Positions 1-64,000 of a stretch of 64,000 nucleotides of DNA are shown here, piece by piece. The position numbers and the translations under genes were made by a program. Under the pieces are notes generated by a model. It was given only the letters and a program-made list of their open reading frames with translations, did not search any database and had not been told where the DNA came from. Source of the stretch: Devosia sp. 66-14 (GTDB lineage: Bacteria; Pseudomonadota; Alphaproteobacteria; Rhizobiales; Devosiaceae); contig MKVB01000005.1 of assembly GCA_001899085.1 (NCBI GenBank), positions 158,916 through 222,915 of the forward strand, in the 5' to 3' direction. Every line of letters starts with the position of its first letter. The first letter of the stretch is position 1.

Positions 1-245
1 CGAACGATGACGAGCCAGAGCCGCTGGGCCTGCCACAAGCGGGCGCCGAGGCCGGGCCACAGGAACACGGCGAGCAACAGCAGGTTGGCGAGGTAGCGCA
101 CCGCCATGACGACAGGCACCGGATAGAGCGTCGAAAGGTGCTTGGTCAGGATGTCGGAAACGCCGAACGCCAGGGTGGCGGCAACCACCAGCGCGATGCC
201 GACGAGCGGCCGGCCGGCAGCGTCATCAGTGCTGGGTGAGACCAT
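1..245 (-). CDS. EamA/DMT-family transporter, N-terminal part (cut by window edge)
   Basis: Only the first 81 or so codons are present; the rest lies to the left of the window. The translated start reads MVSPSTDDAAGRPLVGIALV and continues into two hydrophobic segments separated by a short loop with the motif ALVVAATLAFGVSDILTKHL, which is typical of the first helix of EamA (drug/metabolite transporter) exporters. It lies on the same strand as, and 113 bases downstream of, the MarR-type gene at 359-877, so the regulator may control it. The substrate cannot be deduced. Confidence 0.75.
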   Translation of the reverse strand, partial: MVSPSTDDAAGRPLVGIALVVAATLAFGVSDILTKHLSTLYPVPVVMAVRYLANLLLLAVFLWPGLGARLWQAQRLWLVIV

Positions 246-358
246 GGGCTGCTCCTTCAATGGACCAGCTTAGCGCACGGCGCGCAGCGAAAAAGCCGCG
301 CGCTCGACATGAGCCTGTGAGCGGGGCTCAGCAATCGCGGGTCGCGATGGAAGGCACC

Positions 359-877
359 TCAATCGCCGTTGGGCGGCGGGGCCGCCTTTTCGAGCCGGGT
401 CCGGCGCAGGGTGTCGCGGGTATTGGCCAGCATGTCGCCGATGAAGCGGCGAACGATCGCCAGCTCCGCGTCGGAATAAGAGGCGATCACCGGCTGGTTC
501 ATGCGCAGCACATAGTCGCGGAGGGCGAGGAGGCCTGATTGCTCGGTGGCGGGGCCGAGCATGATGAGCACGCCGCGGCGATCGCTGGGGTGCGGGTGAC
601 GCTCGATGAAGCGGGCGACCTCGAGCCGGTTGAGCATGATGGCGGTGGCGCCGGTGGTGAGCCCGAGGTGCTGCGAGATGGCCTTGGGCGTCGCCTGGCC
701 GCCGGACGAGCGCACGAAGAACAGGCACATCAGATCGGTGTGATTGATGCCGGCCTGCTCGGCGAGCCAGCGGTAGACGTGGGTCACCTCGGCGGTCAGG
801 TCCCGCAGCAGCTCATCCATCTCAGGCTTTCGGTCCAGCTCGGTCATTTCAGGCCGCACATTCCTCATTCGCAACAT
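359..877 (-). CDS. MarR-family transcriptional regulator
   Basis: A 172-residue winged-helix protein (from the outermost start). The middle part (GINHTDLMCLFFVRSSGGQA, then ISQHLGLTTGATAIMLNRLE and a wing with HPHPSDRRGV) matches the MarR DNA-binding fold: recognition helix followed by a D-x-R-R wing. It is divergent from the HlyD/FUSC-like efflux pair at 964-3378, the classic arrangement for a MarR repressor of an exporter. The start is uncertain: ATG codons at 877, 868 and 847 are all in frame and none has a good Shine-Dalgarno sequence. The first lies inside a palindrome, so a shorter form (about 162 residues) is possible. Confidence 0.85.
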   Translation of the reverse strand: MLRMRNVRPEMTELDRKPEMDELLRDLTAEVTHVYRWLAEQAGINHTDLMCLFFVRSSGGQATPKAISQHLGLTTGATAIMLNRLEVARFIERHPHPSDRRGVLIMLGPATEQSGLLALRDYVLRMNQPVIASYSDAELAIVRRFIGDMLANTRDTLRRTRLEKAAPPPNGD

Positions 878-904
878 AGCTATGCAACATAGTATCTTTG
901 TTGC
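871..904. promoter_or_regulatory. Probable MarR operator in the divergent promoter
   Basis: Seen directly: the 10-base perfect palindrome CATAGCTATG at 875-884, the 9-base direct repeat GCAACATAG (871-879 and 884-892), and an inverted repeat GCAACA (884-889) / TGTTGC (899-904). The array sits between the MarR gene and the efflux operon and overlaps the first possible start codon of the regulator. That fits autoregulated repression of both directions, which is an inference. Confidence 0.6.
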
Positions 905-963
905 AAAGTGAAATAGGCTGCACTAGATGGTGGTCAAACGAAACGCAGCCGATGGAGCGGACT

Positions 964-2223
964 ATGGCACAGGCACAGGCGACGATGGACCACAAAGACG
1001 CTGGGGACGCAGCCAAGGCGGGGCTTCCCGCCGTGGCGCGCGCGGCGAACGAGTCCAAGGTGGTGAACATTCCAGTGGAGCGTGTGGCGGAACCGGCGCC
1101 GGCTCCCCTGCCCGCCCCAGTTGCGGAGGAAGCCGCGGAACCGCCGGCTGCAGCGCCCAACAAGAGCCGCAGGAAGGCGAAGCTGTTTGGCATTGGCCTC
1201 TTGCTGACGCTGGGTGGCGTGGTCGCATGGTATCCGCTGGCCGACCATTATGCGCCGTTCGCCTCGGGCGCCTCGATCACCGCACAGGTGACGCAGGTGG
1301 CGCCGCGCGTCGCCGGGCCGGTGAAGCATGTGCTGATCGCCGACAATGCCGAAGTGAAGGCCGGGCAGCCGCTGTTCGAGATCGACGATACGACGTTCCG
1401 GATGGACGTGGCGCAGGCGCACGGCCAGCTCGACCAGGCGATGAACAGCGTAACCTCGGGCGTCGCGGCGGTGCCGGCGGCGGAGGCCAAGGTCTCGCAG
1501 ACCGAGGTGGCACTGACCATTGCCCAGCAGGAACTGGATCGTGCCACGCAGCTGTTCGACAAGGGGCTGCTGTCGCAGGCGAAGTTCACCACGGCCGATG
1601 CCAACCACAAGACTGCAGCGCTCAATGTCGAGGCGGCAAAAGCCGATCTCGAGCGCATCAAGGCCTCGGCCAGCACGGCGGACGCCAGCAATCCCAACGT
1701 GCGCGCCGCGCAGGCGGCGGTCGACAAGGCGGAATTCGCGCTCGCCAACACCACGGTAGTGGCCCCGGCCGACGGCTATATCTCGAACCTGTCGCTGGCC
1801 GAGGGGCAGTTCGTCGCTGCCGGCACCCCGGCCCTGACCTTCATCAACCCGGCGACGCAGATGGTGATCGCGGACCTGCGCGAGAACCAGCTGGTCAACG
1901 TGCAGGCCGGCGACAAGGCGGTGGTGATGTTCGAGGCCGCGCCGGGCAGGCAGTTCGAGGCGACCGTCGACAGCATCGCCTGGGGCATCAATAGCGGCCG
2001 CACCACGGCCAATGGCTTGGCGCAATCGTCGAACGATACCCGCTGGTTCCCGCCGGCGCGGAAGATCCCGGTGCGCGTCAGCATCGACGACATGAGCCAG
2101 CTGCCGGCCAATGTGCGGCTCGGCTCGGAGGCGAGCGTGCTGATCATCCCCGAGGACGGGATCGTGCCGGCCATCGCCCGCGGGTTGATGGGCGTCAGCG
2201 GACTGCTGTCGGGCCTCAACTGA
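964..2223 (+). CDS. HlyD/EmrA-family membrane fusion (periplasmic adaptor) protein
   Basis: About 419 residues. After a charged Ala/Pro-rich cytoplasmic stretch there is one membrane helix (KLFGIGLLLTLGGVVAWYPL), then the first biotinyl-lipoyl-like half (ITAQVTQVAPRVAGPVKHVL...NAEVKAGQPLFEID), an alpha-helical hairpin, and the second half (NTTVVAPADGYISNLSLAEG). This is the layout of HlyD/EmrA/AaeA adaptors that link an inner-membrane pump to the outer membrane. ATG 964 is chosen because GGAG lies about 7 bases upstream; longer forms from 898 or 952 are possible. It is followed after 45 bases by the FUSC-like membrane protein, its probable partner. The exported substrate is unknown. Confidence 0.88.
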   Translation: MAQAQATMDHKDAGDAAKAGLPAVARAANESKVVNIPVERVAEPAPAPLPAPVAEEAAEPPAAAPNKSRRKAKLFGIGLLLTLGGVVAWYPLADHYAPFASGASITAQVTQVAPRVAGPVKHVLIADNAEVKAGQPLFEIDDTTFRMDVAQAHGQLDQAMNSVTSGVAAVPAAEAKVSQTEVALTIAQQELDRATQLFDKGLLSQAKFTTADANHKTAALNVEAAKADLERIKASASTADASNPNVRAAQAAVDKAEFALANTTVVAPADGYISNLSLAEGQFVAAGTPALTFINPATQMVIADLRENQLVNVQAGDKAVVMFEAAPGRQFEATVDSIAWGINSGRTTANGLAQSSNDTRWFPPARKIPVRVSIDDMSQLPANVRLGSEASVLIIPEDGIVPAIARGLMGVSGLLSGLN

Positions 2224-2268
2224 GCAACCGTCGCGCTTCGTCGGAAGCGCTGCGCCGAGGAGGCGAAA

Positions 2269-3378
2269 ATGGAAGAGTTGACCCGCGTCGATCCCAATGA
2301 GGATCCCTATCTGGCGCTCCGCACCGCGCTCAGCGTCGCGATCTGCGTGATCCTCGCCGACCCGCTCGGCGTCACGCAACCGATGATGCCGGTGGTGTTG
2401 GGCATGAGCCTGATGTCGAACCAGCGCGGCGCGCTCAACGTGCGCTCGTTCATGGGGCCGGTCATGCTGCCGGTGATGGCTTTCGTGTTCAGCTGGCTGG
2501 CGGCGGCGACGGTGAGCGAACCGATGCTGTTCGTCCTGATGAACGTCGTGCTGGCCGGTGTCGGCATCGCGCTGATGCTGTTCAAGGGCTCGCGCCTGGG
2601 CGTCATGCTGACGGTGTTTCCGGCGATGATGTCGATGTCGGTGCTCTACAGCGACCAGGCGCTGGTGGCGATCCGCGACAGCATGGCGACGGGCGGCCTG
2701 ATCGTCGGGGTGACGGCGGTGGTGCTGAACATCCTGTTTCCGCCGCAGACGGATCGCGTGCATGTCGAGCGGCCGAAGCCGTTCGAGACCGAAAACCCGC
2801 TCGCCGAGCTGCTGATCCGCATGGCGGTCTATGTGCCGATCATGCTGATGACCTATGCGACAGGCGACATGAACCCGCTCGCCGAGCTGCTGATCCGCAT
2901 GGCGGTCTATGTGCCGATCATGCTGATGACCTATGCGACAGGCGACATGAACCTGCTCATCGTGCCGATCATGCTGGCCTTCATCTGTGCCGAGCCGGAT
3001 CGCGGCGGGCGGCTGCAGCAGCTGGTCGACCGGGGCGGCGGCACCATTGTCGGCGCGGTGGTGGCGGTGGGCGCGATGGCGATCTACTACGTGGTGCCGC
3101 AGTTTCCGGTGCTGGTGGCGCTGATCGCGATCATCACCTTCTTCCTCATCGACAGGATGACGACGGGGGAGAGCCGGCCGCTCTACTACCAGTATATCTG
3201 CTCGGTGGCGCTGGTGATGCTGCTGTCGGCAACCTTCGGGGCACGCGACGCCTTCGAGGTGGTGGTGCAGCGCGTCGTGCTGACGAGCGGAGCGATGGTC
3301 GGGGCAATCGCGCTGCTGTCGCTGCTGGAGGCGATTTTCCTGCCGCGGAAGCTGGGCCCAGCCGCTCTATCCGCCTGA
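2269..3378 (+). CDS. FUSC/DUF2955-like inner-membrane transporter with an internal duplication
   Basis: A 369-residue polytopic protein with two blocks of hydrophobic helices on either side of a hydrophilic linker (about residues 160-175), the arrangement of FUSC/AaeB-like aromatic-acid efflux proteins. It is preceded by AGGAGGCGAAA and follows the HlyD adaptor gene. The protein contains two identical, adjacent 26-residue copies beginning NPLAELLIRMAVYVPIMLM, encoded by a perfect 78-bp direct repeat. Each copy holds one predicted membrane helix, so the repeat adds a helix and could reverse the topology of everything after it. The 3' end overlaps the convergent phytochrome gene by 12 bases. 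Family assignment is by architecture and operon context. Confidence 0.78.
   Translation: MEELTRVDPNEDPYLALRTALSVAICVILADPLGVTQPMMPVVLGMSLMSNQRGALNVRSFMGPVMLPVMAFVFSWLAAATVSEPMLFVLMNVVLAGVGIALMLFKGSRLGVMLTVFPAMMSMSVLYSDQALVAIRDSMATGGLIVGVTAVVLNILFPPQTDRVHVERPKPFETENPLAELLIRMAVYVPIMLMTYATGDMNPLAELLIRMAVYVPIMLMTYATGDMNLLIVPIMLAFICAEPDRGGRLQQLVDRGGGTIVGAVVAVGAMAIYYVVPQFPVLVALIAIITFFLIDRMTTGESRPLYYQYICSVALVMLLSATFGARDAFEVVVQRVVLTSGAMVGAIALLSLLEAIFLPRKLGPAALSA
2794..2949 (+). repeat. Perfect 78-bp in-frame tandem duplication
   Basis: Copy 1 spans 2794-2871 and copy 2 spans 2872-2949. Every base is identical. The unit starts with aacccgctcgccgag and ends with acaggcgacatg. A partial third match (aac-ctg-ctc) follows directly. 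It is either a very recent duplication or an assembly artefact. Confidence 0.97.
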
Positions 3379-5922
3379 ACCGCGGTCGCCGGCGAGGACC
3401 CGAGAGAGCGCCGAAACCAGCGACTGCACGTCGTAGGGTTTGCGGACCACGGGCACGTCGGCAAACGTGGGCGGGATGGTGCCGCCATCGCCATAGCCAG
3501 TGGCGAAGACGAACGGAATATCCTTGGCGCGCAGAGCCTCGGCGACGGGCAGCGAGGTGCTGTCGCCGAGGTTGACGTCGAGGATGGCGACCGCGACCGG
3601 GCTGCTCCTGAGGTGGCGCAACGCCTCGGCGGCGGAACTGGCGGTCGCGACCGCGGTGAAGCCGCGATCGGCGAGCATGCCCTCGGCATCCATGGCAATG
3701 AGCATCTGGTCCTCGACCAGGAGAATCGCCAGATCGGGCGGGAGGCTGGTGGCGGCCGCGGCGGATGGCAGCGCGCCGGCGTTCGAGGCGGCCTCGTTGC
3801 CCTTGCGGCGCACATGGCGCGCCGGCAGCCGAAAGCGTGCCGTGACGCCTGCGGGCGCGTAGCTGACCTCGCTCTGGCCACCCAGGTCGTAGGGGACGCT
3901 GCGATCGAGCAGCGCCGTGCCGAAGCCGATGCGCGAGGGCGGCGAGACCAGCGGACCGCCGCGCTCCTGCCAGTCGATGACGGCGTCGCCGGTCTCGGTG
4001 ATCTTCGCATCGATATCGAGCTGGCCGCCCGGAATGGAAAGCGCCCCGTACTTGGCGGCATTGGTCGCCAGCTCGTGCAGCACCAGCGCCATCACCGAAT
4101 AGGCCCGGCTGTCGAGCCAGGTGCCCTCGTCGCGAATGCGGATCTGACTGCCGCCGCCGCGATAGGGAGTGAGCTCGGCATTGACCAGATCGGACAACAT
4201 GCCTCCGCCTTCGCCGCGGATGACCTGGTCGTGGGCAAAGCTCAGCGCCTGGATGCGCCCCTTGAGCGAGCTGACATAATCCTCGAGGTTGCGGCCCTGC
4301 TGCACCGGCTGGCCAACCAGTGACTTGATCACCGACAGGATGTTCTTGACGCGGTGATTGAGTTCCTCGTTGAGCATGCGTTGCCGGACGTCGGCTTTGG
4401 CGCGCTCCTCCTCCAGCATTTCGCTTTGACGCAGCACGACTTCCACCAACGAGGCGCGCGCGGCCTCGGCGATCTCGCGCTCGGCCTCGGTCCACGGCTG
4501 GGCCTGCCGGTGCACGGCCTGCTTCCAGATGGCGAAGCTCTTGCGCGGGGTCAGCCGGTCGCCCAGCGGACCGGTCTCATAGGACTTGTCGGGGTTGCCG
4601 GCCCAGTTCAGCGTCTGCACCAGTTCTTTCCTGAAGAAGAACAGGTAGTCGCGCGGCAGTTGCGACAGCGGAATGGCGAGCACGCCGGAGGCGAGCTGGT
4701 AGTAGGCCTCGGCCGGAGGGAAATGCGTGGCCAGGGAATGGGTGGCCCAGACACGCCCCTGGGTGACCGAGCCGATAAAGCTCGCGAGCGCCGGCGCGTC
4801 GGTTGCCGATGGCGCCGCGCCGGAAGCCAACCAGCGTCCGTTGAGATAGAGCGCAAAACCATCATTGGGGACGAGGCGGCCGAAATCGCCGAGGTTGTCG
4901 AGCAGCACATCCTCGAGATCGCGGGAACTGGCGAGCTTCAGCACCCGGTCGAGGTATTGCCGGGCCTCAGTTGCCAGCCTCAGCTTCTGCTTGTGGCGCA
5001 TGGCGTTGAGATGAAGCGAGAAGAACTCGCCGAACATCTCGGCCGCCACACGCAGCGACATGGGCAGGACGCGCGGCGAATAGTGATGGCAGGCGATCAG
5101 GCCCCACAACTCGCCATCGACGATGATGGAGATCGACATCGACGCGCCGACGCCCATGTTGCGCAGGTACTCGAGATGGATCGGCGAGACCGAACGCAGA
5201 TGGGCATAGCTCAGGTCGAGCGGCTCGCCGCTGAGATCGAACTGCGGCACCAGCGGGATCGGCTGGTAGCTGGCCGAGGAGATGATGCGAATTGTGTTCT
5301 TGAGATAGAGCGCCCGGGCCTGCTGCGGGATGTCGCTGGCCGGAAAATACTGGCCGAGAAAGCTCTCGAGATCGGCGCGCTTGACCTCGGCGAGGACCTT
5401 GCCGGCGCCATCCGCCTCGAAGCGATAGATCATGACGCGGTCGTAGCCCAGCACGCCGCGCACCAGCCGGGCGGCTGTCTGCACCAGCTGGTCGATGTTC
5501 TCGATCCGGCTGATGCGATCGATCATGGTACGGCTGAGTTGCAGCGGCTGATCGCGAACTGCGCTCGCCGGCTCGAACTCGACGATGACGCTCGACAGAT
5601 GACGGTGGACCGAGATGTCGAAGCGGCCGCCGGTGGGAACAGCCTGGTCGAACAGCAGTGCCGGGCGGGAAGAGCCTCCGGCAGCGCCCAGGGCATTGCG
5701 CAGGCTGTGGACGAGATCGGCGCCAAGCAGGGTTTCGGCGGCCTGGCCGTTGATCTCGCGGGACAGGCCGAGAAGTTCGGGTGTGTTGCGGGAGTGCCGC
5801 AGCGCGACGGCAAAGCTGGCGTCAAACGCCAGCAAGGCGCCATGCGGCTGGATGCTGCCCGGGATATGGATGGGCTCGCGGTCGCAATTGGTGAGGTCGA
5901 CGGATTGTTGTGCGGTAGACAT
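3367..5922 (-). CDS. bphP: Bacteriophytochrome: biliverdin-binding HWE-type hybrid sensor kinase
   Basis: About 851 residues. The order is PAS (1-120), GAF (about 130-310), PHY (about 320-500), HWE histidine kinase (about 525-720) and a C-terminal receiver domain (about 735-850). Chromophore attachment is supported by Cys13 in LTNCDREPIHIPGSIQPHG and by the GAF motifs FPASDIP and SPIHLEYLRNMGV. Kinase motifs seen are ELNHRVKN with the phospho-acceptor His, HELATNAAKYGAL, and GFGTALL. The receiver has VEDQ, VAILDVNLGD (phospho-acceptor Asp) and RKPYD. The start overlaps the stop of the heme oxygenase gene by one base (TGATG), so pigment supply and photoreceptor are coupled. It is probably a red/far-red sensor that signals through its own receiver and possibly a further partner; no output regulator lies next to it. 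Confidence 0.95.
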   Translation of the reverse strand: MSTAQQSVDLTNCDREPIHIPGSIQPHGALLAFDASFAVALRHSRNTPELLGLSREINGQAAETLLGADLVHSLRNALGAAGGSSRPALLFDQAVPTGGRFDISVHRHLSSVIVEFEPASAVRDQPLQLSRTMIDRISRIENIDQLVQTAARLVRGVLGYDRVMIYRFEADGAGKVLAEVKRADLESFLGQYFPASDIPQQARALYLKNTIRIISSASYQPIPLVPQFDLSGEPLDLSYAHLRSVSPIHLEYLRNMGVGASMSISIIVDGELWGLIACHHYSPRVLPMSLRVAAEMFGEFFSLHLNAMRHKQKLRLATEARQYLDRVLKLASSRDLEDVLLDNLGDFGRLVPNDGFALYLNGRWLASGAAPSATDAPALASFIGSVTQGRVWATHSLATHFPPAEAYYQLASGVLAIPLSQLPRDYLFFFRKELVQTLNWAGNPDKSYETGPLGDRLTPRKSFAIWKQAVHRQAQPWTEAEREIAEAARASLVEVVLRQSEMLEEERAKADVRQRMLNEELNHRVKNILSVIKSLVGQPVQQGRNLEDYVSSLKGRIQALSFAHDQVIRGEGGGMLSDLVNAELTPYRGGGSQIRIRDEGTWLDSRAYSVMALVLHELATNAAKYGALSIPGGQLDIDAKITETGDAVIDWQERGGPLVSPPSRIGFGTALLDRSVPYDLGGQSEVSYAPAGVTARFRLPARHVRRKGNEAASNAGALPSAAAATSLPPDLAILLVEDQMLIAMDAEGMLADRGFTAVATASSAAEALRHLRSSPVAVAILDVNLGDSTSLPVAEALRAKDIPFVFATGYGDGGTIPPTFADVPVVRKPYDVQSLVSALSRVLAGDRGSGG

Positions 5923-6464
5923 CAGGTCGCGCCGAAAGCCAATCGAGCCGAGTGGAACGTTGCCAGCGAGCCCTCGAGCGCCATCTCGAGGTCGAAAGGC
6001 TCGACCTGCTCGAGCCGGGCAAGAAACCCCCGCCAGCCATCGATGTTGCTGCCGAGCAGCGCGAGGTGGCGTGCGCCAAAGCCGGCGCTCAACCCGATCG
6101 ACTCGGCGCGCGCGAGCAGCAGACGGGCGCCGAGCGCCGAGCCTTCGAGCACATAGAGGGCCCCGAACAGGCTGTCGCCCTCGAGCGGCACCTGCTGCGG
6201 GCGGGAGGCGTCGGGCCTGATGCCCAGGTCGGCGAGATCGGCAGCGATCGCCTCGGAAACCCGCGCCGGGCGCCAATCGAGCAGTGCCTCGGGCCAGGCG
6301 ACCGAGTTCAGCCGGTCCTCGATGGGACGGCGGAAGGCCGCGATGGCGCGCAGATAATTGCCGTAGCTCGGTAGATCGTGAAAGCCGCCGATGGCGGCAT
6401 CGACAGCAGCATGTGCCTCAGCTGTGCGCTCCCGCAACAGCCAGCGCCGCGATGTAATCTGCAT
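5922..6464 (-). CDS. bphO: Biliverdin-producing heme oxygenase
   Basis: About 180 residues. RERTAEAHAAVDAAIGGF near the N-terminus carries the predicted haem-ligating His, and the later part (SLFGALYVLEGSALGARLL) resembles the distal helix of bacterial heme oxygenases found with phytochromes. The enzyme opens haem to biliverdin, the chromophore of the downstream bphP, with which it shares one base. ATG 6464 is favoured because a G-run lies about 10 bases upstream; an in-frame GTG at 6476 would add four residues. Confidence 0.88.
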   Translation of the reverse strand: MQITSRRWLLRERTAEAHAAVDAAIGGFHDLPSYGNYLRAIAAFRRPIEDRLNSVAWPEALLDWRPARVSEAIAADLADLGIRPDASRPQQVPLEGDSLFGALYVLEGSALGARLLLARAESIGLSAGFGARHLALLGSNIDGWRGFLARLEQVEPFDLEMALEGSLATFHSARLAFGAT

Positions 6465-6546
6465 GAAGCGAAACACCCCCAGAAGCGCCAGTAACGCGCT
6501 GCCGGGCGATTAGGTTCCTGACCGGACGATAACTTCCGGCGCCGGC

Positions 6547-8919
6547 TCAGGCCCCATAGGGAATCCACACATTCTTGACCTGCGTGGCTCGGCGCAGAAA
6601 GTAGTCGCCCTCGAACTTCGCCTTGTCGCTCAGGTCGTAATAGAGGCCGCGGCTGGTCCAGGTCTGCTTGACGTTGCCGGCCGAGGCCTTCTCGACCATG
6701 GTCGAGGTTTCGGCGTCGCCGGCGAACCAGATGGCGTCGATGCCGTCATGCTCGGCCAGGGTCTTGGCCAGCACCTTGCTCTCGCCGGTGACGATGTTGA
6801 GGACGCCCGAGGGCACGTCCGAGGTTTCCAGCACCTGATAGAAATCGGTCATCGACAATGGCGATTTCTCGGATGGCACCAGCACCACGGTGTTGCCCAT
6901 GGCGAGGGCCGGCGCAACGAGCGCGATGGAGCCGAGCAGTGGTCGGCTCGGCGGGGCGAGGACGGCCATGGCACCGAGGGCCTCGACCATGGCGGTCGCC
7001 ACCATGCGCTGCGGCGGATTGTGCACGGCGCCATCATATTTGTCGGCCCAGCCGGCGAAGGCGAACAGGCGCTCGACACTGGCCGCCACTTCGGCGGCGC
7101 CGTCCTCGCCGGTCTGCGCCTTGATGCGGGCGGCGAACTCGTCGGCGCGGTATTCGAGGTTCTCGGCGAGGAAATAGAGGATCTGGGCGCGGTTATGCGC
7201 AGAGCTGGTGGCCCAGCCCAGCGCCGCACGGGCGGCTTCCACGGCGTTGCGGATGTCCTTGCGGTTGCCGTCGCCGACTTCGCCGACGAGCGCGCCATTG
7301 GGGCCGTGGACCGGCCGGGAATAACCGCTGTCCGGGCGGGCCTGCTTGCCGCCGATATACATCTTGGCGGTCTGATCCACGCCGCCGGCATCGTCGAGCG
7401 GGTTAGCGGATTTGGCTGCCTTGGGCGCAGCGGCGACAAAGGGTTTCAGCCCCTTCTCCCATTTCGGCTTCAGGTAGGAGACCATGCCTTCCTTGCCGCC
7501 TTCGCGGCCGAAGCCACTCTCCTTGTAGCCACCGAAGCCGACGGCGGCGTCGAAGTTGTTGGTGGAGTTGATCCACACGACGCCGGCCTTGAGCCTGGGG
7601 GCGATATCGAGGGCGAGGTTGACGTTCTCGGTCCAGATGGTGGCGGCGAGGCCGTAGCGAGTGTTGTTGGCGAGCGCCACCGCTTCCTCGGGGGTGCGGA
7701 AGCTCATCTCGACCAGCACCGGCCCGAAGATCTCCTCGTTGGCCACGGTGTTGGCGGTCGACACACGGGTGATCAGCGTCGGCTTGATGAAGCAACCGCC
7801 GCCCGGCACGTCGATGTCGGGCTCATAAAGCTGGCCGCCTTCGGCGACGCCTTTCTTTACCAGGTCGCGAACGCGTTCGACCTGCACCGGAGCGACCAGC
7901 GCACCGATATCAACAGCCTTGTCGAGCGGATCGCCGACGCGCAGCGTCGCCATGCGCTTCTTCAGCTTTTCGAGGAAACGCTCCTCGATCGATTCCTGCA
8001 CCAAGAGGCGCGAGCCGGCGCAGCAGACCTGGCCCTGGTTGAACCAGATGGCATCGACGAGGCCCTCGATGGCACTATCGATGTCGGCGTCGTCGAAGAC
8101 GATATAGGGCGACTTGCCGCCGAGTTCGAGCGACAGGCCCTTGCCGGTGCCGGCCGTGGCCCGCCGGATGATCTTCCCCACCTCGGTCGAGCCGGTGAAG
8201 GCGATCTTGTCGATATCGGGGTGGCCGGTGATGGCGGCGCCGGTGTCGCCCTCGCCGGTGACGATGTTGACGACGCCCTTGGGCAGGTGCGCCTTGTCGC
8301 AGATTTCAGCGAACAGCAGCGCGGTGAGCGAGGTGAACTCGGCCGGCTTCAACACCACGGTGTTCCCCGCGGCGAGCGCCGGGGCGATCTTCCAGGCCAG
8401 CATCAGCAGCGGAAAATTCCACGGGATGATCTGGCCGCAGACGCCGTAGGGCACGTGATCGGGGAACTCGCGCTCGAGGTGCTGGGCCCAACCGGCGTGA
8501 TGGTAGAAGTGCCGCGCCACCAGCGGAATATCGACGTCGCGGCTCTCACGGATCGGCTTGCCGTTGTCCATGGTTTCGAGCACCGCGAACAGGCGCGAAT
8601 GCTTCTGGATCAGCCGGGCGATGGCATAGAGGTACTTGCCGCGCTGGTAGCCTGACAGCGCCGACCATTTCGGGAACGCGGCACGCGCGGCTTTCACCGC
8701 CGCATCGACATCGGCGGCGGTACCGTCGGTGACGTCGGCGAGCTTCTTGCCGTTGGCCGGGTTCTCGGAGGCAAAGGTCTTGCCCGGCTTGGTCCAGGCG
8801 CCGTTGATGAAGTGGCCGAATTTGTTGTCGTGCGCGGCGAGCCAGGCCAGCGCCACGTCGGCGGACTCGGGAGCCGGGCCGTAGTCGAGGGAGGTGAAGA
8901 TTTCGGCGATTTTGTTCAT
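6547..8919 (-). CDS. Tandem-domain aldehyde dehydrogenase (ALDH16-like)
   Basis: A 790-residue protein. The first 490 or so residues are a complete NAD(P)-dependent aldehyde dehydrogenase: IIPWNFPLL, the Glu motif LELGGKSP and the catalytic Cys in FNQGQVCCAGSRL. The remaining 290 residues are a second, shorter ALDH-like module (begins near KMYIGGKQARPDSGYSRPV). I see no equivalent of the catalytic Cys in it, so it is probably structural. It is the last gene of the nucleoside operon. A likely job is oxidation of the acetaldehyde released by the aldolase DeoC, an inference from gene order. The start is ATG 8919, preceded by GGAAGGAACAACA. Confidence 0.9.
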   Translation of the reverse strand: MNKIAEIFTSLDYGPAPESADVALAWLAAHDNKFGHFINGAWTKPGKTFASENPANGKKLADVTDGTAADVDAAVKAARAAFPKWSALSGYQRGKYLYAIARLIQKHSRLFAVLETMDNGKPIRESRDVDIPLVARHFYHHAGWAQHLEREFPDHVPYGVCGQIIPWNFPLLMLAWKIAPALAAGNTVVLKPAEFTSLTALLFAEICDKAHLPKGVVNIVTGEGDTGAAITGHPDIDKIAFTGSTEVGKIIRRATAGTGKGLSLELGGKSPYIVFDDADIDSAIEGLVDAIWFNQGQVCCAGSRLLVQESIEERFLEKLKKRMATLRVGDPLDKAVDIGALVAPVQVERVRDLVKKGVAEGGQLYEPDIDVPGGGCFIKPTLITRVSTANTVANEEIFGPVLVEMSFRTPEEAVALANNTRYGLAATIWTENVNLALDIAPRLKAGVVWINSTNNFDAAVGFGGYKESGFGREGGKEGMVSYLKPKWEKGLKPFVAAAPKAAKSANPLDDAGGVDQTAKMYIGGKQARPDSGYSRPVHGPNGALVGEVGDGNRKDIRNAVEAARAALGWATSSAHNRAQILYFLAENLEYRADEFAARIKAQTGEDGAAEVAASVERLFAFAGWADKYDGAVHNPPQRMVATAMVEALGAMAVLAPPSRPLLGSIALVAPALAMGNTVVLVPSEKSPLSMTDFYQVLETSDVPSGVLNIVTGESKVLAKTLAEHDGIDAIWFAGDAETSTMVEKASAGNVKQTWTSRGLYYDLSDKAKFEGDYFLRRATQVKNVWIPYGA

Positions 8920-8935
8920 TGTTGTTCCTTCCCCG

Positions 8936-9238
8936 TCAGACCCTTAGAGCGCCGGACAGCCAGTCTCGATCCAAAGCATAGACATCGTCAGCGACTTTTC
9001 GCCACTTTTGCTCAATTGGGTACCAGACCCAGATGCCGGGAGCGTCAACCCGATAGCCAAACTCCATAAGGTCGGCACCGGGTCTGCCGATGAACAGGGC
9101 CTGCCCGTCATCCGAAAGTCTCGCCTCGTCAACTGGGTAGATGTACTGAAGCTGACTGGCCTCATCAAATCGGCCTTCCGCGTAGTAGGCGAAGTATGCT
9201 GTCGCTGCCGGCCATTCCGACGGATCAGGCGTCCGCAT
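8936..9238 (-). CDS. Small protein of unknown function in the deoC-aldehyde dehydrogenase interval
   Basis: A 100-residue soluble-looking protein rich in Tyr, Trp and Asp (segments AYFAYYAEGRFDEASQLQYI, APGIWVWYPIEQKWRKV). No signal peptide or membrane helix. I do not recognise a family. Its ATG overlaps the stop codon of deoC by one base (TGATG) and it ends 16 bases before the dehydrogenase gene, so it is translated as part of the operon and is very probably real. Confidence 0.75.
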   Translation of the reverse strand: MRTPDPSEWPAATAYFAYYAEGRFDEASQLQYIYPVDEARLSDDGQALFIGRPGADLMEFGYRVDAPGIWVWYPIEQKWRKVADDVYALDRDWLSGALRV

Positions 9239-10275
9239 CACACCATCGGCATCCGGTAATCAGCCGCATAGTGTCCGGTCAGCGTGTGCTCCAGCTGGCG
9301 CTCGATGTCGGTGAGCAGGCTCGACGCGCCGAAGCGGAACAGGTGGGGCTGCAGCCAGTGGGTGCCGAGCTCTTCCTTGATCAGCGCCATGTAGTCGAGC
9401 GACAGCTTCGCCGTGGCGATGCCGCCGGCCGGCTTGTAGCCGATTTCGATGCCGGTTTCCTCGTGGAACCAGCGGATCATCCGCACCATCGACAGCGAGG
9501 TCTGAAGGTTGGCGTTGACCTTTTCCTTGCCGGTCGAGGTCTTGATGAAATCGGCGCCGGCCAGCATGCAGACCAGCGAGGCCTTGGCGACGTTGGTCTG
9601 GGTCGCCAGTTCGCCGGTGCCGAGGATGGTCTTGATATGGGCGTCGCCGCAGGCCTTCCGCATGGCTTTGACTTCGTCGTAGAGCGCCTGCCAGTCGCCG
9701 CGCAGCACCATGCCGCGCTCGATGACGATGTCGATCTCGTTGGCGCCGTCGGCGACCGAGGCTTCGATCTCGGCAAGGCGAGTCGATAGCGGCGCGAGGC
9801 CGTGCGGGAAGGCGGTGGACACCGCGGCGACATTGATGCCGGTGCCTTTGAGCGCATCGACGGCGGTCTTGACGAAGGAGTGGTAGACGCAGACCGCGGC
9901 CGGCTTCACCTCGAGGTCGGCGACGCCGAGACCATCGATGATATCCTGCCGGACCGGATGACGGGCCTTGGCGCAGAGCCGCTCGACGCGGCCGGGGGTA
10001 TCGTCGGAGTTGAGCGTGGTCAGGTCCATCAGCGTGATGGCCTTGAGCAACCAGGCGGCCTGAAAATCCTTCTTCACCGTGCGGCGGGCCGGCAGCGTCG
10101 CAGCGCGGCGCTCGAGCGCCGAACGGTTCATGCGCACGCGTTCGACCCAATCGAGATCGAGCGGGAAGCCGGGATTTCGGCGATGAGAGCCAGCAGACGA
10201 CCCAGCGGGGTCTTTCGACTTTGCCGCGGCTACAGGCTTGGTCCCGGCCGGTTGATCGACGACGCGCAGTTCCAT
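9238..10275 (-). CDS. deoC: Deoxyribose-phosphate aldolase
   Basis: About 345 residues. It cleaves 2-deoxyribose 5-phosphate to glyceraldehyde 3-phosphate and acetaldehyde. The Schiff-base lysine is in ADFIKTSTGK and the second conserved lysine in GYKPAGGI; VCVYHSFVK and DIVIERGMVL also fit the family. It is of the long type with an N-terminal extension of some 60-70 residues compared with the E. coli enzyme. ATG 10275 is chosen because GGAGG lies 7 bases upstream; an ATG at 10335 would overlap cdd and lacks such a site. Confidence 0.94.
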   Translation of the reverse strand: MELRVVDQPAGTKPVAAAKSKDPAGSSAGSHRRNPGFPLDLDWVERVRMNRSALERRAATLPARRTVKKDFQAAWLLKAITLMDLTTLNSDDTPGRVERLCAKARHPVRQDIIDGLGVADLEVKPAAVCVYHSFVKTAVDALKGTGINVAAVSTAFPHGLAPLSTRLAEIEASVADGANEIDIVIERGMVLRGDWQALYDEVKAMRKACGDAHIKTILGTGELATQTNVAKASLVCMLAGADFIKTSTGKEKVNANLQTSLSMVRMIRWFHEETGIEIGYKPAGGIATAKLSLDYMALIKEELGTHWLQPHLFRFGASSLLTDIERQLEHTLTGHYAADYRMPMV

Positions 10276-10334
10276 GGGATGGCCTCCTTGCCGCGGACCC
10301 TTAGCGGGATTTTGCGGCACTTTGCTGACTGCCA

Positions 10335-10742
10335 TTATCGGCCCAAAAACTCGGGTCCGAAAGAGTGCGGCAGCAGCTCGGCGATGGTCTGCTCGAGCGG
10401 CGTGCCGTCAATGCCGTGCGAGACGACGACGACGTCCTGATCGGCGAACTCGCGAATGCGCTGGCGGCAGCCGCCACACGGGGTGACCGGCGTCGCGCCG
10501 GGGCCGGTGGTGTAGACGCGCTTGATGCGGCGCCCCCCGCCGGCGAGCATGGCGGCAATCGCCGAGGGCTCGGCGCAGTTGCCGACCGGATAGGCGGCGT
10601 TCTCGACATTGCAGCCGACATAGATCTTGCCGTCATCGGCGAGGATGGCGGTGCCGACCTGGAAGTTCGAATAGGGCGCATAGGCTTTGGCGCGAACGGC
10701 TTCGGCGGCAGCCAGCAGCTGCGGGTCCAGCGGGTGAGGCAT
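10335..10742 (-). CDS. cdd: Cytidine deaminase
   Basis: A 135-residue zinc enzyme that converts (deoxy)cytidine to (deoxy)uridine. Motifs seen: VGCNVENAAYP, the CAEPSAI zinc/proton-shuttle motif, and PCGGCRQ with two zinc-binding cysteines. This is the short homotetrameric type. Its start codon shares one base with the stop of the upstream permease gene (TGATG), tying salvage chemistry to nucleoside uptake. Confidence 0.95.
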   Translation of the reverse strand: MPHPLDPQLLAAAEAVRAKAYAPYSNFQVGTAILADDGKIYVGCNVENAAYPVGNCAEPSAIAAMLAGGGRRIKRVYTTGPGATPVTPCGGCRQRIREFADQDVVVVSHGIDGTPLEQTIAELLPHSFGPEFLGR

Positions 10743-11707
10743 CAGCGCTCCTTGGTATAGGCGACGCCACCGGCCTTGGGGCCGACGGCCTTGCCGATGA
10801 AGCCGGCCAGCAGGATGACGGTGAGGATGTAGGGCAGCGCCTGGATCGCCTGCACCGGCACGCCGACGCCGAAGATCGAAGTGCCCTGCAGGCGGATCTG
10901 CAGCGCATCGAGGAAGCCGAACAGCAGGCAGGTGAACATCGCCGGCACCGGTTTCCATTTGGCGAAGATCAGCGCGGCGAGCGCGATGAAGCCCTTGCCG
11001 GCAGTCATGTTGTTGCCGAAGCCCGAGCCCTGGGCGATCGAGAAGAACGCCCCGGCAAGGCCGCAGAGGAACCCGGTGATCAGCACCGCCTGGTAGCGGA
11101 GCCTCGTGACCGAGATGCCGGCAGTATCGACGGCCTTGGGGTTCTCGCCGACGGCGCGCAGGCGCAGGCCGAAGCGGGTGCGATAGAGCACCCACCAGGT
11201 GATCGGCACGGCGAGGAAGGCGATGTAGACCAGGATATTGTGGCCCGAGATCAGCTCGGAATAGATCTGGCCGACCACCGGCACACCGGCCAGTTCGTTG
11301 GCAAAGGGCAGATCGATGTTCTGGAAGCGGCCGCTGACCGGCAGTTGCGGGGTGCGCCCGCCCTGCCCGAACCACTGAATGCCGAGGAAGGTGGTGAGGC
11401 CGGCCGCCAGCATGTTGATGGCGACGCCGGCGATCAGCTGGTTGCCGCGCAGGGTGATGGCGGCAGCCCCCTGCAGGCCCGCCGTGGTGATAGAGACGGC
11501 GAGGCCGGCAAGAAGCCCGAGCCAGACATTGGCGGTGACCGCCGCGACGGCGGCCGCAGCGAAGGCCGAGGCCAGCATCTTGCCTTCGAGGCCGATGTCG
11601 AAGACGCCGGCGCGCTCGGAGTAGAGCCCGGCGAGACAGGCGAGCAGCAACGGCGTCGAGAGCCGGAGCGTCGCATCGAGGGTGGAGAGAACGAGGCCGA
11701 GATCCAT
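10742..11707 (-). CDS. Nucleoside ABC transporter permease (NupC/YufQ type)
   Basis: A 321-residue polytopic protein. The start MDLGLVLSTLDATLRLSTPL followed by ERAGVFDIGLEGKML is the signature of the second permease in BMP-type (basic membrane protein) nucleoside importers. It lies 3 bases after the first permease gene and is coupled to cdd. Together with the genes at 11711-15489 it forms a complete importer in the inner membrane. Confidence 0.92.
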   Translation of the reverse strand: MDLGLVLSTLDATLRLSTPLLLACLAGLYSERAGVFDIGLEGKMLASAFAAAAVAAVTANVWLGLLAGLAVSITTAGLQGAAAITLRGNQLIAGVAINMLAAGLTTFLGIQWFGQGGRTPQLPVSGRFQNIDLPFANELAGVPVVGQIYSELISGHNILVYIAFLAVPITWWVLYRTRFGLRLRAVGENPKAVDTAGISVTRLRYQAVLITGFLCGLAGAFFSIAQGSGFGNNMTAGKGFIALAALIFAKWKPVPAMFTCLLFGFLDALQIRLQGTSIFGVGVPVQAIQALPYILTVILLAGFIGKAVGPKAGGVAYTKER

Positions 11708-11710
11708 GGC

Positions 11711-12847
11711 TCAGCTCCCCGACTTGACGCTGTTGGCTTCGATGGCGCCGGCCTTCTGCTGCGGCGACAGCGTCATGAAGATGCGCTGCAGGCCGGGACG
11801 GAACAACCCCTCCATCGCGCCGGTGAACAGGATCACCAGCGCCTGGATGACGACGACCATCTCCTTGCTCAACCCTGGAATGACGTATTGCAGCTCGTTG
11901 CCGCCCTGGTAGAGGGCGCCGAACAGCACGGCGGCGAGCAGGATGCCGACCGGATGGTTGCGCCCCATCAGCGCCACGGCGATGCCGACGAAGCCGGCAT
12001 CGGCGACATAATCGAGCACCAGGCGGTACTGCACGCCGACCACCTGGTTGACGGCCACCATGCCGGCGAGCGCGCCGGACATGGTCATGACGATCATGAT
12101 GATGCGGCTGTTGGACATGCCGGCGTAGCGGGTGGCGGTCGGGTTCTGGCCCAGCGCCCGCATGGCGAAACCGAAACGGGTGTGCCAGATCAGGATGTAG
12201 GCGCCGACGAGGCAGACCAGCGCCAGCACCAGGGTGAAGTTGACGTCGGTGTTCTTGAACCAGGGAATGAAGGCACCGAGCTTGGGCATGCGGCCCTCGG
12301 GAGCGATCATCGCGGATTCCGGCGCGAGAATGCCCGCCGGTTTCAAGACGTTCACCACCATGTAGACCATGATCGCCGCGGCGATGAAGTTGAACATGAT
12401 GGTGGTGATGACGACGTGCGAGCCGCGCTTCGCCTGTAGCCAGCCGGGGATGAAGCCCCACAGCCCACCCACCGCCGCACCGGCAACGATGGCGATCGGG
12501 AAGGTGATCCACCAGGGCAGGAACTGCAGCGGCAGCGCCACGGCGATGACGCCGAGGCCGGCGATATAGGCCTGGCCATTGCCGCCGATATTGAACAACC
12601 CGGCATGCGCCGCGACTGCCACGGCGAGGCCGGTGAACATGAAGTTGGTCGAGTAGTAGAGCGTGTAGCCGAAATTGTAGCCGTTGCCGAAGGCACCGGT
12701 GACGATGGCATTGAGGGCCGCCAGCGGATCCTGGCCGATGGCGAGGACGACGAGGCCGGAAACGATGAAGGCCAGCGCCAGGTTGAGGATCGGCAACAGG
12801 ACCACATCGGCCCAGCGCGGCAGCGGTTTGAGGATGGCTGAACTCAT
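11711..12847 (-). CDS. Nucleoside ABC transporter permease (NupB/YufP type)
   Basis: A 378-residue polytopic protein, longer than the partner permease, as usual for the first permease of BMP-dependent systems. Motifs such as FNIGGNGQAYIAGLG and AKRGSHVVITTIMFNFIA match this family. Its ATG overlaps the stop of the ATPase gene by four bases (ATGA). Confidence 0.92.
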   Translation of the reverse strand: MSSAILKPLPRWADVVLLPILNLALAFIVSGLVVLAIGQDPLAALNAIVTGAFGNGYNFGYTLYYSTNFMFTGLAVAVAAHAGLFNIGGNGQAYIAGLGVIAVALPLQFLPWWITFPIAIVAGAAVGGLWGFIPGWLQAKRGSHVVITTIMFNFIAAAIMVYMVVNVLKPAGILAPESAMIAPEGRMPKLGAFIPWFKNTDVNFTLVLALVCLVGAYILIWHTRFGFAMRALGQNPTATRYAGMSNSRIIMIVMTMSGALAGMVAVNQVVGVQYRLVLDYVADAGFVGIAVALMGRNHPVGILLAAVLFGALYQGGNELQYVIPGLSKEMVVVIQALVILFTGAMEGLFRPGLQRIFMTLSPQQKAGAIEANSVKSGS

Positions 12848-14466
12848 GAGCCCTGTCCTTGGGCCGCGACGCGCGCGGGGGCGGCAGCTTTCTTGTCGGT
12901 GACGCCGGCCATCATCAGGCCGAGCTCGCCTTCGGTGGCGGTTGCCGGATCGGCTTCGCCGACGATCTGGCCGTCGAACATCACGAGGATGCGGTCGGCG
13001 AGCGAGCGGATTTCGTCGAGCTCGACCGAAACGACGAGGATCGCCTTGCCGGCGTCGCGCATCTTGATGATCTGGTTATGGATGAACTCGATGGCACCGA
13101 TATCGACGCCGCGGGTCGGCTGGCCGACGATCAGCACGTCGGGGTTGCGCTCCATCTCGCGCGCCAGGACGATCTTCTGCTGGTTGCCGCCGGAGAAGTT
13201 GGCGGTCTTCAAGCGCTCGTTGGCCGGGCGGATGTCGAACTTCTTGATGCGCTCGCGCGCCTCGGCCTGCGCCGCGGCGCTGTCGAGGATGATGCCCTTG
13301 CCATAGGCCGGGTCATCCTCGTAGCCGAGCATGGCGTTTTCCCATTCCTCGAAGGCCGTGATCAGGCCCATGCGTTGCCGATCTTCCGGCACATGGGCAA
13401 GCCCGGCCTTCCTGGCGCGATGCGCACCGTCATCGCCTTCGAGCGACAGCGGCGTGCCCTTCAGGCGGACGATGCCGCTCGTCTGGTCGCGCATGCCGGA
13501 AATGGACTCGAGCAGCTCGGACTGCCCGTTGCCGGCGACGCCGGCAATGCCGACGATCTCGCCGGCCCGCACGGTGAAGCTCACATCCTTGACCCGGGTA
13601 ACGCCGAGGTCGTCCTTGACGACGAGGTTCTCGACCGAGAGGAAGGTATCGCCCGGCTTGGCGGCGGTCTTTTCGACCCGCAGCAGCACGCGGCGCCCCA
13701 CCATCAGCTCGGCGAGCTGCTCGGGATTGGTCTCGGAAGTCTTGAGCGTATCCACCATGGCGCCCTGCCGCATCACCGACACGTAGTCGGTAATGGCCAT
13801 GATCTCGCGCAGCTTGTGGGTGATGAGGATGATGGTCTTGCCCTGGTCGCGCAGGGTGCGCAGCACGCGGAACAGGTCGTCCGCTTCGGCCGGGGTGAGT
13901 ACGCCTGTCGGCTCGTCGAGGATCAACACGTCGGCGCCGCGATACAGCGCCTTGAGGATTTCGACGCGCTGCTGGGTGCCGACCGAGACATCCTCGATGA
14001 TCGCATCGGGATTGACGTCCAGCCGGTACTCCTTGGCCAGGCGGGTCAATTCCTTGCGGGCACGATCGAGGCTGGGCCCCAGCATGGCGCTGTCCTCGGC
14101 GCCGAGCACGACGTTCTCGAGGATGGAGAAATTGTCGACCAGCATGAAGTGCTGGTGCACCATGCCGATACCGAGCGCCAGCGCGTGGCGGCTGTCGGTG
14201 ATGGCATGCGGGGTGCCGTTGACGCGGATCTCGCCCGAGTCGGCGGTGTAGAAACCATAGAGGATCGACATCAGGGTCGACTTGCCGGCGCCGTTCTCGC
14301 CGACGATGCCGTGCACCGTGCCGCGCCGGACCTGGAGGTCGATGTCCTTGTTGGCATGCACGGCGCCGAAGCGCTTGTTGATGCCGATCAGTTCGATCGC
14401 GAGGTCTGATGCCGCGGCCGAAGACGCAGCGGCCACTTGTGGCCGCTGCGCAATGGGATCACCCAT
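12844..14466 (-). CDS. Nucleoside ABC transporter ATP-binding protein (two ATPase domains)
   Basis: About 540 residues with two ABC ATPase modules, as in sugar and nucleoside importers. The first has Walker A GENGAGKST, a degenerate signature (VSVGTQQRVEI) and Walker B VLILDEPT. The second has a degenerate Walker A (GVAGNGQSEL) and a signature FSGGNQQKIVLAREM. The second-site degeneracy is normal in this family. ATG 14466 is listed; a TTG at 14484 is in frame, would add six residues and lies 9 bases after the bmp gene. Neither has a strong ribosome site. Confidence 0.92.
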   Translation of the reverse strand: MGDPIAQRPQVAAASSAAASDLAIELIGINKRFGAVHANKDIDLQVRRGTVHGIVGENGAGKSTLMSILYGFYTADSGEIRVNGTPHAITDSRHALALGIGMVHQHFMLVDNFSILENVVLGAEDSAMLGPSLDRARKELTRLAKEYRLDVNPDAIIEDVSVGTQQRVEILKALYRGADVLILDEPTGVLTPAEADDLFRVLRTLRDQGKTIILITHKLREIMAITDYVSVMRQGAMVDTLKTSETNPEQLAELMVGRRVLLRVEKTAAKPGDTFLSVENLVVKDDLGVTRVKDVSFTVRAGEIVGIAGVAGNGQSELLESISGMRDQTSGIVRLKGTPLSLEGDDGAHRARKAGLAHVPEDRQRMGLITAFEEWENAMLGYEDDPAYGKGIILDSAAAQAEARERIKKFDIRPANERLKTANFSGGNQQKIVLAREMERNPDVLIVGQPTRGVDIGAIEFIHNQIIKMRDAGKAILVVSVELDEIRSLADRILVMFDGQIVGEADPATATEGELGLMMAGVTDKKAAAPARVAAQGQGS

Positions 14467-14493
14467 CGGGGTGTCGCTGGACAACTGCCGAAC

Positions 14494-15489
14494 TCAGGCC
14501 GGGCAGGTGTTGTCGGCGGTGTAGTCGTGGACGGTGATCGCGCCCGACTGGATCTCGGACGAGAAGGCGTCGACCTTGCTCTTGATGTCGTCGGTGATCA
14601 GCGCCTTGTTGTTGTCGTCGAGTGCGTAGCCGACGCCGTTTTCCTTGAGGCCGAGGACGGTGAGGCCGGGCTTGAAGTTCGCATCGGTAAGCGCGTTCTC
14701 GACGGCGACGTCGACCCGCTTCATCATCGAGGTCAGCACCGAGCCGGGGTGCAGGTAGTTCTGGTTGCTGTCGACGCCGATCGAGAACTTGCCCGCATCG
14801 GCTGCGGCCTGCAGTACGCCGAGGCCCGAACCGCCGGCGGCGGCGAAGACCACGTCGGCGCCGGCATCGAACTGCGCCTTGGTGAGCTCACCGGCGGTGA
14901 CCGGATCGTTCCATGCGGCCGGCGTGGTGCCGGTGTAGTTCTCGATGATCTTGACGTTGGGGTTGGCCGCCTTGGCGCCCTGGGCGTAGCCGCAGTAGAA
15001 CTTGTGAATGATCGGCACGTCCATGCCGCCGACGAAACCGACGGTGCCGGTGGTCGACTTCAGCGCCGCGATGGCGCCGACGAGGAACGACCCGGTATGC
15101 TCGTCGAAGATGATCGACTGCACGTTCGGCGCATCGACGACGGCGTCGATCACCACGAAGTGGGTGTCCGGGAACTCGGCGGCGACGGTGGTCAGCGCGG
15201 TGCCCCAGGAGAAGCCGGCCATCACGATAGGGTTGGCGCCCTGCGAGGCGAAGCGGCGCAGCGCCTGCTCGCGCTGGGCGTCGTTCTGCAGCTCGAGATC
15301 GGTGAAGCTGCCGCCGGTGGCCTTCTTCCAGGCCTCGGCGCCGTTATAGGCCGCCTCGTTGAAGGATTTGTCGAACTTGCCGCCCAGGTCGTAGATGACA
15401 GCCGGATCAGCGAGCGCCGCACCAGCGGCGAGCACCGACAACGCCACGCCAGCCGCGAGCGCAGTGATGCGCTTCGAAAAATAGTTCAT
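14494..15489 (-). CDS. BMP-family nucleoside-binding periplasmic protein
   Basis: A 331-residue exported protein with a clear Sec signal peptide (TALAAGVALSVLAAGAALAD). Family motifs seen: YDLGGKFDKSFNEAAYNGA, GSFLVGAIAAL, VGFVGGMDVPIIHKF and GVDSNQNYLHPGSVLTS. It captures nucleosides in the periplasm for the ABC importer encoded downstream and is the first gene of the operon running to 6547. GGGAG sits 8 bases before the start. Confidence 0.93.
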   Translation of the reverse strand: MNYFSKRITALAAGVALSVLAAGAALADPAVIYDLGGKFDKSFNEAAYNGAEAWKKATGGSFTDLELQNDAQREQALRRFASQGANPIVMAGFSWGTALTTVAAEFPDTHFVVIDAVVDAPNVQSIIFDEHTGSFLVGAIAALKSTTGTVGFVGGMDVPIIHKFYCGYAQGAKAANPNVKIIENYTGTTPAAWNDPVTAGELTKAQFDAGADVVFAAAGGSGLGVLQAAADAGKFSIGVDSNQNYLHPGSVLTSMMKRVDVAVENALTDANFKPGLTVLGLKENGVGYALDDNNKALITDDIKSKVDAFSSEIQSGAITVHDYTADNTCPA

Positions 15490-15604
15490 GGATCAGTCTC
15501 CCTGTATCGCGTCCGGCAACGGCACATGCCGCCCTGACAGCCCGGCGCGTTGGGAACGAATACAATCCTGCAAACCGGCGCTCTGCAAGAGGCGGCAGCG
15601 CAGA

Positions 15605-15624
15605 TTTTGACCAAGTGGGCAAAA
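15605..15624. promoter_or_regulatory. Imperfect palindrome upstream of the nucleoside operon
   Basis: TTTTGACC (15605-15612) and GGGCAAAA (15617-15624) form an inverted repeat with one mismatch and a 4-base centre, about 115 bases upstream of the binding-protein start. It may be an operator for a nucleoside-responsive repressor. There is no regulator gene adjacent. Confidence 0.35.
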
Positions 15625-15696
15625 ATCGTGCGGAGAAGGTTTATGTCGGCGGGGACCAGGGCTTCGATCCCCTGCCCGGCCGCGCCCGAGGCAGGT

Positions 15697-16158
15697 TCAG
15701 CCCGCGACCGGTTTCACCTCGACGCCCATCGCCTCACCGAAGCGCACGAAGAAACCGTCGATGATCTTCTGGGCGGAGCTGCCGATCAGCGACTTGCCCA
15801 GCTTCATGATGCCGCCATCGGCGCCGCCATTGGCGGTGAACACCAGCTCGGTGTGCGCACCGGCATCGGAGAGGACAATGTCGGCGGCGGCTTCGGCCTT
15901 GCCGAGCAGACCGCCGCGGCCCTTGCCGGCGAGCGTATAGCTCTGGGCGGGGACGATGTTGCGCAGCTCCAGATCGCCCGAGAACACCGGCTGCATCAGC
16001 CCCAGATTGACCTCGATCTCCAGTTCGAGCGTGCTCTCACCGGTCCAGTCGATGCGGCGGCAGCCGGGAATGATCGCCTTGAGCACCTGGGTGTCGTTGA
16101 GCGCCTGCCACACCTCGAGCCGCGGCGCCGAAACCAGGTACCTGCCGCCGAATTCCAT
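15697..16158 (-). CDS. CoxG/SRPBCC-family protein (carbon monoxide dehydrogenase subunit G-like)
   Basis: 153 residues. The N-terminus MEFGGRYLVSAPRLEVWQAL and IPGCRRIDWTGE are typical of the CoxG branch of the START/SRPBCC fold, and the C-terminal GSSAQKIIDGFFVRF fits. CoxG proteins assist CO-dehydrogenase-like molybdenum hydroxylases, but no such enzyme is encoded in this window, so the partner is unknown. ATG 16158 is preceded by GAGGAAA at good spacing. Confidence 0.85.
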   Translation of the reverse strand: MEFGGRYLVSAPRLEVWQALNDTQVLKAIIPGCRRIDWTGESTLELEIEVNLGLMQPVFSGDLELRNIVPAQSYTLAGKGRGGLLGKAEAAADIVLSDAGAHTELVFTANGGADGGIMKLGKSLIGSSAQKIIDGFFVRFGEAMGVEVKPVAG

Positions 16159-16395
16159 GCCGTCATTTCCTCGCCATTGTGCCGTCTGAAACCAAGCTAG
16201 TGCGTGGGACCGCAATGGACAACCGCGGCAGCGCTGCAACGGTTGCCGCAAACTTCTCGGCGGGCTCTTTTCGTGAGGCTTTTAAGCACCATATCGCGCA
16301 AAACAGGCGTGGCCGATATAAGCAACATTGGCAACTGACGCCGAGAACGTGAATCATGTCACCCCAAGGTGACCGATAGAGGGAAACGCATCCAA

Positions 16396-17583
16396 ATGGC
16401 CACTGAAGTGATGGAAAAGCCCCTGCAGTATCTCGACAAGGCGATGGGGGCGATCAAGCAGCTCGGCATTTGGCCGGAGCAGGCCGGCGAGCAGCCGATC
16501 ACCGGACTGCTCAACGAGATCACCGAGCTCGACGAGAACAAGGTCATCCTGATCGGCCGCACGCTGACCCAGGCGAGCGCCTTCAACGAGGTGGTGCGCA
16601 GCCAGGTCGCGGCGATGAATGTCGGCGAGCGCTACGAGGACATCACCAACGGCTTCAACTCGATCCGCGACGACGCCAAGGCCATGGTGGATCAGCTGGA
16701 CGACGGCAAGCTCGACCTGATGGAGCGGATCTCCAACGTCTGGATGAAGGTCAGCCGCGGCGACATCGCCTCGCGGTTCGACAAGATCCGCAACACCTAT
16801 CTCGACGTCTCCAAGGAGACCAAGAACCAGGTCGACCGCGAGCACACCATCCTCGAGGCCTATCGCGATTTCCGCGGCGCGCTGAAGCAGTCCGAAGTGA
16901 TGGCGCTGGAACTGCTCGATGTCGCGACCACGAAACTCGACGACAAGAAGAACATCCTAAAGGCGGCAGGCGATGCGCTGGCGGCCTTCACCGAAGGCAC
17001 GCCGGCCGATCGCGCCAAGCTGGAGATGGACCGCGACGAGAAGCTGCGCGACCTGCAGAACGAGGAGCGCCGCTACCAGATCGCCAAGGACCTGAGCGAC
17101 AACCTGACCATCTCCTACTCCACCTCGGAAGTGGTGATGGCGCGGCTGATGCAGACCACGCAGGCCAAGGAGCGGGTCTACCAGCAGGCGATTTCGTTCT
17201 TTTCGACCAACGAGACGGTGTTCACGGCGCTCAGCGCCTCGTTCACCGGGCTGTTCGGCCTGCACGAATCGACCGAAACGCTGAACGCCATGAAGGAAGG
17301 CATGTCCAAGAGCCTCGAGACGCTCTCGGAGATCGGCGACCGGGTGGGCGAAGCGGCGGTGAAGGCCGGCTACGGCCCGACGATCCGCGCCGATGCGGTC
17401 AAGAAGCTGGTCGACTCGGTGGTGACGTTCCAGGAGAAGTCGCGCGTCATCATCAACGAGATGCGCGTGGCGGCGACCAAGAACTCAGCCGAGATCCGCG
17501 ATGCGGTCGAGGACGGCAAGCGCCGTCTGGCCCAGTTGGCCGCGGACGGCAACGCGCTGATCCTCGAAGAAAAGAAGGCCTGA
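16396..17583 (+). CDS. Helical cytosolic protein, possibly TelA-like (first gene of a three-gene cluster)
   Basis: 395 residues, almost entirely predicted alpha-helical with long charged coiled-coil segments and no signal peptide or membrane helix. The pattern of an early ISNVWMKVSRGD..F segment, a central TILEAYRDFRGALKQSEVMA helix and a terminal VTFQEKSRVIINEMR helix followed by a charged tail recalls TelA/KlaA toxic-anion-resistance proteins. That is my reading of the layout and not a confirmed homology. It begins a same-strand cluster with the genes at 17608 and 18584. A GTG at 16369 is an alternative start. Confidence 0.75.
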   Translation: MATEVMEKPLQYLDKAMGAIKQLGIWPEQAGEQPITGLLNEITELDENKVILIGRTLTQASAFNEVVRSQVAAMNVGERYEDITNGFNSIRDDAKAMVDQLDDGKLDLMERISNVWMKVSRGDIASRFDKIRNTYLDVSKETKNQVDREHTILEAYRDFRGALKQSEVMALELLDVATTKLDDKKNILKAAGDALAAFTEGTPADRAKLEMDRDEKLRDLQNEERRYQIAKDLSDNLTISYSTSEVVMARLMQTTQAKERVYQQAISFFSTNETVFTALSASFTGLFGLHESTETLNAMKEGMSKSLETLSEIGDRVGEAAVKAGYGPTIRADAVKKLVDSVVTFQEKSRVIINEMRVAATKNSAEIRDAVEDGKRRLAQLAADGNALILEEKKA

Positions 17584-17607
17584 TTTGGAGCGCGAACGGG
17601 CTCGAAC

Positions 17608-18549
17608 ATGAGCACGACGACGGCGACTGCCGACAAGGCCCCGCTCGACGAGGTAATGCTGGCGATGGACGTGGTCGACACGCTCCGTCACCGGCAGGAC
17701 CTGGTGGAACGCGAACTCGCGGGCGATGCCCGCGAGAAGCAGCTGATCGACAAGTTGCGCGAGATCTATCACCAGCAGGGCATCGAGGTGACCGATGCGG
17801 TGCTGATGGAGGGCGTCAAGGCGCTCGACGAGAGCCGCTTCGTCTATACGCCTCCCAAGCCGAGCCTCGGGGTCAGCCTCGCCAGGCTGTTTGTCGGGCG
17901 CAAGAAATGGGGCCCGGCGGCCTTGGCGATTGTGCTGGTGCTGGTGGTGGGGCTCGGCGGCTACTTCTTCGCCTATCGCCCATACCAGGCGGCCCAGGTG
18001 GAAGGCGCCCGGATCGAGCTCAGCGAGAAGCTGCCGGCCGAGATGGATGCGCTGTACCAGTCGATCTTCGAAGAAACCAAGGTGCAGCAGGCGGTCACCC
18101 AGGCCGAGCAGATGCGCGGGCGCGGCAAGACCGCTGCGGCTGAAGGCAACCGGGCGGGCGCCGAGCAGGCGATCGCCTCGCTGACCGGGCTGCGCGACCA
18201 GCTCCGGCAAGAATATCAGCTCAAGATCGTCAACCGTGAGGGGCAGAAGACCGGGTTCTGGACCTTCCCCGAGATCAACACGGCGGCCACCAACTATTAC
18301 GTGGTGGTTGAAGCGGTGGGCAGCGACGGCAAGCCGCTGACGCTGCCTGTTGTCAACGAGGAGAACGGCCAGACCGAGAACGTTTCGATCTGGGGCGTGC
18401 GGGTGCCCGAAAGCACTTACCGGGCGGTCGAGAACGACAAGAAAGACGACGGCATCCTGCAACGCAACGTGCTGGGTGTGAAGGAATACGGTTTCCTCGA
18501 CGTCGACTATGTCATGCCGGTGCTTGGCGGAGCGGTGACACGGTGGTGA
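17608..18549 (+). CDS. Single-pass membrane protein of unknown function (cluster gene 2)
   Basis: 313 residues. The N-terminal 95 residues are charged (DVVDTLRHRQDLVERELAGD), followed by one membrane helix (WGPAALAIVLVLVVGLGGYF) and a C-terminal domain with a coiled coil (about 125-200) and a beta-rich end. The C-terminal part (TGFWTFPEINTAATNYYVVV; ESTYRAVENDKKDDGILQRN) looks like a small folded domain, either extracytoplasmic or cytosolic depending on topology. I cannot name a family with confidence. It lies 24 bases after the preceding gene. Confidence 0.75.
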   Translation: MSTTTATADKAPLDEVMLAMDVVDTLRHRQDLVERELAGDAREKQLIDKLREIYHQQGIEVTDAVLMEGVKALDESRFVYTPPKPSLGVSLARLFVGRKKWGPAALAIVLVLVVGLGGYFFAYRPYQAAQVEGARIELSEKLPAEMDALYQSIFEETKVQQAVTQAEQMRGRGKTAAAEGNRAGAEQAIASLTGLRDQLRQEYQLKIVNREGQKTGFWTFPEINTAATNYYVVVEAVGSDGKPLTLPVVNEENGQTENVSIWGVRVPESTYRAVENDKKDDGILQRNVLGVKEYGFLDVDYVMPVLGGAVTRW

Positions 18550-18583
18550 GAACCTACACATCGACGCTAGTACGGGTTCTCTC

Positions 18584-20152
18584 ATGAGCCTTTCCGGACC
18601 CGAGGCCCTGCGTTCCCTCGACGAGGCGTTGCGCGACATCCGCCGCGAGGAGGACGAGATCGCCAAGCGGCTCGCCCGTTCGGCCGAGCTGGTCACCAAG
18701 TTCAAGGAGACCGAGAGCGAGCTGCTGCGGCAGCTGGCGGAAGTGCGGCTGGACCCGACCACTCAGGCGGCGCTCGCCGGTCGGTTGAGCCAGGCCGAAA
18801 TCAAGGCGCGCGAGATGCTGAGCCGGCATGGCGCCGAACTGAGCGCGGCGGAGGGCGAACTCAAGGGGCTCGACAAGCAGATCGCCGCGCTGGCCAAGGA
18901 GCGCACCGAGCAGGCCGCCGCAGCCGACAAGGCGCAGGCCGAGCTGAAGAGCCTGGCCGACCGCGTCGCGGTGGAGGCGGTAAAGAACCCCGAATATGCG
19001 GAAAAGCGCAAGGCTGCCGAACAGCTGGCCCATGTCGCCGAAGAGAGCCTGCGCAAGACCCAGCAGGCCGAAACCGATCGCGAGCTCAAGGGCAAGCCTT
19101 ACCGCGACGATCCGCTGTTCATGTATCTGTGGGAGCGTGGCTTCGGCACCAAGAACTACCGCGAGAACAACCTCATCCAGTATTTCGATGGGCTGATCGC
19201 CGGGCTTGTGGGCTTCCCCGAGGCGCGGGCGAATTTCGCCATGCTCAACGAAATCCCGATGCGGCTGCGCGAGCACGCCGACCGCCAGCAGCAGATCGCA
19301 ACGGCTGCAGGCGAGGAAGTGACCAAGCTGGAAAAGGCGGCGGTGGACGCGGCCGGCGGCCGGCCGACCCGCGAGCTGCTGGAAAAGGCCGAAGCGCGGA
19401 TCGCCGCGATCGACCAGGAGATGGTCGCGGCCGAGGACAAGCGTGACGAGCGCGCCCGGGCCCAGCGCGAGCTGGCGCAGGGGAGCGACCCGGCGTTCAG
19501 CGCGGCGGTGAGCGGGCTGGCCGAAGCGCTGGGTCGCGAGGATATCCAGACCCTGCTCGCCGAGGCGCGCGCCACCGAGACCGGGCAGGACGACACCATC
19601 GTCAAGCAGATCGACGAATCGCGGCAGCGCGCCGCCGAAGAAGACGGCGACAGCCGTGAACAGAAGGCCCGGCTGAAGACCCTGGCGGCGCGGCGGCGCG
19701 AACTCGAGGATATCCAGTACGAGTTCAAGAAGCAGAATTTCGACAACCCGCGCTCGACCTTCCGCGAGGACAAGCTGGTCGGCGACCTGCTGAACGACTT
19801 TCTGCGCGGCGGCATTACGGCAGCCGATTACTGGGGCCAGTGGCGGCGCAGCCAGAACTGGCAGGGCGGAGTGCAGCCGCAGCAACAGCAGCGACAGGAT
19901 TCGCCCTGGGGTGGCGGCAGCAGCGGCGGCGGCTTCAGCTGGCCGGATTCAAGCTTTGGCGGCGGCGCCAGCGGCGGGCGCCGCGACGGCGGCTTCGGCG
20001 GCAGCTGGGGTCGGCTCCCGGGCGGCGGTGGTGGTGGCTTCGGCGGCGGCGGTTCCGGCGGTGGTGGCAGCGGCGGCGGCTTCTCGCGCCCCCGCACCGG
20101 CTCCAGCGGCAACCGCACCAGCGGCGGCTTCAAGACCGGCGGCGGGTTCTAG
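18584..20152 (+). CDS. Long coiled-coil protein with Gly/Ser-rich tail (cluster gene 3)
   Basis: 522 residues. The first 430 or so are charged helical coiled coil (RRVREL-type heptads, many Ala/Glu/Lys) interrupted by a more globular stretch (FMYLWERGFGTKNYRENNLI, VGFPEARANFAMLNEIPMRL). The last 90 residues are low-complexity Gly/Ser/Phe with repeated GGGF, similar in composition to the tails of TPM/YgcG-type envelope proteins. No signal peptide. It ends a three-gene run starting at 16396, with spacings of 24 and 34 bases. The function is unknown. Confidence 0.75.
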   Translation: MSLSGPEALRSLDEALRDIRREEDEIAKRLARSAELVTKFKETESELLRQLAEVRLDPTTQAALAGRLSQAEIKAREMLSRHGAELSAAEGELKGLDKQIAALAKERTEQAAAADKAQAELKSLADRVAVEAVKNPEYAEKRKAAEQLAHVAEESLRKTQQAETDRELKGKPYRDDPLFMYLWERGFGTKNYRENNLIQYFDGLIAGLVGFPEARANFAMLNEIPMRLREHADRQQQIATAAGEEVTKLEKAAVDAAGGRPTRELLEKAEARIAAIDQEMVAAEDKRDERARAQRELAQGSDPAFSAAVSGLAEALGREDIQTLLAEARATETGQDDTIVKQIDESRQRAAEEDGDSREQKARLKTLAARRRELEDIQYEFKKQNFDNPRSTFREDKLVGDLLNDFLRGGITAADYWGQWRRSQNWQGGVQPQQQQRQDSPWGGGSSGGGFSWPDSSFGGGASGGRRDGGFGGSWGRLPGGGGGGFGGGGSGGGGSGGGFSRPRTGSSGNRTSGGFKTGGGF

Positions 20153-20677
20153 CTACAGCGTGCGGCTGGCCTTGCTGCAACGAAGTCGGGCGGCAGGGGG
20201 CAGCTATGGACTCGGTATCTACCAGTGCGATGGCGTCCTATTTCGGGGCCGCGCTGGCCGTTCGGTAAGCTGCACGAGCAATGACGGGTTCAAGGGTGAC
20301 TGGCAGGTTCCAGCCACCTGTGGGCGAGCCAAGCGTCCCCTCGCCCCTTTGGGGAGAGGGTCAGGGTGAGGGGCAGCCAAGCACGCTGGGTGAACTGATC
20401 ATAGCCGCTGGGCAATATTGAGTCTGGCGCGCTTGGCGCCCCTCACCCCAGCCCTCTCCCCAGAGGGGCGAGGGGGCGCTGTGGCATGGCCCTGGCCGAC
20501 TGCGCGATCGGCGCTTCGGCATGATGGCGATCGCCCTCCAGAGCCACGAGGATTGCCTGCTTAATCGCACGGTCGCCTGCCTAGCGGGGCTCCCGACGAC
20601 CACTGACAGTTTCAGCCGGTGGAAGTATCTTCCGAGCGCAAGATCGCCCGCCCCAACCTTCGAATGAATGACGGGAC
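20153..20677. other. 525-base gap without a convincing gene
   Basis: Lies between two convergent genes. The only structure I see is the inverted pair of palindromic repeats at 20337-20475. No open frame with a ribosome site, RNA gene or recognisable gene remnant was found. Confidence 0.6.
20337..20475. repeat. Inverted pair of 37-base palindromic elements
   Basis: Arm 1 (20337-20373, begins cccctcgcccctttgggg) and the reverse complement of arm 2 (20439-20475) match at all but about four positions. Each arm is itself a hairpin. The pair lies between convergent genes and could act as a transcription terminator or RNA stabiliser. It belongs to the same general class of G/C palindromes seen elsewhere in the window. 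Confidence 0.8.
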
Positions 20678-21358
20678 TCAACGCCCCGGCGTGAGGCCGT
20701 CGAGCAGAAGATCGAGGCCCTTCCTGAAGGCGCCGTCCCAATCGCTGTCGAGCAGCAGGCGCGAGCGGTCGATGGTGGGGTAGCGGCCGCTCAGTTCGGC
20801 GAGCTGCTGCTGCGCCGCGGCGAGATCGTCGGCGGAACGATCGAAACTGCCGCGCGTGATGGTGGCGCCCATCACATAGTTCCACACCGACCAGATCGCG
20901 ACGTTCAGGTCGGCGTCGGCGACGCCGGCGCGCGACAGGGTCTGGCTGAGCAGCTCCAGCCGCCCCAGCATGCTCGGACCGAGGGCGCGGCGCGGCAGCA
21001 GGGCGGCCGACCAGGGGTGGCGCAGCATCGCGGCGCGCCAGTCCTCGAGCATCAGCACGGCGTCGGCGCGCCAATCGCGGGGTCCGGCCGGTGTCGGCGG
21101 GGCGTAGGCAAGGACGGCGTCGAGCGCCAGGTCGAACACCTGCTCCTTGTTGTCGACATGCCAGTAGAGGCTCATCGCGCCGGCCCCCAGGCGATCGGCC
21201 AGCCGGCGCATCGACAGGCTGTCGGCGCCATGGCTGTCGAGCAGTTCCACCGCGGTGGCGACGATGCGTTCGAGCGAAAGCGGTTGCTCGCCCGCAGCTG
21301 CACCCGCGCCTGGCTTTCGAGATCGCCTGGCCGGCGCGCCGCTGGGTCTGACTGGCAT
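20678..21358 (-). CDS. TetR-family regulator with TetR_C-type C-terminal domain
   Basis: About 226 residues. The helix-turn-helix is LSMRRLADRLGAGAMSLYWH, typical of the TetR(A)-like subgroup, followed by an all-helical ligand-binding domain. ATG 21358 is chosen because GAGGA lies 5 bases upstream; the frame is open further upstream but lacks support. It is divergent from the RidA-like gene at 21550, with about 190 bases of shared upstream sequence. The ligand is unknown. Confidence 0.85.
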   Translation of the reverse strand: MPVRPSGAPARRSRKPGAGAAAGEQPLSLERIVATAVELLDSHGADSLSMRRLADRLGAGAMSLYWHVDNKEQVFDLALDAVLAYAPPTPAGPRDWRADAVLMLEDWRAAMLRHPWSAALLPRRALGPSMLGRLELLSQTLSRAGVADADLNVAIWSVWNYVMGATITRGSFDRSADDLAAAQQQLAELSGRYPTIDRSRLLLDSDWDGAFRKGLDLLLDGLTPGR

Positions 21359-21420
21359 ATGGTCCTCGCTGACGATCGATCTAGGCCAGGTGGGTGGCAA
21401 ATGTCGACCCCCCGACCCAA

Positions 21421-21470
21421 TTGACTCGTACATCGTACTATGCCAGTTCTCGTACACTGTACGATTGAGA
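21421..21470. promoter_or_regulatory. Probable TetR operator between divergent genes
   Basis: The segment GTACATCGTACTATGCCAG is followed closely by CGTACACTGTACG: repeated GTAC half-sites, including a near-palindrome CGTACA-CTGTACG at about 21454-21466. Their position between the TetR gene and the RidA-like gene suggests a repressor site controlling one or both. Confidence 0.5.
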
Positions 21471-21549
21471 CGTATGGCGTAGCTGAACACCCATGCAACC
21501 GAACCGACCGCGCGCCCCGTCCAGGGGGCGCGGCGCCGAGAGAACCATC

Positions 21550-22032
21550 ATGTCACGCACCTTCACACGGCTGCTTTTCGGAGGAATGATCATCATGACC
21601 GCAGGCGTTTCCACCGCGACGAGGGCAGACGAGCCGCGCCTCAGCATCGTCAATCCGCCCAACCTGTTCGACCCGACGCCGAATGGCTACAGCACGGCGG
21701 TGATCGTGCCGGCAGGGGCGAGGCTCGCCTATATTTCGGGCCAGGGCGGGCAGGACAGCACCGGCGGCCTGTCAGCCGATTTCGCTGCTCAGGTGAAGCA
21801 GGCCTATGCCAATCTCGGCGCGGCGCTGGCGGGCATCGGCGCCAAGCCGGAACAGGTGGCCAAGCTCACGGTTTTCGTGGTCAACCACGATATGTCGAAG
21901 CTCGGCGTGCTGACCGAAAGCGTCACGGCGATGTTCGGCGAGACGTTGCCGGCGCAGACCCTCGTGCCGGTGCCCAAGCTGGCGGTCGATCCGATGCTGT
22001 TCGAAGTCGAAGCGATCGTCGTGCTCGACTAG
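21550..22032 (+). CDS. RidA/YjgF-family protein, possibly exported
   Basis: 160 residues from ATG 21550. Core motifs YSTAVIVPAGARLAYISGQ, FAAQVKQAYANLGAALAGIG, KLTVFVVN and TLVPVPKLAVDPMLFEVEAI place it in the RidA superfamily (enamine/imine deaminase-like trimers). The first 29 residues (RLLFGGMIIMTAGVSTATRA) look like a signal peptide. However, a very strong Shine-Dalgarno (GGAGGA at 21580-21585) precedes an internal ATG at 21595 that would give a cytosolic protein of about 145 residues. Confidence 0.85.
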   Translation: MSRTFTRLLFGGMIIMTAGVSTATRADEPRLSIVNPPNLFDPTPNGYSTAVIVPAGARLAYISGQGGQDSTGGLSADFAAQVKQAYANLGAALAGIGAKPEQVAKLTVFVVNHDMSKLGVLTESVTAMFGETLPAQTLVPVPKLAVDPMLFEVEAIVVLD

Positions 22033-22055
22033 TCTGGAACGAGGCCGGCGGCGGG

Positions 22056-23081
22056 TCAGCCCGCCGCCGGGCCGTCACTTACGGCGTCCGGATGGGTGGC
22101 CGGCGCGGCGTGGCTGCGGTGCGCCCTGAGGCACGAGATCACGCCGGCCAGCACGAAGATGAAGGCGAGCACTTCGGAGACCTGCGGCCAGCGCTGCTCC
22201 CACAGGAAGCCGTAGAGCAGCGCGAACACGGTCTCGAAGACGATCATCTGGCCGACCAGGGTCAGCGGCAGCAGCCGGCTCATGCGGTTCCACAGCGCAT
22301 TGCCGCAGATCGACGCCAGCACGGCAACGCCGATCGAGACCCCGGCGAACTGCAACCAATCGGCAGCCGCGTGCTGCACCGGCTGGACAATGGCGATGAG
22401 CGGCACCAGCAGCAGGGCCTGAGCGCCGGTGACGACACCGGTCAGCAGGCTCCAGTCATGGGCCGACAGATGCGGCAGCCGGGCGAGGCAGCGGCTGTTG
22501 CCGACGGCATAGGCGGTCCACGAGGCGAGCGCCCCGAAGGCGCAGACGAGGCCCAGCAGTGCGGTGCCGCCGGTTGTCGCCGCGACGGCCTGCCAGCCAA
22601 TGCTGAGCGCCCCGGCGGCGCAGAGCAGCAGCGAGGGCAGCAGAGCACGGAAGGGGACCGCGCCGCGATCGCGGCTGCCGATGAGGGTGACGGTGACGGG
22701 CAGGAACCCGACCACCAGCGAGGCCATGGCAACGCTGCCCAGTTGCACCGCCGAGGCGACGAGAACGTAGTAGAGCGTATTGCCCGCGAGGGCGAGCCAG
22801 GCCAGCGACAGCCAGTCGCGGGGGTGCAGTGCCGCGCGCAGCGCCCGCCAGCGCGGCAGGATGAGCATGACGGAGATGACGCCATAGGCGAGGTAGCGCC
22901 CGGCGGCGAGCTCCAGCGGGCTGAAGCTATGCACCAGTTCGGGGGCAAGGAATACCAGCCCCCACAGCGCGCCGGCGGCGACGCCGAAGGCGAGGCCGAG
23001 ATAGGTCCGGTAGGCGGCAGACGGTGTGGCGGTGATGGAGCTCAAGCTGGCCTCACGAGGGATCGCGGCGAGGGATATCAT
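22056..23081 (-). CDS. EamA/DMT-family exporter
   Basis: 341 residues with about ten hydrophobic helices in two repeats (GLAFGVAAGALWGLVFLAPE; VLASICGNALWNRMSRLLPL), the hallmark of two-EamA-domain metabolite exporters. It is divergently transcribed from an Lrp/AsnC regulator, a common arrangement for amino-acid exporters, so an amino acid or analogue is a reasonable guess for the substrate. Confidence 0.88.
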   Translation of the reverse strand: MISLAAIPREASLSSITATPSAAYRTYLGLAFGVAAGALWGLVFLAPELVHSFSPLELAAGRYLAYGVISVMLILPRWRALRAALHPRDWLSLAWLALAGNTLYYVLVASAVQLGSVAMASLVVGFLPVTVTLIGSRDRGAVPFRALLPSLLLCAAGALSIGWQAVAATTGGTALLGLVCAFGALASWTAYAVGNSRCLARLPHLSAHDWSLLTGVVTGAQALLLVPLIAIVQPVQHAAADWLQFAGVSIGVAVLASICGNALWNRMSRLLPLTLVGQMIVFETVFALLYGFLWEQRWPQVSEVLAFIFVLAGVISCLRAHRSHAAPATHPDAVSDGPAAG

Positions 23082-23138
23082 CGCCAGGGTGAGCGTTGCG
23101 CTCTTGATTGTGCCCTCGAATGCAACAAAAACTCACCC

Positions 23139-23624
23139 ATGACCCATGCCAGAGCAGCGAGCCGCAAGCTCGACAGTTTCGATCGCGCGATCCTGAGGAT
23201 CGTGCAGCGCGACAACAAGATGCCGCAGCGCAGCATCGCCGAGGCCGTCAACCTGTCGGCAGCGGCGGTGCAGCGGCGGATCGCGGCGATGGAAGCCGCG
23301 GGAGTGATCGAAAAGAACGTCGCCGTGCTCGATCCGCGCGCCGTCGAAATGGGGATCACGGCCATTGTCGAGTTGCACCTCGCCAACGAACGATCGCAGA
23401 CGGTGGATGCAGCCAAGGCGCTGTTCCGCGCCGCTCCGGAAGTGCAGCAATGCTACTACGTGACGGGTGGAACCAGCTTCATGCTGATCATCGTCTCCCC
23501 CGACATGGTGAGCTACGAGGCGACGACGCGCCGGCTGTTTGCACAGAACGACGCCGTGGCGAGTTTCCGCACACTGGTGGCGCTCGACCGGGTGAAGACC
23601 GGATCGGAAATCGTCGTCCCATGA
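23139..23624 (+). CDS. Lrp/AsnC-family transcriptional regulator
   Basis: 161 residues. N-terminal HTH (FDRAILRIVQRDNKMPQRSI...NLSAAAVQRRIAAMEAAGVI) followed by an AsnC-type ligand-binding domain (EVQQCYYVTGGTSFMLIIVS). It is divergent from the EamA exporter with 57 bases between the two starts, and probably controls it in response to an amino acid. Confidence 0.9.
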   Translation: MTHARAASRKLDSFDRAILRIVQRDNKMPQRSIAEAVNLSAAAVQRRIAAMEAAGVIEKNVAVLDPRAVEMGITAIVELHLANERSQTVDAAKALFRAAPEVQQCYYVTGGTSFMLIIVSPDMVSYEATTRRLFAQNDAVASFRTLVALDRVKTGSEIVVP

Positions 23625-23666
23625 CGGCTCTGTCGCGCTTCGAGCCGCCCCCAACTTCCACCTGCG

Positions 23667-24875
23667 CTAGTCGACCAGGCAGTGCCGACCGATCTCGGCG
23701 ACGCTGTTCAGCCCGGCGAGACCCATGGTGACGTCGAGCTCCCGGCGGATGATCTCGATGGCTCGGCTGACGCCCGCCTCGCCGCCGGCCCCGAGGCCGT
23801 AGATATAGGCCCGGCCGAGCAGACAGCCGCGGGCGCCCAGCGCGATGGCGCGCAGCACGTCCTGGCCCGAACGGACCCCGCCATCGAACAGCACTTCGAG
23901 ATCGGAACCGACGGCATCGGCGATGCCCGGGAGGATCGAGATCGAGGACGACGCCCCATCCATCTGGCGCCCGCCATGGTTCGAGACGACGATCGCGGAG
24001 GCGCCGACATCGCGGGCGGCGCGCGCATCCTCGACATCGAGAATGCCTTTGATGATCAGCTTGCCCGGCCAGATGCCGCGGATCCATTCGATTTCTTTCC
24101 AGCTCAGCGTTTCATCGAACTGGTGCGCGATCCATTCGGCGAGCGCCTTGACCCGTGCCTCGCCCCGCACGAAACCGGCGAGATTGCCGAAGGTCCGGCG
24201 CCGCGCGGCGAGCATGCCGAGAGCCCAGCGCGGCTTGGTGGCCATGTCGATGAGGTTGCCGAGCTTCAGCGCCGGCGGTACGGACAGGCCATTCCTGATA
24301 TCGGCATGGCGCTGCCCGAGCACCTGCAGGTCGACGGTGAGCACCAGGGCGCTGCAGCGGGCGGCAATGGCCCGCTCGATCAGCGCACGGGCGAAGCCGC
24401 GATCCTTCATGACGTAGAGCTGGAACCAGAAGGGCTTCTCGACGGCCGCAGCAACGTCCTCGATCGAGCAGATCGACAGCGTGCCGAGGGTATAGGGGAT
24501 GCCGGCGGCCTGGGCGGCGCGACAGGCGAGTATCTCGCCATCGCCCCATTGCAGCCCGCCCAGCCCGATAGGGGCGAGCGCGATCGGCAACCCTACGCGC
24601 TCGCCCAAGAGCGTCGAGCTGGTGCTGCGGCGCGAGATATCGACGAGCACCCGCTGGCGCAGCCTGATGCGCTCGAGGTCGGAGCGATTGGCGGCGAGCG
24701 TCTGCTCGGTGTAGGAGCCCGCCTCGGCGTAGCCGAAGAAGGCGCGCGGCACGCGCCGGCGGGCGGCCTGGCGCAGATCCTCGATACAGGTCATGGCCCG
24801 CATCGACGCGGGCGCGCGCGCCGATCGCCCGGCACGCGAGGTCCGGTGCTGTCGTCCATCCACAAGCGCATCCAT
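23667..24875 (-). CDS. FMN-dependent alpha-hydroxy-acid oxidase/dehydrogenase (LldD-like)
   Basis: 402 residues. A TIM-barrel flavoenzyme oxidising an L-2-hydroxy acid such as lactate or glycolate to the keto acid. Diagnostic motifs: IALAPIGLGGLQWGDGE, LYVMKDR, LTVDL, the catalytic SNHGGRQMDG and FDGGVRSGQDVLRAIALGA. The N-terminal 25-30 residues (Arg-rich) are unusual. ATG 24875 is chosen for GGAGG 7 bases upstream. The gene is divergent from a TetR regulator at 24972. The exact substrate cannot be told from the sequence. Confidence 0.9.
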   Translation of the reverse strand: MDALVDGRQHRTSRAGRSARAPASMRAMTCIEDLRQAARRRVPRAFFGYAEAGSYTEQTLAANRSDLERIRLRQRVLVDISRRSTSSTLLGERVGLPIALAPIGLGGLQWGDGEILACRAAQAAGIPYTLGTLSICSIEDVAAAVEKPFWFQLYVMKDRGFARALIERAIAARCSALVLTVDLQVLGQRHADIRNGLSVPPALKLGNLIDMATKPRWALGMLAARRRTFGNLAGFVRGEARVKALAEWIAHQFDETLSWKEIEWIRGIWPGKLIIKGILDVEDARAARDVGASAIVVSNHGGRQMDGASSSISILPGIADAVGSDLEVLFDGGVRSGQDVLRAIALGARGCLLGRAYIYGLGAGGEAGVSRAIEIIRRELDVTMGLAGLNSVAEIGRHCLVD

Positions 24876-24934
24876 GGCGGCACCTCCATTTGGTGCCCGC
24901 ATCGATCCGACCGGAAGCGGGGAATGTAAATTCA

Positions 24935-24962
24935 CTAGCGGGTATACTTTGCGAAGCGCTAG
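24935..24962. promoter_or_regulatory. Inverted repeat in the TetR / hydroxy-acid oxidase promoter
   Basis: CTAGCG (24935-24940) and CGCTAG (24957-24962) are a perfect inverted repeat with a 16-base spacer, just upstream of the TetR start and within the 96-base divergent promoter. It is a likely operator for that TetR protein. Confidence 0.5.
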
Positions 24963-24971
24963 CATCGGCGC

Positions 24972-25577
24972 ATGCCCCGCTCAGCGCGTGACACCCGCCA
25001 GAAGATCCTGCGCGAGGCCCATCGGCTCTTCCGCAGGAGCGGATTCTTCCGCGCCGGTATCGACGAGATCGCCGCCGCCAGCCACGTCACCAAACGCACG
25101 CTCTACCACCACTTCGAGAGCAAGGATGCCCTGCTGGCGGCCGTGCTGCTGGCGCAGCACGACGAGGTCTTCGCAAACGCCGACCCCTATGGGGTCAGAC
25201 TGTCAGGCACGCCAAGGCAGATCGTCGACGTGCTGTTCGACAAGCTCGTCGAGTGGTCGGCAACGCCGCACTGGGCCGGTTCGGGGTTCACGCGGCTCGC
25301 CATGGAACTCGCCGACCTGCCCGGGCATCCGGCGCGGACGATCGCGCACAAGCACAAGGCGGCCCTGCAGCATTACCTCACCGAGGTGCTGGCGGCGGCT
25401 GGTCTCGAACATCCGGGCGAGCGGGCAAAAGAGCTGTTCGTGCTGATCGAGGGCGCCATGGCGCTGATCCTGATCCATGGCGATCCCAGCTACGCCCAAA
25501 CCGCGGCCACGGCGGCGCGGCGGTTGTTCGACCCGACGCGCACCAGCGAGGCGATACGCCTGCCCTCCGACGCCTAG
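24972..25577 (+). CDS. TetR-family transcriptional regulator
   Basis: 201 residues. Classic N-terminal TetR HTH (ILREAHRLFRRSGFFRAGID, ASHVTKRTLYHHFESKDALL). The C-terminal domain resembles regulators of the AcrR type. It is divergent from the FMN-dependent hydroxy-acid oxidase, its likely target. Its 3' end overlaps the convergent lipoprotein gene by four bases. Confidence 0.9.
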   Translation: MPRSARDTRQKILREAHRLFRRSGFFRAGIDEIAAASHVTKRTLYHHFESKDALLAAVLLAQHDEVFANADPYGVRLSGTPRQIVDVLFDKLVEWSATPHWAGSGFTRLAMELADLPGHPARTIAHKHKAALQHYLTEVLAAAGLEHPGERAKELFVLIEGAMALILIHGDPSYAQTAATAARRLFDPTRTSEAIRLPSDA

Positions 25578-26161
25578 CCGGAATGGCCGGCGCAGGGCGG
25601 AACATCCTTGATCGGGGCGCTGGCGAGAACGCTCGAGAGCGGCTGATTGCTGAGCAGCGGAGCGAGGCCCGGGGCGCCGGGCAGTGCCACGAGAGCGGAG
25701 ATGGTGGTTTTGGCCGGATCGACCGGCTCGGTGCGGCAGAGCCGCGGCGACAGCGAGATGGAGAGGGCATTATTGCCGGCCGGCAGGGTCTTGGCCCAGG
25801 CCTGGGCCTCGCGGATGGCCTGCTTGTCGGCATCGGAAAAGCCGAACAGGTAGTAGTTGCGCTCGCCCGAAGGGGGCGGAAGCGTGCCGGCGAGATCATC
25901 GGCGTCAGCGGCAATCAGCGTTGCCTTGATGCGGCGCTCGCCGCTCGAGGGCGTGGTGATGTCGAAGCTGATAGTCGAGGCCCCCTGCACCGGCTCGAGT
26001 GAGGGCGGCAGGTCGAGGGCAAGCAGCAGGTTGGCGACGTCGTCGTTGAGGTAGTCGAGGCCGCGCAGCTTGGAGGCGGTGCCGATGGGGATCGAGGAAC
26101 AGGCAGCGAGGGCGGCAAGCGCCACCCCGGCAACAGCAATGCGGATGGTGCGGCGGATCAA
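25574..26161 (-). CDS. Lipoprotein of unknown function
   Basis: 195 residues with a lipoprotein signal peptide: RRTIRIAVAGVALAALAAC, cysteine at the expected cleavage site. The mature part has a predicted beta-rich body (STISFDITTPSSGERRIKAT; ERNYYLFGFSDADKQAI). Two further cysteines near the C-terminus may form a disulfide. No family recognised. The start appears to be TTG at 26161, preceded by a G-rich GGGGAGGGGAAG. Confidence 0.75.
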   Translation of the reverse strand: MIRRTIRIAVAGVALAALAACSSIPIGTASKLRGLDYLNDDVANLLLALDLPPSLEPVQGASTISFDITTPSSGERRIKATLIAADADDLAGTLPPPSGERNYYLFGFSDADKQAIREAQAWAKTLPAGNNALSISLSPRLCRTEPVDPAKTTISALVALPGAPGLAPLLSNQPLSSVLASAPIKDVPPCAGHSG

Positions 26162-26257
26162 CTTCCCCTCCCCTCAGGACGTATCACGATGGGTACGAGA
26201 TTCCCGGGCATGGGGGAATGGTGGAGGTGCGGCCCCGGTCTGCGGCATGGAGGTCCC

Positions 26258-26280
26258 CCTCCCCCGACATGCGGGGGAGG
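26258..26280. repeat. Short G/C palindrome (CCTCCCCC...GGGGGAGG)
   Basis: A hairpin with arms of about 8-9 bases around a gacatg loop, lying between the hydrolase stop and the lipoprotein start. It resembles half of the larger palindromic elements in the window and could be a degenerate copy or terminator-like structure. Confidence 0.6.
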
Positions 26281-26298
26281 ATACGAGAAAACCTGCCC

Positions 26299-27132
26299 TC
26301 AGTGGATCGCGGCAGCCGCCGTTACCTCGTTGGCCCAGTCGAGGGCGTAGTGGGCGACTTCTTCCCAGCCCTTCTCGCCGGCGAGGAAGTGCGAGCGATC
26401 GGCGAACTGGTGGAAATCGGTGCGGGCCGGGGCCTTCTTCTGGATGTTGAAGATCGCCTTGGCGAGATATGGGGTGACGGTCCGGTCATGCTCGGCCGAG
26501 ATCACCAGCAGCGGCTGCTTCCTCTGCTTTGCCTTCACCCCGGTGCCGAACATGCCGGCCGCCTGGTAGAAGATGTTGGTCGGGGTGGGCACGACATAGT
26601 CGTCGTAGGCGACCTGCTGGTCGGCAGCATCCAGGGTGTTGGCGAAGCTCTTGGCAAAGCCCTCGCGGGTGATGGTCTGGCTGGTGCCGGGGCCGGCGAA
26701 GATCGGCGGCAAGGCCGCGAGCAGCGAAACCGGACCGGGCAGCGCGCCGGCGATCGGGCCGGGGTCCATGGCGATGCCGGCGACACCATAGCCGCGATCC
26801 AGCAACAGCTGCGTGATGAGGCCACCCATCGAGTGGCCGATAATCACCGGCTGTTCGTCGAGGCCATCGATGATCGAAGCGTAGTGATCGACGATCTTGC
26901 CGAAGGTCAGGGTCCCCAGCCGCTTATCCGGGTTGGCACGGAGGTCGGCAGGGTTGCCTTCGAGATAGGGCCAGGCCGGGGCCAGCGTCCTGTAGCCGGC
27001 GGCTTCGAACACCGAGCGCAGCTTGTCCCAGCTCGAGGTGTGCATCCAGGCGCCGGTGATGAACAGTGCGGTCCTGGTCTTTGCAGCGTTGGCGGCGGCA
27101 AGGGCGGCCGAGGTTTCGAGGTTGGTGGTCAT
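26299..27132 (-). CDS. Alpha/beta hydrolase
   Basis: 277 residues. Nucleophile elbow GHSMGG, likely acid Asp in SAEHD and His in DRSHF form the catalytic triad. The early ITGAWMHTSSWDKLRSVFEA carries the oxyanion-hole region. No signal peptide. ATG 27132 is supported by GGGAG 6 bases upstream. It is divergent from a MarR/OhrR-type regulator and its upstream region contains repeated operator half-sites, so expression is probably controlled by that regulator. The substrate is unknown. Confidence 0.88.
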   Translation of the reverse strand: MTTNLETSAALAAANAAKTRTALFITGAWMHTSSWDKLRSVFEAAGYRTLAPAWPYLEGNPADLRANPDKRLGTLTFGKIVDHYASIIDGLDEQPVIIGHSMGGLITQLLLDRGYGVAGIAMDPGPIAGALPGPVSLLAALPPIFAGPGTSQTITREGFAKSFANTLDAADQQVAYDDYVVPTPTNIFYQAAGMFGTGVKAKQRKQPLLVISAEHDRTVTPYLAKAIFNIQKKAPARTDFHQFADRSHFLAGEKGWEEVAHYALDWANEVTAAAAIH

Positions 27133-27166
27133 TTCAATCTCCCGTTTGAAAGCTTCTGTCGCGTCA

Positions 27167-27264
27167 TTGCGATGACGGTTAAATCGCATGCGATCGAATT
27201 TCGGACAATGCACAGCGCCGCATGGCTGCCATGCATCAGTCGCTTGCGATTAGATCGCATGCGC
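27167..27264. promoter_or_regulatory. Operator array for the MarR/OhrR-type regulator
   Basis: Seen directly: a perfect 12-base palindrome ATCGCATGCGAT at 27183-27194, a near copy at 27254-27265, and the extra half-sites TTGCGAT at 27167-27173 and TGCGAT at 27245-27250. The last pairs with ATCGCA at 27254-27259. The array covers the whole divergent promoter, so repression of both genes is likely. Confidence 0.75.
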
Positions 27265-27295
27265 TCTATATAGAAGGCACGACTGGAGACATTCG

Positions 27296-27754
27296 ATGGA
27301 CAAGAAACAGATTGCCGAGCAGCTGAAGCTCGACGTGCTGCTGTGCTTTTCAGCCTACTCGCTGAGCCACGCCTTCAGCCGGTTCTACCGACCGATGCTG
27401 GACAGGCTCGGCCTCACCTACCCGCAATTCGTGGTGATGATGGTGCTGTGGGAAAACGGCAGGATCACGATGAAGGCCCTGACTGACCTGGTGATGCTGG
27501 AATCGAACACGCTGACGCCGCTGCTCAAGAAGCTCGAGGCGGCCGGGCTGGTGAAGCGCATGCGCAACAAGGATGACGAACGGGTGCTCGATGTCGAAAT
27601 CACCGAGGCCGGGCTGGCGCTGAAGGCCGATGGACAGCTGGCCGCGGTGGAGCTGGCGCTGGCCAGCGGCGAGGATCTCGATGGGGTGATCGAGATGCAG
27701 CAACGCATGGCGAGGATGCGCGACAGCGTGCGGGAGAAGCTGGAGACGGCCTAG
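27296..27754 (+). CDS. MarR-family regulator, OhrR-like
   Basis: 152 residues. The N-terminal LDVLLCFSAYSLSHAFSRFY contains a single cysteine in the position of the redox-sensing Cys of OhrR, and LTYPQFVVMMVLWE, LLKKLEAAGLVKRMRNKDDE give the winged helix. OhrR proteins sense organic peroxides; here the divergent gene is an alpha/beta hydrolase, and no Ohr peroxidase is seen nearby. The gene ends just before a stable hairpin at 27772-27800. Confidence 0.88.
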   Translation: MDKKQIAEQLKLDVLLCFSAYSLSHAFSRFYRPMLDRLGLTYPQFVVMMVLWENGRITMKALTDLVMLESNTLTPLLKKLEAAGLVKRMRNKDDERVLDVEITEAGLALKADGQLAAVELALASGEDLDGVIEMQQRMARMRDSVREKLETA

Positions 27755-27771
27755 GGCTCGCGGTCTTCTGC

Positions 27772-27800
27772 ACCCTCCCTCCCCTCAAGGGGGAAGGAGG
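27772..27800. terminator. Hairpin between convergent genes
   Basis: cctcccctcaagggggaagg forms a G/C stem-loop between the ends of the OhrR-like gene (27754) and the phosphohydrolase gene (27851, opposite strand). It could terminate both; it lacks a clear U-run and is related to the palindromic repeat family. Confidence 0.45.
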
Positions 27801-27850
27801 CGACGACTGAGAATTCGGCTCGTCAGCAGCCCGACAGATCCGCAAACAGG

Positions 27851-29212
27851 TCAGGCGTTCAGCGCCTTGAGCACCGTGGCCTTGACCTTGAGGCCGGGAA
27901 TTTCGGTGAAGGCGAGATCCTCGCGGCCGAAATAGGATTTCTGGTTGGTGGCCGACCAGTCGTTGCACACGATGGCGTAGGTGGCCTTGTCGGCCAGCTG
28001 GACGGGAGCGGCATAGAGGAAATCGCCGGTGCGCGCGCTGAGCGGAATGTCGCCGTCCTGGTTGCAGCGGGCGATCAGCTGGTCGAGGGTCGGGCGATCC
28101 ACCTCGGCGCGCATCAGCTTGCCATCGAAGCGGACAACGGCGTCGAAGGCGTATTTGGTGACTTCGCCCGAAGGCAAGCCGGTGCCGAACGTGGTGTGGC
28201 CGATAAAGCCGACGTCACCGGCCCCGGCAGCCGCCAGCGCCGCGGCAGCGAAGCGGGCGCTTTCGCCCAGGGTCTGAGCCTTCTCGCTGATGCCGACGAT
28301 TGCCAGTTCCTCGGGGCTGAGATGCTCGGCAAAGGTGGCGCCGATCAGCGCCGCCAGCTCCGCGTCGGCGGCGCCATCACGCTCGACCTGCACCTGGCGC
28401 AGCGACAGGGCGCGATCGGCGCCGATATCGACCACGGTGATGAGGCTGCTCCACGAGCCGGTGTGGACATAGCGCGTGTTGCCCTCGGCATGCTCGAGCA
28501 CCAGGTGGTCATGGCCGCCGACCAGCAGCGACCCATCGGACAAGAGCGGCAGGATGCCGCGATCGGCGACGACACCGGCATGGCTGAGAACGACGTGCAG
28601 GCTGCCCTTGGGCAGGTTGCCTTCGAGATTGGCGGTGGCCCACTCGAGCGGATCGGGAATGCCGAGCTGGTCGCGCGAGGCCTTGGGATAGGTGGTCAAC
28701 GCCGGTGTGGCGATGCCGACCAGTGCGACCGGTATGGGGCCCAGATCAAGCTGGAAGCCGGCCTGAGTGAAGGGTGCGCCGGTGCGCTTGTCGGTGATGT
28801 TGCTGACGACGGTGAGGCCGGCGCGGCGGGCCCGGGCGATCAGTTGCGCCAGGTCGTTGATCAGGTCGGGCTCGTGATTGCCGATGTTCAGCACGGTCGG
28901 CGCGAGCCGCGACAGCTTCTCGAGCAGCTTCCAGTCGATGACGCCCGCCGAGCGGGTCGCCACCACGTTGCCCAGCTCGAACACGTCGCCGTTGATGAGG
29001 ATGGCCGCCGGGGCGGGGCTCGCCGCAAGCTCGGCGGCGACTGCCGCGAGCAGCTGGGCGCTGCGCTCATAGGCCGAATGGAGGTCGGACAGGATGATCA
29101 GCCGGGCAGCCGGGGCCGACTGGGCATGCGCCGCATCGGGCAGCATCGGCAGGACGGCGGTGGAGCCAAGCAGCAGCAGCAGGTGGCGGCGGGAGAGCGA
29201 GGCGAACGGCAT
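27851..29212 (-). CDS. Exported metallophosphoesterase / 5'-nucleotidase
   Basis: 453 residues. A signal with a twin-arginine-like start (SRRHLLLLLGSTAVLPMLP) ends near AHAQ. The catalytic domain shows the metallophosphoesterase metal motifs in order: SDLHSAY, NGDVFELG, GNHEPDL, VVLSHAG and GGHDHL. The C-terminal half (EVTKYAFDAVVRFDGKLMRA; KATYAIVCNDW) matches the 5'-nucleotidase substrate-binding domain. It probably releases nucleosides or phosphate from nucleotides in the periplasm, supplying substrates for importers such as the one at 10742-15489. Confidence 0.88.
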   Translation of the reverse strand: MPFASLSRRHLLLLLGSTAVLPMLPDAAHAQSAPAARLIILSDLHSAYERSAQLLAAVAAELAASPAPAAILINGDVFELGNVVATRSAGVIDWKLLEKLSRLAPTVLNIGNHEPDLINDLAQLIARARRAGLTVVSNITDKRTGAPFTQAGFQLDLGPIPVALVGIATPALTTYPKASRDQLGIPDPLEWATANLEGNLPKGSLHVVLSHAGVVADRGILPLLSDGSLLVGGHDHLVLEHAEGNTRYVHTGSWSSLITVVDIGADRALSLRQVQVERDGAADAELAALIGATFAEHLSPEELAIVGISEKAQTLGESARFAAAALAAAGAGDVGFIGHTTFGTGLPSGEVTKYAFDAVVRFDGKLMRAEVDRPTLDQLIARCNQDGDIPLSARTGDFLYAAPVQLADKATYAIVCNDWSATNQKSYFGREDLAFTEIPGLKVKATVLKALNA

Positions 29213-29245
29213 GATGGACCCGGTTGGCTGGTTGAGGTCTGTCGC

Positions 29246-29824
29246 CTACCCTGCCTTCGAGACGGCCGCGTGACAAGGCGACGCCGCGACCTGGGATCCG
29301 GCGGCGCCGATCAGCGTCACGCGCATGTCCCTGGCGACATAGACGCAGGCGCCGTCGGCATAGACGCTGCCGTCGGCGATGCCGAGCGGCAACCGGCCGC
29401 CACGGACCTGCCGCAGGCTGACCTCATAACGGACCCGGCGCGTCTGCGGGGTGATCTGGCCACGGAACTTCATCTCGCCGACTCCGGCCGCCCGCCCCTT
29501 GCCGGGCAGGCCCGACCAGCCCAACCAGAAGCCGATGATCTGCCACATGGCATCGAGACCGAGACAGCCGGGCATCACCGGATCGCCCGGAAAATGGCAG
29601 GCGAAGAACCAAAGCTCGGGCGTGATATCCAGTTCCGCGACGACATGGCCTCTGCCGTAGGTGCCGCCATCGAGGCTGATGGCGGTGATCCGATCCATCA
29701 TCAGCATCGGCGGGGCCGGAAGCTGGGCATTGCCCAGACCGAAATACCCACCGGCGGTGGCCGCGAGCAGATCGGTCCTGTCGTAAGCAGATTGCGGATG
29801 GTGGACAGCCGGCGGCATCGGCAT
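29246..29824 (-). CDS. fabA: FabA-family 3-hydroxyacyl-ACP dehydratase/isomerase
   Basis: 192 residues. The FabA signature [20 protein letters not shown] carries the catalytic His, and [17 protein letters not shown] is the conserved N-terminal strand. FabA makes the trans-2 and cis-3 decenoyl-ACP intermediates of unsaturated fatty acid synthesis. No fabB follows here, so it may be a specialised copy; the usual partner may be elsewhere. It follows the TetR gene by 23 bases on the same strand, suggesting co-transcription and control by that regulator. Confidence 0.9.
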
Positions 29825-29847
29825 GAGTGCGCTCCAGTGGACAGATG

Positions 29848-30423
29848 TCAGTCGGCCGGTCGCAGTGCGGCGGCGACAAAGCTCCAGATGGCTTCGGTCA
29901 GGGCGTCGGGGTCGGGCCGGACTTCGCGGGTCAGCGCGCCGAGCAGGGCCTGGCGAATGCCGCCGCTCATCAGGGCGATCGCCAGCGCCGGATCAAGATC
30001 CGGCCTGACGATGCCATCGCGTTGCGCCGCGCGGATCATGGCTTCGCCGCCGGCGAGTGTCCGCGCGGTAAAGCTGGTCTCGATGTCGAGCACTTCGGGC
30101 GAACGGCTCAACGCACCGATGATCAGCGGCGCGAATGGGTGGGCATAGTGGAACGCCACGTATGCGCCGATCCGGGCCTTCTCGCGGTCCGCCCAGCTGG
30201 TGGAAGGCAGGTGCACCCCAGTGAAGGCCACCGCATCGAGCTGGGCGTAGAACGCTTCGACTACGGCGGCGATCAGGCCGCTCTTGGAGCCGAAATGATG
30301 GTATGCGAGGCCAACGGAGAGCTGCGCACGCTTCGCGACAGCCTGCATCTCCAGATGGCCATGGCCGGCGATCAGTTCCGCCTGTGCCGCGGCGATCAAG
30401 CGCTCCCGGGTGTTACCGCTCAC
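29848..30423 (-). CDS. TetR-family transcriptional regulator (operon with fabA)
   Basis: About 191 residues from a GTG at 30423 (an in-frame TTG at 30459 lies inside the operator palindrome and is less likely). [43 protein letters not shown]. The remainder is a helical ligand pocket. It sits directly upstream of fabA, which suggests a lipid-responsive repressor of unsaturated fatty acid synthesis. The ligand is not known. Confidence 0.87.
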
Positions 30424-30436
30424 CAGATTCTCGCCC

Positions 30437-30472
30437 CATAGACGTTGAATTGAATTCAATTCAACGTCTATG
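30437..30472. promoter_or_regulatory. Perfect 36-base palindrome, probable TetR operator
   Basis: Bases 30437-30472 are their own reverse complement, centred on GAATTC at 30452-30457; the half-arm starts catagacgttgaattga. A perfect dyad this long is rare by chance. It lies immediately before the TetR-fabA pair and overlaps the outermost possible start, so autoregulation is likely. Confidence 0.85.
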
Positions 30473-30487
30473 CCGATTTATGTCAAT

Positions 30488-30524
30488 GCCGGCGGCCAAG
30501 CGGTTCAACCGCCTGGTCGCCGGC
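30488..30524. terminator. Strong hairpin downstream of the MetA-like barrel gene
   Basis: Arms gccggcggccaagcggtt (30488-30505) and aaccgcctggtcgccggc (30507-30524) pair with two mismatches and a minimal loop. It lies 20 bases after the end of the minus-strand gene at 30543 and may stop its transcription. No U-run is seen. Confidence 0.5.
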
Positions 30525-30542
30525 TGATCGCCCGAACTGGTG

Positions 30543-31451
30543 TCAGAACAGGTAAGCCGCCGTGAGCTCGAGGGTATGCCCGGCGAGGTCCGGGTCGTTG
30601 GAGTAGACCAGGTGACGATAGCTCAGGCGTGTCGCGACATTCTGGCTGAGCACCAGGCCGAGGGTAGCGCCGAGGGCCAGCGTCTCCAGCCCATCGCCCT
30701 GCCCAACGCCGTCAAAGGAGGTCTCACCGCCGGTCTCGTAATAGCCGTCGATGGCGGCCCAGACGCTGTTGCCGAAATTGCGGGTGATGTGACCTTCGAC
30801 GCCGAAGATCGGCGCCTGGCTCATCACGTTGGCGCCGGTACCGACGAAGGGATCCTCGTTGTCGCCGAAGACCTGCAGCACCGGGCGGATTTCGAAGGTG
30901 GTCAGCTCGGGATCGATCATGTTGTCGCCCAGTGCGTAGCTGATGGGCAGGCTGGCCTGGAAAGACCAGCGGTTCTGCCCCAGGTTCACCATCCGGTTGG
31001 CATCGTAATCACCGGTGGGGAGGAACAGCTTGCCCTCGACCATGGCCTGGAAGCCCGGCTTGTGCATGGCGTAATCCATCGGAGCGAGGGCAGGCATGCC
31101 CGCCAGCCCCAGCCCCGCCCCAAGCACCAGATCGCCCTGCGCGATGCCCGTGTCGATGGTACCGGCCAACGAATCGAAGGTCATGCCGCCGACCGGCAGG
31201 CCGATCAGCACAAAGCCGACATTGCCCATGACGTCGAAGGTCGTGCGATAGGTCGGGGTCAGCGCCCACACGTCCAGCGTGGTATCGCCAAGTCCGAGCC
31301 GGGTGTCCTCGGCATGGATCACGTTGAGCGCCAGGCTGATGTCGCTCGCCCCACCAGGACGCAGATGATAGGCCCGCGCCCCATCCCAGGCCAGCGCGCT
31401 CGAGATCATCGAAACCGATGCCAATGCGGCAATGGCTATTCTTGCAAGCAC
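30543..31451 (-). CDS. Outer-membrane MetA-pathway (phenol degradation)-like barrel protein
   Basis: 302 residues. Signal peptide ARIAIAALASVSMISSALAW, then a repeating pattern of amphipathic strands ending in the aromatic C-terminal LTAAYLF expected of outer-membrane barrels. The fold resembles the Phenol_MetA_deg/SphA group of putative hydrophobic-substrate channels (AYHLRPGGASDISLALNVIH). The start is GTG 31451 with AGGAGGGAAGC directly upstream, an unusually strong site for a GTG. The transported substrate is unknown. Confidence 0.8.
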   Translation of the reverse strand: MLARIAIAALASVSMISSALAWDGARAYHLRPGGASDISLALNVIHAEDTRLGLGDTTLDVWALTPTYRTTFDVMGNVGFVLIGLPVGGMTFDSLAGTIDTGIAQGDLVLGAGLGLAGMPALAPMDYAMHKPGFQAMVEGKLFLPTGDYDANRMVNLGQNRWSFQASLPISYALGDNMIDPELTTFEIRPVLQVFGDNEDPFVGTGANVMSQAPIFGVEGHITRNFGNSVWAAIDGYYETGGETSFDGVGQGDGLETLALGATLGLVLSQNVATRLSYRHLVYSNDPDLAGHTLELTAAYLF

Positions 31452-31680
31452 GCTTCCCTCCTGTCGATCGGTTGCCGCAACAACCGCCTCAGCCGGGCAA
31501 ATCAGCGCCGGCCCCCATGTGAAGAGAGTGCATGCGCATTAAAGTGGGGACAAGAATTTTCTGGCTGCCAACGATCACATCGGCTGCAGAGTGGCACAGT
31601 GTCCACAGCAGATGTCGTATTGCCGCCTCGACCTTCTCGGTCGTGGCGGCAACTCCTGCTGGGAATTGACGCGCTTGACT

Positions 31681-31722
31681 GCCCCTCACCGGGCCCTCTC
31701 CCCAGCCGGTGAGAGGGCGCTC
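31681..31722. repeat. Palindromic element (CCCCTCACC...CCGGTGAGAGGG)
   Basis: G/C-rich imperfect dyad in the 290-base gap after edd, of the same type as the pair at 20337-20475. Nothing else is evident between 31452 and 31741 apart from short AT-richer stretches that may contain the barrel gene promoter. Confidence 0.65.
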
Positions 31723-31741
31723 CGCGCGTCGAACCGGTGGC

Positions 31742-33556
<1,815 letters not shown>

Positions 33557-33592
33557 TTCATGCTCCTTGGGGGAGCGCCCTAGATATTACTC

Positions 33593-34291
33593 TCAGGGGC
33601 TCCAGAAGATAGTCAGCGGTGTCTGGCTTTGACGCAGAATAGACCTGATCGGCATGTCCTCAACGGGACCATCCGACGCAGCCTTTTCCAGTGTCGCCAG
33701 CTTCTCCTCCCCCTCGATATGCAGATAGAGCCCCTTGGCGTCGAGAAGGCGCCTGAGGACCAGCGTCACCCGGGGCTCCCCTGCCCCCGGCGCCCGGATG
33801 GCGATGGCCGGCCCCTCGCCGGTCAGCGCCGCGGCGAGGTTGTCGCCGCCGGGAAAGAACGATGCGGTGTGGCCATCATTGCCCATGCCGAGGATCACCG
33901 CGTCGAACGGTGTGGGCAGGGCGTTGACCGCGATATTGGTGCGGGCGATGGCGGCGTCGGTCGGCGCGTCGCCGCCGGAATAGAGCGGCACGAAATGCGC
34001 CGAGGCAGCCGGCCCCTGCAACAGGCGCTCGTTGACCAGCAGGGCGTTCGAGCGATCGTTGGTCTCGTCGACCCAGCGTTCGTCGACCAGGGTGACGGTG
34101 ACCTTTTCCCAGTCGATATCCTTGCGGCGGCCCAAGACGGCGAAGAACCGCGCCGGAGTGGAGCCGCCGGAGACGGCCAGCACCGCCTGCCCGCGGGCGG
34201 CGATACCGTCATTGAGGTGTTCGGCTACGGTCTCGGCGAGGGCGAGCGCCAGGTCTTCCTTGGTGCCGAAGCTGCGCCGGGTCGCGTTCAA
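33593..34291 (-). CDS. pgl: 6-Phosphogluconolactonase
   Basis: About 232 residues, DevB type. Hydrolyses 6-phosphogluconolactone. Seen: VSGGSTPARFFAVLG, WEKVTVTLVDERWV, ILGMGNDGHTASFFPGG. The likely start is TTG 34291, which overlaps the zwf stop by four bases (TTGA). A longer frame from 34426 would run across the end of zwf and is not credible. It is flanked by zwf and edd in pathway order. Confidence 0.92.
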   Translation of the reverse strand: MNATRRSFGTKEDLALALAETVAEHLNDGIAARGQAVLAVSGGSTPARFFAVLGRRKDIDWEKVTVTLVDERWVDETNDRSNALLVNERLLQGPAASAHFVPLYSGGDAPTDAAIARTNIAVNALPTPFDAVILGMGNDGHTASFFPGGDNLAAALTGEGPAIAIRAPGAGEPRVTLVLRRLLDAKGLYLHIEGEEKLATLEKAASDGPVEDMPIRSILRQSQTPLTIFWSP

Positions 34292-35799
34292 TGCCCGTCC
34301 TCGTGCCAGGTGCGGCCGTCGCGCTCGATCAGCGCGATGGCGCCGGTGGGGCCCCAGGTGCCGGCGGTATAGGTCTGCGGGGCGTCGCTCGCCAGATCCC
34401 AGCCATTGCGGATCGGATCGACCCATTCCCAGGCGGCTTCGAGTTCGTCACGGCGCATGAACAGGGTCTGCTGGCCGCGGATGACGTCGAGCAGCAGGCG
34501 CTCGTAAGCTTCCGGGGTGCGCTCGGCGAAGGTCTCGGCGAAGCTGAGGTTGAGCGGGACTTCGCGCAGGCGCATGCCCCCTGGGCCCGGATCCTTGATC
34601 ATCAGGAACAGTTTTACGCCTTCATCGGGCTGGATGCGGATGACCAGCCGGTTGGGCTTGGGCGCCCCTTCGGCGTGGTCGAACATCGAGTGCGGGATAT
34701 TGCGGAACTGGATGACGATTTCCGAGGCGCGCGACACCAGGCGCTTGCCGGTGCGGATGTAGAACGGCACGCCCGACCAGCGCCAGTTCTCGATCTCGGC
34801 CTTGATGGCGACGAAGGTCTCGGTGCGCGAGCCCTTCTTGTCCTCGGGCAGTTCGTCCTGGTAGCTGGCGACGGCGGTGCCGTCGACGCTGCCGCCGCGA
34901 TACTGGCCACGCACCGTGGCGCGGCTGACATCGCCGCCGGTGATCGGCTTGAGCGAGCGCAGCACCTTGAGCTTTTCGTCGCGCAGCGCGTTGGCGGCAT
35001 CGGAGGCCGGCGGCTCCATGGCGACGAGGCAGAGCAGCTGGATGATGTGGTTCTGCACCATATCGCGCAGCGCGCCGCTTTCATCGTAATAGCCGCGCGT
35101 GCCGGCGCCGACCGACTCGGCAACGGTGATCTGCACGTGGTCGATATGGGCGGAGTTCCAGATCGGCTCGAACAGGATGTTGGCGAAGCGCAGCGCCAGC
35201 AGGTTCTGCACCGTCTCTTTGCCGAGGTAGTGGTCGATCCGATAGACCTGATCTTCCCTGAAGATCTTCGAGACTTCGTCGTTGATCTCGATCGAGGAGG
35301 CGAGGTCGTGGCCGAGCGGCTTTTCGATCACCACGCGGGCGTCGCGCCGGTAATAGCCCTTCTTGAGGATGTACTCGCAGGTCGGCCCGAACAGGTCGGG
35401 GGCAATGGCGAGGTAGAAGGCGCGGACCACCTTGGGGTCCTCGCGCAGGTTCTTCGACAGATCGCCCCAATGCGCCTCGTCGGTGACGTCGTTGGGGACG
35501 TAGGAGAAGGTGCCGATGAAGCGGTCGATGGTCTTTTTGTCCTGGTAGGACTTCTCGACGAAGGTTTCGATCGACTCGCGGGCGAGCTTCTGGAAATCGG
35601 CGTCGCTGAGCTTGCTGCGCGACACGCCGATGATGCGGCTCTGCTCGTCGAACTGGCCATCCTTGAAGCGGTGGTAGAGCGCCGGGATGAGCTTGCGCTT
35701 GGTGAGGTCGCCGGTCGCGCCGAACACCACGTAATCGAAGGGCTGGACCGGGATGATACGGCTGGACACGCTCTTCAAGCTCCTATCGAGGTAGTTCAT
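34288..35799 (-). CDS. zwf: Glucose-6-phosphate 1-dehydrogenase
   Basis: 503 residues. NADP-binding FGATGDLTKRKLIPALY and the substrate motif RIDHYLGKETVQNLL with the active-site His are present. It feeds the Entner-Doudoroff and pentose phosphate routes. Its ATG at 35799 is 12 bases past the kinase stop, and its stop overlaps pgl. A TTG at 35808 would add three residues. Confidence 0.95.
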   Translation of the reverse strand: MNYLDRSLKSVSSRIIPVQPFDYVVFGATGDLTKRKLIPALYHRFKDGQFDEQSRIIGVSRSKLSDADFQKLARESIETFVEKSYQDKKTIDRFIGTFSYVPNDVTDEAHWGDLSKNLREDPKVVRAFYLAIAPDLFGPTCEYILKKGYYRRDARVVIEKPLGHDLASSIEINDEVSKIFREDQVYRIDHYLGKETVQNLLALRFANILFEPIWNSAHIDHVQITVAESVGAGTRGYYDESGALRDMVQNHIIQLLCLVAMEPPASDAANALRDEKLKVLRSLKPITGGDVSRATVRGQYRGGSVDGTAVASYQDELPEDKKGSRTETFVAIKAEIENWRWSGVPFYIRTGKRLVSRASEIVIQFRNIPHSMFDHAEGAPKPNRLVIRIQPDEGVKLFLMIKDPGPGGMRLREVPLNLSFAETFAERTPEAYERLLLDVIRGQQTLFMRRDELEAAWEWVDPIRNGWDLASDAPQTYTAGTWGPTGAIALIERDGRTWHEDGH

Positions 35800-35810
35800 G
35801 GCACTCAAAC

Positions 35811-36737
35811 TCAGGCGAAGTTCTGCTTGGCAAGGATGACGGCGCCGTGCAGCGGCTCGTCGACGGGACGGACGATGAAGTCGCCGTGGCGCTCGATCAT
35901 CAGCGGGTAGAGGCGGGTGCCGAAGCCGCCGACAGCGGCCATGCGGGTAACGCCGCGCGCCTTGAACCAGCGCACGTAGTTGTCGATGTAGCTCAGTTCG
36001 AGGTCCATCAGCTCTTTAGCCACCGGGTCGCCCTGTTCGTAGAAATCGAAGAACAAGGGGATCAGCGCACCGAATTCGGCGGGGGCGCGGCCGAGCAGGG
36101 TCGAGGGGGCGCCATTACCCGCGGGCATCGGCCCGCGCGGATCCTGCGGGAACGACCAATCCATCACCGCATCGATCGAGCCGCCGAGCTTGTCGATCAC
36201 CGCCTGGGTCAGCGGCGAAGCCGTCAGCAGGCCATCGGCGGCTTCTACCGCGCGGCGCACCAGTTCACGACCGAGGATGGCGCCCGACATCTGGTCGCCG
36301 ATCTGGAAGCCCCAGCCGCCGCACTGGTGGCGCTGGCCATTCACCAGGGCCATGGCAGCCGAACCGGTGCCGACGATGATCACCGCACCATCTTCGCCGC
36401 CATGGGCGCCGGCGCGGGCGATATCGATATCGTCGTAGACACGCACCTTGGCGAAGGGCCAAGGGCGCTGCTCGAAAGCCTCACGGGCCGAGGGCAGCCG
36501 GCCGCCGGCCATGCCGAAGCAAGCGTAGGTGTTCCGGGCCTCGGCAATATCGATGCCGGCCTTCGCGAACACCTCTTTGGTGCCTTCGGTAATAGAGCGG
36601 AAAGCCGGCTCGCCGGCTTCGATCTGCAGGTTCGAGCGACCACCGGCGGCGTCGGCCAGGGTTTCGAGGTTCTCGTTGGCGAGGCGGATGCGGCAGTTGG
36701 TGCCACCACCATCCACCCCGAGATAGTACCTAGGCAC
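35811..36737 (-). CDS. BadF/BadG-family sugar (N-acetylglucosamine- or glucose-) kinase
   Basis: About 308 residues. Phosphate-binding LGVDGGGTNCRIRLAN, VIIVGTGSAAMAL and GGWGFQIGDQMSGAILGREL match the BadF/BcrA ATPase fold, as in eukaryotic-type N-acetylglucosamine kinases. Its position at the head of zwf-pgl-edd suggests that it supplies glucose 6-phosphate or an amino-sugar phosphate. The start is taken as GTG 36737 (AAGGAG 10 bases upstream) since no ATG lies near VPRYYLGVDGG. Confidence 0.8.
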   Translation of the reverse strand: MPRYYLGVDGGGTNCRIRLANENLETLADAAGGRSNLQIEAGEPAFRSITEGTKEVFAKAGIDIAEARNTYACFGMAGGRLPSAREAFEQRPWPFAKVRVYDDIDIARAGAHGGEDGAVIIVGTGSAAMALVNGQRHQCGGWGFQIGDQMSGAILGRELVRRAVEAADGLLTASPLTQAVIDKLGGSIDAVMDWSFPQDPRGPMPAGNGAPSTLLGRAPAEFGALIPLFFDFYEQGDPVAKELMDLELSYIDNYVRWFKARGVTRMAAVGGFGTRLYPLMIERHGDFIVRPVDEPLHGAVILAKQNFA

Positions 36738-36968
36738 CGAACGCGCACTCCTTACGACAATTAGCGGCTTGCCGACCCAGGAGCCCCCCGAGTCCGGCGC
36801 GGACCTTAATGCCAAAGGTTTCTAGACGAAAGTAGAATAAGCAAAGGAAAGTGGCTGGAAAGGTCGCTTGCCGCATGGCTCGCATGCGAACAGAGTCCGT
36901 CGCCGATGGATCGAAGCTGCTGCACGCGCATTGCGGCTGGCAGCGGAAGACGACAGGGAGGCCAGGAA

Positions 36969-37526
36969 ATGGGTCACGTTCTGGTGCTGGGCGGCGCACG
37001 CTCGGGCAAGACCGGCTTTGCCGAGCGGCTGGCGCTGCGGGCAGGAACGCGGCCGGCCTATCTCGCCACGGCACAGGCGCTCGACGCCGAAATGCGCGAG
37101 CGGGTGGAGAGCCACAAGCAGCAGCGGGCGCAGGTCTTCGCCACCATCGAGGAGCCGCTGCGGCTGAGCGCCGCGATTGCCGAAGCGGCCAAGCTGCACG
37201 ACGCGATCCTCGTCGATTGCCTGACGCTGTGGATCACCAACCTGATCGTCGCCAACGAGAACGTGGCGCGGGCGGTGGATGAACTGCTGGCAACGCTGGC
37301 CGAGACAAGCGCGGCCCGGGTGATCCTGGTGTCGAACGAAGTGGGGCTGGGGATCGTGCCCGACAATGCGATGGCGCGGATGTTCCGCGACCTTGCCGGA
37401 TCGGCGCACCAGCGGATCGCCGAGATCTGCGACGATGCCTATTTCGTGGTGGCCGGGCTGCCGATGGTGCTGAAGGGCTCGGTGCCGGAGGCGGAGGTGA
37501 TGCAGCGGCGGGTGCATGAGGCCTGA
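36969..37526 (+). CDS. cobU: Adenosylcobinamide kinase / adenosylcobinamide-phosphate guanylyltransferase
   Basis: About 185 residues (CobP in Pseudomonas naming). Walker A GGARSGKTGFAE, LVDCLTLWITNL and VSNEVGLGIVP are the family motifs. It phosphorylates adenosylcobinamide and loads GMP in nucleotide-loop assembly. The start 36969 has GGGAGG 7 bases upstream. It begins the main cob region; the 230 bases upstream hold no riboswitch that I can recognise. Confidence 0.93.
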   Translation: MGHVLVLGGARSGKTGFAERLALRAGTRPAYLATAQALDAEMRERVESHKQQRAQVFATIEEPLRLSAAIAEAAKLHDAILVDCLTLWITNLIVANENVARAVDELLATLAETSAARVILVSNEVGLGIVPDNAMARMFRDLAGSAHQRIAEICDDAYFVVAGLPMVLKGSVPEAEVMQRRVHEA

Positions 37527-37572
37527 GAGCGGACCGGTCCTCCTTGTCCCGCCGGCCAGTCGTCCGCACCGG

Positions 37573-37667
37573 CGTCATTCCCGCGAAGGCGGGAACCCAG
37601 TGCGATCTCTCAACGCCAGCGGACCCTGCAGCATCCCCCTAGGTTCCCGCCTTCGCGGGAATGACGG
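37573..37667. repeat. Inverted pair of short repeats (TTCCCGCGAAGGCGGGAA type)
   Basis: Element 1 at 37573-37597 (gcgtcattcccgcgaaggcg...) and its inverted copy at 37641-37667 (ggttcccgccttcgcgggaa...) face each other 43 bases apart between cobU and cobD, which are convergent. Each is an internal hairpin. This is a second, distinct palindrome family in the window. Confidence 0.8.
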
Positions 37668-37697
37668 CGGAGGGTGAGCAGTCGTGCCGTCTGTTAG

Positions 37698-38651
37698 TCA
37701 CCCCAGCCGCCAAAACACCAGCGCAACCAGCACCGTCACCGCCAGCGTCAGGTTCAGTGTCATGGCGTAGAGCTTCAGCGAACGGTCGATATCGTCCGCT
37801 CCGAGCTCGGGCCGCCCATCGCCGAAACTGGGCAGATCCACCACTTCGCCGTCATAGCTGCGGGGGCCGCCGAGACGGAAGCCGAGCGCGCCGGCCATGG
37901 CGGCTTCGGGCCAGCCGGCATTGGGGCTCTCGTGCTTGCGGGCGTCGCGCAGCGCCGTGGACCACGCCGTTTCGGGATGCGCCCCCTTGATGAAGAAGGC
38001 GCCGCCGGCGATCAGGAGCGCGGTGAGGCGGGCGGGGATCAGGTTCAACAGGTCGTCGAAGCGAGCGCTGGCCCAACCGAACTCGAGGTGGCGCTCGGTC
38101 TTGTGGCCGATCATCGAATCCGCGGTGTTCACCGCCTTGTAGAGCGCGATGCCCGGCAGGCCGAGCAGCAGGAGCCAGAACAGCGGCGCCACCACAGCGT
38201 CGGAGGTCGACTCGGCCAATGACTCGATGGCGGCGCGGGCGACGCCCGGCGCGTCGAGCGATTGCGGATCGCGCCCGACGATGTGGCTGACCGCGGTGCG
38301 GCCCTCGGGCAGGCTGCGGCGCAAGGCAGCCGCGACGAAGCGTACGGCATCGCCGAGCGCCTTCTGCGCGAGGAAAGTCGAGGCGAGGATGGCTTCGAGG
38401 ATGAAGCCATACGGGATGAGGCGGCAGAGCCAGGCGATGACGCCGGCCACGAGCCCGGTGACAACGAGCAGGATGACGAGCGCCAGGACGCCCTTGCCAC
38501 GGCGATTGGCCTCGCGGTTCAACCTGACCTCGAGCAGGGAGATCAGCTTGCCGATCCACATCACCGGGTGGCCGATGCGGGTAACGAGGCTGTTGGGGTA
38601 GCCGACGAGCCGTTCGAGCAGCAGCGCCAGGGGAGCGAGGAGGGCTTGCAT
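37698..38651 (-). CDS. cobD: Adenosylcobinamide-phosphate synthase (CbiB/CobD)
   Basis: About 317 residues, polytopic inner-membrane protein (VLALVILLVVTGLVAGVIAW). It joins aminopropanol (or its phosphate) to adenosylcobyric acid. Motifs: NSLVTRIGHPVMWIGKLISL near the start, AIESLAESTSDAVVAPLFWL, ADSMIGHK and NAGWPEAAMAGALG. Adjacent to cobQ, which supplies its substrate, with a palindromic element in the 77-base gap. An upstream open frame exists but starts inside that repeat. Confidence 0.94.
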   Translation of the reverse strand: MQALLAPLALLLERLVGYPNSLVTRIGHPVMWIGKLISLLEVRLNREANRRGKGVLALVILLVVTGLVAGVIAWLCRLIPYGFILEAILASTFLAQKALGDAVRFVAAALRRSLPEGRTAVSHIVGRDPQSLDAPGVARAAIESLAESTSDAVVAPLFWLLLLGLPGIALYKAVNTADSMIGHKTERHLEFGWASARFDDLLNLIPARLTALLIAGGAFFIKGAHPETAWSTALRDARKHESPNAGWPEAAMAGALGFRLGGPRSYDGEVVDLPSFGDGRPELGADDIDRSLKLYAMTLNLTLAVTVLVALVFWRLG

Positions 38652-38671
38652 CACCACCTGCCTCCGCGGCC

Positions 38672-38720
38672 GGCAGTCGGGACGCCCTCTCCCGCTTGCG
38701 GGGGAGGGAACCTGACTGCC
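38672..38720. repeat. 49-base imperfect palindrome between cobQ and cobD
   Basis: Outer arms GGCAGTC / GACTGCC and inner arms CCCTCTCCCGC / GCGGGGGAGGG around a tt loop, in the cobQ-cobD gap. Same class as the other palindromic elements. It may shape mRNA stability between the two cistrons. Confidence 0.75.
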
Positions 38721-38728
38721 AGCCCCGC

Positions 38729-40177
38729 TCATCGGGCGAGCCCCAACAGAAGATCTAGATCGAGATGCCGCTCCAGATGCTCGGCCAGGGCATCGAGGGT
38801 CGCCTCGATGGTCGCCTCATAGGCCAGCGTCGAAGTCGCGGCAGCCGAACCCAGGAAGCTGCGGCGGAACGCGTCGGCAGCAAACAGGCCGTGCAGATAT
38901 GTCCCCATCACCGTGCCATCGGGACTCACTGCTCCGTCGGTCATCTCGCCGATATGGGCAAACGGGCGCTCGAGGCCACGGCCGCGGGTGACGCCCATGT
39001 GCATGTGGTAGCCGACGAGCGGGTCGCCTGACAGCGCCGAGGTCGCCCGCTCGACGCGCAGCTCCTTGCTGGGTCCGAGGACGGTGTCGATGTCGAGCAG
39101 GTTGAGGCCGGCCGAGGTGCCGACCACACCCTCTAGCCCCAAGGGATCGAACACCGTATGGCCCAGCATCTGGAAGCCGCCGCAGAGGCCGAGAAGGCGG
39201 GCTCCGGCGCGGTGGTGGGCGAGAATGTCGATGTCCCAGCCATATTCGCGCAGCGCCGCGAGATCACTGCGCGTCGCCTTGGAGCCGGGCAGAATGATCA
39301 GGTCGCCATAGGGCAGCGGGCGGCCGGGCTGGACGATTTCGAGGCTGACGCCGGGCTCGAGCCGCAGCGGGTCGAGATCGTCGAAGTTGGCGATGCGCGG
39401 CAGTCGCGGCACGACGATGCGATAGGCGCCCTGCCCCGGCGTCTGCTGGGCTTCGAGCGCCAACGCATCTTCGGCCGGCAGCTTGCCTGCATCGGCGAAC
39501 CAGGGGATCGGGCCAAGGCACGGGACGCCGGTGCGCTCGGCGATGAAGCGCCTGCCGTCTTCGAAGAGGGAAGGATCGCCCTGGAACTTGTTGACGAGCG
39601 TTGCGGCGATCAACGCCGCATCATCGGGATCGATGACCGCAAAGGTGCCGACCAGTGCGGCGATGACGCCGCCACGCTGAATGTCGCCGGCGAGAATCAC
39701 CTTGAGGTCGGCACCGCGGGCGAAGCCGAAATTGGCGATGTCGTTGGCGCGAAGATTGACCTCGGAGGCACTGCCGGCGCCTTCGACGATGACCAGGTCA
39801 GCCTCCGCCGCGAGTTCGGCATGCGCGGCGAGCACCTCGGGGAGCAATTCACCACGCTTCTTCCAATACTGGCGGGCCGGAAAACTGCCGATGCGCCGGC
39901 CACGCAGCACCAGTTGCGAGCCGGTCTCGCCCTCGGGCTTCAGCAGCACCGGGTTCATGGCAGTCACCGGCTCGCGCCGGGCGGCGCGGGCCTGCAGCGC
40001 CTGGGCGCGGCCGATCTCGCCGCCGTCGGCGGTGACGGCGGCATTGTTGGACATGTTCTGCGGTTTGAACGGCGCGACGCGCAGCCCGCGATTTGTGTAG
40101 GCGCGACAAAGGCCCGCGACCAGCAGCGACTTGCCGACATCGGACCCGGTGCCCATGAACATCAGGGATTTCGCCAT
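38729..40177 (-). CDS. cobQ: Cobyric acid synthase
   Basis: 482 residues. Glutamine-dependent amidation of adenosylcobyrinic acid a,c-diamide side chains to cobyric acid. The N-terminal ATPase-like half ([40 protein letters not shown]) and the C-terminal glutamine amidotransferase half with the nucleophile Cys in [10 protein letters not shown] and His in GTYLHGLF are present. The gene is upstream of cobD and divergent from cobF with only 45 bases between. Confidence 0.96.
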
Positions 40178-40222
40178 GGTGCGGTTCTAGCCGGTGACGC
40201 AACGATCCGATAGGGAGGACGG

Positions 40223-40978
40223 ATGCGCACCATCCTCGTCATCGGCATCGGGGCCGGCAACCCGGATTACCTCACGCTCCAGGCGATCAAGGCGATGAAC
40301 CGCGCCGATGTGTTCTTCATGCCCGACAAGGGCGAGGAAAAGGCCGGGCTCAACGCCATCCGGCTGGCGATGCTCGAGCAGTTCGTCAGCGCGCCGCGCT
40401 ACCGGCTGGTGGACTTCGCCATCCCATCGCGCCGCAAGGCGGCGACGCCGGACTATCGCGAGAGTGTCGAGGAGTGGCGGAACAAGCTCGAAGCGGCCTA
40501 CGAGGGGATGTTCGCCGCGCTGCCGGACGGAAGCATTGGCGCCTTCCTGGTCTGGGGCGACCCGGCGCTCTATGACGGGACACTGCGGATCCTGCGCGAC
40601 ATACAGGCAGCAGGCCGGGAGATCGCCATCGAGGTGATCCCCGGGATCTCGGCACCGCAGGCGCTGGCGGCGCAGCATCAGGTGACGCTGAACCGGGTGG
40701 GCGAGGCGGTGACCATCACCACCGGACGCCGGGTCGGCGAAGGCGAGGCGGACGGGCTCAGCAGCGCCGTGGTGATGCTCGACAACCACCAGGTGTTCCG
40801 GCGCTTTGCCGAAGGGGAAGCCGAGATTTTCTGGGGCGCCTATCTCGGCACAGCGGATGAAATCCTGGTTGCCGGAAAAGTGGCCGAGGTGATGGACGAG
40901 ATCGACAGCAAACGCCGCGAGGCGCAGGCCCGCCACGGCTGGATCATGGACACCTACATGATCCGGAAGCCTGAGTAG
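40223..40978 (+). CDS. cobF: Precorrin-6A synthase (deacetylating)
   Basis: 251 residues. An SAM-dependent methyltransferase (C1) that also releases acetate, specific to the aerobic cobalamin pathway. Its start RTILVIGIGAGNPDYLTLQA and the later FLVWGDPALYDGTLRIL follow the precorrin methyltransferase fold. Presence of CobF argues for aerobic corrin ring contraction in this organism. GGGAGG precedes the ATG. Confidence 0.93.
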   Translation: MRTILVIGIGAGNPDYLTLQAIKAMNRADVFFMPDKGEEKAGLNAIRLAMLEQFVSAPRYRLVDFAIPSRRKAATPDYRESVEEWRNKLEAAYEGMFAALPDGSIGAFLVWGDPALYDGTLRILRDIQAAGREIAIEVIPGISAPQALAAQHQVTLNRVGEAVTITTGRRVGEGEADGLSSAVVMLDNHQVFRRFAEGEAEIFWGAYLGTADEILVAGKVAEVMDEIDSKRREAQARHGWIMDTYMIRKPE

Positions 40979-41007
40979 GCTGTGGCTATTGCTGCCTGAC
41001 GCCGGCC

Positions 41008-42315
41008 TCAGGACTGGGGAGCCACATCGATCACGTGGGCATACGACCCCATGACGCGCCCCTCGACCAGGCCCATCGGCGGCAGCGCTTCACCGAGCGC
41101 GTCGGTGGCGCTGAACAAAGGCGTGCCATGGGTCTGGCGCGCGGACGAATAGTGAAACTCGTGGCCGTTGAGCGATGACGGGAACGGCAGCGGGCTCTGG
41201 TGGGTGAGCCGGCGATAGCCGAGCACGCGCTTGGGACGGTCGATGCGGGTCTGGTGCGGCAGAAGGCCCGACATCGGGTAAGTCGCACCTGCCTTGTCGG
41301 TCAGGCTGGCGCCGAGCACCATGAAGCCTCCGCACTCGCCATAGATCAGCGCCGACCTGTCGGCAGCGGCGCGCAGGCCGCTGATGAAGTTGAAGGCGGT
41401 CGATAGACGGCCGGCATGCAGTTCCGGATAGCCGCCCGGCAGAAAGACGGCGTCGGCGGTCGCTTCGGGAGCCTCATCGGCGAGCGGCGAAAAGAAGCTG
41501 ATCGTGGCGCCGGCCTCGCGCCAATCCGCGAGCCAGTGCGGATAAAGGAAGGCAAAGGCTTCGTCGCGAGCGATGGCGATGTGCCGGCCGAGGGGCGGGA
41601 GTTGCGCCCCTCCCCCAACCCCTCCCCTCAAGGGGGAGGGGAGCGGAGAGCTCAGTGCGAGGAACAGGTTGAGGTCGAGGTAATCCTCGACAGCTTCGGC
41701 CGCCGCAGCGACGATCTTGTCGAAGCCGGCGACCTCATCGGGAAGCACCAGGCCGAGGTGGCGGTCGGGGAGCCCCAGCGCCTCGCGTTTCGGAATGACG
41801 CCGAGCAGCGGAATATTCTCTGCGCTCAGCGCGGCGCGGAGCATCAGCTCGTGGCGCGTCGAGGCGGCGCGGTTGACGATCAGGCCGGCGACTTTCACCT
41901 CCGGACGCCAAGTGGCAAAGCCGTGCGCCAGCGCCGCGATCGACTGCGACTGGCGTTCGGCGTCGAGCACCAGGATCACCGGCAAACCGAGGACGGCGGC
42001 AAGGTCCGCGGTGGAGCCACGACCATCGGCCGCGCCATCGAACAAGCCCATGACGCCTTCGACCAGCAACAGGTCGGCAGCCGCGGCGTGACCTGACGCC
42101 AGGCTGCGCAGGCGCTCGCCTGACATCGCCCAGGGATCGAGGTTGATCGCCGGACGGCTGGCGGCCCGAGCGAGGATCGTGGTGTCGATATAGTCGGGGC
42201 CGGTCTTGGCCGGCGCCACCGCCAGGCCCCGGCGGGTCAGGGCGGCCAGCAGGCCGAGCGTAAGCGTGGTCTTGCCCGAGCCGGAGCGGGGCGCGGCAAT
42301 GACCAGCCCGTTCAT
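41008..42315 (-). CDS. cobB: Cobyrinate / hydrogenobyrinate a,c-diamide synthase with a translated palindromic insert
   Basis: 435 residues. Two-step glutamine-dependent amidation of side chains a and c. N-terminal domain: IAAPRSGSGKTTLTLGLLAA. C-terminal glutaminase: GECGGFMVLG with the nucleophile Cys, and a final GSYAHV with His. Between the two domains (about residues 224-237) the protein contains SSPLPSPLRGGVGGGAQ, encoded by the G/C palindrome at 41607-41645. The frame remains intact and both active sites are present, so the enzyme is probably functional. Note the insertion falls in the linker between domains. Confidence 0.95.
   Translation of the reverse strand: MNGLVIAAPRSGSGKTTLTLGLLAALTRRGLAVAPAKTGPDYIDTTILARAASRPAINLDPWAMSGERLRSLASGHAAAADLLLVEGVMGLFDGAADGRGSTADLAAVLGLPVILVLDAERQSQSIAALAHGFATWRPEVKVAGLIVNRAASTRHELMLRAALSAENIPLLGVIPKREALGLPDRHLGLVLPDEVAGFDKIVAAAAEAVEDYLDLNLFLALSSPLPSPLRGGVGGGAQLPPLGRHIAIARDEAFAFLYPHWLADWREAGATISFFSPLADEAPEATADAVFLPGGYPELHAGRLSTAFNFISGLRAAADRSALIYGECGGFMVLGASLTDKAGATYPMSGLLPHQTRIDRPKRVLGYRRLTHQSPLPFPSSLNGHEFHYSSARQTHGTPLFSATDALGEALPPMGLVEGRVMGSYAHVIDVAPQS
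41607..41645. repeat. Palindromic element inside the cobB frame
   Basis: gcccctcccccaacccctcc followed by cctcaagggggaggggag, a hairpin element of the same family as the intergenic copies, read as SPLPSPLRGGVGGG in the cobB frame. Confidence 0.85.
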
Positions 42316-42446
42316 CCTGCGACCCTAAGATTATGCTGCAAAATCTTGATGCTAGCGGTTAAGATGGGGTTATCGCAACCGGACCGGGGGGTATCGGCAG
42401 CGCTGCGGCGGCCCAGCAGGGCGCTGCACTTGGGGAAAATGCATAG

Positions 42447-43181
42447 ATGAAGATCCTGATCCTCGGCGGGACCGAAGAGGCTCGGCAGCTTGCCGCGCAA
42501 CTGACCAAGATGGGCCACGCGGTGACCACCTCGCTGGCGGGCCGCACCAGCGACCCGCTGCTGCCGGCGGGCGAGGTCCGCGTCGGCGGCTTTGGCGGCG
42601 GCGATGGGCTGGGCAACTACATCATCAACGAGCGCTTCGACCGGCTGGTCGACGCCACGCACCCCTATGCCGAGGAGATCAAGCGCAACGCCGTGCGGGC
42701 GGCGGAGCTTGCCGAAATGCGGCTGGTGCGACTGACGCGCCCGGCATGGAGCGAGCCGCAATATGCGTTCTGGAAGCATGTCGCCAATGCCGAGGAAGCT
42801 GCCGCCAGCCTGCCCAAGGGGGCACGGGCGCTGCTGACCGTGGGACACACCCATCTCGACGTCTACCTGAAACGCACCGATTGCAGCTTCGTGGTGCGCT
42901 CGATCGAGCCGCCGGAGAAGGAGCTGCCGGTGAACGCCACCTCGCTGCTCGGCCGGCCGCCGTTCTTCTTCAACGGCGAGTTCCAGATGATGCAGGAGCA
43001 GGGGATCACCCATCTGATCTGCAAGAATTCCGGCGGCGCTCAGACCGAAGCCAAGCTGCAGGCGGCGCTGCGGCTGCGGCTGCCGGTGTTCATGATCGCC
43101 CGACCGCCCCTGCCGCCGGCGCACGAAGTGCCGACAGTCGGACAGGCGATCGCGGCGCTGAAGCTGGGGACGAGTATCTGA
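42447..43181 (+). CDS. cobK: Precorrin-6A reductase
   Basis: 244 residues. NADPH-dependent reduction of precorrin-6A to 6B. Start KILILGGTEEARQLAAQL and DATHPYAEEIKRNAV, LLTVGHTHLDVYL, NSGGAQTEAKLQAAL are typical. Divergent from cobB, with a 131-base shared upstream region. The start is supported by a GGGGAAAA stretch. Confidence 0.94.
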   Translation: MKILILGGTEEARQLAAQLTKMGHAVTTSLAGRTSDPLLPAGEVRVGGFGGGDGLGNYIINERFDRLVDATHPYAEEIKRNAVRAAELAEMRLVRLTRPAWSEPQYAFWKHVANAEEAAASLPKGARALLTVGHTHLDVYLKRTDCSFVVRSIEPPEKELPVNATSLLGRPPFFFNGEFQMMQEQGITHLICKNSGGAQTEAKLQAALRLRLPVFMIARPPLPPAHEVPTVGQAIAALKLGTSI

Positions 43182-43185
43182 GAGG

Positions 43186-43349
43186 CTGGCGCGGGAAGAG
43201 TACCCCCCACCCTGTCCCTCCCCCGCAAGGGGGGAGGAGACCTGCGCTCGCAAATCTTCGGAGGCCACGGACGCCTGTGCTGGCGTCTCCCTCCCCCTTG
43301 CGGGGAGGGGACAGGGGTGGGGGTGCGTTTCCCGCACTGCCCTATCGAG
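43186..43349. repeat. Composite palindromic element (about 160 bases, intergenic copy)
   Basis: Fills almost the whole gap between the convergent cobK and cobM genes. It starts ggctggcgcgggaagagtac, holds one hairpin (ccctcccccgcaaggggg), a 50-base centre and an inverted hairpin (cctcccccttgcggggagg), and ends cgtttcccgcactgccctat. The outer segments are themselves inverted copies. The same composite, in a diverged form, lies inside the gene at 48618-49733. Confidence 0.85.
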
Positions 43350-43351
43350 GG

Positions 43352-44134
43352 TCATCCCCCTGCCCTCAGCTTCTTCTTTCCGGCATTGCGCAGCACGTGG
43401 GCGAAACTCTCGTCATAGAGCCGCGACTCGCGGAAGCGGGTTTCGCCGAGGACACGGCCGACAAGGATCAGCGCGGTGCGGGTGATCTTTTCCTCGCGGA
43501 CCCGCGCCTTCATCTCCGAGAGGGTGGTGAAGATCACCTCCTCGTCCGGCCAGGTGGCCCGGTAGATGATCACCACCGGACAATCGGCGCCATAGTTCGG
43601 CGTAAGCGCGGTCTCGACATAGCCGAGGTTGCGGATCGACAGGTGGATGCAGAGCGTCGCCTTCGACAGGCCGAGGATCTCGAGGCTCTCGGCGGCCGGC
43701 ATGGCTGAAGCCTTGCCCGACGTGCGGGTGAGGATGATGGTCTGCGATATCTCCGGCAGGGTCAGCTCGGCGGCAATGCGGGCCGCGGCGCCGGCGAATG
43801 CCGGCACGCCCGGCACCACCTCGTAGGGGATGCCGAGCGCATCGAGCCGGCGCATCTGCTCGGCGACGGCGCCATAGATCGATGGGTCGCCGGAATGCAC
43901 GCGCGAAACATCCTTGCCTGCGTCATTGGCTTTGATGATCTCGTCAATGATCTCGTCGAGATGCATCGGCGCGGTGTCGCGAACCAACGCCCCCGCGGGC
44001 GCGGCGGCGACGATCTCGGCAGGCACCAGCGAGCCGGCATAGAGACAGACCTCGCAGCGCTCGATGAGGCGCTGGCCGCGCAGCGTGATGAGATCGGGCG
44101 CGCCAGGGCCGGCGCCGATGAAGTAGACGGTCAT
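43352..44134 (-). CDS. cobM: Precorrin-4 C(11)-methyltransferase
   Basis: 260 residues. SAM-dependent corrin methylase. Motifs VYFIGAGPGAPDLITLRGQR, CLYAGSLV, HSGDPSIYGAVAEQMRRLD, VVPGVPAFAGAAA. Last gene of the overlapping operon starting at 51043; its ATG shares four bases with the stop of cbiG-cobJ (ATGA). Confidence 0.96.
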   Translation of the reverse strand: MTVYFIGAGPGAPDLITLRGQRLIERCEVCLYAGSLVPAEIVAAAPAGALVRDTAPMHLDEIIDEIIKANDAGKDVSRVHSGDPSIYGAVAEQMRRLDALGIPYEVVPGVPAFAGAAARIAAELTLPEISQTIILTRTSGKASAMPAAESLEILGLSKATLCIHLSIRNLGYVETALTPNYGADCPVVIIYRATWPDEEVIFTTLSEMKARVREEKITRTALILVGRVLGETRFRESRLYDESFAHVLRNAGKKKLRAGG

Positions 44135-45912
44135 GTGCTGGTGGTCTCGGCGGATTTGGCCGCGTAACCACGCGGCGTATAGGCGACGGCGCCGGAGCCG
44201 CGCTGGAAGGTGCGTGAGGTGCTGGAGCCGATCATCACGATGGTCAGCATGTCGATCTCGGTCGGATCGAAATCGGCCAGCCTGACGACGCGGACCTTTT
44301 CGGTGGGACGGCCAAGGTTCGAACCGATGATAACCGGCGTCGACGGCGGGCGATGCTCGAGGAAGATGCGCTTGGTCTCCTCGATCAGGTCGGTGCGGCG
44401 CTGCGAGCGCGGGTTGTAGAGCGCGGTGACGAAATCGGCGCGGGCGGCGCCATCGAGACGCTTCAGTATATCGGCGCGCGGGGTGAGCAGGTCGGAGAGC
44501 GAGATGCAGCAGAAATCGTGGCCGATCAGCGCGCCGGCGGATGCCGAAGCCGCCTGGAAGGCGGAGACGCCGGGATGGGTCTCGAGATTGACGCGGCGCG
44601 CCACCTCGGACACGGCGCGCGGACCGGTGGCGTCGAGCAGTTCATAGGCCAGCGCCGCCATGGCGTAGATCTGCGCATCGCCGGAACAGACCAGCGACAC
44701 CACCCGTCCTTCCGCCGCAAGTTCGAGCGCGTGGCGCACGCGGCTCTCCTCTTCGCCCAGAGCGTAGCGGTGCTCGACCTGGCCGCGGCGCAGGTCGGCG
44801 ACGAGATCGAGATAGAGTTCGTAGCCGACCCAATCGGTGCTTTGCTCGAGCGCGTTGATTGCCGCGGCGGTGCGCGACACGGCCTCGCCCGGTCCGATAC
44901 CGACGAGGTGCAGCACGCCCGGGCGATGGCCCAGGGTTTCGGGATCGATCGGGTGCAGCGCCTTGCCGATGGCGCAGGTGGCGCGGTCGGATTTCAACTT
45001 CTCGACCACCAACGGGCCGGCCTTGAGGGCGGCGGCTTCGGCGACGCTGGGGGTACCGACGGTCTGGTCGACATAGTCGGAGGGCGCGCGCAGCCGGTAG
45101 CGCTCCTGGCTCAGCTCGGCGGCCGAGAACAGGCGCAGCGGCACCTTGAAATGCCGCGCCGCTTCGAGCAGCGCCGGCTCGTCGGCCTTGATGTCAATCG
45201 AGGCGATTGCGGCGAGACTTTGCGGCGCCAGATTCTGCTGGCGGAGAGCGAAATCGATTAGGCCGATAACCTCCTCGGCGTCGGCGCCCCGCTCGCATCC
45301 CACCCCGGCAACCAAGGTCCTCGGGTGATAGACGATGCCGCGCTCGATGCGCAGCTTCTTCTCGGAGACCAGCACCTTGACCGCACCGAGCGAGGACACC
45401 GGATAGCCGGCTTCGGCGAGAAACGGCGCCTCGCCCTCGATCTGCAGCTTGGCGCCGAGCAGCAGCGCCATCATGGCGGGCTTGGCATCCTGCGGGGTGC
45501 CGAGCACCCAGCCCGGTGGCGGCTCGTCGAGGCTGTGGAGGAACTTGCTGTCCGACGCGGTGGTGATGGCGGGGTGCCCCCCGAGCTCGTCGGCCAGCTC
45601 ACGCGCCAGCCGGTTGGCGCCGCGGTGGCCGCCGAGCAGCGGCACGATGCTGGCCCCGCCGAGCGATACGGCCAGCACCGGCGGCTCCTTCTGCTTGTTC
45701 TCGAGGCTCGAGGCGAGCAGCCGGATCAGAATGCCGGCGGCGCAGACGCCGATGATCGGTCGTCCCTCGGAGAACAGCCGCGGCAAGAGCTTCAGCGCGT
45801 CGGGGCCGCCCTGCCCGCAGATATAGATCTCGCCGCCGGTGGCTTCGGCGATGCGGGTGGCGGTGTCGAGACCGGTATCGGCAAAGATGATGATCGCAGG
45901 GGTGGTGGTCAT
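44131..45912 (-). CDS. cobJ: CbiG-like / precorrin-3B C(17)-methyltransferase fusion
   Basis: 593 residues. About residues 1-320 are a CbiG-type module: N-terminal sugar-isomerase-like part (GVCAAGILIRLLA, VVPLLGGHRGANRLA-type segment) and a CobE-like C-terminal part (LVAGVGCERGADAEEVIGLI). Residues 335-580 are CobJ (LHLVGIGPGEAVSRTAAAIN, VCSGDAQIYAMAAL, THPGVSAFQAASASAGALIG, FVTALYNPRSQRRTDL). The enzyme methylates C17 with ring contraction. CbiG normally opens the lactone in the anaerobic route, so its fusion here is of note. Coupled at both ends by four-base overlaps. Confidence 0.93.
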   Translation of the reverse strand: MTTTPAIIIFADTGLDTATRIAEATGGEIYICGQGGPDALKLLPRLFSEGRPIIGVCAAGILIRLLASSLENKQKEPPVLAVSLGGASIVPLLGGHRGANRLARELADELGGHPAITTASDSKFLHSLDEPPPGWVLGTPQDAKPAMMALLLGAKLQIEGEAPFLAEAGYPVSSLGAVKVLVSEKKLRIERGIVYHPRTLVAGVGCERGADAEEVIGLIDFALRQQNLAPQSLAAIASIDIKADEPALLEAARHFKVPLRLFSAAELSQERYRLRAPSDYVDQTVGTPSVAEAAALKAGPLVVEKLKSDRATCAIGKALHPIDPETLGHRPGVLHLVGIGPGEAVSRTAAAINALEQSTDWVGYELYLDLVADLRRGQVEHRYALGEEESRVRHALELAAEGRVVSLVCSGDAQIYAMAALAYELLDATGPRAVSEVARRVNLETHPGVSAFQAASASAGALIGHDFCCISLSDLLTPRADILKRLDGAARADFVTALYNPRSQRRTDLIEETKRIFLEHRPPSTPVIIGSNLGRPTEKVRVVRLADFDPTEIDMLTIVMIGSSTSRTFQRGSGAVAYTPRGYAAKSAETTST

Positions 45913-46649
45913 GCGCCGGCTCCGGCGTTCTCGGCCCAGGCCTCGGTGCCGCGGTAACAGAGGATGGTGGAGAAATACGGCCGTTCGTCGTGGGCGAAAT
46001 CAGCGAGGCGGGTGATCCGTTGACGTGCCGTGGTGGCATGCTCGACCACCACGGCGCCATCGGCATGACCGGTCTCGGCCAGCAGCGCGCGGATGCGGTC
46101 GAAGTGGCGACCGACCTTGATGATGGCAGCGACCGGCGAGGCGGCGAGCTCGATGCGGAGCGTCGCGTCGTCGAGCGGCGCGGGCAGCACCTTGAGCATC
46201 TCGTTGCGCGCCGCAAGCGGCCGACCCGCCACGGCAGCCGCAGCGGTCAGCGAGGTGATGCCGGGGACGATCGCCACCGGGGCGTGCGGGCCGACGCGGG
46301 CCACCAGATACATGGCCGAGCCATAGAACAGCGGATCGCCCTCGCAGAGCCAGGCGACATCGCGCCCGGCACGCAGGTGAACGAGAATGGCGGCGGCGGC
46401 GGCGTCATAGGCGGCCTGGGCCGGACCGCGCTCCACCGCCATGGGGATCGCCACCGGCAGGCGTTCGGCCGCGACGTTGAGGTGCGGCGTGGCGATCTCG
46501 AGCGCCAGCGCCGCGTCCTCGCCGGTGGTCGGATAAGCGACGACCGGCACGGCACCGAGCAGGCGGGCGGCTTTGAGGGTCAGCAGTTCGGGATCGCCGG
46601 GGCCGACACCCACCAGGTGTAGCGTGCCGATGGGGCGGTCGATGCTCAT
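45909..46649 (-). CDS. cobI: Precorrin-2 C(20)-methyltransferase
   Basis: 246 residues. GTLHLVGVGPGDPELLTLKA, WLCEGDPLFYGSAMYL and IVPGITSLTAAAAVAG identify the C20 methylase. It starts at ATG 46649 inside the end of cobL (four-base overlap) and ends inside the start of the fusion gene. Confidence 0.95.
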   Translation of the reverse strand: MSIDRPIGTLHLVGVGPGDPELLTLKAARLLGAVPVVAYPTTGEDAALALEIATPHLNVAAERLPVAIPMAVERGPAQAAYDAAAAAILVHLRAGRDVAWLCEGDPLFYGSAMYLVARVGPHAPVAIVPGITSLTAAAAVAGRPLAARNEMLKVLPAPLDDATLRIELAASPVAAIIKVGRHFDRIRALLAETGHADGAVVVEHATTARQRITRLADFAHDERPYFSTILCYRGTEAWAENAGAGA

Positions 46650-48001
46650 GGCGTCACCACCAGGCCGTGCATGGCCTTGGTGACCAGCCACTGCGTCACC
46701 GCCATGCGCGGCTTGAAGGCCCGATGGCCGCCGACGCGATCGAGCGCCGAAATCTCGATGCGGGTCAGCTCGCCGCCGAGCTGCAGATGGCGCGAATAGA
46801 GCGCGTGCTCGGCATCGAGGGTCACCGCATTGGCAACCAGCCTTCCGCCGGGCTTCAGGGCGCTCCAGCAGGCGTCGAACAGGTCGTCGTTGCCGACATC
46901 GCCGCCCATGAAGATGGCATCGGGCGGAGCCTTGCGGCCGAAGGTGCCGGGCGCCTCGCCGCTGACGATTTCGAGACCCGGGACGCCCAGGGCGGCGGCA
47001 TTGAGGGCGATCATCTGCAGCCGTTCGCCCTCGCGTTCGAAGGCGATGGCCTTGGCATCGCGGGCCGCCCGCATCCACTCGATGGCGATGGAGCCCGAAC
47101 CGGCGCCGACATCCCAAAGCAGCGCCCCCGGAAAGGGAGCGAGCTTGGCGAGCGTCGCGGCGCGCACCTCACGCTTGGTCAGCTGCCCATCGGTGACGAA
47201 GACCTCGTCGGGCAGGCCGGGAACCGGAGGCAGCAGCGGGGCGGTGAAATCGGGCACGCAGTCGATGGCGAGGACATAGAAATCCTCGACCTCGCGGCTG
47301 TTGAAGCTTTCGGCTTCGTCGGATGTGATCTTCTCGTCCGGGCCGCCCAGGTTCTCCAGCGTGGTGACGAGGCTGCGGCCATAACCGCGATCGACCAGCA
47401 GCTCGATGGCGAGATCGACGGTGGTGTGGTCGGCAGTGAGCGCCAGGATGCGGTTGCCGGGGAGCAGATGCGGATGCATCGACTCGACCGCCCGGCCATG
47501 CAGCGACAGGGTGGCAACCGACTGCAGCGGCCAGTGCAGCCGCGCCGCCGCGAGCTGGAAGGCCGAGGGGTGGGCGTGAATGACGAACTCGGAAGGCAGC
47601 AGGTAGCGGGTCAGCGTCGCTCCGATGCCGAACCACATCGGATCGCCCGAGGCGAGGATGACCGTCGGGGTTTCGCGCAGCGCCATCACCTGCTCGATCA
47701 TGCTGTCGAGCGGCGGCTCCCATTCGATGAGCGTGCGGCCATCGGCATAGGTGGCGGCAGGCGAATGGTCGGGCTCTTCGCCGGCCAGCGCCCGGGCGAC
47801 GGCCTCGAAGCTGCGCTTGGTGACGAACTCGGGGTTGAACAGGTCCGCCGTGACGTTGGGGCGGGTGACCGGCTCGAGATCGGCGAGGAAGCGCGGCGGG
47901 CCGATGATGGTGTCGGCATAGCTGAGCAACAGTTTGTAAGAGGCGGGCAGCTCGCTCGGCCCCCGTTCCCCTACCCCGATGATGTGCAGCCACGCGGTCA
48001 T
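46646..48001 (-). CDS. cobL: Precorrin-6Y C(5,15)-methyltransferase (decarboxylating)
   Basis: 451 residues, a fusion of CbiE-like (N-terminal, about 1-210: LHIIGVGERGPSELPASY, ILASGDPMWFGIG) and CbiT-like (C-terminal: LWDVGAGSGSIAIEWMRAAR, IFMGGDVGNDDLFDACW) methylases. It adds methyls at C5 and C15 and removes the C12 acetate carboxyl. Overlaps cobH and cobI by four bases each. Confidence 0.95.
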   Translation of the reverse strand: MTAWLHIIGVGERGPSELPASYKLLLSYADTIIGPPRFLADLEPVTRPNVTADLFNPEFVTKRSFEAVARALAGEEPDHSPAATYADGRTLIEWEPPLDSMIEQVMALRETPTVILASGDPMWFGIGATLTRYLLPSEFVIHAHPSAFQLAAARLHWPLQSVATLSLHGRAVESMHPHLLPGNRILALTADHTTVDLAIELLVDRGYGRSLVTTLENLGGPDEKITSDEAESFNSREVEDFYVLAIDCVPDFTAPLLPPVPGLPDEVFVTDGQLTKREVRAATLAKLAPFPGALLWDVGAGSGSIAIEWMRAARDAKAIAFEREGERLQMIALNAAALGVPGLEIVSGEAPGTFGRKAPPDAIFMGGDVGNDDLFDACWSALKPGGRLVANAVTLDAEHALYSRHLQLGGELTRIEISALDRVGGHRAFKPRMAVTQWLVTKAMHGLVVTP

Positions 48002-48621
48002 GCGAGGTCTTTCGAAATGGCGTTGAAGGCGGCGCTGGCGATGGCCGAGCCACCGCGGCGACCGCGCACCGTAAGGAATGGAATAGAAAGCGCGTCGGAC
48101 GCGAGCAAGGCCTTGCTTTCAGCCGCCCCCACGAAACCCACCGGGGCGGCGATGATGGCTGCCGGTCGCGGGCCCCCGGCGGCGATCAACTCGATGAGGT
48201 GGAACAGCGCGGTGGGGGCATTGCCGATGAGGACGACGGCCCCGGCAAGGCGCGGTCGCCAGAGCTCGACGGCCGCGGCTGAGCGGGTGGTGCCGAGAGA
48301 CGTCGCGAGCGCCGGCACATCGGCATCGTTGAGGGTCAGGATGAGCTCGGTGGTCTCGGGAAGGTGGCGGCGGATGATGCCGGAGCGGACCATTTCGCAA
48401 TCGCAAAGGACAGGGGCGCCGGCGCGCAGCGCGTCGCGCGCAGCCGTCGCAACTGCGGGATCGCCGACGATATCGGCGGCGAGATCGACCATGCCGCAGG
48501 CATGGATCATGCGGATGGCGGCGGCGTGGAGTGCAGCGGGCAGCGCCGACAGGTCGGCCTCGGCTTCGATGGTCGCGAAGCTCTGCGCATAGATGGCGGC
48601 GGGGTCCCGGAGGTAGCTCAC
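47998..48621 (-). CDS. cobH: Precorrin-8X methylmutase
   Basis: 207 residues. Moves the C11 methyl to C12, forming hydrogenobyrinate. The catalytic His is in IRMIHACGMVD. Other motifs: CDCEMVRSGI, IGNAPTALFHLIEL, AAPVGFVGAAESKALL, VRGRRGGSAIASAA. ATGA overlaps on both sides. Confidence 0.96.
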   Translation of the reverse strand: MSYLRDPAAIYAQSFATIEAEADLSALPAALHAAAIRMIHACGMVDLAADIVGDPAVATAARDALRAGAPVLCDCEMVRSGIIRRHLPETTELILTLNDADVPALATSLGTTRSAAAVELWRPRLAGAVVLIGNAPTALFHLIELIAAGGPRPAAIIAAPVGFVGAAESKALLASDALSIPFLTVRGRRGGSAIASAAFNAISKDLA

Positions 48622-49733
48622 GCGGCGCTCCGCAACAGGGCGAGCAGTGCCTCATGTCCGGCGCCGACGATCCAGCCCTCTTCGGCGATGAGGGCGACGC
48701 GCTCGTCGGCGGTCACCCCGGCGGGCGGGCTGAGGAAGCTTGCGAGGAGACTGGCGCGGTCGAGCTCGGCGAAGCGCGCGGTGGTGACTTCAACCTGGGC
48801 GCGGTCGCGGGGCAAGCCATCCGCCTCGCCAACCGGGAACAGCGAGGGGTAGATCTCGGTGATGGTGACGGGCCTGCCGAGGTCGTCGGCAAAGCTGGTT
48901 TCGAAGGGCCAGATGGCGATGTCGGCGGCGAGGCGCGGATCGGTGCGCAGCGCCGCGAGACGGGCGATGCCGAGCATGGCCTGGCTGCCGACCGAGCCGA
49001 CGCCGGTGAGCTTCCACACCGGCTGGGCGGTGCGGACATAACGCTCCGCCAGTCGGCGCTCGGGGATCGTCGCGTAAGCGGTCGTCGGGCGCCTGGGGTG
49101 CAGAGCAACGTAGCTGTGCTGGTGCGGGTGCCCCCAGAAATGCGGCCCCTCGGCAAGCCGGTGGTTGATTGCTTCGGCGAGCAGGAAGCGATTGGAGCTG
49201 TTGTCGGGGGCATCGACGACGAGACGAGCCAGCGTCGACCAGAGCTGCAGCCATGGCGGCTGATCACCTGGCTGACGGGCCGGCGCGGGAAACGTACCCC
49301 CACCCCTGTCACCTCCCCGCAAGGGGGAGGGAGACGCCAACTCCAGCGCCAGTGTTCTGGTCTCCTCCCCCCTTGCGGGGGAGGGACAGGGTGGGGGGTA
49401 TTCTTCCTGCATCGCGCTATCGGATGGGCGACTGCCTTGCCCGATGCCGGCCGGCGAGTGGGTCAGATCAGCGCCTGCAGCGGCGATGGCCGCCGCGGCG
49501 CCGCGGGGGTAGCCGAAGACGAAGTCGAAGCCGAGCATGACGCGCTCGTTACGCTGGCGGGCGCTCAGCAGGCGGGTGGCGATCGCTTCCATGGCAGCGG
49601 CACGGGTCGAGGGATTGGCGCTCGGCACCCGGCCTTCGGGCCCGAGTTCGCCGATCCAGATCGAATCCTTGCCGCGCTTCGGCGTATTGGCCGCCGACCA
49701 GTCCACCGCGATGTAGCGATCGAACAGCGGCAT
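48618..49733 (-). CDS. DUF429/RNase H-like protein of unknown role in the cob operon, with a translated composite insert
   Basis: 371 residues. N-terminal YIAVDWSAANTPKRGKDSIW, MLGFDFVFGYPRG, and later VTITEIYPSLFP resemble a DUF429-type RNase H-fold nuclease/ATPase-like protein. The segment at about residues 103-153 (from SRPSDSAMQEEYPPPCPSPA to GGGTFPAPARQ) is the translation of the composite palindromic element at 49278-49422; without it the protein would be about 320 residues. It sits between cbiX (one-base overlap) and cobH (four-base overlap), so a link with corrin metabolism is likely but unproven. Confidence 0.8.
   Translation of the reverse strand: MPLFDRYIAVDWSAANTPKRGKDSIWIGELGPEGRVPSANPSTRAAAMEAIATRLLSARQRNERVMLGFDFVFGYPRGAAAAIAAAGADLTHSPAGIGQGSRPSDSAMQEEYPPPCPSPARGEETRTLALELASPSPLRGGDRGGGTFPAPARQPGDQPPWLQLWSTLARLVVDAPDNSSNRFLLAEAINHRLAEGPHFWGHPHQHSYVALHPRRPTTAYATIPERRLAERYVRTAQPVWKLTGVGSVGSQAMLGIARLAALRTDPRLAADIAIWPFETSFADDLGRPVTITEIYPSLFPVGEADGLPRDRAQVEVTTARFAELDRASLLASFLSPPAGVTADERVALIAEEGWIVGAGHEALLALLRSAA
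49278..49422. repeat. Composite palindromic element inside a coding frame
   Basis: Two facing hairpins: acctccccgcaagggggagg at 49311-49330 and tcctccccccttgcgggg at 49363-49380, with outer flanks ggcgcgggaaacgtaccccc and ggggtattcttcctgcatcg. Same organisation as 43186-43349. It stays open in the gene frame over its full length. Confidence 0.88.
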
Positions 49734-51043
49734 CAGCCCTCGCTATCCTCACGGGCGAGGCGACCGGGCACCTTGGGCAGGGTCACCGGCCCGAGCGGAT
49801 GATCGGCATGCGGGTAAGGGTGGTGGTGATGGTCGGCGTGATCGTGGTGATGGTGCGCACCGTCACCGTGGTGATGGCCGTGATCCTCGGGGTAGCCATG
49901 GTCGTGGCTGCCGCCGAGGCGGATCACCGGGAAGGCCGGGTTGGCGACCAGCGCATGCTTTGCCGGGGCATGGGTATGCGGGTGCGGGTGGGCATGGTCG
50001 TGACCATGGTCACCCCCGTGATCGTGACCATGGTGGCCATGGCCATGATCGTGGCTGTGGAGCGGCGTCCAGGGCAGGCCGTGCTTCAGGCAGAAGGCCT
50101 CGTCACGGCACGATGAATCGCAATCGCCCTTGCAGGGGCAGTTTTCCAGCCCGCCGCCGATACCCTCGACATGGTGGTGGTGGCTCTCCTGCTTCAGGCC
50201 GACCTCGGCCTCGAAGCCCAGCACCTGCTCACGGTACTTGCACATCGCACAATTCATCAGATTCTCGCCGACCAGCATTTCCTGGATGCGATCGATGAAG
50301 GTTTCGACGACCAGCGGGTGGTCGTTGAGATACGGCGCGTTGAGGAACTCGATATGCGGATACCTGGCGGCGGCCTCATCGGCGGCATCGTAGATGCGCT
50401 TGACCAGCACGCCGGTGAACAGAAAATACGGAAAGACGATGATGCGGCGATAGCCGAGCTTCACCGCATGATCCAGCGCCGGGGCGACGAGCGGGAAGGT
50501 AACGCCGGAATAGGCGACCTCGCCCCAGCCGAAACCCATGCCCTCCCAGAGCAGGCGCATCACCTTGGCCACATTGGAGTTGGCATCCGGATCGGAGGCG
50601 CCGCGGCCGACCACCACCAGCAGCGTCTCGTGCCGTGGCACTTGGTTGGGTGAGGCATCGATCGCCTGCTGGATGCGGTCGCCGGCGGCGCGCAGCATTT
50701 TCAGATCGACGCCGAGCTCGCGGCCATAGGTGATCTCGACATCCTTGCCGGCGGCATAGGTGTTGAGCACCGAGGGAATGTCGTTCTTGGCATGGCCGGC
50801 GGCGAACAGCATGCCGGGAACGGCAAGAACGTGCCTGGCTCCCCCTGCCCGCAACTTGTCGAGGCCCTGGTGGATCACCGGATTGGCGAATTCGAGATAG
50901 CCATACTCGACCGGCACGCCGGGCAGGCGCTCGCGCAACCGTTCCGCCAGTACCGCGAACTCGCCGACGGCGAGCTGGTTGCGGCTGCCGTGGCCGCAGA
51001 GCATCACGGCGGTCTCCGCCGGCAGGATCAGGGATTTTTCCAT
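49733..51043 (-). CDS. cbiX: CbiX-type cobaltochelatase with Cys-rich and His-rich C-terminus
   Basis: 436 residues. Two-lobed chelatase core (VMLCGHGSRNQLAVGEFAVL, AVPGMLFAAGHAKNDIPSVL, LLVVVGRGASDPDANSNVAK). The core is followed by MNCAMCKYREQ and a cysteine group NCPCKGDCDSSC...FCLKH that may hold an iron-sulfur cluster, then a 110-residue tail with dozens of His/Asp residues. Long CbiX proteins (known from Bacillus megaterium) have the MxCxxC and His-rich parts. It is the first gene of the operon to 43352. ATG 51043 follows GAGG with 5-base spacing. Confidence 0.9.
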   Translation of the reverse strand: MEKSLILPAETAVMLCGHGSRNQLAVGEFAVLAERLRERLPGVPVEYGYLEFANPVIHQGLDKLRAGGARHVLAVPGMLFAAGHAKNDIPSVLNTYAAGKDVEITYGRELGVDLKMLRAAGDRIQQAIDASPNQVPRHETLLVVVGRGASDPDANSNVAKVMRLLWEGMGFGWGEVAYSGVTFPLVAPALDHAVKLGYRRIIVFPYFLFTGVLVKRIYDAADEAAARYPHIEFLNAPYLNDHPLVVETFIDRIQEMLVGENLMNCAMCKYREQVLGFEAEVGLKQESHHHHVEGIGGGLENCPCKGDCDSSCRDEAFCLKHGLPWTPLHSHDHGHGHHGHDHGGDHGHDHAHPHPHTHAPAKHALVANPAFPVIRLGGSHDHGYPEDHGHHHGDGAHHHHDHADHHHHPYPHADHPLGPVTLPKVPGRLAREDSEG

Positions 51044-51294
51044 TCTCGCCTCTGTTTTGCACAAAGGCAGAGTTCGCTTTTCGACCAACCAGCAGCCCCG
51101 GACTTGGTCCCCGATTTGGGTCGACCGCACCGAGCGTGAGTTTCAGTCCATCAAGGAACGCTGCGCTATCAATGGGTTGTAGTGAGGGGCCCATAGCGGG
51201 TCAAACGATTCCCCGCCCAGATGCGAACGCTTCTCAAAATCACATGCAAATTCAGTGACTTGCCAGCGCGAAAGGGCTCGGCTATTGGCCGCTG

Positions 51295-52197
51295 ATGGCA
51301 AGCGGTTCTTCAAATCTGGCGGTGCGGGTCGCCTATGGCAGCCTCGCGGTCGGCATCCTGGTGCTGACGCTGAAGGGCTATGCCGCCTGGGCAACGGGCT
51401 CGATCGCGCTGTTCTCAGACGCGCTCGAAAGCGTGGTCAACGTGGTGACGGCGATCGTGGCGTTGATCGCGGTGCGGCTCGCCGCGCGCCCGGCGGACGC
51501 CAGCTTGCCCTATGGCTACTACAAGGCCGAGTATTTTTCGGCCGTGGTGATCGGCATCTTCATCGCCGTAGCGGCGCTGTTGATCTTCCGCGAGGCCTAT
51601 TACGGCTTCATCGCGCCGCGCGAGTTCACCCTCGATCCGCTGGGGCTGAGCGTCAGCGTGCTGGCGACCGGCATCAATGCCGGCTGGGCCTGGTGGCTGT
51701 CGCGCCGCGGCCGCGAGGAACAGTCGCCCGCGCTGATCGCCGACGGCAGGCACCTGTGGACCGACGTCATCTCGACACTGGGCGTGCTGATCGGCGTATT
51801 GCTGGCGGCGGCGACCGGCTTCGTGCAGCTCGACGCAGTCCTTGCGGCGCTGGTTGGCGTCGCCATCCTGTGGTCGGGCTGGGAGCTGATCAAGCAAAGC
51901 GTCATCGGCCTGATGGACGTGGCGGTGGAGCCCAAGCTGCTCAACCAGATCCGCGAGATCATCTCGGCCAATGCCGACGGGGCCATCGAGGCGCACGATA
52001 TCCGCACCCGGCAGGCCGGCGCGATGACCTTCATCGACTTTCACCTGGTGGTGCCGGGGACGATGAGCGTCGATGCGGCGCATGCGATCTGCGACGGGAT
52101 CGAATTGAAGCTGCGCGAGGCGGTGGAGCGGGCGCAGATCACCATCCACGTCGAACCCGAGAACAAGGCGAAGCACTCCGGCATCGTGGTGGTCTGA
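51295..52197 (+). CDS. Cation diffusion facilitator (CDF) metal efflux protein
   Basis: 300 residues with six hydrophobic helices (LAVGILVLTLKGYAAWATGS; ALFSDALESVVNVVTAIVAL) and a C-terminal cytosolic domain (AHDIRTRQAGAMTFIDFHLV). The metal sites carry the D...D and H-x-x-x-D pattern (FSDALESVVN, DGRHLWTDV). Zinc or cobalt are plausible substrates, and the position next to the His-rich CbiX gene is suggestive. It ends in a hairpin shared with the next gene. Confidence 0.88.
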   Translation: MASGSSNLAVRVAYGSLAVGILVLTLKGYAAWATGSIALFSDALESVVNVVTAIVALIAVRLAARPADASLPYGYYKAEYFSAVVIGIFIAVAALLIFREAYYGFIAPREFTLDPLGLSVSVLATGINAGWAWWLSRRGREEQSPALIADGRHLWTDVISTLGVLIGVLLAAATGFVQLDAVLAALVGVAILWSGWELIKQSVIGLMDVAVEPKLLNQIREIISANADGAIEAHDIRTRQAGAMTFIDFHLVVPGTMSVDAAHAICDGIELKLREAVERAQITIHVEPENKAKHSGIVVV

Positions 52198-52209
52198 GGG
52201 AAAGCGAAT

Positions 52210-52260
52210 GGTGAGTAGCGAACAACGAAGAGTTCGCCCACTCGCTATTCGCTACTCGCC
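52210..52260. terminator. Inverted repeat between convergent CDF and symporter genes
   Basis: ggtgagtagcgaa (52210-52222) and ttcgctactcgcc (52248-52260) pair with one mismatch around a 25-base loop. It spans the end of the symporter gene and lies just after the CDF stop. It may serve as a bidirectional terminator. Confidence 0.5.
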
Positions 52261-53540
52261 AAGGCCCCCGGGGCTACCTCAGGCTCCGGCTTCCCCGCCA
52301 GCAGCGCCGTCGTCGCGGCATTGCCCTGGACGTTCACCACGGTGAGGATCGGATCGACGATCGGGTCGATGGCGACGAGAAGAATGATCGCCACTTCGAC
52401 CGGCAGGCCAAGCGGCACGAGGATGATCGAGATCATCGACAGCGCGGCCACGCCGGGCGCTCCGGTGGCGGCAACACCGGCCAGCATGGCGCCGAACAGC
52501 ACGAACACCATCTGCCCCGGATCGAGCGCCAGCCCGTAGAGGTTGGCGAGAAACAGCGTCGCCAGCGCGAAATGGAAGGTGGAGCCGGGCGGGTTGAGGG
52601 TAATGCCGAGCGGCAGCGCCAGATCGACGACCCGCCGGTCGAGCCGCAACCCCTCCTTGAGACCGCGCAGCGCCGAAGGGATCGAGGCATAGCTGCTCGA
52701 GGTGCCGAAGGCGACCACCACCGTTTCGCGCATCGCGCCGAGCGTGGCGAGATAGCTGCCGCCGACGCGCAGCCAGATCAGCACCGAGTAGAACCCGATC
52801 AGCACGATGGCGCCCGCATAGACGAGGACGACCAGCTTGGTCATGGCGAACAGGACGTCGATGCCGACGGCCGACACCTGGCTGTAAGCCAAGCAGAACA
52901 GGCCGAACGGCAGGACATACATCAGCCATTCGATGATCTTGATGAAAGTGTCGTAGAAGGCTTCGAGCAGCGCCGTGGCGCGCTCGGATTTCTCCCGCGC
53001 GATGGAGCCGAGCGCCACGCCGAACAGCACCGCGAACATCAGGATGGCGATCTTGTTGCCGGTGGTCAGTGCGCCGAAAATGTTCTCGGGGAACATCCCG
53101 ACGACCAGGTCCGAGAAGGCGCCCCGGGCGTGCTCGGGATCGACGGCGGTCCCCGATGCTTCGGCGGTGAAGATCACCTTGCCGATGATCTCGCGGGCGG
53201 CGAGCTGCAGTTCGCCGCCGGGCTGCCCCCAGTAGCCCAGCGCCACGCCGAGCGCCCCGGCGACGGCGAGGCCCGAGATGACCAGCAGCACCAGGCGGGT
53301 GAAGTAGCGGTTGGCGGCGCCATCGAGAAACAGCCGGCTGAGGCTGGTGGCAACCGCGGTGAACAGCAAGGGGATGACGCACATCTGCAGCAGGCGGATG
53401 TAGATTTCACCCAGGGTGCCGATAGCCGGCAACTGGCCCTTGTCGAGCCAACCGAGGACGCCGCCGGCGATCAGCCCGGCAAACATCGCCACGGGATGCA
53501 GCAGCAGGCGCCCGAGGCGGCCCTTCAATACCTCAACCAT
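52245..53540 (-). CDS. Dicarboxylate/amino acid:cation symporter (DAACS family)
   Basis: 431 residues with about eight helices and two hairpins. The serine-rich FGTSSSYASIPSAL, PLGITLNPPGSTFHFALATL and GAPGVAALSM motifs are those of GltP/DctA-type symporters. Its start overlaps the solute-binding protein gene by eight bases, an odd partnership since DAACS carriers do not normally use binding proteins. Confidence 0.92.
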   Translation of the reverse strand: MVEVLKGRLGRLLLHPVAMFAGLIAGGVLGWLDKGQLPAIGTLGEIYIRLLQMCVIPLLFTAVATSLSRLFLDGAANRYFTRLVLLVISGLAVAGALGVALGYWGQPGGELQLAAREIIGKVIFTAEASGTAVDPEHARGAFSDLVVGMFPENIFGALTTGNKIAILMFAVLFGVALGSIAREKSERATALLEAFYDTFIKIIEWLMYVLPFGLFCLAYSQVSAVGIDVLFAMTKLVVLVYAGAIVLIGFYSVLIWLRVGGSYLATLGAMRETVVVAFGTSSSYASIPSALRGLKEGLRLDRRVVDLALPLGITLNPPGSTFHFALATLFLANLYGLALDPGQMVFVLFGAMLAGVAATGAPGVAALSMISIILVPLGLPVEVAIILLVAIDPIVDPILTVVNVQGNAATTALLAGKPEPEVAPGALASSE

Positions 53541-54405
53541 CGATCAGCGCCCTGTCCTTGGAGTAGAGGTACTCGTTGAGCACGCCATCGAGAAAGCCGT
53601 TGCTCCTGGCCTTGGTGAGGTAGAGATCGACCCAGGACTTGAGGTCGGTATCGCCGGGCGGCATGGCGATGGCGATGGTGTCGGGATGCCCGGCCAGGTG
53701 GTAGGGCCGCAGCTCCACCGCACCGGCGGAATCGGCGAGGCGCCAGTTGCCGATCTCGATCTCGTCGTACATCAGCGCGACCAGATCGCCGGATTTCACC
53801 GCCGCGAGCATTTCGGGCCAGGCGTCGAAGGCGACGCTCTGGGCCTCGGGAAAGTCCTCGGCGACGAACCCGACATAGGAGGTGCCATCGATGACGCCGA
53901 TGCGCGATTGCGGGCTGTCGAGCAGAGCCGGAATGTCGTTGGCCCGTTCCGGATCGGCAGCGACGAGACGGCCCAGCTGCAGGCGGTTGATCAGGAGAAA
54001 CTGGCGGACGCTGACATAGCTCTGTGAAAAGCTGGCGCGCGCCGCCCGCTCGAGCGTATCGCTCAGCAGGCTGATCGCCATGTCGGCGCGGCCTTCCACT
54101 ACTTCATCGATCAACCCGTCGAAAGTGGTGGCGGCGCGGTTGTATTCGAGCGTCACACCAAGCTTTTCGGCAATATCCTCGGCGATCGCGGGATCGACGC
54201 CGATCAATTTTCCATCGGGACCGACATAGAAGAACGGCACCACGTCTTCGAAGAAGACCGCGACGGTGAGCTTGCCGGCGGCCTGGATGCGAGCAATAGC
54301 GTCGGATTGCGCCTGGACTGGCAGCGATAGCGCAAGCGCCAGCAGGCAGGCCCCACTCAACAGTAATACGGCGCGGCCAAGCCGTTCCAATCCGCGTACA
54401 GACAC
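53533..54405 (-). CDS. Periplasmic amino-acid-binding-type protein (SBP_bac_3) coupled to a symporter
   Basis: About 290 residues from GTG 54405. Signal peptide AVLLLSGACLLALALSLPVQAQ, then the type-3 solute-binding fold (LTVAVFFEDVVPFFYVGPDG, KLIGVDPAIAEDIAEKLGVT, GRADMAISLLSDTLERAARA). It would bind an amino acid or organic acid. No ABC permease or ATPase is nearby; the next gene, overlapping by eight bases, is a DAACS symporter. An alternative is that the protein is a separate sensor or scavenger. Confidence 0.85.
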   Translation of the reverse strand: MSVRGLERLGRAVLLLSGACLLALALSLPVQAQSDAIARIQAAGKLTVAVFFEDVVPFFYVGPDGKLIGVDPAIAEDIAEKLGVTLEYNRAATTFDGLIDEVVEGRADMAISLLSDTLERAARASFSQSYVSVRQFLLINRLQLGRLVAADPERANDIPALLDSPQSRIGVIDGTSYVGFVAEDFPEAQSVAFDAWPEMLAAVKSGDLVALMYDEIEIGNWRLADSAGAVELRPYHLAGHPDTIAIAMPPGDTDLKSWVDLYLTKARSNGFLDGVLNEYLYSKDRALIDG

Positions 54406-54618
54406 TACTCGAGCCCCCAAGGCCGCGCACTCTAAAAGAGTATTGTCGCGGAATTGTTGGCCGAACAATGAAAATCGACTTTCGCCGGTGAGTGTTGATC
54501 GCCGCCGAGCGCCGGCAGATCGCCGCAGTACAAGCTGTGCAAAGCGGATGGTGCGGCATGGCTGCGATGCTGCGGCGCGCCTAAGCTCGCCTGGTGTGCA
54601 TGACCCAGGAGATCTTTC

Positions 54619-54789
54619 ATGACTCTCAATGCGCCTAGCCAGACCATGTTCATCGTCGCCGTCGTCATCGCAGTCATCGCGCTGCTCGGACAGATCGTCT
54701 CGATACCCTTCGTCAGTGCCTATGCGTTCTGGATCCTGATCGTCGCTTTCATCGTGCTCGCCGCCGCGGTGATGATGAAGGGCGCCTGA
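54619..54789 (+). CDS. Small two-helix membrane protein
   Basis: 56 residues: MTLNAPSQTMFIVAVVIAVI at the N-terminus, then a second helix (AYAFWILIVAFIVLAAAVMM) and a short basic/polar end. Start supported by AGGAG 9 bases upstream, stop TGA at 54787-54789. It has a plausible membrane hairpin but no recognised family. It is followed by a small secreted protein and a cupin on the same strand. Confidence 0.7.
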   Translation: MTLNAPSQTMFIVAVVIAVIALLGQIVSIPFVSAYAFWILIVAFIVLAAAVMMKGA

Positions 54790-54890
54790 CGCTTTACCCC
54801 TGGCCTCGGCCCGGAAAGCCGCGAGCTCGCCAAAAGCGTTGCTGGGGTTTTGAGTTGCAGGCCGGCGCATGGCGGGTGATCCTCGCCGCC

Positions 54891-55352
54891 ATGCGCGCTC
54901 TGATTTGCCTACTCGCCCTCGTCCTTGCTGCTCCGGCATTTGCCACCGACTGGGGGCAATACGACAATGCCCGCTTCGGCTACACGATCGATGTGCCGCC
55001 GGGTTTCGAGTGGGGCAGAGAGGCCGATAACGGCGATGGCCGCGCCTTCCGCGACGGGGCCAGCAAGCTCCTCGTCTGGGGCGGCAATATCACCGAGCGC
55101 GACTTCGAGGGCGAGGCCGCGGCAGCCAAGGGATATGCGGCGGCCGACGGCTGGACCATCACCTACGATGCAGCAACGCCGAGCTGGGCGAGCTTTTCCG
55201 GCACTCAGGGCCAGCGGATCCTCTACCAGCGGATGGTCGCCGGCTGCGATGGACACTATGCAGCGTTCCGGCTGGAATACTCGGCCATCGAGATGAGTGC
55301 ACTCGACGCGGTGGTGAACCGGCTGGTGCACAGCCTCAAGGGAGGATGCTGA
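54891..55352 (+). CDS. Secreted protein of unknown function
   Basis: 153 residues from ATG 54891. Signal peptide MRALICLLALVLAAPAFA. The mature protein (WGQYDNARFGYTIDVPPGFE, then DGWTITYDAATPSWASFSGT) has two cysteines (one in MVAGCDGH and one at the C-terminus) that may form a disulfide. It overlaps the cupin gene by one base (TGATG), indicating coupled translation. No family recognised. Confidence 0.75.
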   Translation: MRALICLLALVLAAPAFATDWGQYDNARFGYTIDVPPGFEWGREADNGDGRAFRDGASKLLVWGGNITERDFEGEAAAAKGYAAADGWTITYDAATPSWASFSGTQGQRILYQRMVAGCDGHYAAFRLEYSAIEMSALDAVVNRLVHSLKGGC

Positions 55353-55684
55353 TGGCGCGCGTCTACCAACGCGAAGACTGGGCCATGCACCCGACACGCC
55401 AATCGGGCGAGTGGGAGGGCGGCGAGGCCAATGTCACGGTGATCCTGCATGACAGCGTGGAGGCGGGCGCCGGACCGCGACTGCATACGCACCCCTACCC
55501 CGAGACCTTCATCATCGAGGCAGGCCACGCGGTGTTCACCATCGGTGACGAGGAGATCGAGGCCGGGCCCGGCCAGATCCTCGTGGTGCCGGCCAACGCG
55601 CCGCACAAGTTCAGGACGCTCGGCCCGATGAAGAGCATCCACATCCACGCCAGCCCGAAATTCGATACGCGCTGGCTGGAGTAG
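55352..55684 (+). CDS. Cupin-domain protein
   Basis: 110 residues. Metal-binding cupin motifs GPRLHTHPYPETFIIEAG and VPANAPHKFRTLGPMKSIHI are present. Such small cupins are often metal-dependent dioxygenases or isomerases or signalling proteins. GGAGG lies 6 bases before ATG 55352. Confidence 0.85.
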   Translation: MARVYQREDWAMHPTRQSGEWEGGEANVTVILHDSVEAGAGPRLHTHPYPETFIIEAGHAVFTIGDEEIEAGPGQILVVPANAPHKFRTLGPMKSIHIHASPKFDTRWLE

Positions 55685-55714
55685 GGGGATGCGGCTCTCG
55701 GGGCGGAAGTCCAG

Positions 55715-56356
55715 CTAGAACTCGATCCCCGCCTGGGCCTTCACGCCGGAGCGGAAGGGGTGCTTGATCTCGGTCATTTCGGTGACCAGGTCAGCCAATT
55801 CGATGACTTCGTCCTTGGCATTGCGCCCGGTGACGATGACATGCGTGTCGCGTGGCTTGTGCTTCAGCACCTCCAGCACTTCGTCGAGCGGCAGGTAATC
55901 GTAGCGCAGCACGATATTGAGTTCGTCGAGCAGGATGAGCTTGTAGCTTTCGTCGGCGATCAGTTCCTTGGCCATCTCCCAGGCGCCGCGGGCCGCGGCG
56001 AGGTCGCGCTGGCGGTCCTGGGTGTCCCAGGTGAAGCCCTCGCCCATCGCCTTGATGGTCACCTGGTCGGGAAACCTGTCGAGCACATCGCGCTCGCCGG
56101 TCGACCAGGCGCCTTTGACGAACTGCACCACGCCGACCTTGAAGCCGTGGCCGATGGCGCGGAACACCATGCCGAAGGCCGCCGTCGACTTGCCCTTGCC
56201 CTTGCCGGTGTGGACGATGAGCAGGCCGCGCTCCTCGGTCTTGGTGGCGAGGATCTTGTTCCGCGCCTCCTTTTTCTTCCGCATCTTTTCGGCGTGATAG
56301 GCGTCGCGCTCGGCCTCGCTCATCAGGTCGGTCTTCTTGGGGGCTTTGTCCGTCAT
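55715..56356 (-). CDS. cobO: Corrinoid adenosyltransferase (CobO/BtuR type)
   Basis: About 213 residues. ATP-dependent adenosylation of cob(I)alamin or cob(I)yrinate diamide. P-loop VHTGKGKGKSTAAFGMVFRA and LILLDELNIVLRYDYLPLDE, HVIVTGRNAKDEVIELADLV match. Its ATG overlaps the cobN stop by one base (TGATG), as expected for cobN-cobO operons. Confidence 0.95.
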   Translation of the reverse strand: MTDKAPKKTDLMSEAERDAYHAEKMRKKKEARNKILATKTEERGLLIVHTGKGKGKSTAAFGMVFRAIGHGFKVGVVQFVKGAWSTGERDVLDRFPDQVTIKAMGEGFTWDTQDRQRDLAAARGAWEMAKELIADESYKLILLDELNIVLRYDYLPLDEVLEVLKHKPRDTHVIVTGRNAKDEVIELADLVTEMTEIKHPFRSGVKAQAGIEF

Positions 56357-59300
56357 CAAGTGTCCTCGAGATACGCGAAAGCGGAGTTGGAACGTGGCGT
56401 CCAGAAGCCACGGCGGCGAGCTTCGTTGAATTTGGCGATCAGTTCGTCATAGCCGAAGCGGTTGCTGGTTTGAATGAACCGACGCGTCGCATCGTCCTCG
56501 ACGAAAGCCTCGAAGGCGAGGTCGAAATGGTGCGTCTGCACCGCACCGGTCGTCGCGGCGAAAGCGAACATGTAGTCGACGGTGGCGATGATCTCGAAAG
56601 CGCCCTTGTAGCCATGGCGCTTCACCCCATCGATCCATTTCGGGTTGACGACACGGGAGCGGACCACCCGCGAAATCTCCTCGGCCAGCGTGCGGGCCAG
56701 CGGCCGCTCGGGCCGGGAGTGGTCGTTGTGATAGGCGGCAGGGGCGCGACCGCTCAGGCTCTGGGCGGTGGCGGCGAGGCCGCCCTCGAACTGGTAGTAG
56801 TCGTCGCTGTCGAGCAGGTCATGCTCGCGGTTGTCCTGGTTGTGGACCACCGCCTCGATGTCGGAGAGCCGGGCGGCGAAACGGTCGCGCGCCGCTGTGC
56901 CCTCGGCATTGGCGCCGTAGGCATATTGCCCCCAGTTGAGGAAGGCCTCGGCAAGGTCGGCCTTGCTGTCCCAGCTTCCCGAGTCCATCAGGCCCTGGAG
57001 GCCCGCGCCATAGGCGCCCGGCTTCGAGCCGAAGATGCGGTGGCCGGCGCCCAGCGCCGCGGCACGATCGTCGGCGCCAGCCTGCATCAGTTCCAGCGCA
57101 TCGGTGCGCATGCGGGCGGCGATGGGGTTCTGGTCCTCGGGCTCGTCGAGCGCGCCGATGGCGCGGACAGCCTTGTCGAACAGGGCGATCTGCGCCGGAA
57201 AGGCGTCGCGGAAGAAGCCGGAGATCCGCAGCGTGACATCGACGCGCGGTCGGCCGAGCCTGGCCAGCGGGATGATCTCATAGCCGGAGATGCGGAGCGA
57301 GGACGGGTCCCATAGCGGCCTCGCGCCGATGAAGGCGAGAGCCTGGGCGATGTCGTCGCCGCCGGTGCGCATGTTGGCGGTACCCCAGACCGAGAGCGCG
57401 AGAGAACGCAGCGGGACGCCGTGATCCTGGAAGTGGCGGACCAGCAGGTTTTCCGCCGACTTCCGCCCCAGCTCCCAGGCGGTTGGCGTGGGCACGGCGC
57501 GGATGTCGACCGAATAGAAGTTGCGCCCGGTCGGAAGCACATCCAGACGACCGCGCGACGGTGCGCCGGAGGGACCGGGGGCGACGAACTTGCCGTCGAG
57601 GCCAAGCAGGAGCGAGGCGATCTCGTTCGGGCCGGAAGCGGCGAGGCGGGGACGGATAACGTGTTCTATCGTTTCGAGCACGGCGCGTGTTGCCGACCAC
57701 TCCGCGTCAGGGGTCCTGCCCTCCACGAGCTTGGTCGCCAAGTCCTCGAGATGTTCGACGATGTCGCCGACGGTGCGGGCGAGTTCCCCTTCCCCTTGAG
57801 GGGTGGGAAGCGCCGGGCCGGTCCATTGGGCACCGAGGTCGGCCGTCAGCGGGTCGAAGCCGAGCTTGAGATCATCTGCCAGAGCGCGGATCAGCGAGCC
57901 GTCCCCCGCTGCTTCGCCTCGCGGAACGCGGGCCAGCGCGACGATCAGGTCGCGCTCCAGGCGGCCGGCGGGGGATTGACCGAAGATGTGGAGGCCATCG
58001 CGGATCTGGGCCTCCTTAAGGTCGCAAAGGAAGGTGTCGATCCGCTTCAGGGTTTCAAACTCATCGGCCACGAGGCCGATGTCGCGATCGAGCCGGATAT
58101 CGCGCGTGAAATCGAGGATGCGCTTGCGCAAGCCCGCGAGGCGACGGCGGTCCATCCCCGAAGCGGCATAGTACTCGTCGAGCAGCGCCTCGAGGTCCTT
58201 GAGCGGCCCATAGGTTTCGGCGCGGGTGAGCGGCGGCACCAGATGATCGATGATCACCGCGCCGGTACGACGCTTGGCCTGGGTGCCCTCGCCCGGATCA
58301 TTGACGATGAACGGATAGAGCTGCGGCAGCTCGGCCCAGAGCGCCGCTGGATAGGATGCGGCGTCGAGTGCTGTGGCCTTGCCGGGCAGCCACTCGAGAT
58401 TGCCATGCTTGCCGTTGTGGATCAGGGCATGGGCGGCGAACTCGTGGCGCAGCCACAGATAGGCAGCGAGGTAGCCATGTGGCGGCACCAGGTCGGGATC
58501 GTGGTAGCTGGCGGTTTCGTCGAGATGATAGCCGCGGGCGGGCTGGATCATGATGGCGACGTTGCCGAGGCGAAGCGCCGGCAGATGGAAGGTCTCGCCG
58601 CGGACGAACGGATCGGCAGACGGGTCGCCCCAGCGGGCGGTGACCTCGGACCGAACCTTGGCCGGGAGCGCAGCGAAGAGCTCACGGTAGCGATGCACGG
58701 GAAACGGGATGCCCTCGCCGCGTTCGGGATGAGCGTTGGTGGGGCCGGATTGGAGGAGTTCGATCAGGGCGTTGCCTGTGGCGCCCCCCCTCCCATCTTC
58801 CCCCACAAGGGGGGAGGTGTCTGTCGGTGTATCTGGCGCTGACCGAGCCTCAAACTCGATCGGCACCTCCCCCCTTGTGGGGGAGGTTGGGAGGGGGGCG
58901 GCCACATACCCTGCCCCCGCAAGCACCTTCAAAATCTCAACCGTCGACTGCGGTGCGTCATAGCCGACGCCATTGGCCAATCGACCGTCGCGGATCGGAT
59001 AGTTGGCGAGGACCACCGCAACACGCCGATCGGCGCGCGCGGTCGCACGCAGCGTGGTCCAGTTCTTCGCCAGCGTGACGGCACGCCGGATGCCGTCGGC
59101 GTCCGGCGCATAAGCGGAGAGCGGGCACTGGGTGCGTTCGTGCCAGACCGCGTCGTGCTTGTGGCCGACCAGCAGCATGCCGATGCGGCCATCCAGCTCG
59201 GGCAGCACCACCTGCATGGCGAGGTCCTTGGCGGTGAGGCCCTGGATGTCGGCGGCCCATTGCGCCTCGGGGCGGCCGCCCTGCAGCAGCTGGAGCACCG

Positions 59301-60195
59301 GGGCGTCGATGCCGGCAAACGGGTTCTGCTTGTCGTCGAGGCCATCCAGCCCAAGGGCGAAGCCGGTGAGGTTGAGGATGACGCTGGGCGGGTAGGTGGC
59401 GAAAACCGCCTGCACGAAGCGGATGCAGGCGCCTTCTTTCAAGGTCGAGACGACAACGGGCACCGGGTTGAGGGATCGCGCCTCGAGCTCGGCGATCAGC
59501 GCTTCGAGCGTCGCGGTGCCGGCCCCCTCGAGGGCAGCGCGATAGAACAGGATCGGCACGTTCGGGTGCGGCGAGGCGGGCAGCTCGTCGAGCATGCCGT
59601 GCGCGGGGTGCCAGAGGCCGAAGCGGTGGAAGGGTTTGGGGGCAGAACTGCCCGGTTCGAGCGCGGGGCTTCCCCCACCCTTGATCCCTCCCCGCGAGGG
59701 GGAGGGAGACGACTGCGCCAGTCGTGCGAAGGCCGCCAGCAGCGCATCGGCGTTTTCCGGGCCGCCGGCGGTGAACAGGCTATGGAGCCTGGTCCAGTCA
59801 TCGGGGTGGATGGTGGACCGCTGCTGCAGGATCGGATCCGGGTTGGCGTCGCCGGGGAGCAAGGCCAGCCGGATGCTGCCGCTCAGTGCCAGGGCGGTGA
59901 GTTCGTCGACACCGTATTGCCAGTAGGCCGGGCCGCCGAGCAGCCGGACCACCACCAGTTGCGCGTGCTGCACGGTCTGATCGAGCCACAGGTCGACCGA
60001 GAGGTTGTGGCTCAACCGCATGAGATTGGCGAGCCGCAGGTCGGAGGAGCCGGCGCGGTCGGCGGCCCCGGCCAGCATCATCAGTTCGCTGTCGGCAGCC
60101 GAGGCGAAGATGATCGGCGCCGGGGACTGGGCGAGGTCGATGGCCTCGCCTTCCTGTTGCAGGGCGCCGGCCTGGGCGGAGAGCAGGTGCATCAT
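56356..60195 (-). CDS. cobN: Cobaltochelatase subunit CobN with two translated palindromic inserts
   Basis: 1279 residues. ATP-dependent cobalt insertion into hydrogenobyrinic acid a,c-diamide together with CobS and CobT, which are not in this window. Typical CobN/Mg-chelatase H motifs: HGKHGNLEWLPGKATALDA, FIVNDPGEGTQAKRRTGAVI, GRNFYSVDIRAVPTPTAWEL, GSKPGAYGAGLQGLMDSGSW. Two inserts are seen: at about residues 162-176 (SSPSPSRGGIKGGGSP, from 59669-59712) and about 431-472 (from PLPTSPTRGEVP to SPLVGEDGRGGATG, from 58781-58905). Both remain in frame. The start is ATG 60195 or the next ATG at 60192; they overlap the LytTR stop. Confidence 0.95.
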   Translation of the reverse strand: MMHLLSAQAGALQQEGEAIDLAQSPAPIIFASAADSELMMLAGAADRAGSSDLRLANLMRLSHNLSVDLWLDQTVQHAQLVVVRLLGGPAYWQYGVDELTALALSGSIRLALLPGDANPDPILQQRSTIHPDDWTRLHSLFTAGGPENADALLAAFARLAQSSPSPSRGGIKGGGSPALEPGSSAPKPFHRFGLWHPAHGMLDELPASPHPNVPILFYRAALEGAGTATLEALIAELEARSLNPVPVVVSTLKEGACIRFVQAVFATYPPSVILNLTGFALGLDGLDDKQNPFAGIDAPVLQLLQGGRPEAQWAADIQGLTAKDLAMQVVLPELDGRIGMLLVGHKHDAVWHERTQCPLSAYAPDADGIRRAVTLAKNWTTLRATARADRRVAVVLANYPIRDGRLANGVGYDAPQSTVEILKVLAGAGYVAAPLPTSPTRGEVPIEFEARSAPDTPTDTSPLVGEDGRGGATGNALIELLQSGPTNAHPERGEGIPFPVHRYRELFAALPAKVRSEVTARWGDPSADPFVRGETFHLPALRLGNVAIMIQPARGYHLDETASYHDPDLVPPHGYLAAYLWLRHEFAAHALIHNGKHGNLEWLPGKATALDAASYPAALWAELPQLYPFIVNDPGEGTQAKRRTGAVIIDHLVPPLTRAETYGPLKDLEALLDEYYAASGMDRRRLAGLRKRILDFTRDIRLDRDIGLVADEFETLKRIDTFLCDLKEAQIRDGLHIFGQSPAGRLERDLIVALARVPRGEAAGDGSLIRALADDLKLGFDPLTADLGAQWTGPALPTPQGEGELARTVGDIVEHLEDLATKLVEGRTPDAEWSATRAVLETIEHVIRPRLAASGPNEIASLLLGLDGKFVAPGPSGAPSRGRLDVLPTGRNFYSVDIRAVPTPTAWELGRKSAENLLVRHFQDHGVPLRSLALSVWGTANMRTGGDDIAQALAFIGARPLWDPSSLRISGYEIIPLARLGRPRVDVTLRISGFFRDAFPAQIALFDKAVRAIGALDEPEDQNPIAARMRTDALELMQAGADDRAAALGAGHRIFGSKPGAYGAGLQGLMDSGSWDSKADLAEAFLNWGQYAYGANAEGTAARDRFAARLSDIEAVVHNQDNREHDLLDSDDYYQFEGGLAATAQSLSGRAPAAYHNDHSRPERPLARTLAEEISRVVRSRVVNPKWIDGVKRHGYKGAFEIIATVDYMFAFAATTGAVQTHHFDLAFEAFVEDDATRRFIQTSNRFGYDELIAKFNEARRRGFWTPRSNSAFAYLEDT
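58781..58905. repeat. Inverted pair of palindromic elements inside cobN
   Basis: Arms gcgccccccctcccatctt... (58781-58820) and their inverted copy (58863-58903, ends ttgggaggggggcggc) match at most positions; each has an inner core of the type ccccacaaggggggagg. The intervening 42 bases are unlike the core. The whole block is an open frame in cobN. Confidence 0.88.
59669..59712. repeat. Palindromic element inside cobN, single copy
   Basis: cttcccccacccttgatcc followed by ctccccgcgagggggaggg, one hairpin without an inverted partner. Read as SSPSPSRGGIKGGGS in cobN. Confidence 0.8.
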
Positions 60196-61034
60196 GCAGG
60201 CAACGAGCTCCGATAGCGGCGCGAGCCGCGCAGTTCGGCGCCGTCGGCCATGCGGATCCGGAAATCGCCGTCGCGCACCGGGGCGATCTCGCGGACCTTG
60301 GCGCGGTTGACCAGATGGGACCGGTGCACCCTGGCGACATCGACTCCGGCATCGCTCAGCAGCTGCTCGAGCGCGGCGAGGCTGATGCGGGCGAGATGGG
60401 TGGCGCCGTTGGCGCGGATCTCGACATAGTTGCCGGCGGCACTGGCCCAGTCGAGCGAGGCGGCATCGAGGAAGATGGTGCGGCCGCCGGCCTTGAGGGT
60501 GAGCTTGCCGGTCTGCCTGGCGTCGGCCCGGGCGGCCTCGGCTTCACGGCGATGCTCTTCGAGGCTGCGCTGCAGGCCGAGCATCAGGATCAGCACGGCA
60601 TAGGGAAAAACGTCCTTGCGATACTCGTAGAGCAGGTCAGTCGGCAGGTCGGTGAAGAAGCCGTAGCTCGTGCCGAGGATGAGGGCATAAGCAAGCGTGC
60701 GCAGCACGATGAACAGCCCGACATGCAGCATTGAGAAGGCGATGCTGCCCAGCGCGTGCCAGACGAGGGCCGAGCGCCAGGTCTCGGCAGTGAACGGGAC
60801 CCGGCGCTCGAACAGGATGACCAGCGGCGCCAGCGCCATGATGGCGATGACGCTGGTCAGCTCGAGGATGAACGGGACCCGGGGATCGAGCGTCCGCCCG
60901 TCGCGTTGCGCCTCGGTCAGCAGGCCCAGCGCATTGAGCACCCCGATGGCGACGAGGAACAGCGCCATGATGAGGAAGACGCGGGCGGCGACGCGATGTT
61001 CAAGCGCCGCCTCCTGGGTGAGCTCAGTCGCCAT
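60192..61034 (-). CDS. Membrane-anchored LytTR transcriptional regulator
   Basis: 280 residues. Four hydrophobic helices in the N-terminal half (VFLIMALFLVAIGVLNALGL; TSVIAIMALAPLVILF; SMLHVGLFIVLRTLAYALIL), a charged coiled coil (LQRSLEEHRREAEAARADAR), then a LytTR DNA-binding domain (DWASAAGNYVEIRANGATHL, VARVHRSHLVNRAKVREIAP). It is divergent from an acyltransferase, a pairing often seen for such regulators. Its stop overlaps the cobN start by four bases (ATGA), so the two are probably co-transcribed. Confidence 0.88.
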   Translation of the reverse strand: MATELTQEAALEHRVAARVFLIMALFLVAIGVLNALGLLTEAQRDGRTLDPRVPFILELTSVIAIMALAPLVILFERRVPFTAETWRSALVWHALGSIAFSMLHVGLFIVLRTLAYALILGTSYGFFTDLPTDLLYEYRKDVFPYAVLILMLGLQRSLEEHRREAEAARADARQTGKLTLKAGGRTIFLDAASLDWASAAGNYVEIRANGATHLARISLAALEQLLSDAGVDVARVHRSHLVNRAKVREIAPVRDGDFRIRMADGAELRGSRRYRSSLPA

Positions 61035-61186
61035 CGGGCACGCCTCGGCCGCCGCCGATCCCAGTGCCGCCGACGCCGGCCGCCGCTCGTCCCGCCGGCC
61101 CGCCGCTCGCACCAGCGCGATTGGGCGCGGCGAAGCCCCGCCCTAGCTCTCGTGGCCTCGCAATCTGCTCAGGAGCTGGAGCCATC

Positions 61187-62401
61187 ATGTCAGCAGGGAC
61201 CCTTCCCACGATCACCGAAAAGGCTTGCGGTTCGGAACGCCGCTACGACCTCGACTGGCTGCGCGTCATCGCCTTCGGTTTTCTGATCTTCTACCACATC
61301 GGCATGTTCTACGTGACGTGGGGCTGGCACGTGAAAAGCCCGCATGCCGGACCGTGGCTGGAGCCGGTGATGGCGCTGATCAACCCGTGGCGGCTGCCGC
61401 TGCTGTTCCTCATCTCGGGCATCGCGCTGCGCTTCGCCATCGACAAGAGCCGGCTCACCCAGTTCGTGCCGCGGCGCTTCATGCGGCTGTTCGTGCCGAT
61501 CGTTTTCGGCATGCTGGTGATCTGTGCGCCGCAGGCCTATTTCGAGCTCTATTCGAAGGGCGAGACGGGTTCGGATTTCTGGGCGTTCTACGGCCAGTAT
61601 CTCGATTTCGACATGGAGTTCTCGATCCTGACGCCGACCTGGAACCACCTGTGGTACCTGGTCTACATCCTCGCCTATACGCTGGCCGTGGTGGCGCTGC
61701 TGCCGCTGCTGCGGTGGCTCGATGGCCCGGCGGAAGCGCTGTTCAGCTGGCTCGGACGTGGCGCACTGGGCTGGCGCCTGCTGCTGGTGCCGGTGCTGCC
61801 GTTCCTCTGTTACGCATGGCTGCTGGCGCCGCGCTTCCCCTCGACGCATGCGTTCTACAATGACTGGGCCAACCATGCGGAGCTGTTCAGCATTGTGCTG
61901 ATCGGCTGGTTCGCGGCGAAGAGCCCGGCATTCTGGGGCGCGGTGCAACGGCATCTCGGCCCGGCAATCGTGCTGGCTCTGGGGCTGCTGCTGGTGCTGG
62001 GGGCGGTGCGGCTCACCTGGGGCGCGGTGCGTGCTGACCAGGGCCTCGTCACGCTGATGACGCTGCTGCGCGCGGTGTTCATGTGGGTGGCGATCATCGC
62101 CATGCTGGGGCTGGCGCAGCGTTACCTCAACCGCGACGGGCCGGTGCTGCGCTTTCTCACCGAAGCGGTGTTCCCTTACTACATCCTGCATCAGACCCTC
62201 ATCGTGGCCGTGGGGTTCTGGGTCGGCGGCCTGCTGCTGCCGGTGTGGCAGGAAGCCGGGATCATCACCGTCGCGACGGTCGTCGGCTGCGTGGTGCTGA
62301 CCGAAGCGATCAAGCGCCTGCCGCCGCTGCGCCCGCTGTTCGGGCTGCCATGGCGGGCCGAAGCGATCCGGCCCGCGCGACAGGTGGCGATGGCGCGTTA
62401 G
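61187..62401 (+). CDS. Acyltransferase-3 (OpgC/MdoC-like) family membrane protein
   Basis: 404 residues with about ten helices. The N-terminal RRYDLDWLRVIAFGFLIFYH contains the conserved acyltransferase-3 Arg/His signature and YHIGMFYVTWGWHVKSP follows it. This is a family that moves acyl or succinyl groups onto glucans or sugars. It is paired with the divergent LytTR gene. It ends in a four-base overlap with the convergent cobW gene. GGAG sits ahead of ATG 61187. Confidence 0.88.
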   Translation: MSAGTLPTITEKACGSERRYDLDWLRVIAFGFLIFYHIGMFYVTWGWHVKSPHAGPWLEPVMALINPWRLPLLFLISGIALRFAIDKSRLTQFVPRRFMRLFVPIVFGMLVICAPQAYFELYSKGETGSDFWAFYGQYLDFDMEFSILTPTWNHLWYLVYILAYTLAVVALLPLLRWLDGPAEALFSWLGRGALGWRLLLVPVLPFLCYAWLLAPRFPSTHAFYNDWANHAELFSIVLIGWFAAKSPAFWGAVQRHLGPAIVLALGLLLVLGAVRLTWGAVRADQGLVTLMTLLRAVFMWVAIIAMLGLAQRYLNRDGPVLRFLTEAVFPYYILHQTLIVAVGFWVGGLLLPVWQEAGIITVATVVGCVVLTEAIKRLPPLRPLFGLPWRAEAIRPARQVAMAR

Positions 62402-63459
62402 GCCGCAGCGGCGATGGCGCCCTCGAGGCTCCGGGTGATCGCCGCGTGGTCGAGCGGCGATTCCCCGATCACCACCAAAGCGGTCTGCCGCGCTTCGCCC
62501 GGCTTCCACGGCCGGTCGAAATAGGCGCTGACGCGTGGGCCGACGGCCTGGATGGCAAGCCGGGCCGGAGCGCCGGGCAGCGCCGCAAAGCCCTTCAGGC
62601 GCAGCACGTCGTGGGCGCGGATGGTCGCCTCGATCGTCGCCAGCAACTGATCCTTGCTGGTGACGCCGTCGAGGGTGACCGAGAACGAGTCGAAGTCGTC
62701 GTGCTCGTGGCCTTCGCCGCCATGCTCCAGCTCATGGTGGCTTTCGCGACCGGCGAGATTGTCCTCGGTGGAGAGACCCATGCCCAGCAGCGCCGCGACA
62801 TCGACATGGCCGTTGCGGGCGCGAACGACACCGGTGCCAGGACGCATCTCGGCCTTGAGGTGGGTCTCGATGGTGTCGAGCTCGGCATCGGTGACGAGGT
62901 CGGCCTTGTTGAGGATGACCATGTCGGCAGCGATCAGCTGATCCTCGAACAGTTCGCCGAGCGGCGTTTCGTGGTCGAGCATGGCATCGGCGGAGCGCAG
63001 CGCATCCACCGCCTGTTCGTCATTGGCAAAACGGCCTTCGCTGAGGGCTGCCGCATCGGCGACGGTGACGACGCCGTCAATGGTGACCTCGGACTTGATC
63101 TCGGGCCAGTTGAAGGCGCGGATCAACGGCTGCGGCAGGGCGAGGCCGGAGGTCTCGATGACGATGTGATCGGGCCGATCCTCGCGTTCGAGCAGCGCCT
63201 GCATGGTGGGGATGAACTCGTCGGCGACGGTGCAGCAGATGCAGCCGTTCGACAGCTCGATCATATCCTCTTCGCGGCAGGTCTCGTCGCCGCAGCCGGC
63301 GAGGATTTCCTTGTCGACGCCGAGCTCGCCGAACTCGTTGATGATCAGGGCGATGCGCTTGCCCTTGGCGTGGGCGAGCAGGTGCCGGACCAACGTGGTC
63401 TTGCCGGCCCCGAGGAAGCCGGTGATGACGGTGACGGGGATCTTTTCGGTCGTGCTCAT
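62398..63459 (-). CDS. cobW: CobW-type GTPase (metal chaperone)
   Basis: 353 residues. P-loop VITGFLGAGKTTLVRHLLA, the zinc/cobalt-binding CICCTVADEF motif (ELSNGCICC), ETSGLALPQPLIRAFN, NKADLVT and a His-rich stretch (SHHELEHGGEGHEHDDFDS). CobW family proteins deliver metal to target enzymes; here the neighbourhood of cobN and cbtA suggests cobalt. Its ATG overlaps the cbtA stop by four bases. Confidence 0.95.
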   Translation of the reverse strand: MSTTEKIPVTVITGFLGAGKTTLVRHLLAHAKGKRIALIINEFGELGVDKEILAGCGDETCREEDMIELSNGCICCTVADEFIPTMQALLEREDRPDHIVIETSGLALPQPLIRAFNWPEIKSEVTIDGVVTVADAAALSEGRFANDEQAVDALRSADAMLDHETPLGELFEDQLIAADMVILNKADLVTDAELDTIETHLKAEMRPGTGVVRARNGHVDVAALLGMGLSTEDNLAGRESHHELEHGGEGHEHDDFDSFSVTLDGVTSKDQLLATIEATIRAHDVLRLKGFAALPGAPARLAIQAVGPRVSAYFDRPWKPGEARQTALVVIGESPLDHAAITRSLEGAIAAAA

Positions 63460-64000
63460 GCGTGGGCACCTTTCAGGGCGAAGGCGGAAGACCTGGCGAA
63501 GCGCTCGTTGAGCCAGCCGAACAGCGGGCCGACGATCAGCCAGAACAGCGCGCCGGTGGCGAGGGTCGCCGCAGCGAAGCTGGTGGCGAGGTTGGCGGGC
63601 ACGGCGCTGGCGTGCTCGCCGGCGAGCTGCGGTGCGCCGATCACGTGCGGCGCAAGGATCAGCACGGCGGCGATGACGATGCCGGTCCAGTTGCGCAGCC
63701 TGGCGATGGCGAGCATGCCGGCGCCGGTGGCGACGGCCGTGCTGACCCACCAGACCTGGCGGGCGACGAGATCGGCGGCGGGCATGCCGGGAAGCTCCGG
63801 CGGCAGGCCGAAGGCAGGAGCGAGTTGCAGCGCCACGAAGCCGCCAATGCCCCAGATCACGCCGTTGCGGGCGGTGACCTCGATACCTGACAACACCGAG
63901 ACGGCAGCCAGCACGAAGGCGAAGCCGATGCAGCCGAGGAGGTTGGCGAGCACGGTGTAGAAGATGCGCTCGGCGCCGTCCTGCGGCGCCCAGGCGTCCT
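63456..64000 (-). CDS. cbtA: CbtA-family cobalt transporter, C-terminal part (cut by window edge)
   Basis: About 181 residues of the C-terminal side are visible, with several hydrophobic helices. QDGAERIFYTVLANLLGCIG and PAFGLPPELPGMPAADLVAR, RQVWWVSTAVATGAGMLAIA are typical of CbtA, a B12-linked cobalt uptake protein that works with the small CbtB. The N-terminal part and any cbtB gene lie beyond 64000. Confidence 0.9.
   Translation of the reverse strand, partial: DAWAPQDGAERIFYTVLANLLGCIGFAFVLAAVSVLSGIEVTARNGVIWGIGGFVALQLAPAFGLPPELPGMPAADLVARQVWWVSTAVATGAGMLAIARLRNWTGIVIAAVLILAPHVIGAPQLAGEHASAVPANLATSFAAATLATGALFWLIVGPLFGWLNERFARSSAFALKGAHA

Follow-up and report, generated by a model that had tools for sequence, protein, structure and literature searches.

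The window, the whole 64,000-nucleotide stretch of Devosia sp. 66-14 DNA analysed here, contains C-rich palindromes both within and between host genes. Codon phase is given relative to the C-rich arm of each hairpin, with phase 0 denoting the register in which the T of that arm is the first base of a codon (TCC, Ser).

41008..42315, minus strand: cobB, cobyrinic acid a,c-diamide synthase, a host gene (NCBIfam NF002204, 462.8 bits against a cut-off of 254)
41619..41641, minus strand: single F3-type hairpin in cobB with loop CTTGA, encoding PLPSPLRGGVGGG in phase 0; an outgroup cobB aligns on both sides
43196..43351, strand ".": intergenic F1 doublet of 156 nt, hairpins at 43217-43237 and 43290-43308
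48618..49733, minus strand: host ORF labelled DUF429-like in the earlier note (NCBIfam NF011066 (PRK14495), 124.2 bits, under the cut-off of 596)
49278..49425, minus strand: F1 doublet within the 'DUF429-like' ORF, hairpins at 49312-49330 and 49364-49384
56356..60195, minus strand: cobN, cobaltochelatase subunit, a host gene with several insertion sites (Pfam PF02514, 1148.9 bits)
57788..57806, minus strand: degenerate hairpin in cobN (PTPQGEGELA), at a spot that has inserts in other Devosia cobN genes
58783..58896, minus strand: F5 doublet of 114 nt in cobN, hairpins at 58797-58817 and 58866-58886
59672..59716, minus strand: single hairpin in cobN (59687-59705), encoding SPSPSRGGIKGGG in phase 0; the outgroup CobN is without the insert

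The doublet at 49278..49425 encodes CPSPARGEE followed by SPSPLRGGDRGGG, and the one at 58783..58896 encodes LPTSPTRGEV...TSPLVGED, with both hairpins of each in phase 0. In the relative G015 the site of the cobN F5 doublet is 12 nt long, such that the net insert is 102 nt, or 34 codons, and the degenerate hairpin in cobN is possibly an old insertion. The doublet at 43196-43351 is a real insertion, but an intergenic one and not a coding copy; its site is empty in the relative G011, where 12 nt are found. The 'DUF429-like' identity of the 48618..49733 ORF was not borne out, as a Pfam search gave no match at E≤0.001.

All six hairpins of the four elements in cobB, the 'DUF429-like' ORF and cobN share one codon phase, CC-TCC-CC, read as 'PSP', and the constant frame described in the earlier note thus holds for these three genes, although relatives contain other frames. 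The common peptide theme that the same note proposed is kept in part: the register is the same at the 5' arm but not across the loop (SPLRGG versus SPLVGE), because stems are either 7 or 8 bp. The chance of finding four of four window elements in phase 0 is 0.012 at an expectation of one third, and 0.029 at a stop-aware expectation of 0.41, and the window alone is therefore weak evidence for a frame preference.

A typical element pairs two C-rich hairpins in inverted orientation, each of the form CCTCCCC-loop-GGGGAGG, and has GC-rich tails; at least five subfamilies are distinguished. The own-genome sample, comprising the window and 55 stretches picked around listed copies, contains 130 elements in 0.52 Mb, of which 84 are doublets; most sampled copies are intergenic, and some lie in frame within host genes. 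Insertions in frame are seen in unrelated genes (cobB, the 'DUF429-like' ORF and cobN), all with homologous flanks, and in cobN the same few spots have been hit recurrently in several lineages. The hairpins are GC-rich and most sampled copies fail a codon-model test for intragenic location, as would be expected of plain transcription terminators or of GC-rich inverted repeats arisen by chance. Such an origin is nonetheless very improbable, given that 274 exact hairpins were found against none in a reversed-pattern control, that subfamily tails are conserved past the hairpin, and that an in-frame cobN copy has an empty site in a relative. We regard the palindromes as mobile elements of the non-autonomous kind, with a REPIN-like build. 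Neither a target-site duplication nor a transposition intermediate was seen in the comparisons of filled and empty sites, in which empty sites keep 12 nt and the compared stretches are 75-90% identical.

The codon-model test called 11 of the 130 sampled own-genome elements intragenic, several of them doubtfully, and we trust the four in the window; coding copies were instead identified by homology to insert-free outgroups, across the window and its relatives. A first homology pass comparing all ORFs with each other (50/31/35 in phases 0/1/2 over 116 hairpins) kept weak and shadow ORFs and was discarded. After removal of ten duplicate loci from the same genomes, and with the phase of L242 3861 reset because the stem finder had picked an alternative stem, 38 validated elements remained, most of them in cobN at about five spots. 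Their first hairpins are distributed 26/5/7 over phases 0/1/2, where stop content alone predicts about 0.41/0.36/0.23 (P=6e-4 for 26 of 38 against 0.41). Five elements can be set aside, four as suspected shadow ORFs or gene edges (L010 9432, L011 9932, L012 6914 and L012 9929) and one with another hairpin type (L060 155), leaving 26/2/5 (26 of 33 in phase 0, P=1.2e-5); all five are non-phase-0, and we therefore report both totals. Four phase 0 copies probably related by common descent (L234 2015, L257 1988, L235 1989 and L240 3936) were also collapsed by eye, giving 22 of 29 in phase 0 with the exclusions (P=1.6e-4) and 22 of 34 without them (P=0.005). Other frames do occur in relatives, including SLPLEGRAGEG/SIPPLKGEA at L077, PAPPLKGEG at L250 and PTPPHKGEG at L069. 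Tabulating frame usage, as the earlier note had proposed, thus yields neither equal thirds nor strict constancy: the frame preference is real, but it is a bias and not a rule.

We considered several causes for this bias. Sorted by orientation, all 50 hairpins fall into phases 0/1/2 as 19/6/1 (TTG-side), 10/0/6 (CAA-side) and 3/2/3 (unclassed). Hydrophilicity and disorder were compared across phases in intergenic copies: each of the three groups has its minimum of both in phase 1 and its maximum in phase 2, yet phase 2 is rarer than phase 0 in genes. Stop content in intergenic copies is highest in phase 2 for the CTTGN orientation (0.45) and for F2 (0.54); in the NCAAG orientation stops are scarcest in phase 1 (0.10, with 0.24 in phase 0), yet that phase is used in none of 16 hairpins. 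For CTTGN, phase 0 contains the least cysteine (0.15 versus 0.82 and 0.86), but for NCAAG it contains the most (0.51 versus 0.37 and 0.37). Hydrophilicity, stops or cysteine as the sole cause each fail in at least one group, and stop content explains the phase bias inside genes only in part. Avoidance of hydrophobic and of stop-ridden frames does fit when the two are taken jointly, because hydrophilicity is lowest in phase 1 and stops are most frequent in phase 2 (CTTGN and F2), and to this extent selection 'against stops and hydrophobic frames', as envisaged previously, is retained, whereas neither component suffices alone; the hydropathy differences among phases are small and the joint reading was made after the fact.

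Two further explanations for the bias need to be weighed. One is selection on the peptide, either favouring a flexible and soluble stretch of Pro, Ser, Gly and Arg or disfavouring hydrophobic frames. It is in keeping with the richness of the favoured frame in these residues and with the rarity in genes of the least hydrophilic phase (6 of 26 hairpins on the TTG side, 0 of 16 on the CAA side). It is doubtful, however, since the frame that solubility would favour most, phase 2, is not the one most used, which counts against the earlier proposal of selection for solubility by itself, and since the differences in hydropathy are slight and the TTG side is accommodated only once stops are added. Somewhat less doubtful, though still unlikely, is that the bias reflects not the peptide but a target sequence of fixed codon phase, or hot spots reused within one gene, as the concentration of validated elements at some five places in cobN and the possible shared descent of related copies would suggest; the same cobN spots, however, carry different phases and other palindrome families in different genomes. 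Continuity with an adjoining DUF559 reading frame can be dismissed as the cause: for 55 hairpins, most of them not within host genes, the link to an adjacent DUF559 ORF is open, and phases read in the frame of that ORF are 22/13/20 (18 further hairpins beside DUF559 genes, whose link to the ORF is not open, were left out). Because frames are mixed beside DUF559 genes, the preferred frame is seemingly not built into the element.

Genes for DUF559 (PF04480) proteins are closely associated with the palindromes. We used 88 of 96 places with such genes, including two weak matches (L230 and L231); the other eight were at contig ends or were not retrieved. Where flanks are complete, a C-rich hairpin lies within 300 nt of 69 of 82 DUF559 genes, on both sides in 45, versus 34 and 2, respectively, of 277 called genes used for comparison. 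When loci with a common host flank are clustered and the first member of each is retained, 25 of 36 clusters have a hairpin nearby and 17 have one on both sides; no C-rich hairpin was found within 300 nt at 13 of the 82 loci (11 of the 36 clusters). Class-wide, in a sample of 27 genomes, hairpins accompany 25 of 27 DUF559 loci and flank 12 of them on both sides, compared with 2 of 108 single 300-nt windows placed 900-1500 nt away at the same loci. The hairpin arms to the left and right of DUF559 are of equal class in 46 of 47 cases (23.7 expected), and in 58 of 74 cases the nearest non-orthologous DUF559 protein goes with a hairpin of the same class, where 500 permutations gave 28.2 on average and no more than 42. 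The gene is located between inverted half-elements, for example, at L148/L213 (inverted repeat of about 50 nt), between F1-type halves at L219 and L226, and between F3 halves at L206, within cobN of G005; three cobN genes (L031, L077 and that of G005) contain an in-frame DUF559 gene between palindromes. Counts of palindromes and DUF559 genes per genome are correlated (Spearman 0.85, 0.72 and 0.61 for 41, 25 and 19 genomes, uncorrected for phylogeny), with departures such as G010, with three DUF559 genes but four hairpins of the C-rich pattern, and G013, with 253 hairpins and two DUF559 genes in a genome that is 82% complete.

The Devosia sp. 66-14 genome has five DUF559 genes with the domain free of stops, adjoining F2 or families other than F1-F5; none was found there next to the families to which the coding copies in the window belong (F1 and F3-F5), and such pairs are seen in relatives only. 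Assignment to DUF559 is exemplified by L147 (106.2 bits to PF04480, cut-off 20.6), and a profile built from three DUF559 proteins hits the solved structures 3hrl, Endonuclease-Like Protein (2.9e-22), and 3r3p, Mobile intron protein (E 0.0028), which we take to be I-Bth0305I. RAYT transposases (PF01797, E≤0.001) are found in five of 41 genomes searched, all of them outside the family (five of 14 control genomes), with none in the Devosia sp. 66-14 genome or in 25 family genomes carrying up to 429 palindromes, and RAYT was accordingly rejected as the mobiliser. Among the papers listed from an open-access library, in part the top 10-12 matches, none connecting DUF559 with palindromes was seen.

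These associations make DUF559 a candidate, and it may be what mobilises the hairpin repeats. The mover would be the DUF559 nuclease, itself a small endonuclease of the restriction or homing type. In autonomous copies the DUF559 gene would lie between, or beside, inverted half-elements of the same family, and short doublets lacking it would be moved in trans. The constant frame would be an effect of retention, with surviving gene insertions adding a multiple of three bases, in a frame that contains few stops and avoids the greatest hydrophobicity, and lying for the most part where a protein, for instance CobN, tolerates an insert. An alternative is that DUF559 is a passenger, riding on or tolerated beside palindromes that are spread by another transposase or by host replication or repair. 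The abundance of F1 and F3-F5 in a genome where no DUF559 gene was seen beside them speaks for this, as do the DUF559 loci that have no hairpin nearby; but the link holds class-wide, relatedness of DUF559 proteins follows hairpin class, and the search of the 25 family members with PF01797 gave no Y1 transposase match, and we regard a passenger role as rather unlikely. That DUF559, as a single-domain restriction-type nuclease, is the missing mobiliser of the C-rich alphaproteobacterial palindromes, in the role of RAYT, with cognate hairpin classes and with in-frame travel that includes the nuclease gene itself, seems to us evenly balanced between true and false, and the explanation as a whole, of palindromes moved by DUF559 with the frame as a retention effect, is the one we consider somewhat probable.

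The arrangement resembles REPIN/RAYT systems in its paired inverted hairpins, short spacer and tens to hundreds of copies, and REPtrons in having an enzyme gene between cognate palindromes; it differs in that a DUF559 nuclease is present in place of RAYT, an IS200/IS605-like Y1 transposase, and by eye no GTAG tag was seen at the hairpin base in five family consensuses. CGTC-tagged alphaproteobacterial REPs are described as dimers, some of them intragenic, apparently without a dedicated transposase, and as having a CCA tail and stems of 8-9 bp whose first pairs are nearly always A/T (PMC3733652). The window repeats differ from this published description in their C-rich stems; by eye, CGTC does precede the hairpin in some F1 and F4 copies, but a CCA tail was not noticed. 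A CGTC-like pair at 37569-37670 of the window belongs to a separate family. Rickettsia palindromic elements are described as repeats of about 150 bp found in frame in unrelated genes and with conserved encoded peptides (PMC10969869). The Devosia palindromes, likewise in frame in unrelated genes, are comparable by analogy; the host is different, the Devosia frame is a bias with exceptions, and a nuclease gene accompanies the Devosia repeats. Homing endonucleases are reported to mobilise the reading frames that encode them (PMC3943268). DUF559 resembles the EDxHD/Vsr-like enzymes of the I-Bth0305I type through the profile match to 3r3p, but it is flanked by palindromes, of which many copies are without a nuclease.

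DUF559, still listed as of 'unknown function' in Pfam, is thus a concrete mobiliser candidate for a class neighbouring the CGTC repeats, a large class reported as apparently without a transposase of its own. If the proposal is true, a role would be assigned to DUF559, and the puzzling Pro/Ser/Gly/Arg stretches inserted in frame into CobN and other proteins would be explained. Together with their empty sites, the inserts would form a natural series on how proteins absorb foreign peptides.

The pattern CCTCCCC-N(3-7)-GGGGAGG has 274 matches in the 5.72-Mb genome of Devosia sp. 66-14, and the reversed control pattern has none. Devosia genomes head the best matches to cobN in the named genome collection. 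In a 0.52-Mb sample of this genome, made up of the window and 55 stretches picked around listed copies, 214 hairpins (up to one mismatch per arm allowed) resolve into 84 doublets, each of two inverted C-rich hairpins, and 46 singles. The doublets form at least five subfamilies, split by loop and tail:

F1, loop CTTGC
F2, loop CTTNATG
F3, loop CTTGA
F4, loop CTTGT, 7-bp stem
F5, loop CTTGT, 8-bp stem

Conservation of the tails extends outside the hairpins and is clearest in F1-F3. Among the matches listed, palindromes appear clustered at 1.21-1.36 Mb of C1 and 0.53-0.86 Mb of C2 of this genome (G000).

The C-rich repeats are insertions. Relative G011 has only 12 nt at the place of the 156-nt element at window 43196-43351, and relative G015 has 12 nt instead of the 114-nt cobN element at 58783-58896, a net gain of 34 codons. 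Devosia CobN proteins have roughly five sites with additional segments, which outgroups lack or have in short form, and the palindrome families within them differ between lineages. The CobN of L025 (Hyphomicrobiales) has an amino-acid insert, VRQAHDEELRMR..., which is another kind of in-frame repeat-like peptide and apparently unrelated to the C-rich palindromes. Elsewhere in the window, a 78-nt segment is perfectly duplicated head-to-tail at 2794-2949, its length a multiple of three.

The earlier note proposed that all coding copies use the same frame of the repeat and likened this to coding palindromes of Rickettsia. In the window the single frame holds: TCC is a codon at the C-rich arm (phase 0) in 6/6 hairpins of three minus-strand genes (cobB, the DUF429-like ORF and cobN), although the four elements are weak evidence by themselves (P 0.029 if phase 0 is expected at the stop-aware rate and 0.012 if it is expected in one third). 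To this were added intragenic copies from relatives, accepted if both flanks were homologous to insert-free outgroup proteins. With phase taken from the first hairpin and ten duplicate loci excluded, the 38 validated CCTCCCC-type elements, including the window's four, are distributed 26/5/7 over phases 0/1/2; removal by judgement of five doubtful elements, none in phase 0, gives 26/2/5, and collapsing four probable shared copies gives 22/2/5. Intergenic doublets, with open fractions of 0.68, 0.59 and 0.38 for phases 0, 1 and 2, set a stop-aware expectation of 0.41 for phase 0, against which P is 6e-4 (26/38), 1.2e-5 (26/33), 1.6e-4 (22/29) and 0.005 (22/34). The validated sites are partly non-independent because cobN holds most of them. 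The phase-0 preference within genes is real; a single constant frame as a general rule is nevertheless false, given these counts and P values.

By orientation, 50 hairpins have phases of 19/6/1 on the TTG side, 10/0/6 on the CAA side and 3/2/3 where unclassed. In intergenic copies, phase 1 has the lowest hydrophilicity and lowest disorder in 3/3 groups, and stops are most frequent in phase 2 for F2 and for the CTTGN orientation; the proposed selection against stops or hydrophobic frames therefore fits as joint avoidance of both, after the fact, but neither serves as sole cause. Hydrophilicity is highest in phase 2 in 3/3 groups, which counts against it as sole cause, and in the NCAAG orientation stops are fewest in phase 1 (0.10; phase 0, 0.24), yet phase 1 is unused in genes. 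For CTTGN, phase 0 has the least cysteine of the three phases (0.15 vs 0.82 and 0.86), but for NCAAG it has the most (0.51 vs 0.37 and 0.37). Hydrophilicity, stops and cysteine, each considered as the single cause, are thus all contradicted in one group or more. Hairpins adjoining ORFs of the small nuclease family DUF559, mostly outside host genes, have phases of 22/13/20 (n=55, orthologous loci each counted), which differs from genic copies (Fisher, 4e-4 for 26/33 and 0.011 for 26/38). In our reading, the frame is biased because the insertions that do least harm are the ones kept.

Frame preferences also occur in other classes of palindrome and extend beyond Devosia. In Rhizobiales (L042, L069, L072, L079), Rhizobium-type TCTCCCCC palindromes within cobN and further ORFs encode SPLxGEM in 8/8 CTTG-orientation copies, but copies in the opposite orientation are split 4/4; some of the source genomes are closely related.

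No RAYT-type Y1 transposase was found in this genome or in any of the 25 Devosiaceae genomes, which have up to 429 hairpins; one is present in 5/16 other genomes searched. This genome has five DUF559 genes, every one adjoining a different palindrome family, and the family beside one of them (L145) has 48 genome copies (control 0). A DUF559 domain lies in frame between palindromes within a CobN extra segment in L031 (11319-11968) and L077 (11376-11888), and similarly in cobN of the congeneric G005 (L260). Several loci have the DUF559 gene between inverted halves:

L148 and L213, DUF559 between halves of an inverted repeat of ~50 nt
L219 and L226, DUF559 between inverted F1-type halves
L206, DUF559 between inverted F3 halves, inside cobN of G005

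The Pfam match to PF04480 is clear. A three-sequence DUF559 profile matches 3hrl (Endonuclease-Like Protein by name) at 2.9e-22; its weaker matches are 3r3p (Mobile intron protein by name) at 0.0028 and PvuRts1I at ~0.06. A Caulobacter DUF559 protein is grouped with Vsr-like PD-(D/E)XK nucleases in PMC12907096.

DUF559 was found at 96 places in 27/41 genomes, of which 88 were read and 82 (25 genomes) had full 300-nt flanks. A perfect C-rich hairpin lies within 300 nt in 69/82 and on both sides in 45/82, compared with 125/1000 and 10/1000 random positions in Devosia cobN loci, 83/1000 and 2/1000 in the window, and 34/277 and 2/277 called genes (10/56 and 0/56 for the short ones). Taking the first member of each of 36 shared-host-flank clusters gives 25/36 and 17/36. 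Of 190 genomes drawn across the class, DUF559 is present in 64 (our own included); among 29 loci read, each the top-scoring match of its genome, 25/27 with full flanks have a C-rich hairpin and 12/27 have one on both sides, against 2/108 single windows 900-1500 nt off at the same loci. Hairpin and DUF559 numbers correlate (Spearman 0.85 across 41 genomes, 0.72 within the family and 0.61 within the genus, uncorrected for phylogeny), and in none of the 14 genomes that lack DUF559 does the hairpin count exceed 16. The pairing also appears cognate, as left and right hairpins share arm class in 46/47 loci (expected 23.7), and the nearest DUF559 protein, orthologous and near-identical loci excluded, has the same hairpin class in 58/74, compared with a mean of 28.2 and a maximum of 42 in 500 label shuffles.

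We think it somewhat probable that DUF559 mobilises the C-rich palindromes, although DUF559 could be a passenger. Counting against a mobiliser, 13/82 DUF559 loci are without a nearby hairpin, genome G010 has three DUF559 genes but four CCTCCCC-pattern hairpins, and in our genome no DUF559 adjoins F1 or F3-F5, so that movement of these would be past, in trans via another DUF559, or due to another agent.

Two other palindrome classes occur in the window. An inverted pair of CGTCATTCCCGCGAAGGCGGGAA-type palindromes at 37569-37670 is of the CGTC REP class by appearance and separate from the C-rich repeats, and a CCTCTCCCC/CCTCGCCCC pair at 20339-20473 resembles the palindromes flanking relatives' DUF559 genes. 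CGTC-tagged REPs predominate in Alphaproteobacteria, seemingly without a dedicated transposase, according to a 2013 survey (PMC3733652); the C-rich repeats are another family that poses the same transposase question. Among the matches listed in searches of an open-access library, no publication connects DUF559 with palindromes. The C-rich repeats are unlike REPINs in lacking both the RAYT and the GTAG features, but like them form doublets with a cognate enzyme, here the candidate DUF559, and like Rickettsia RPEs they enter genes in frame.
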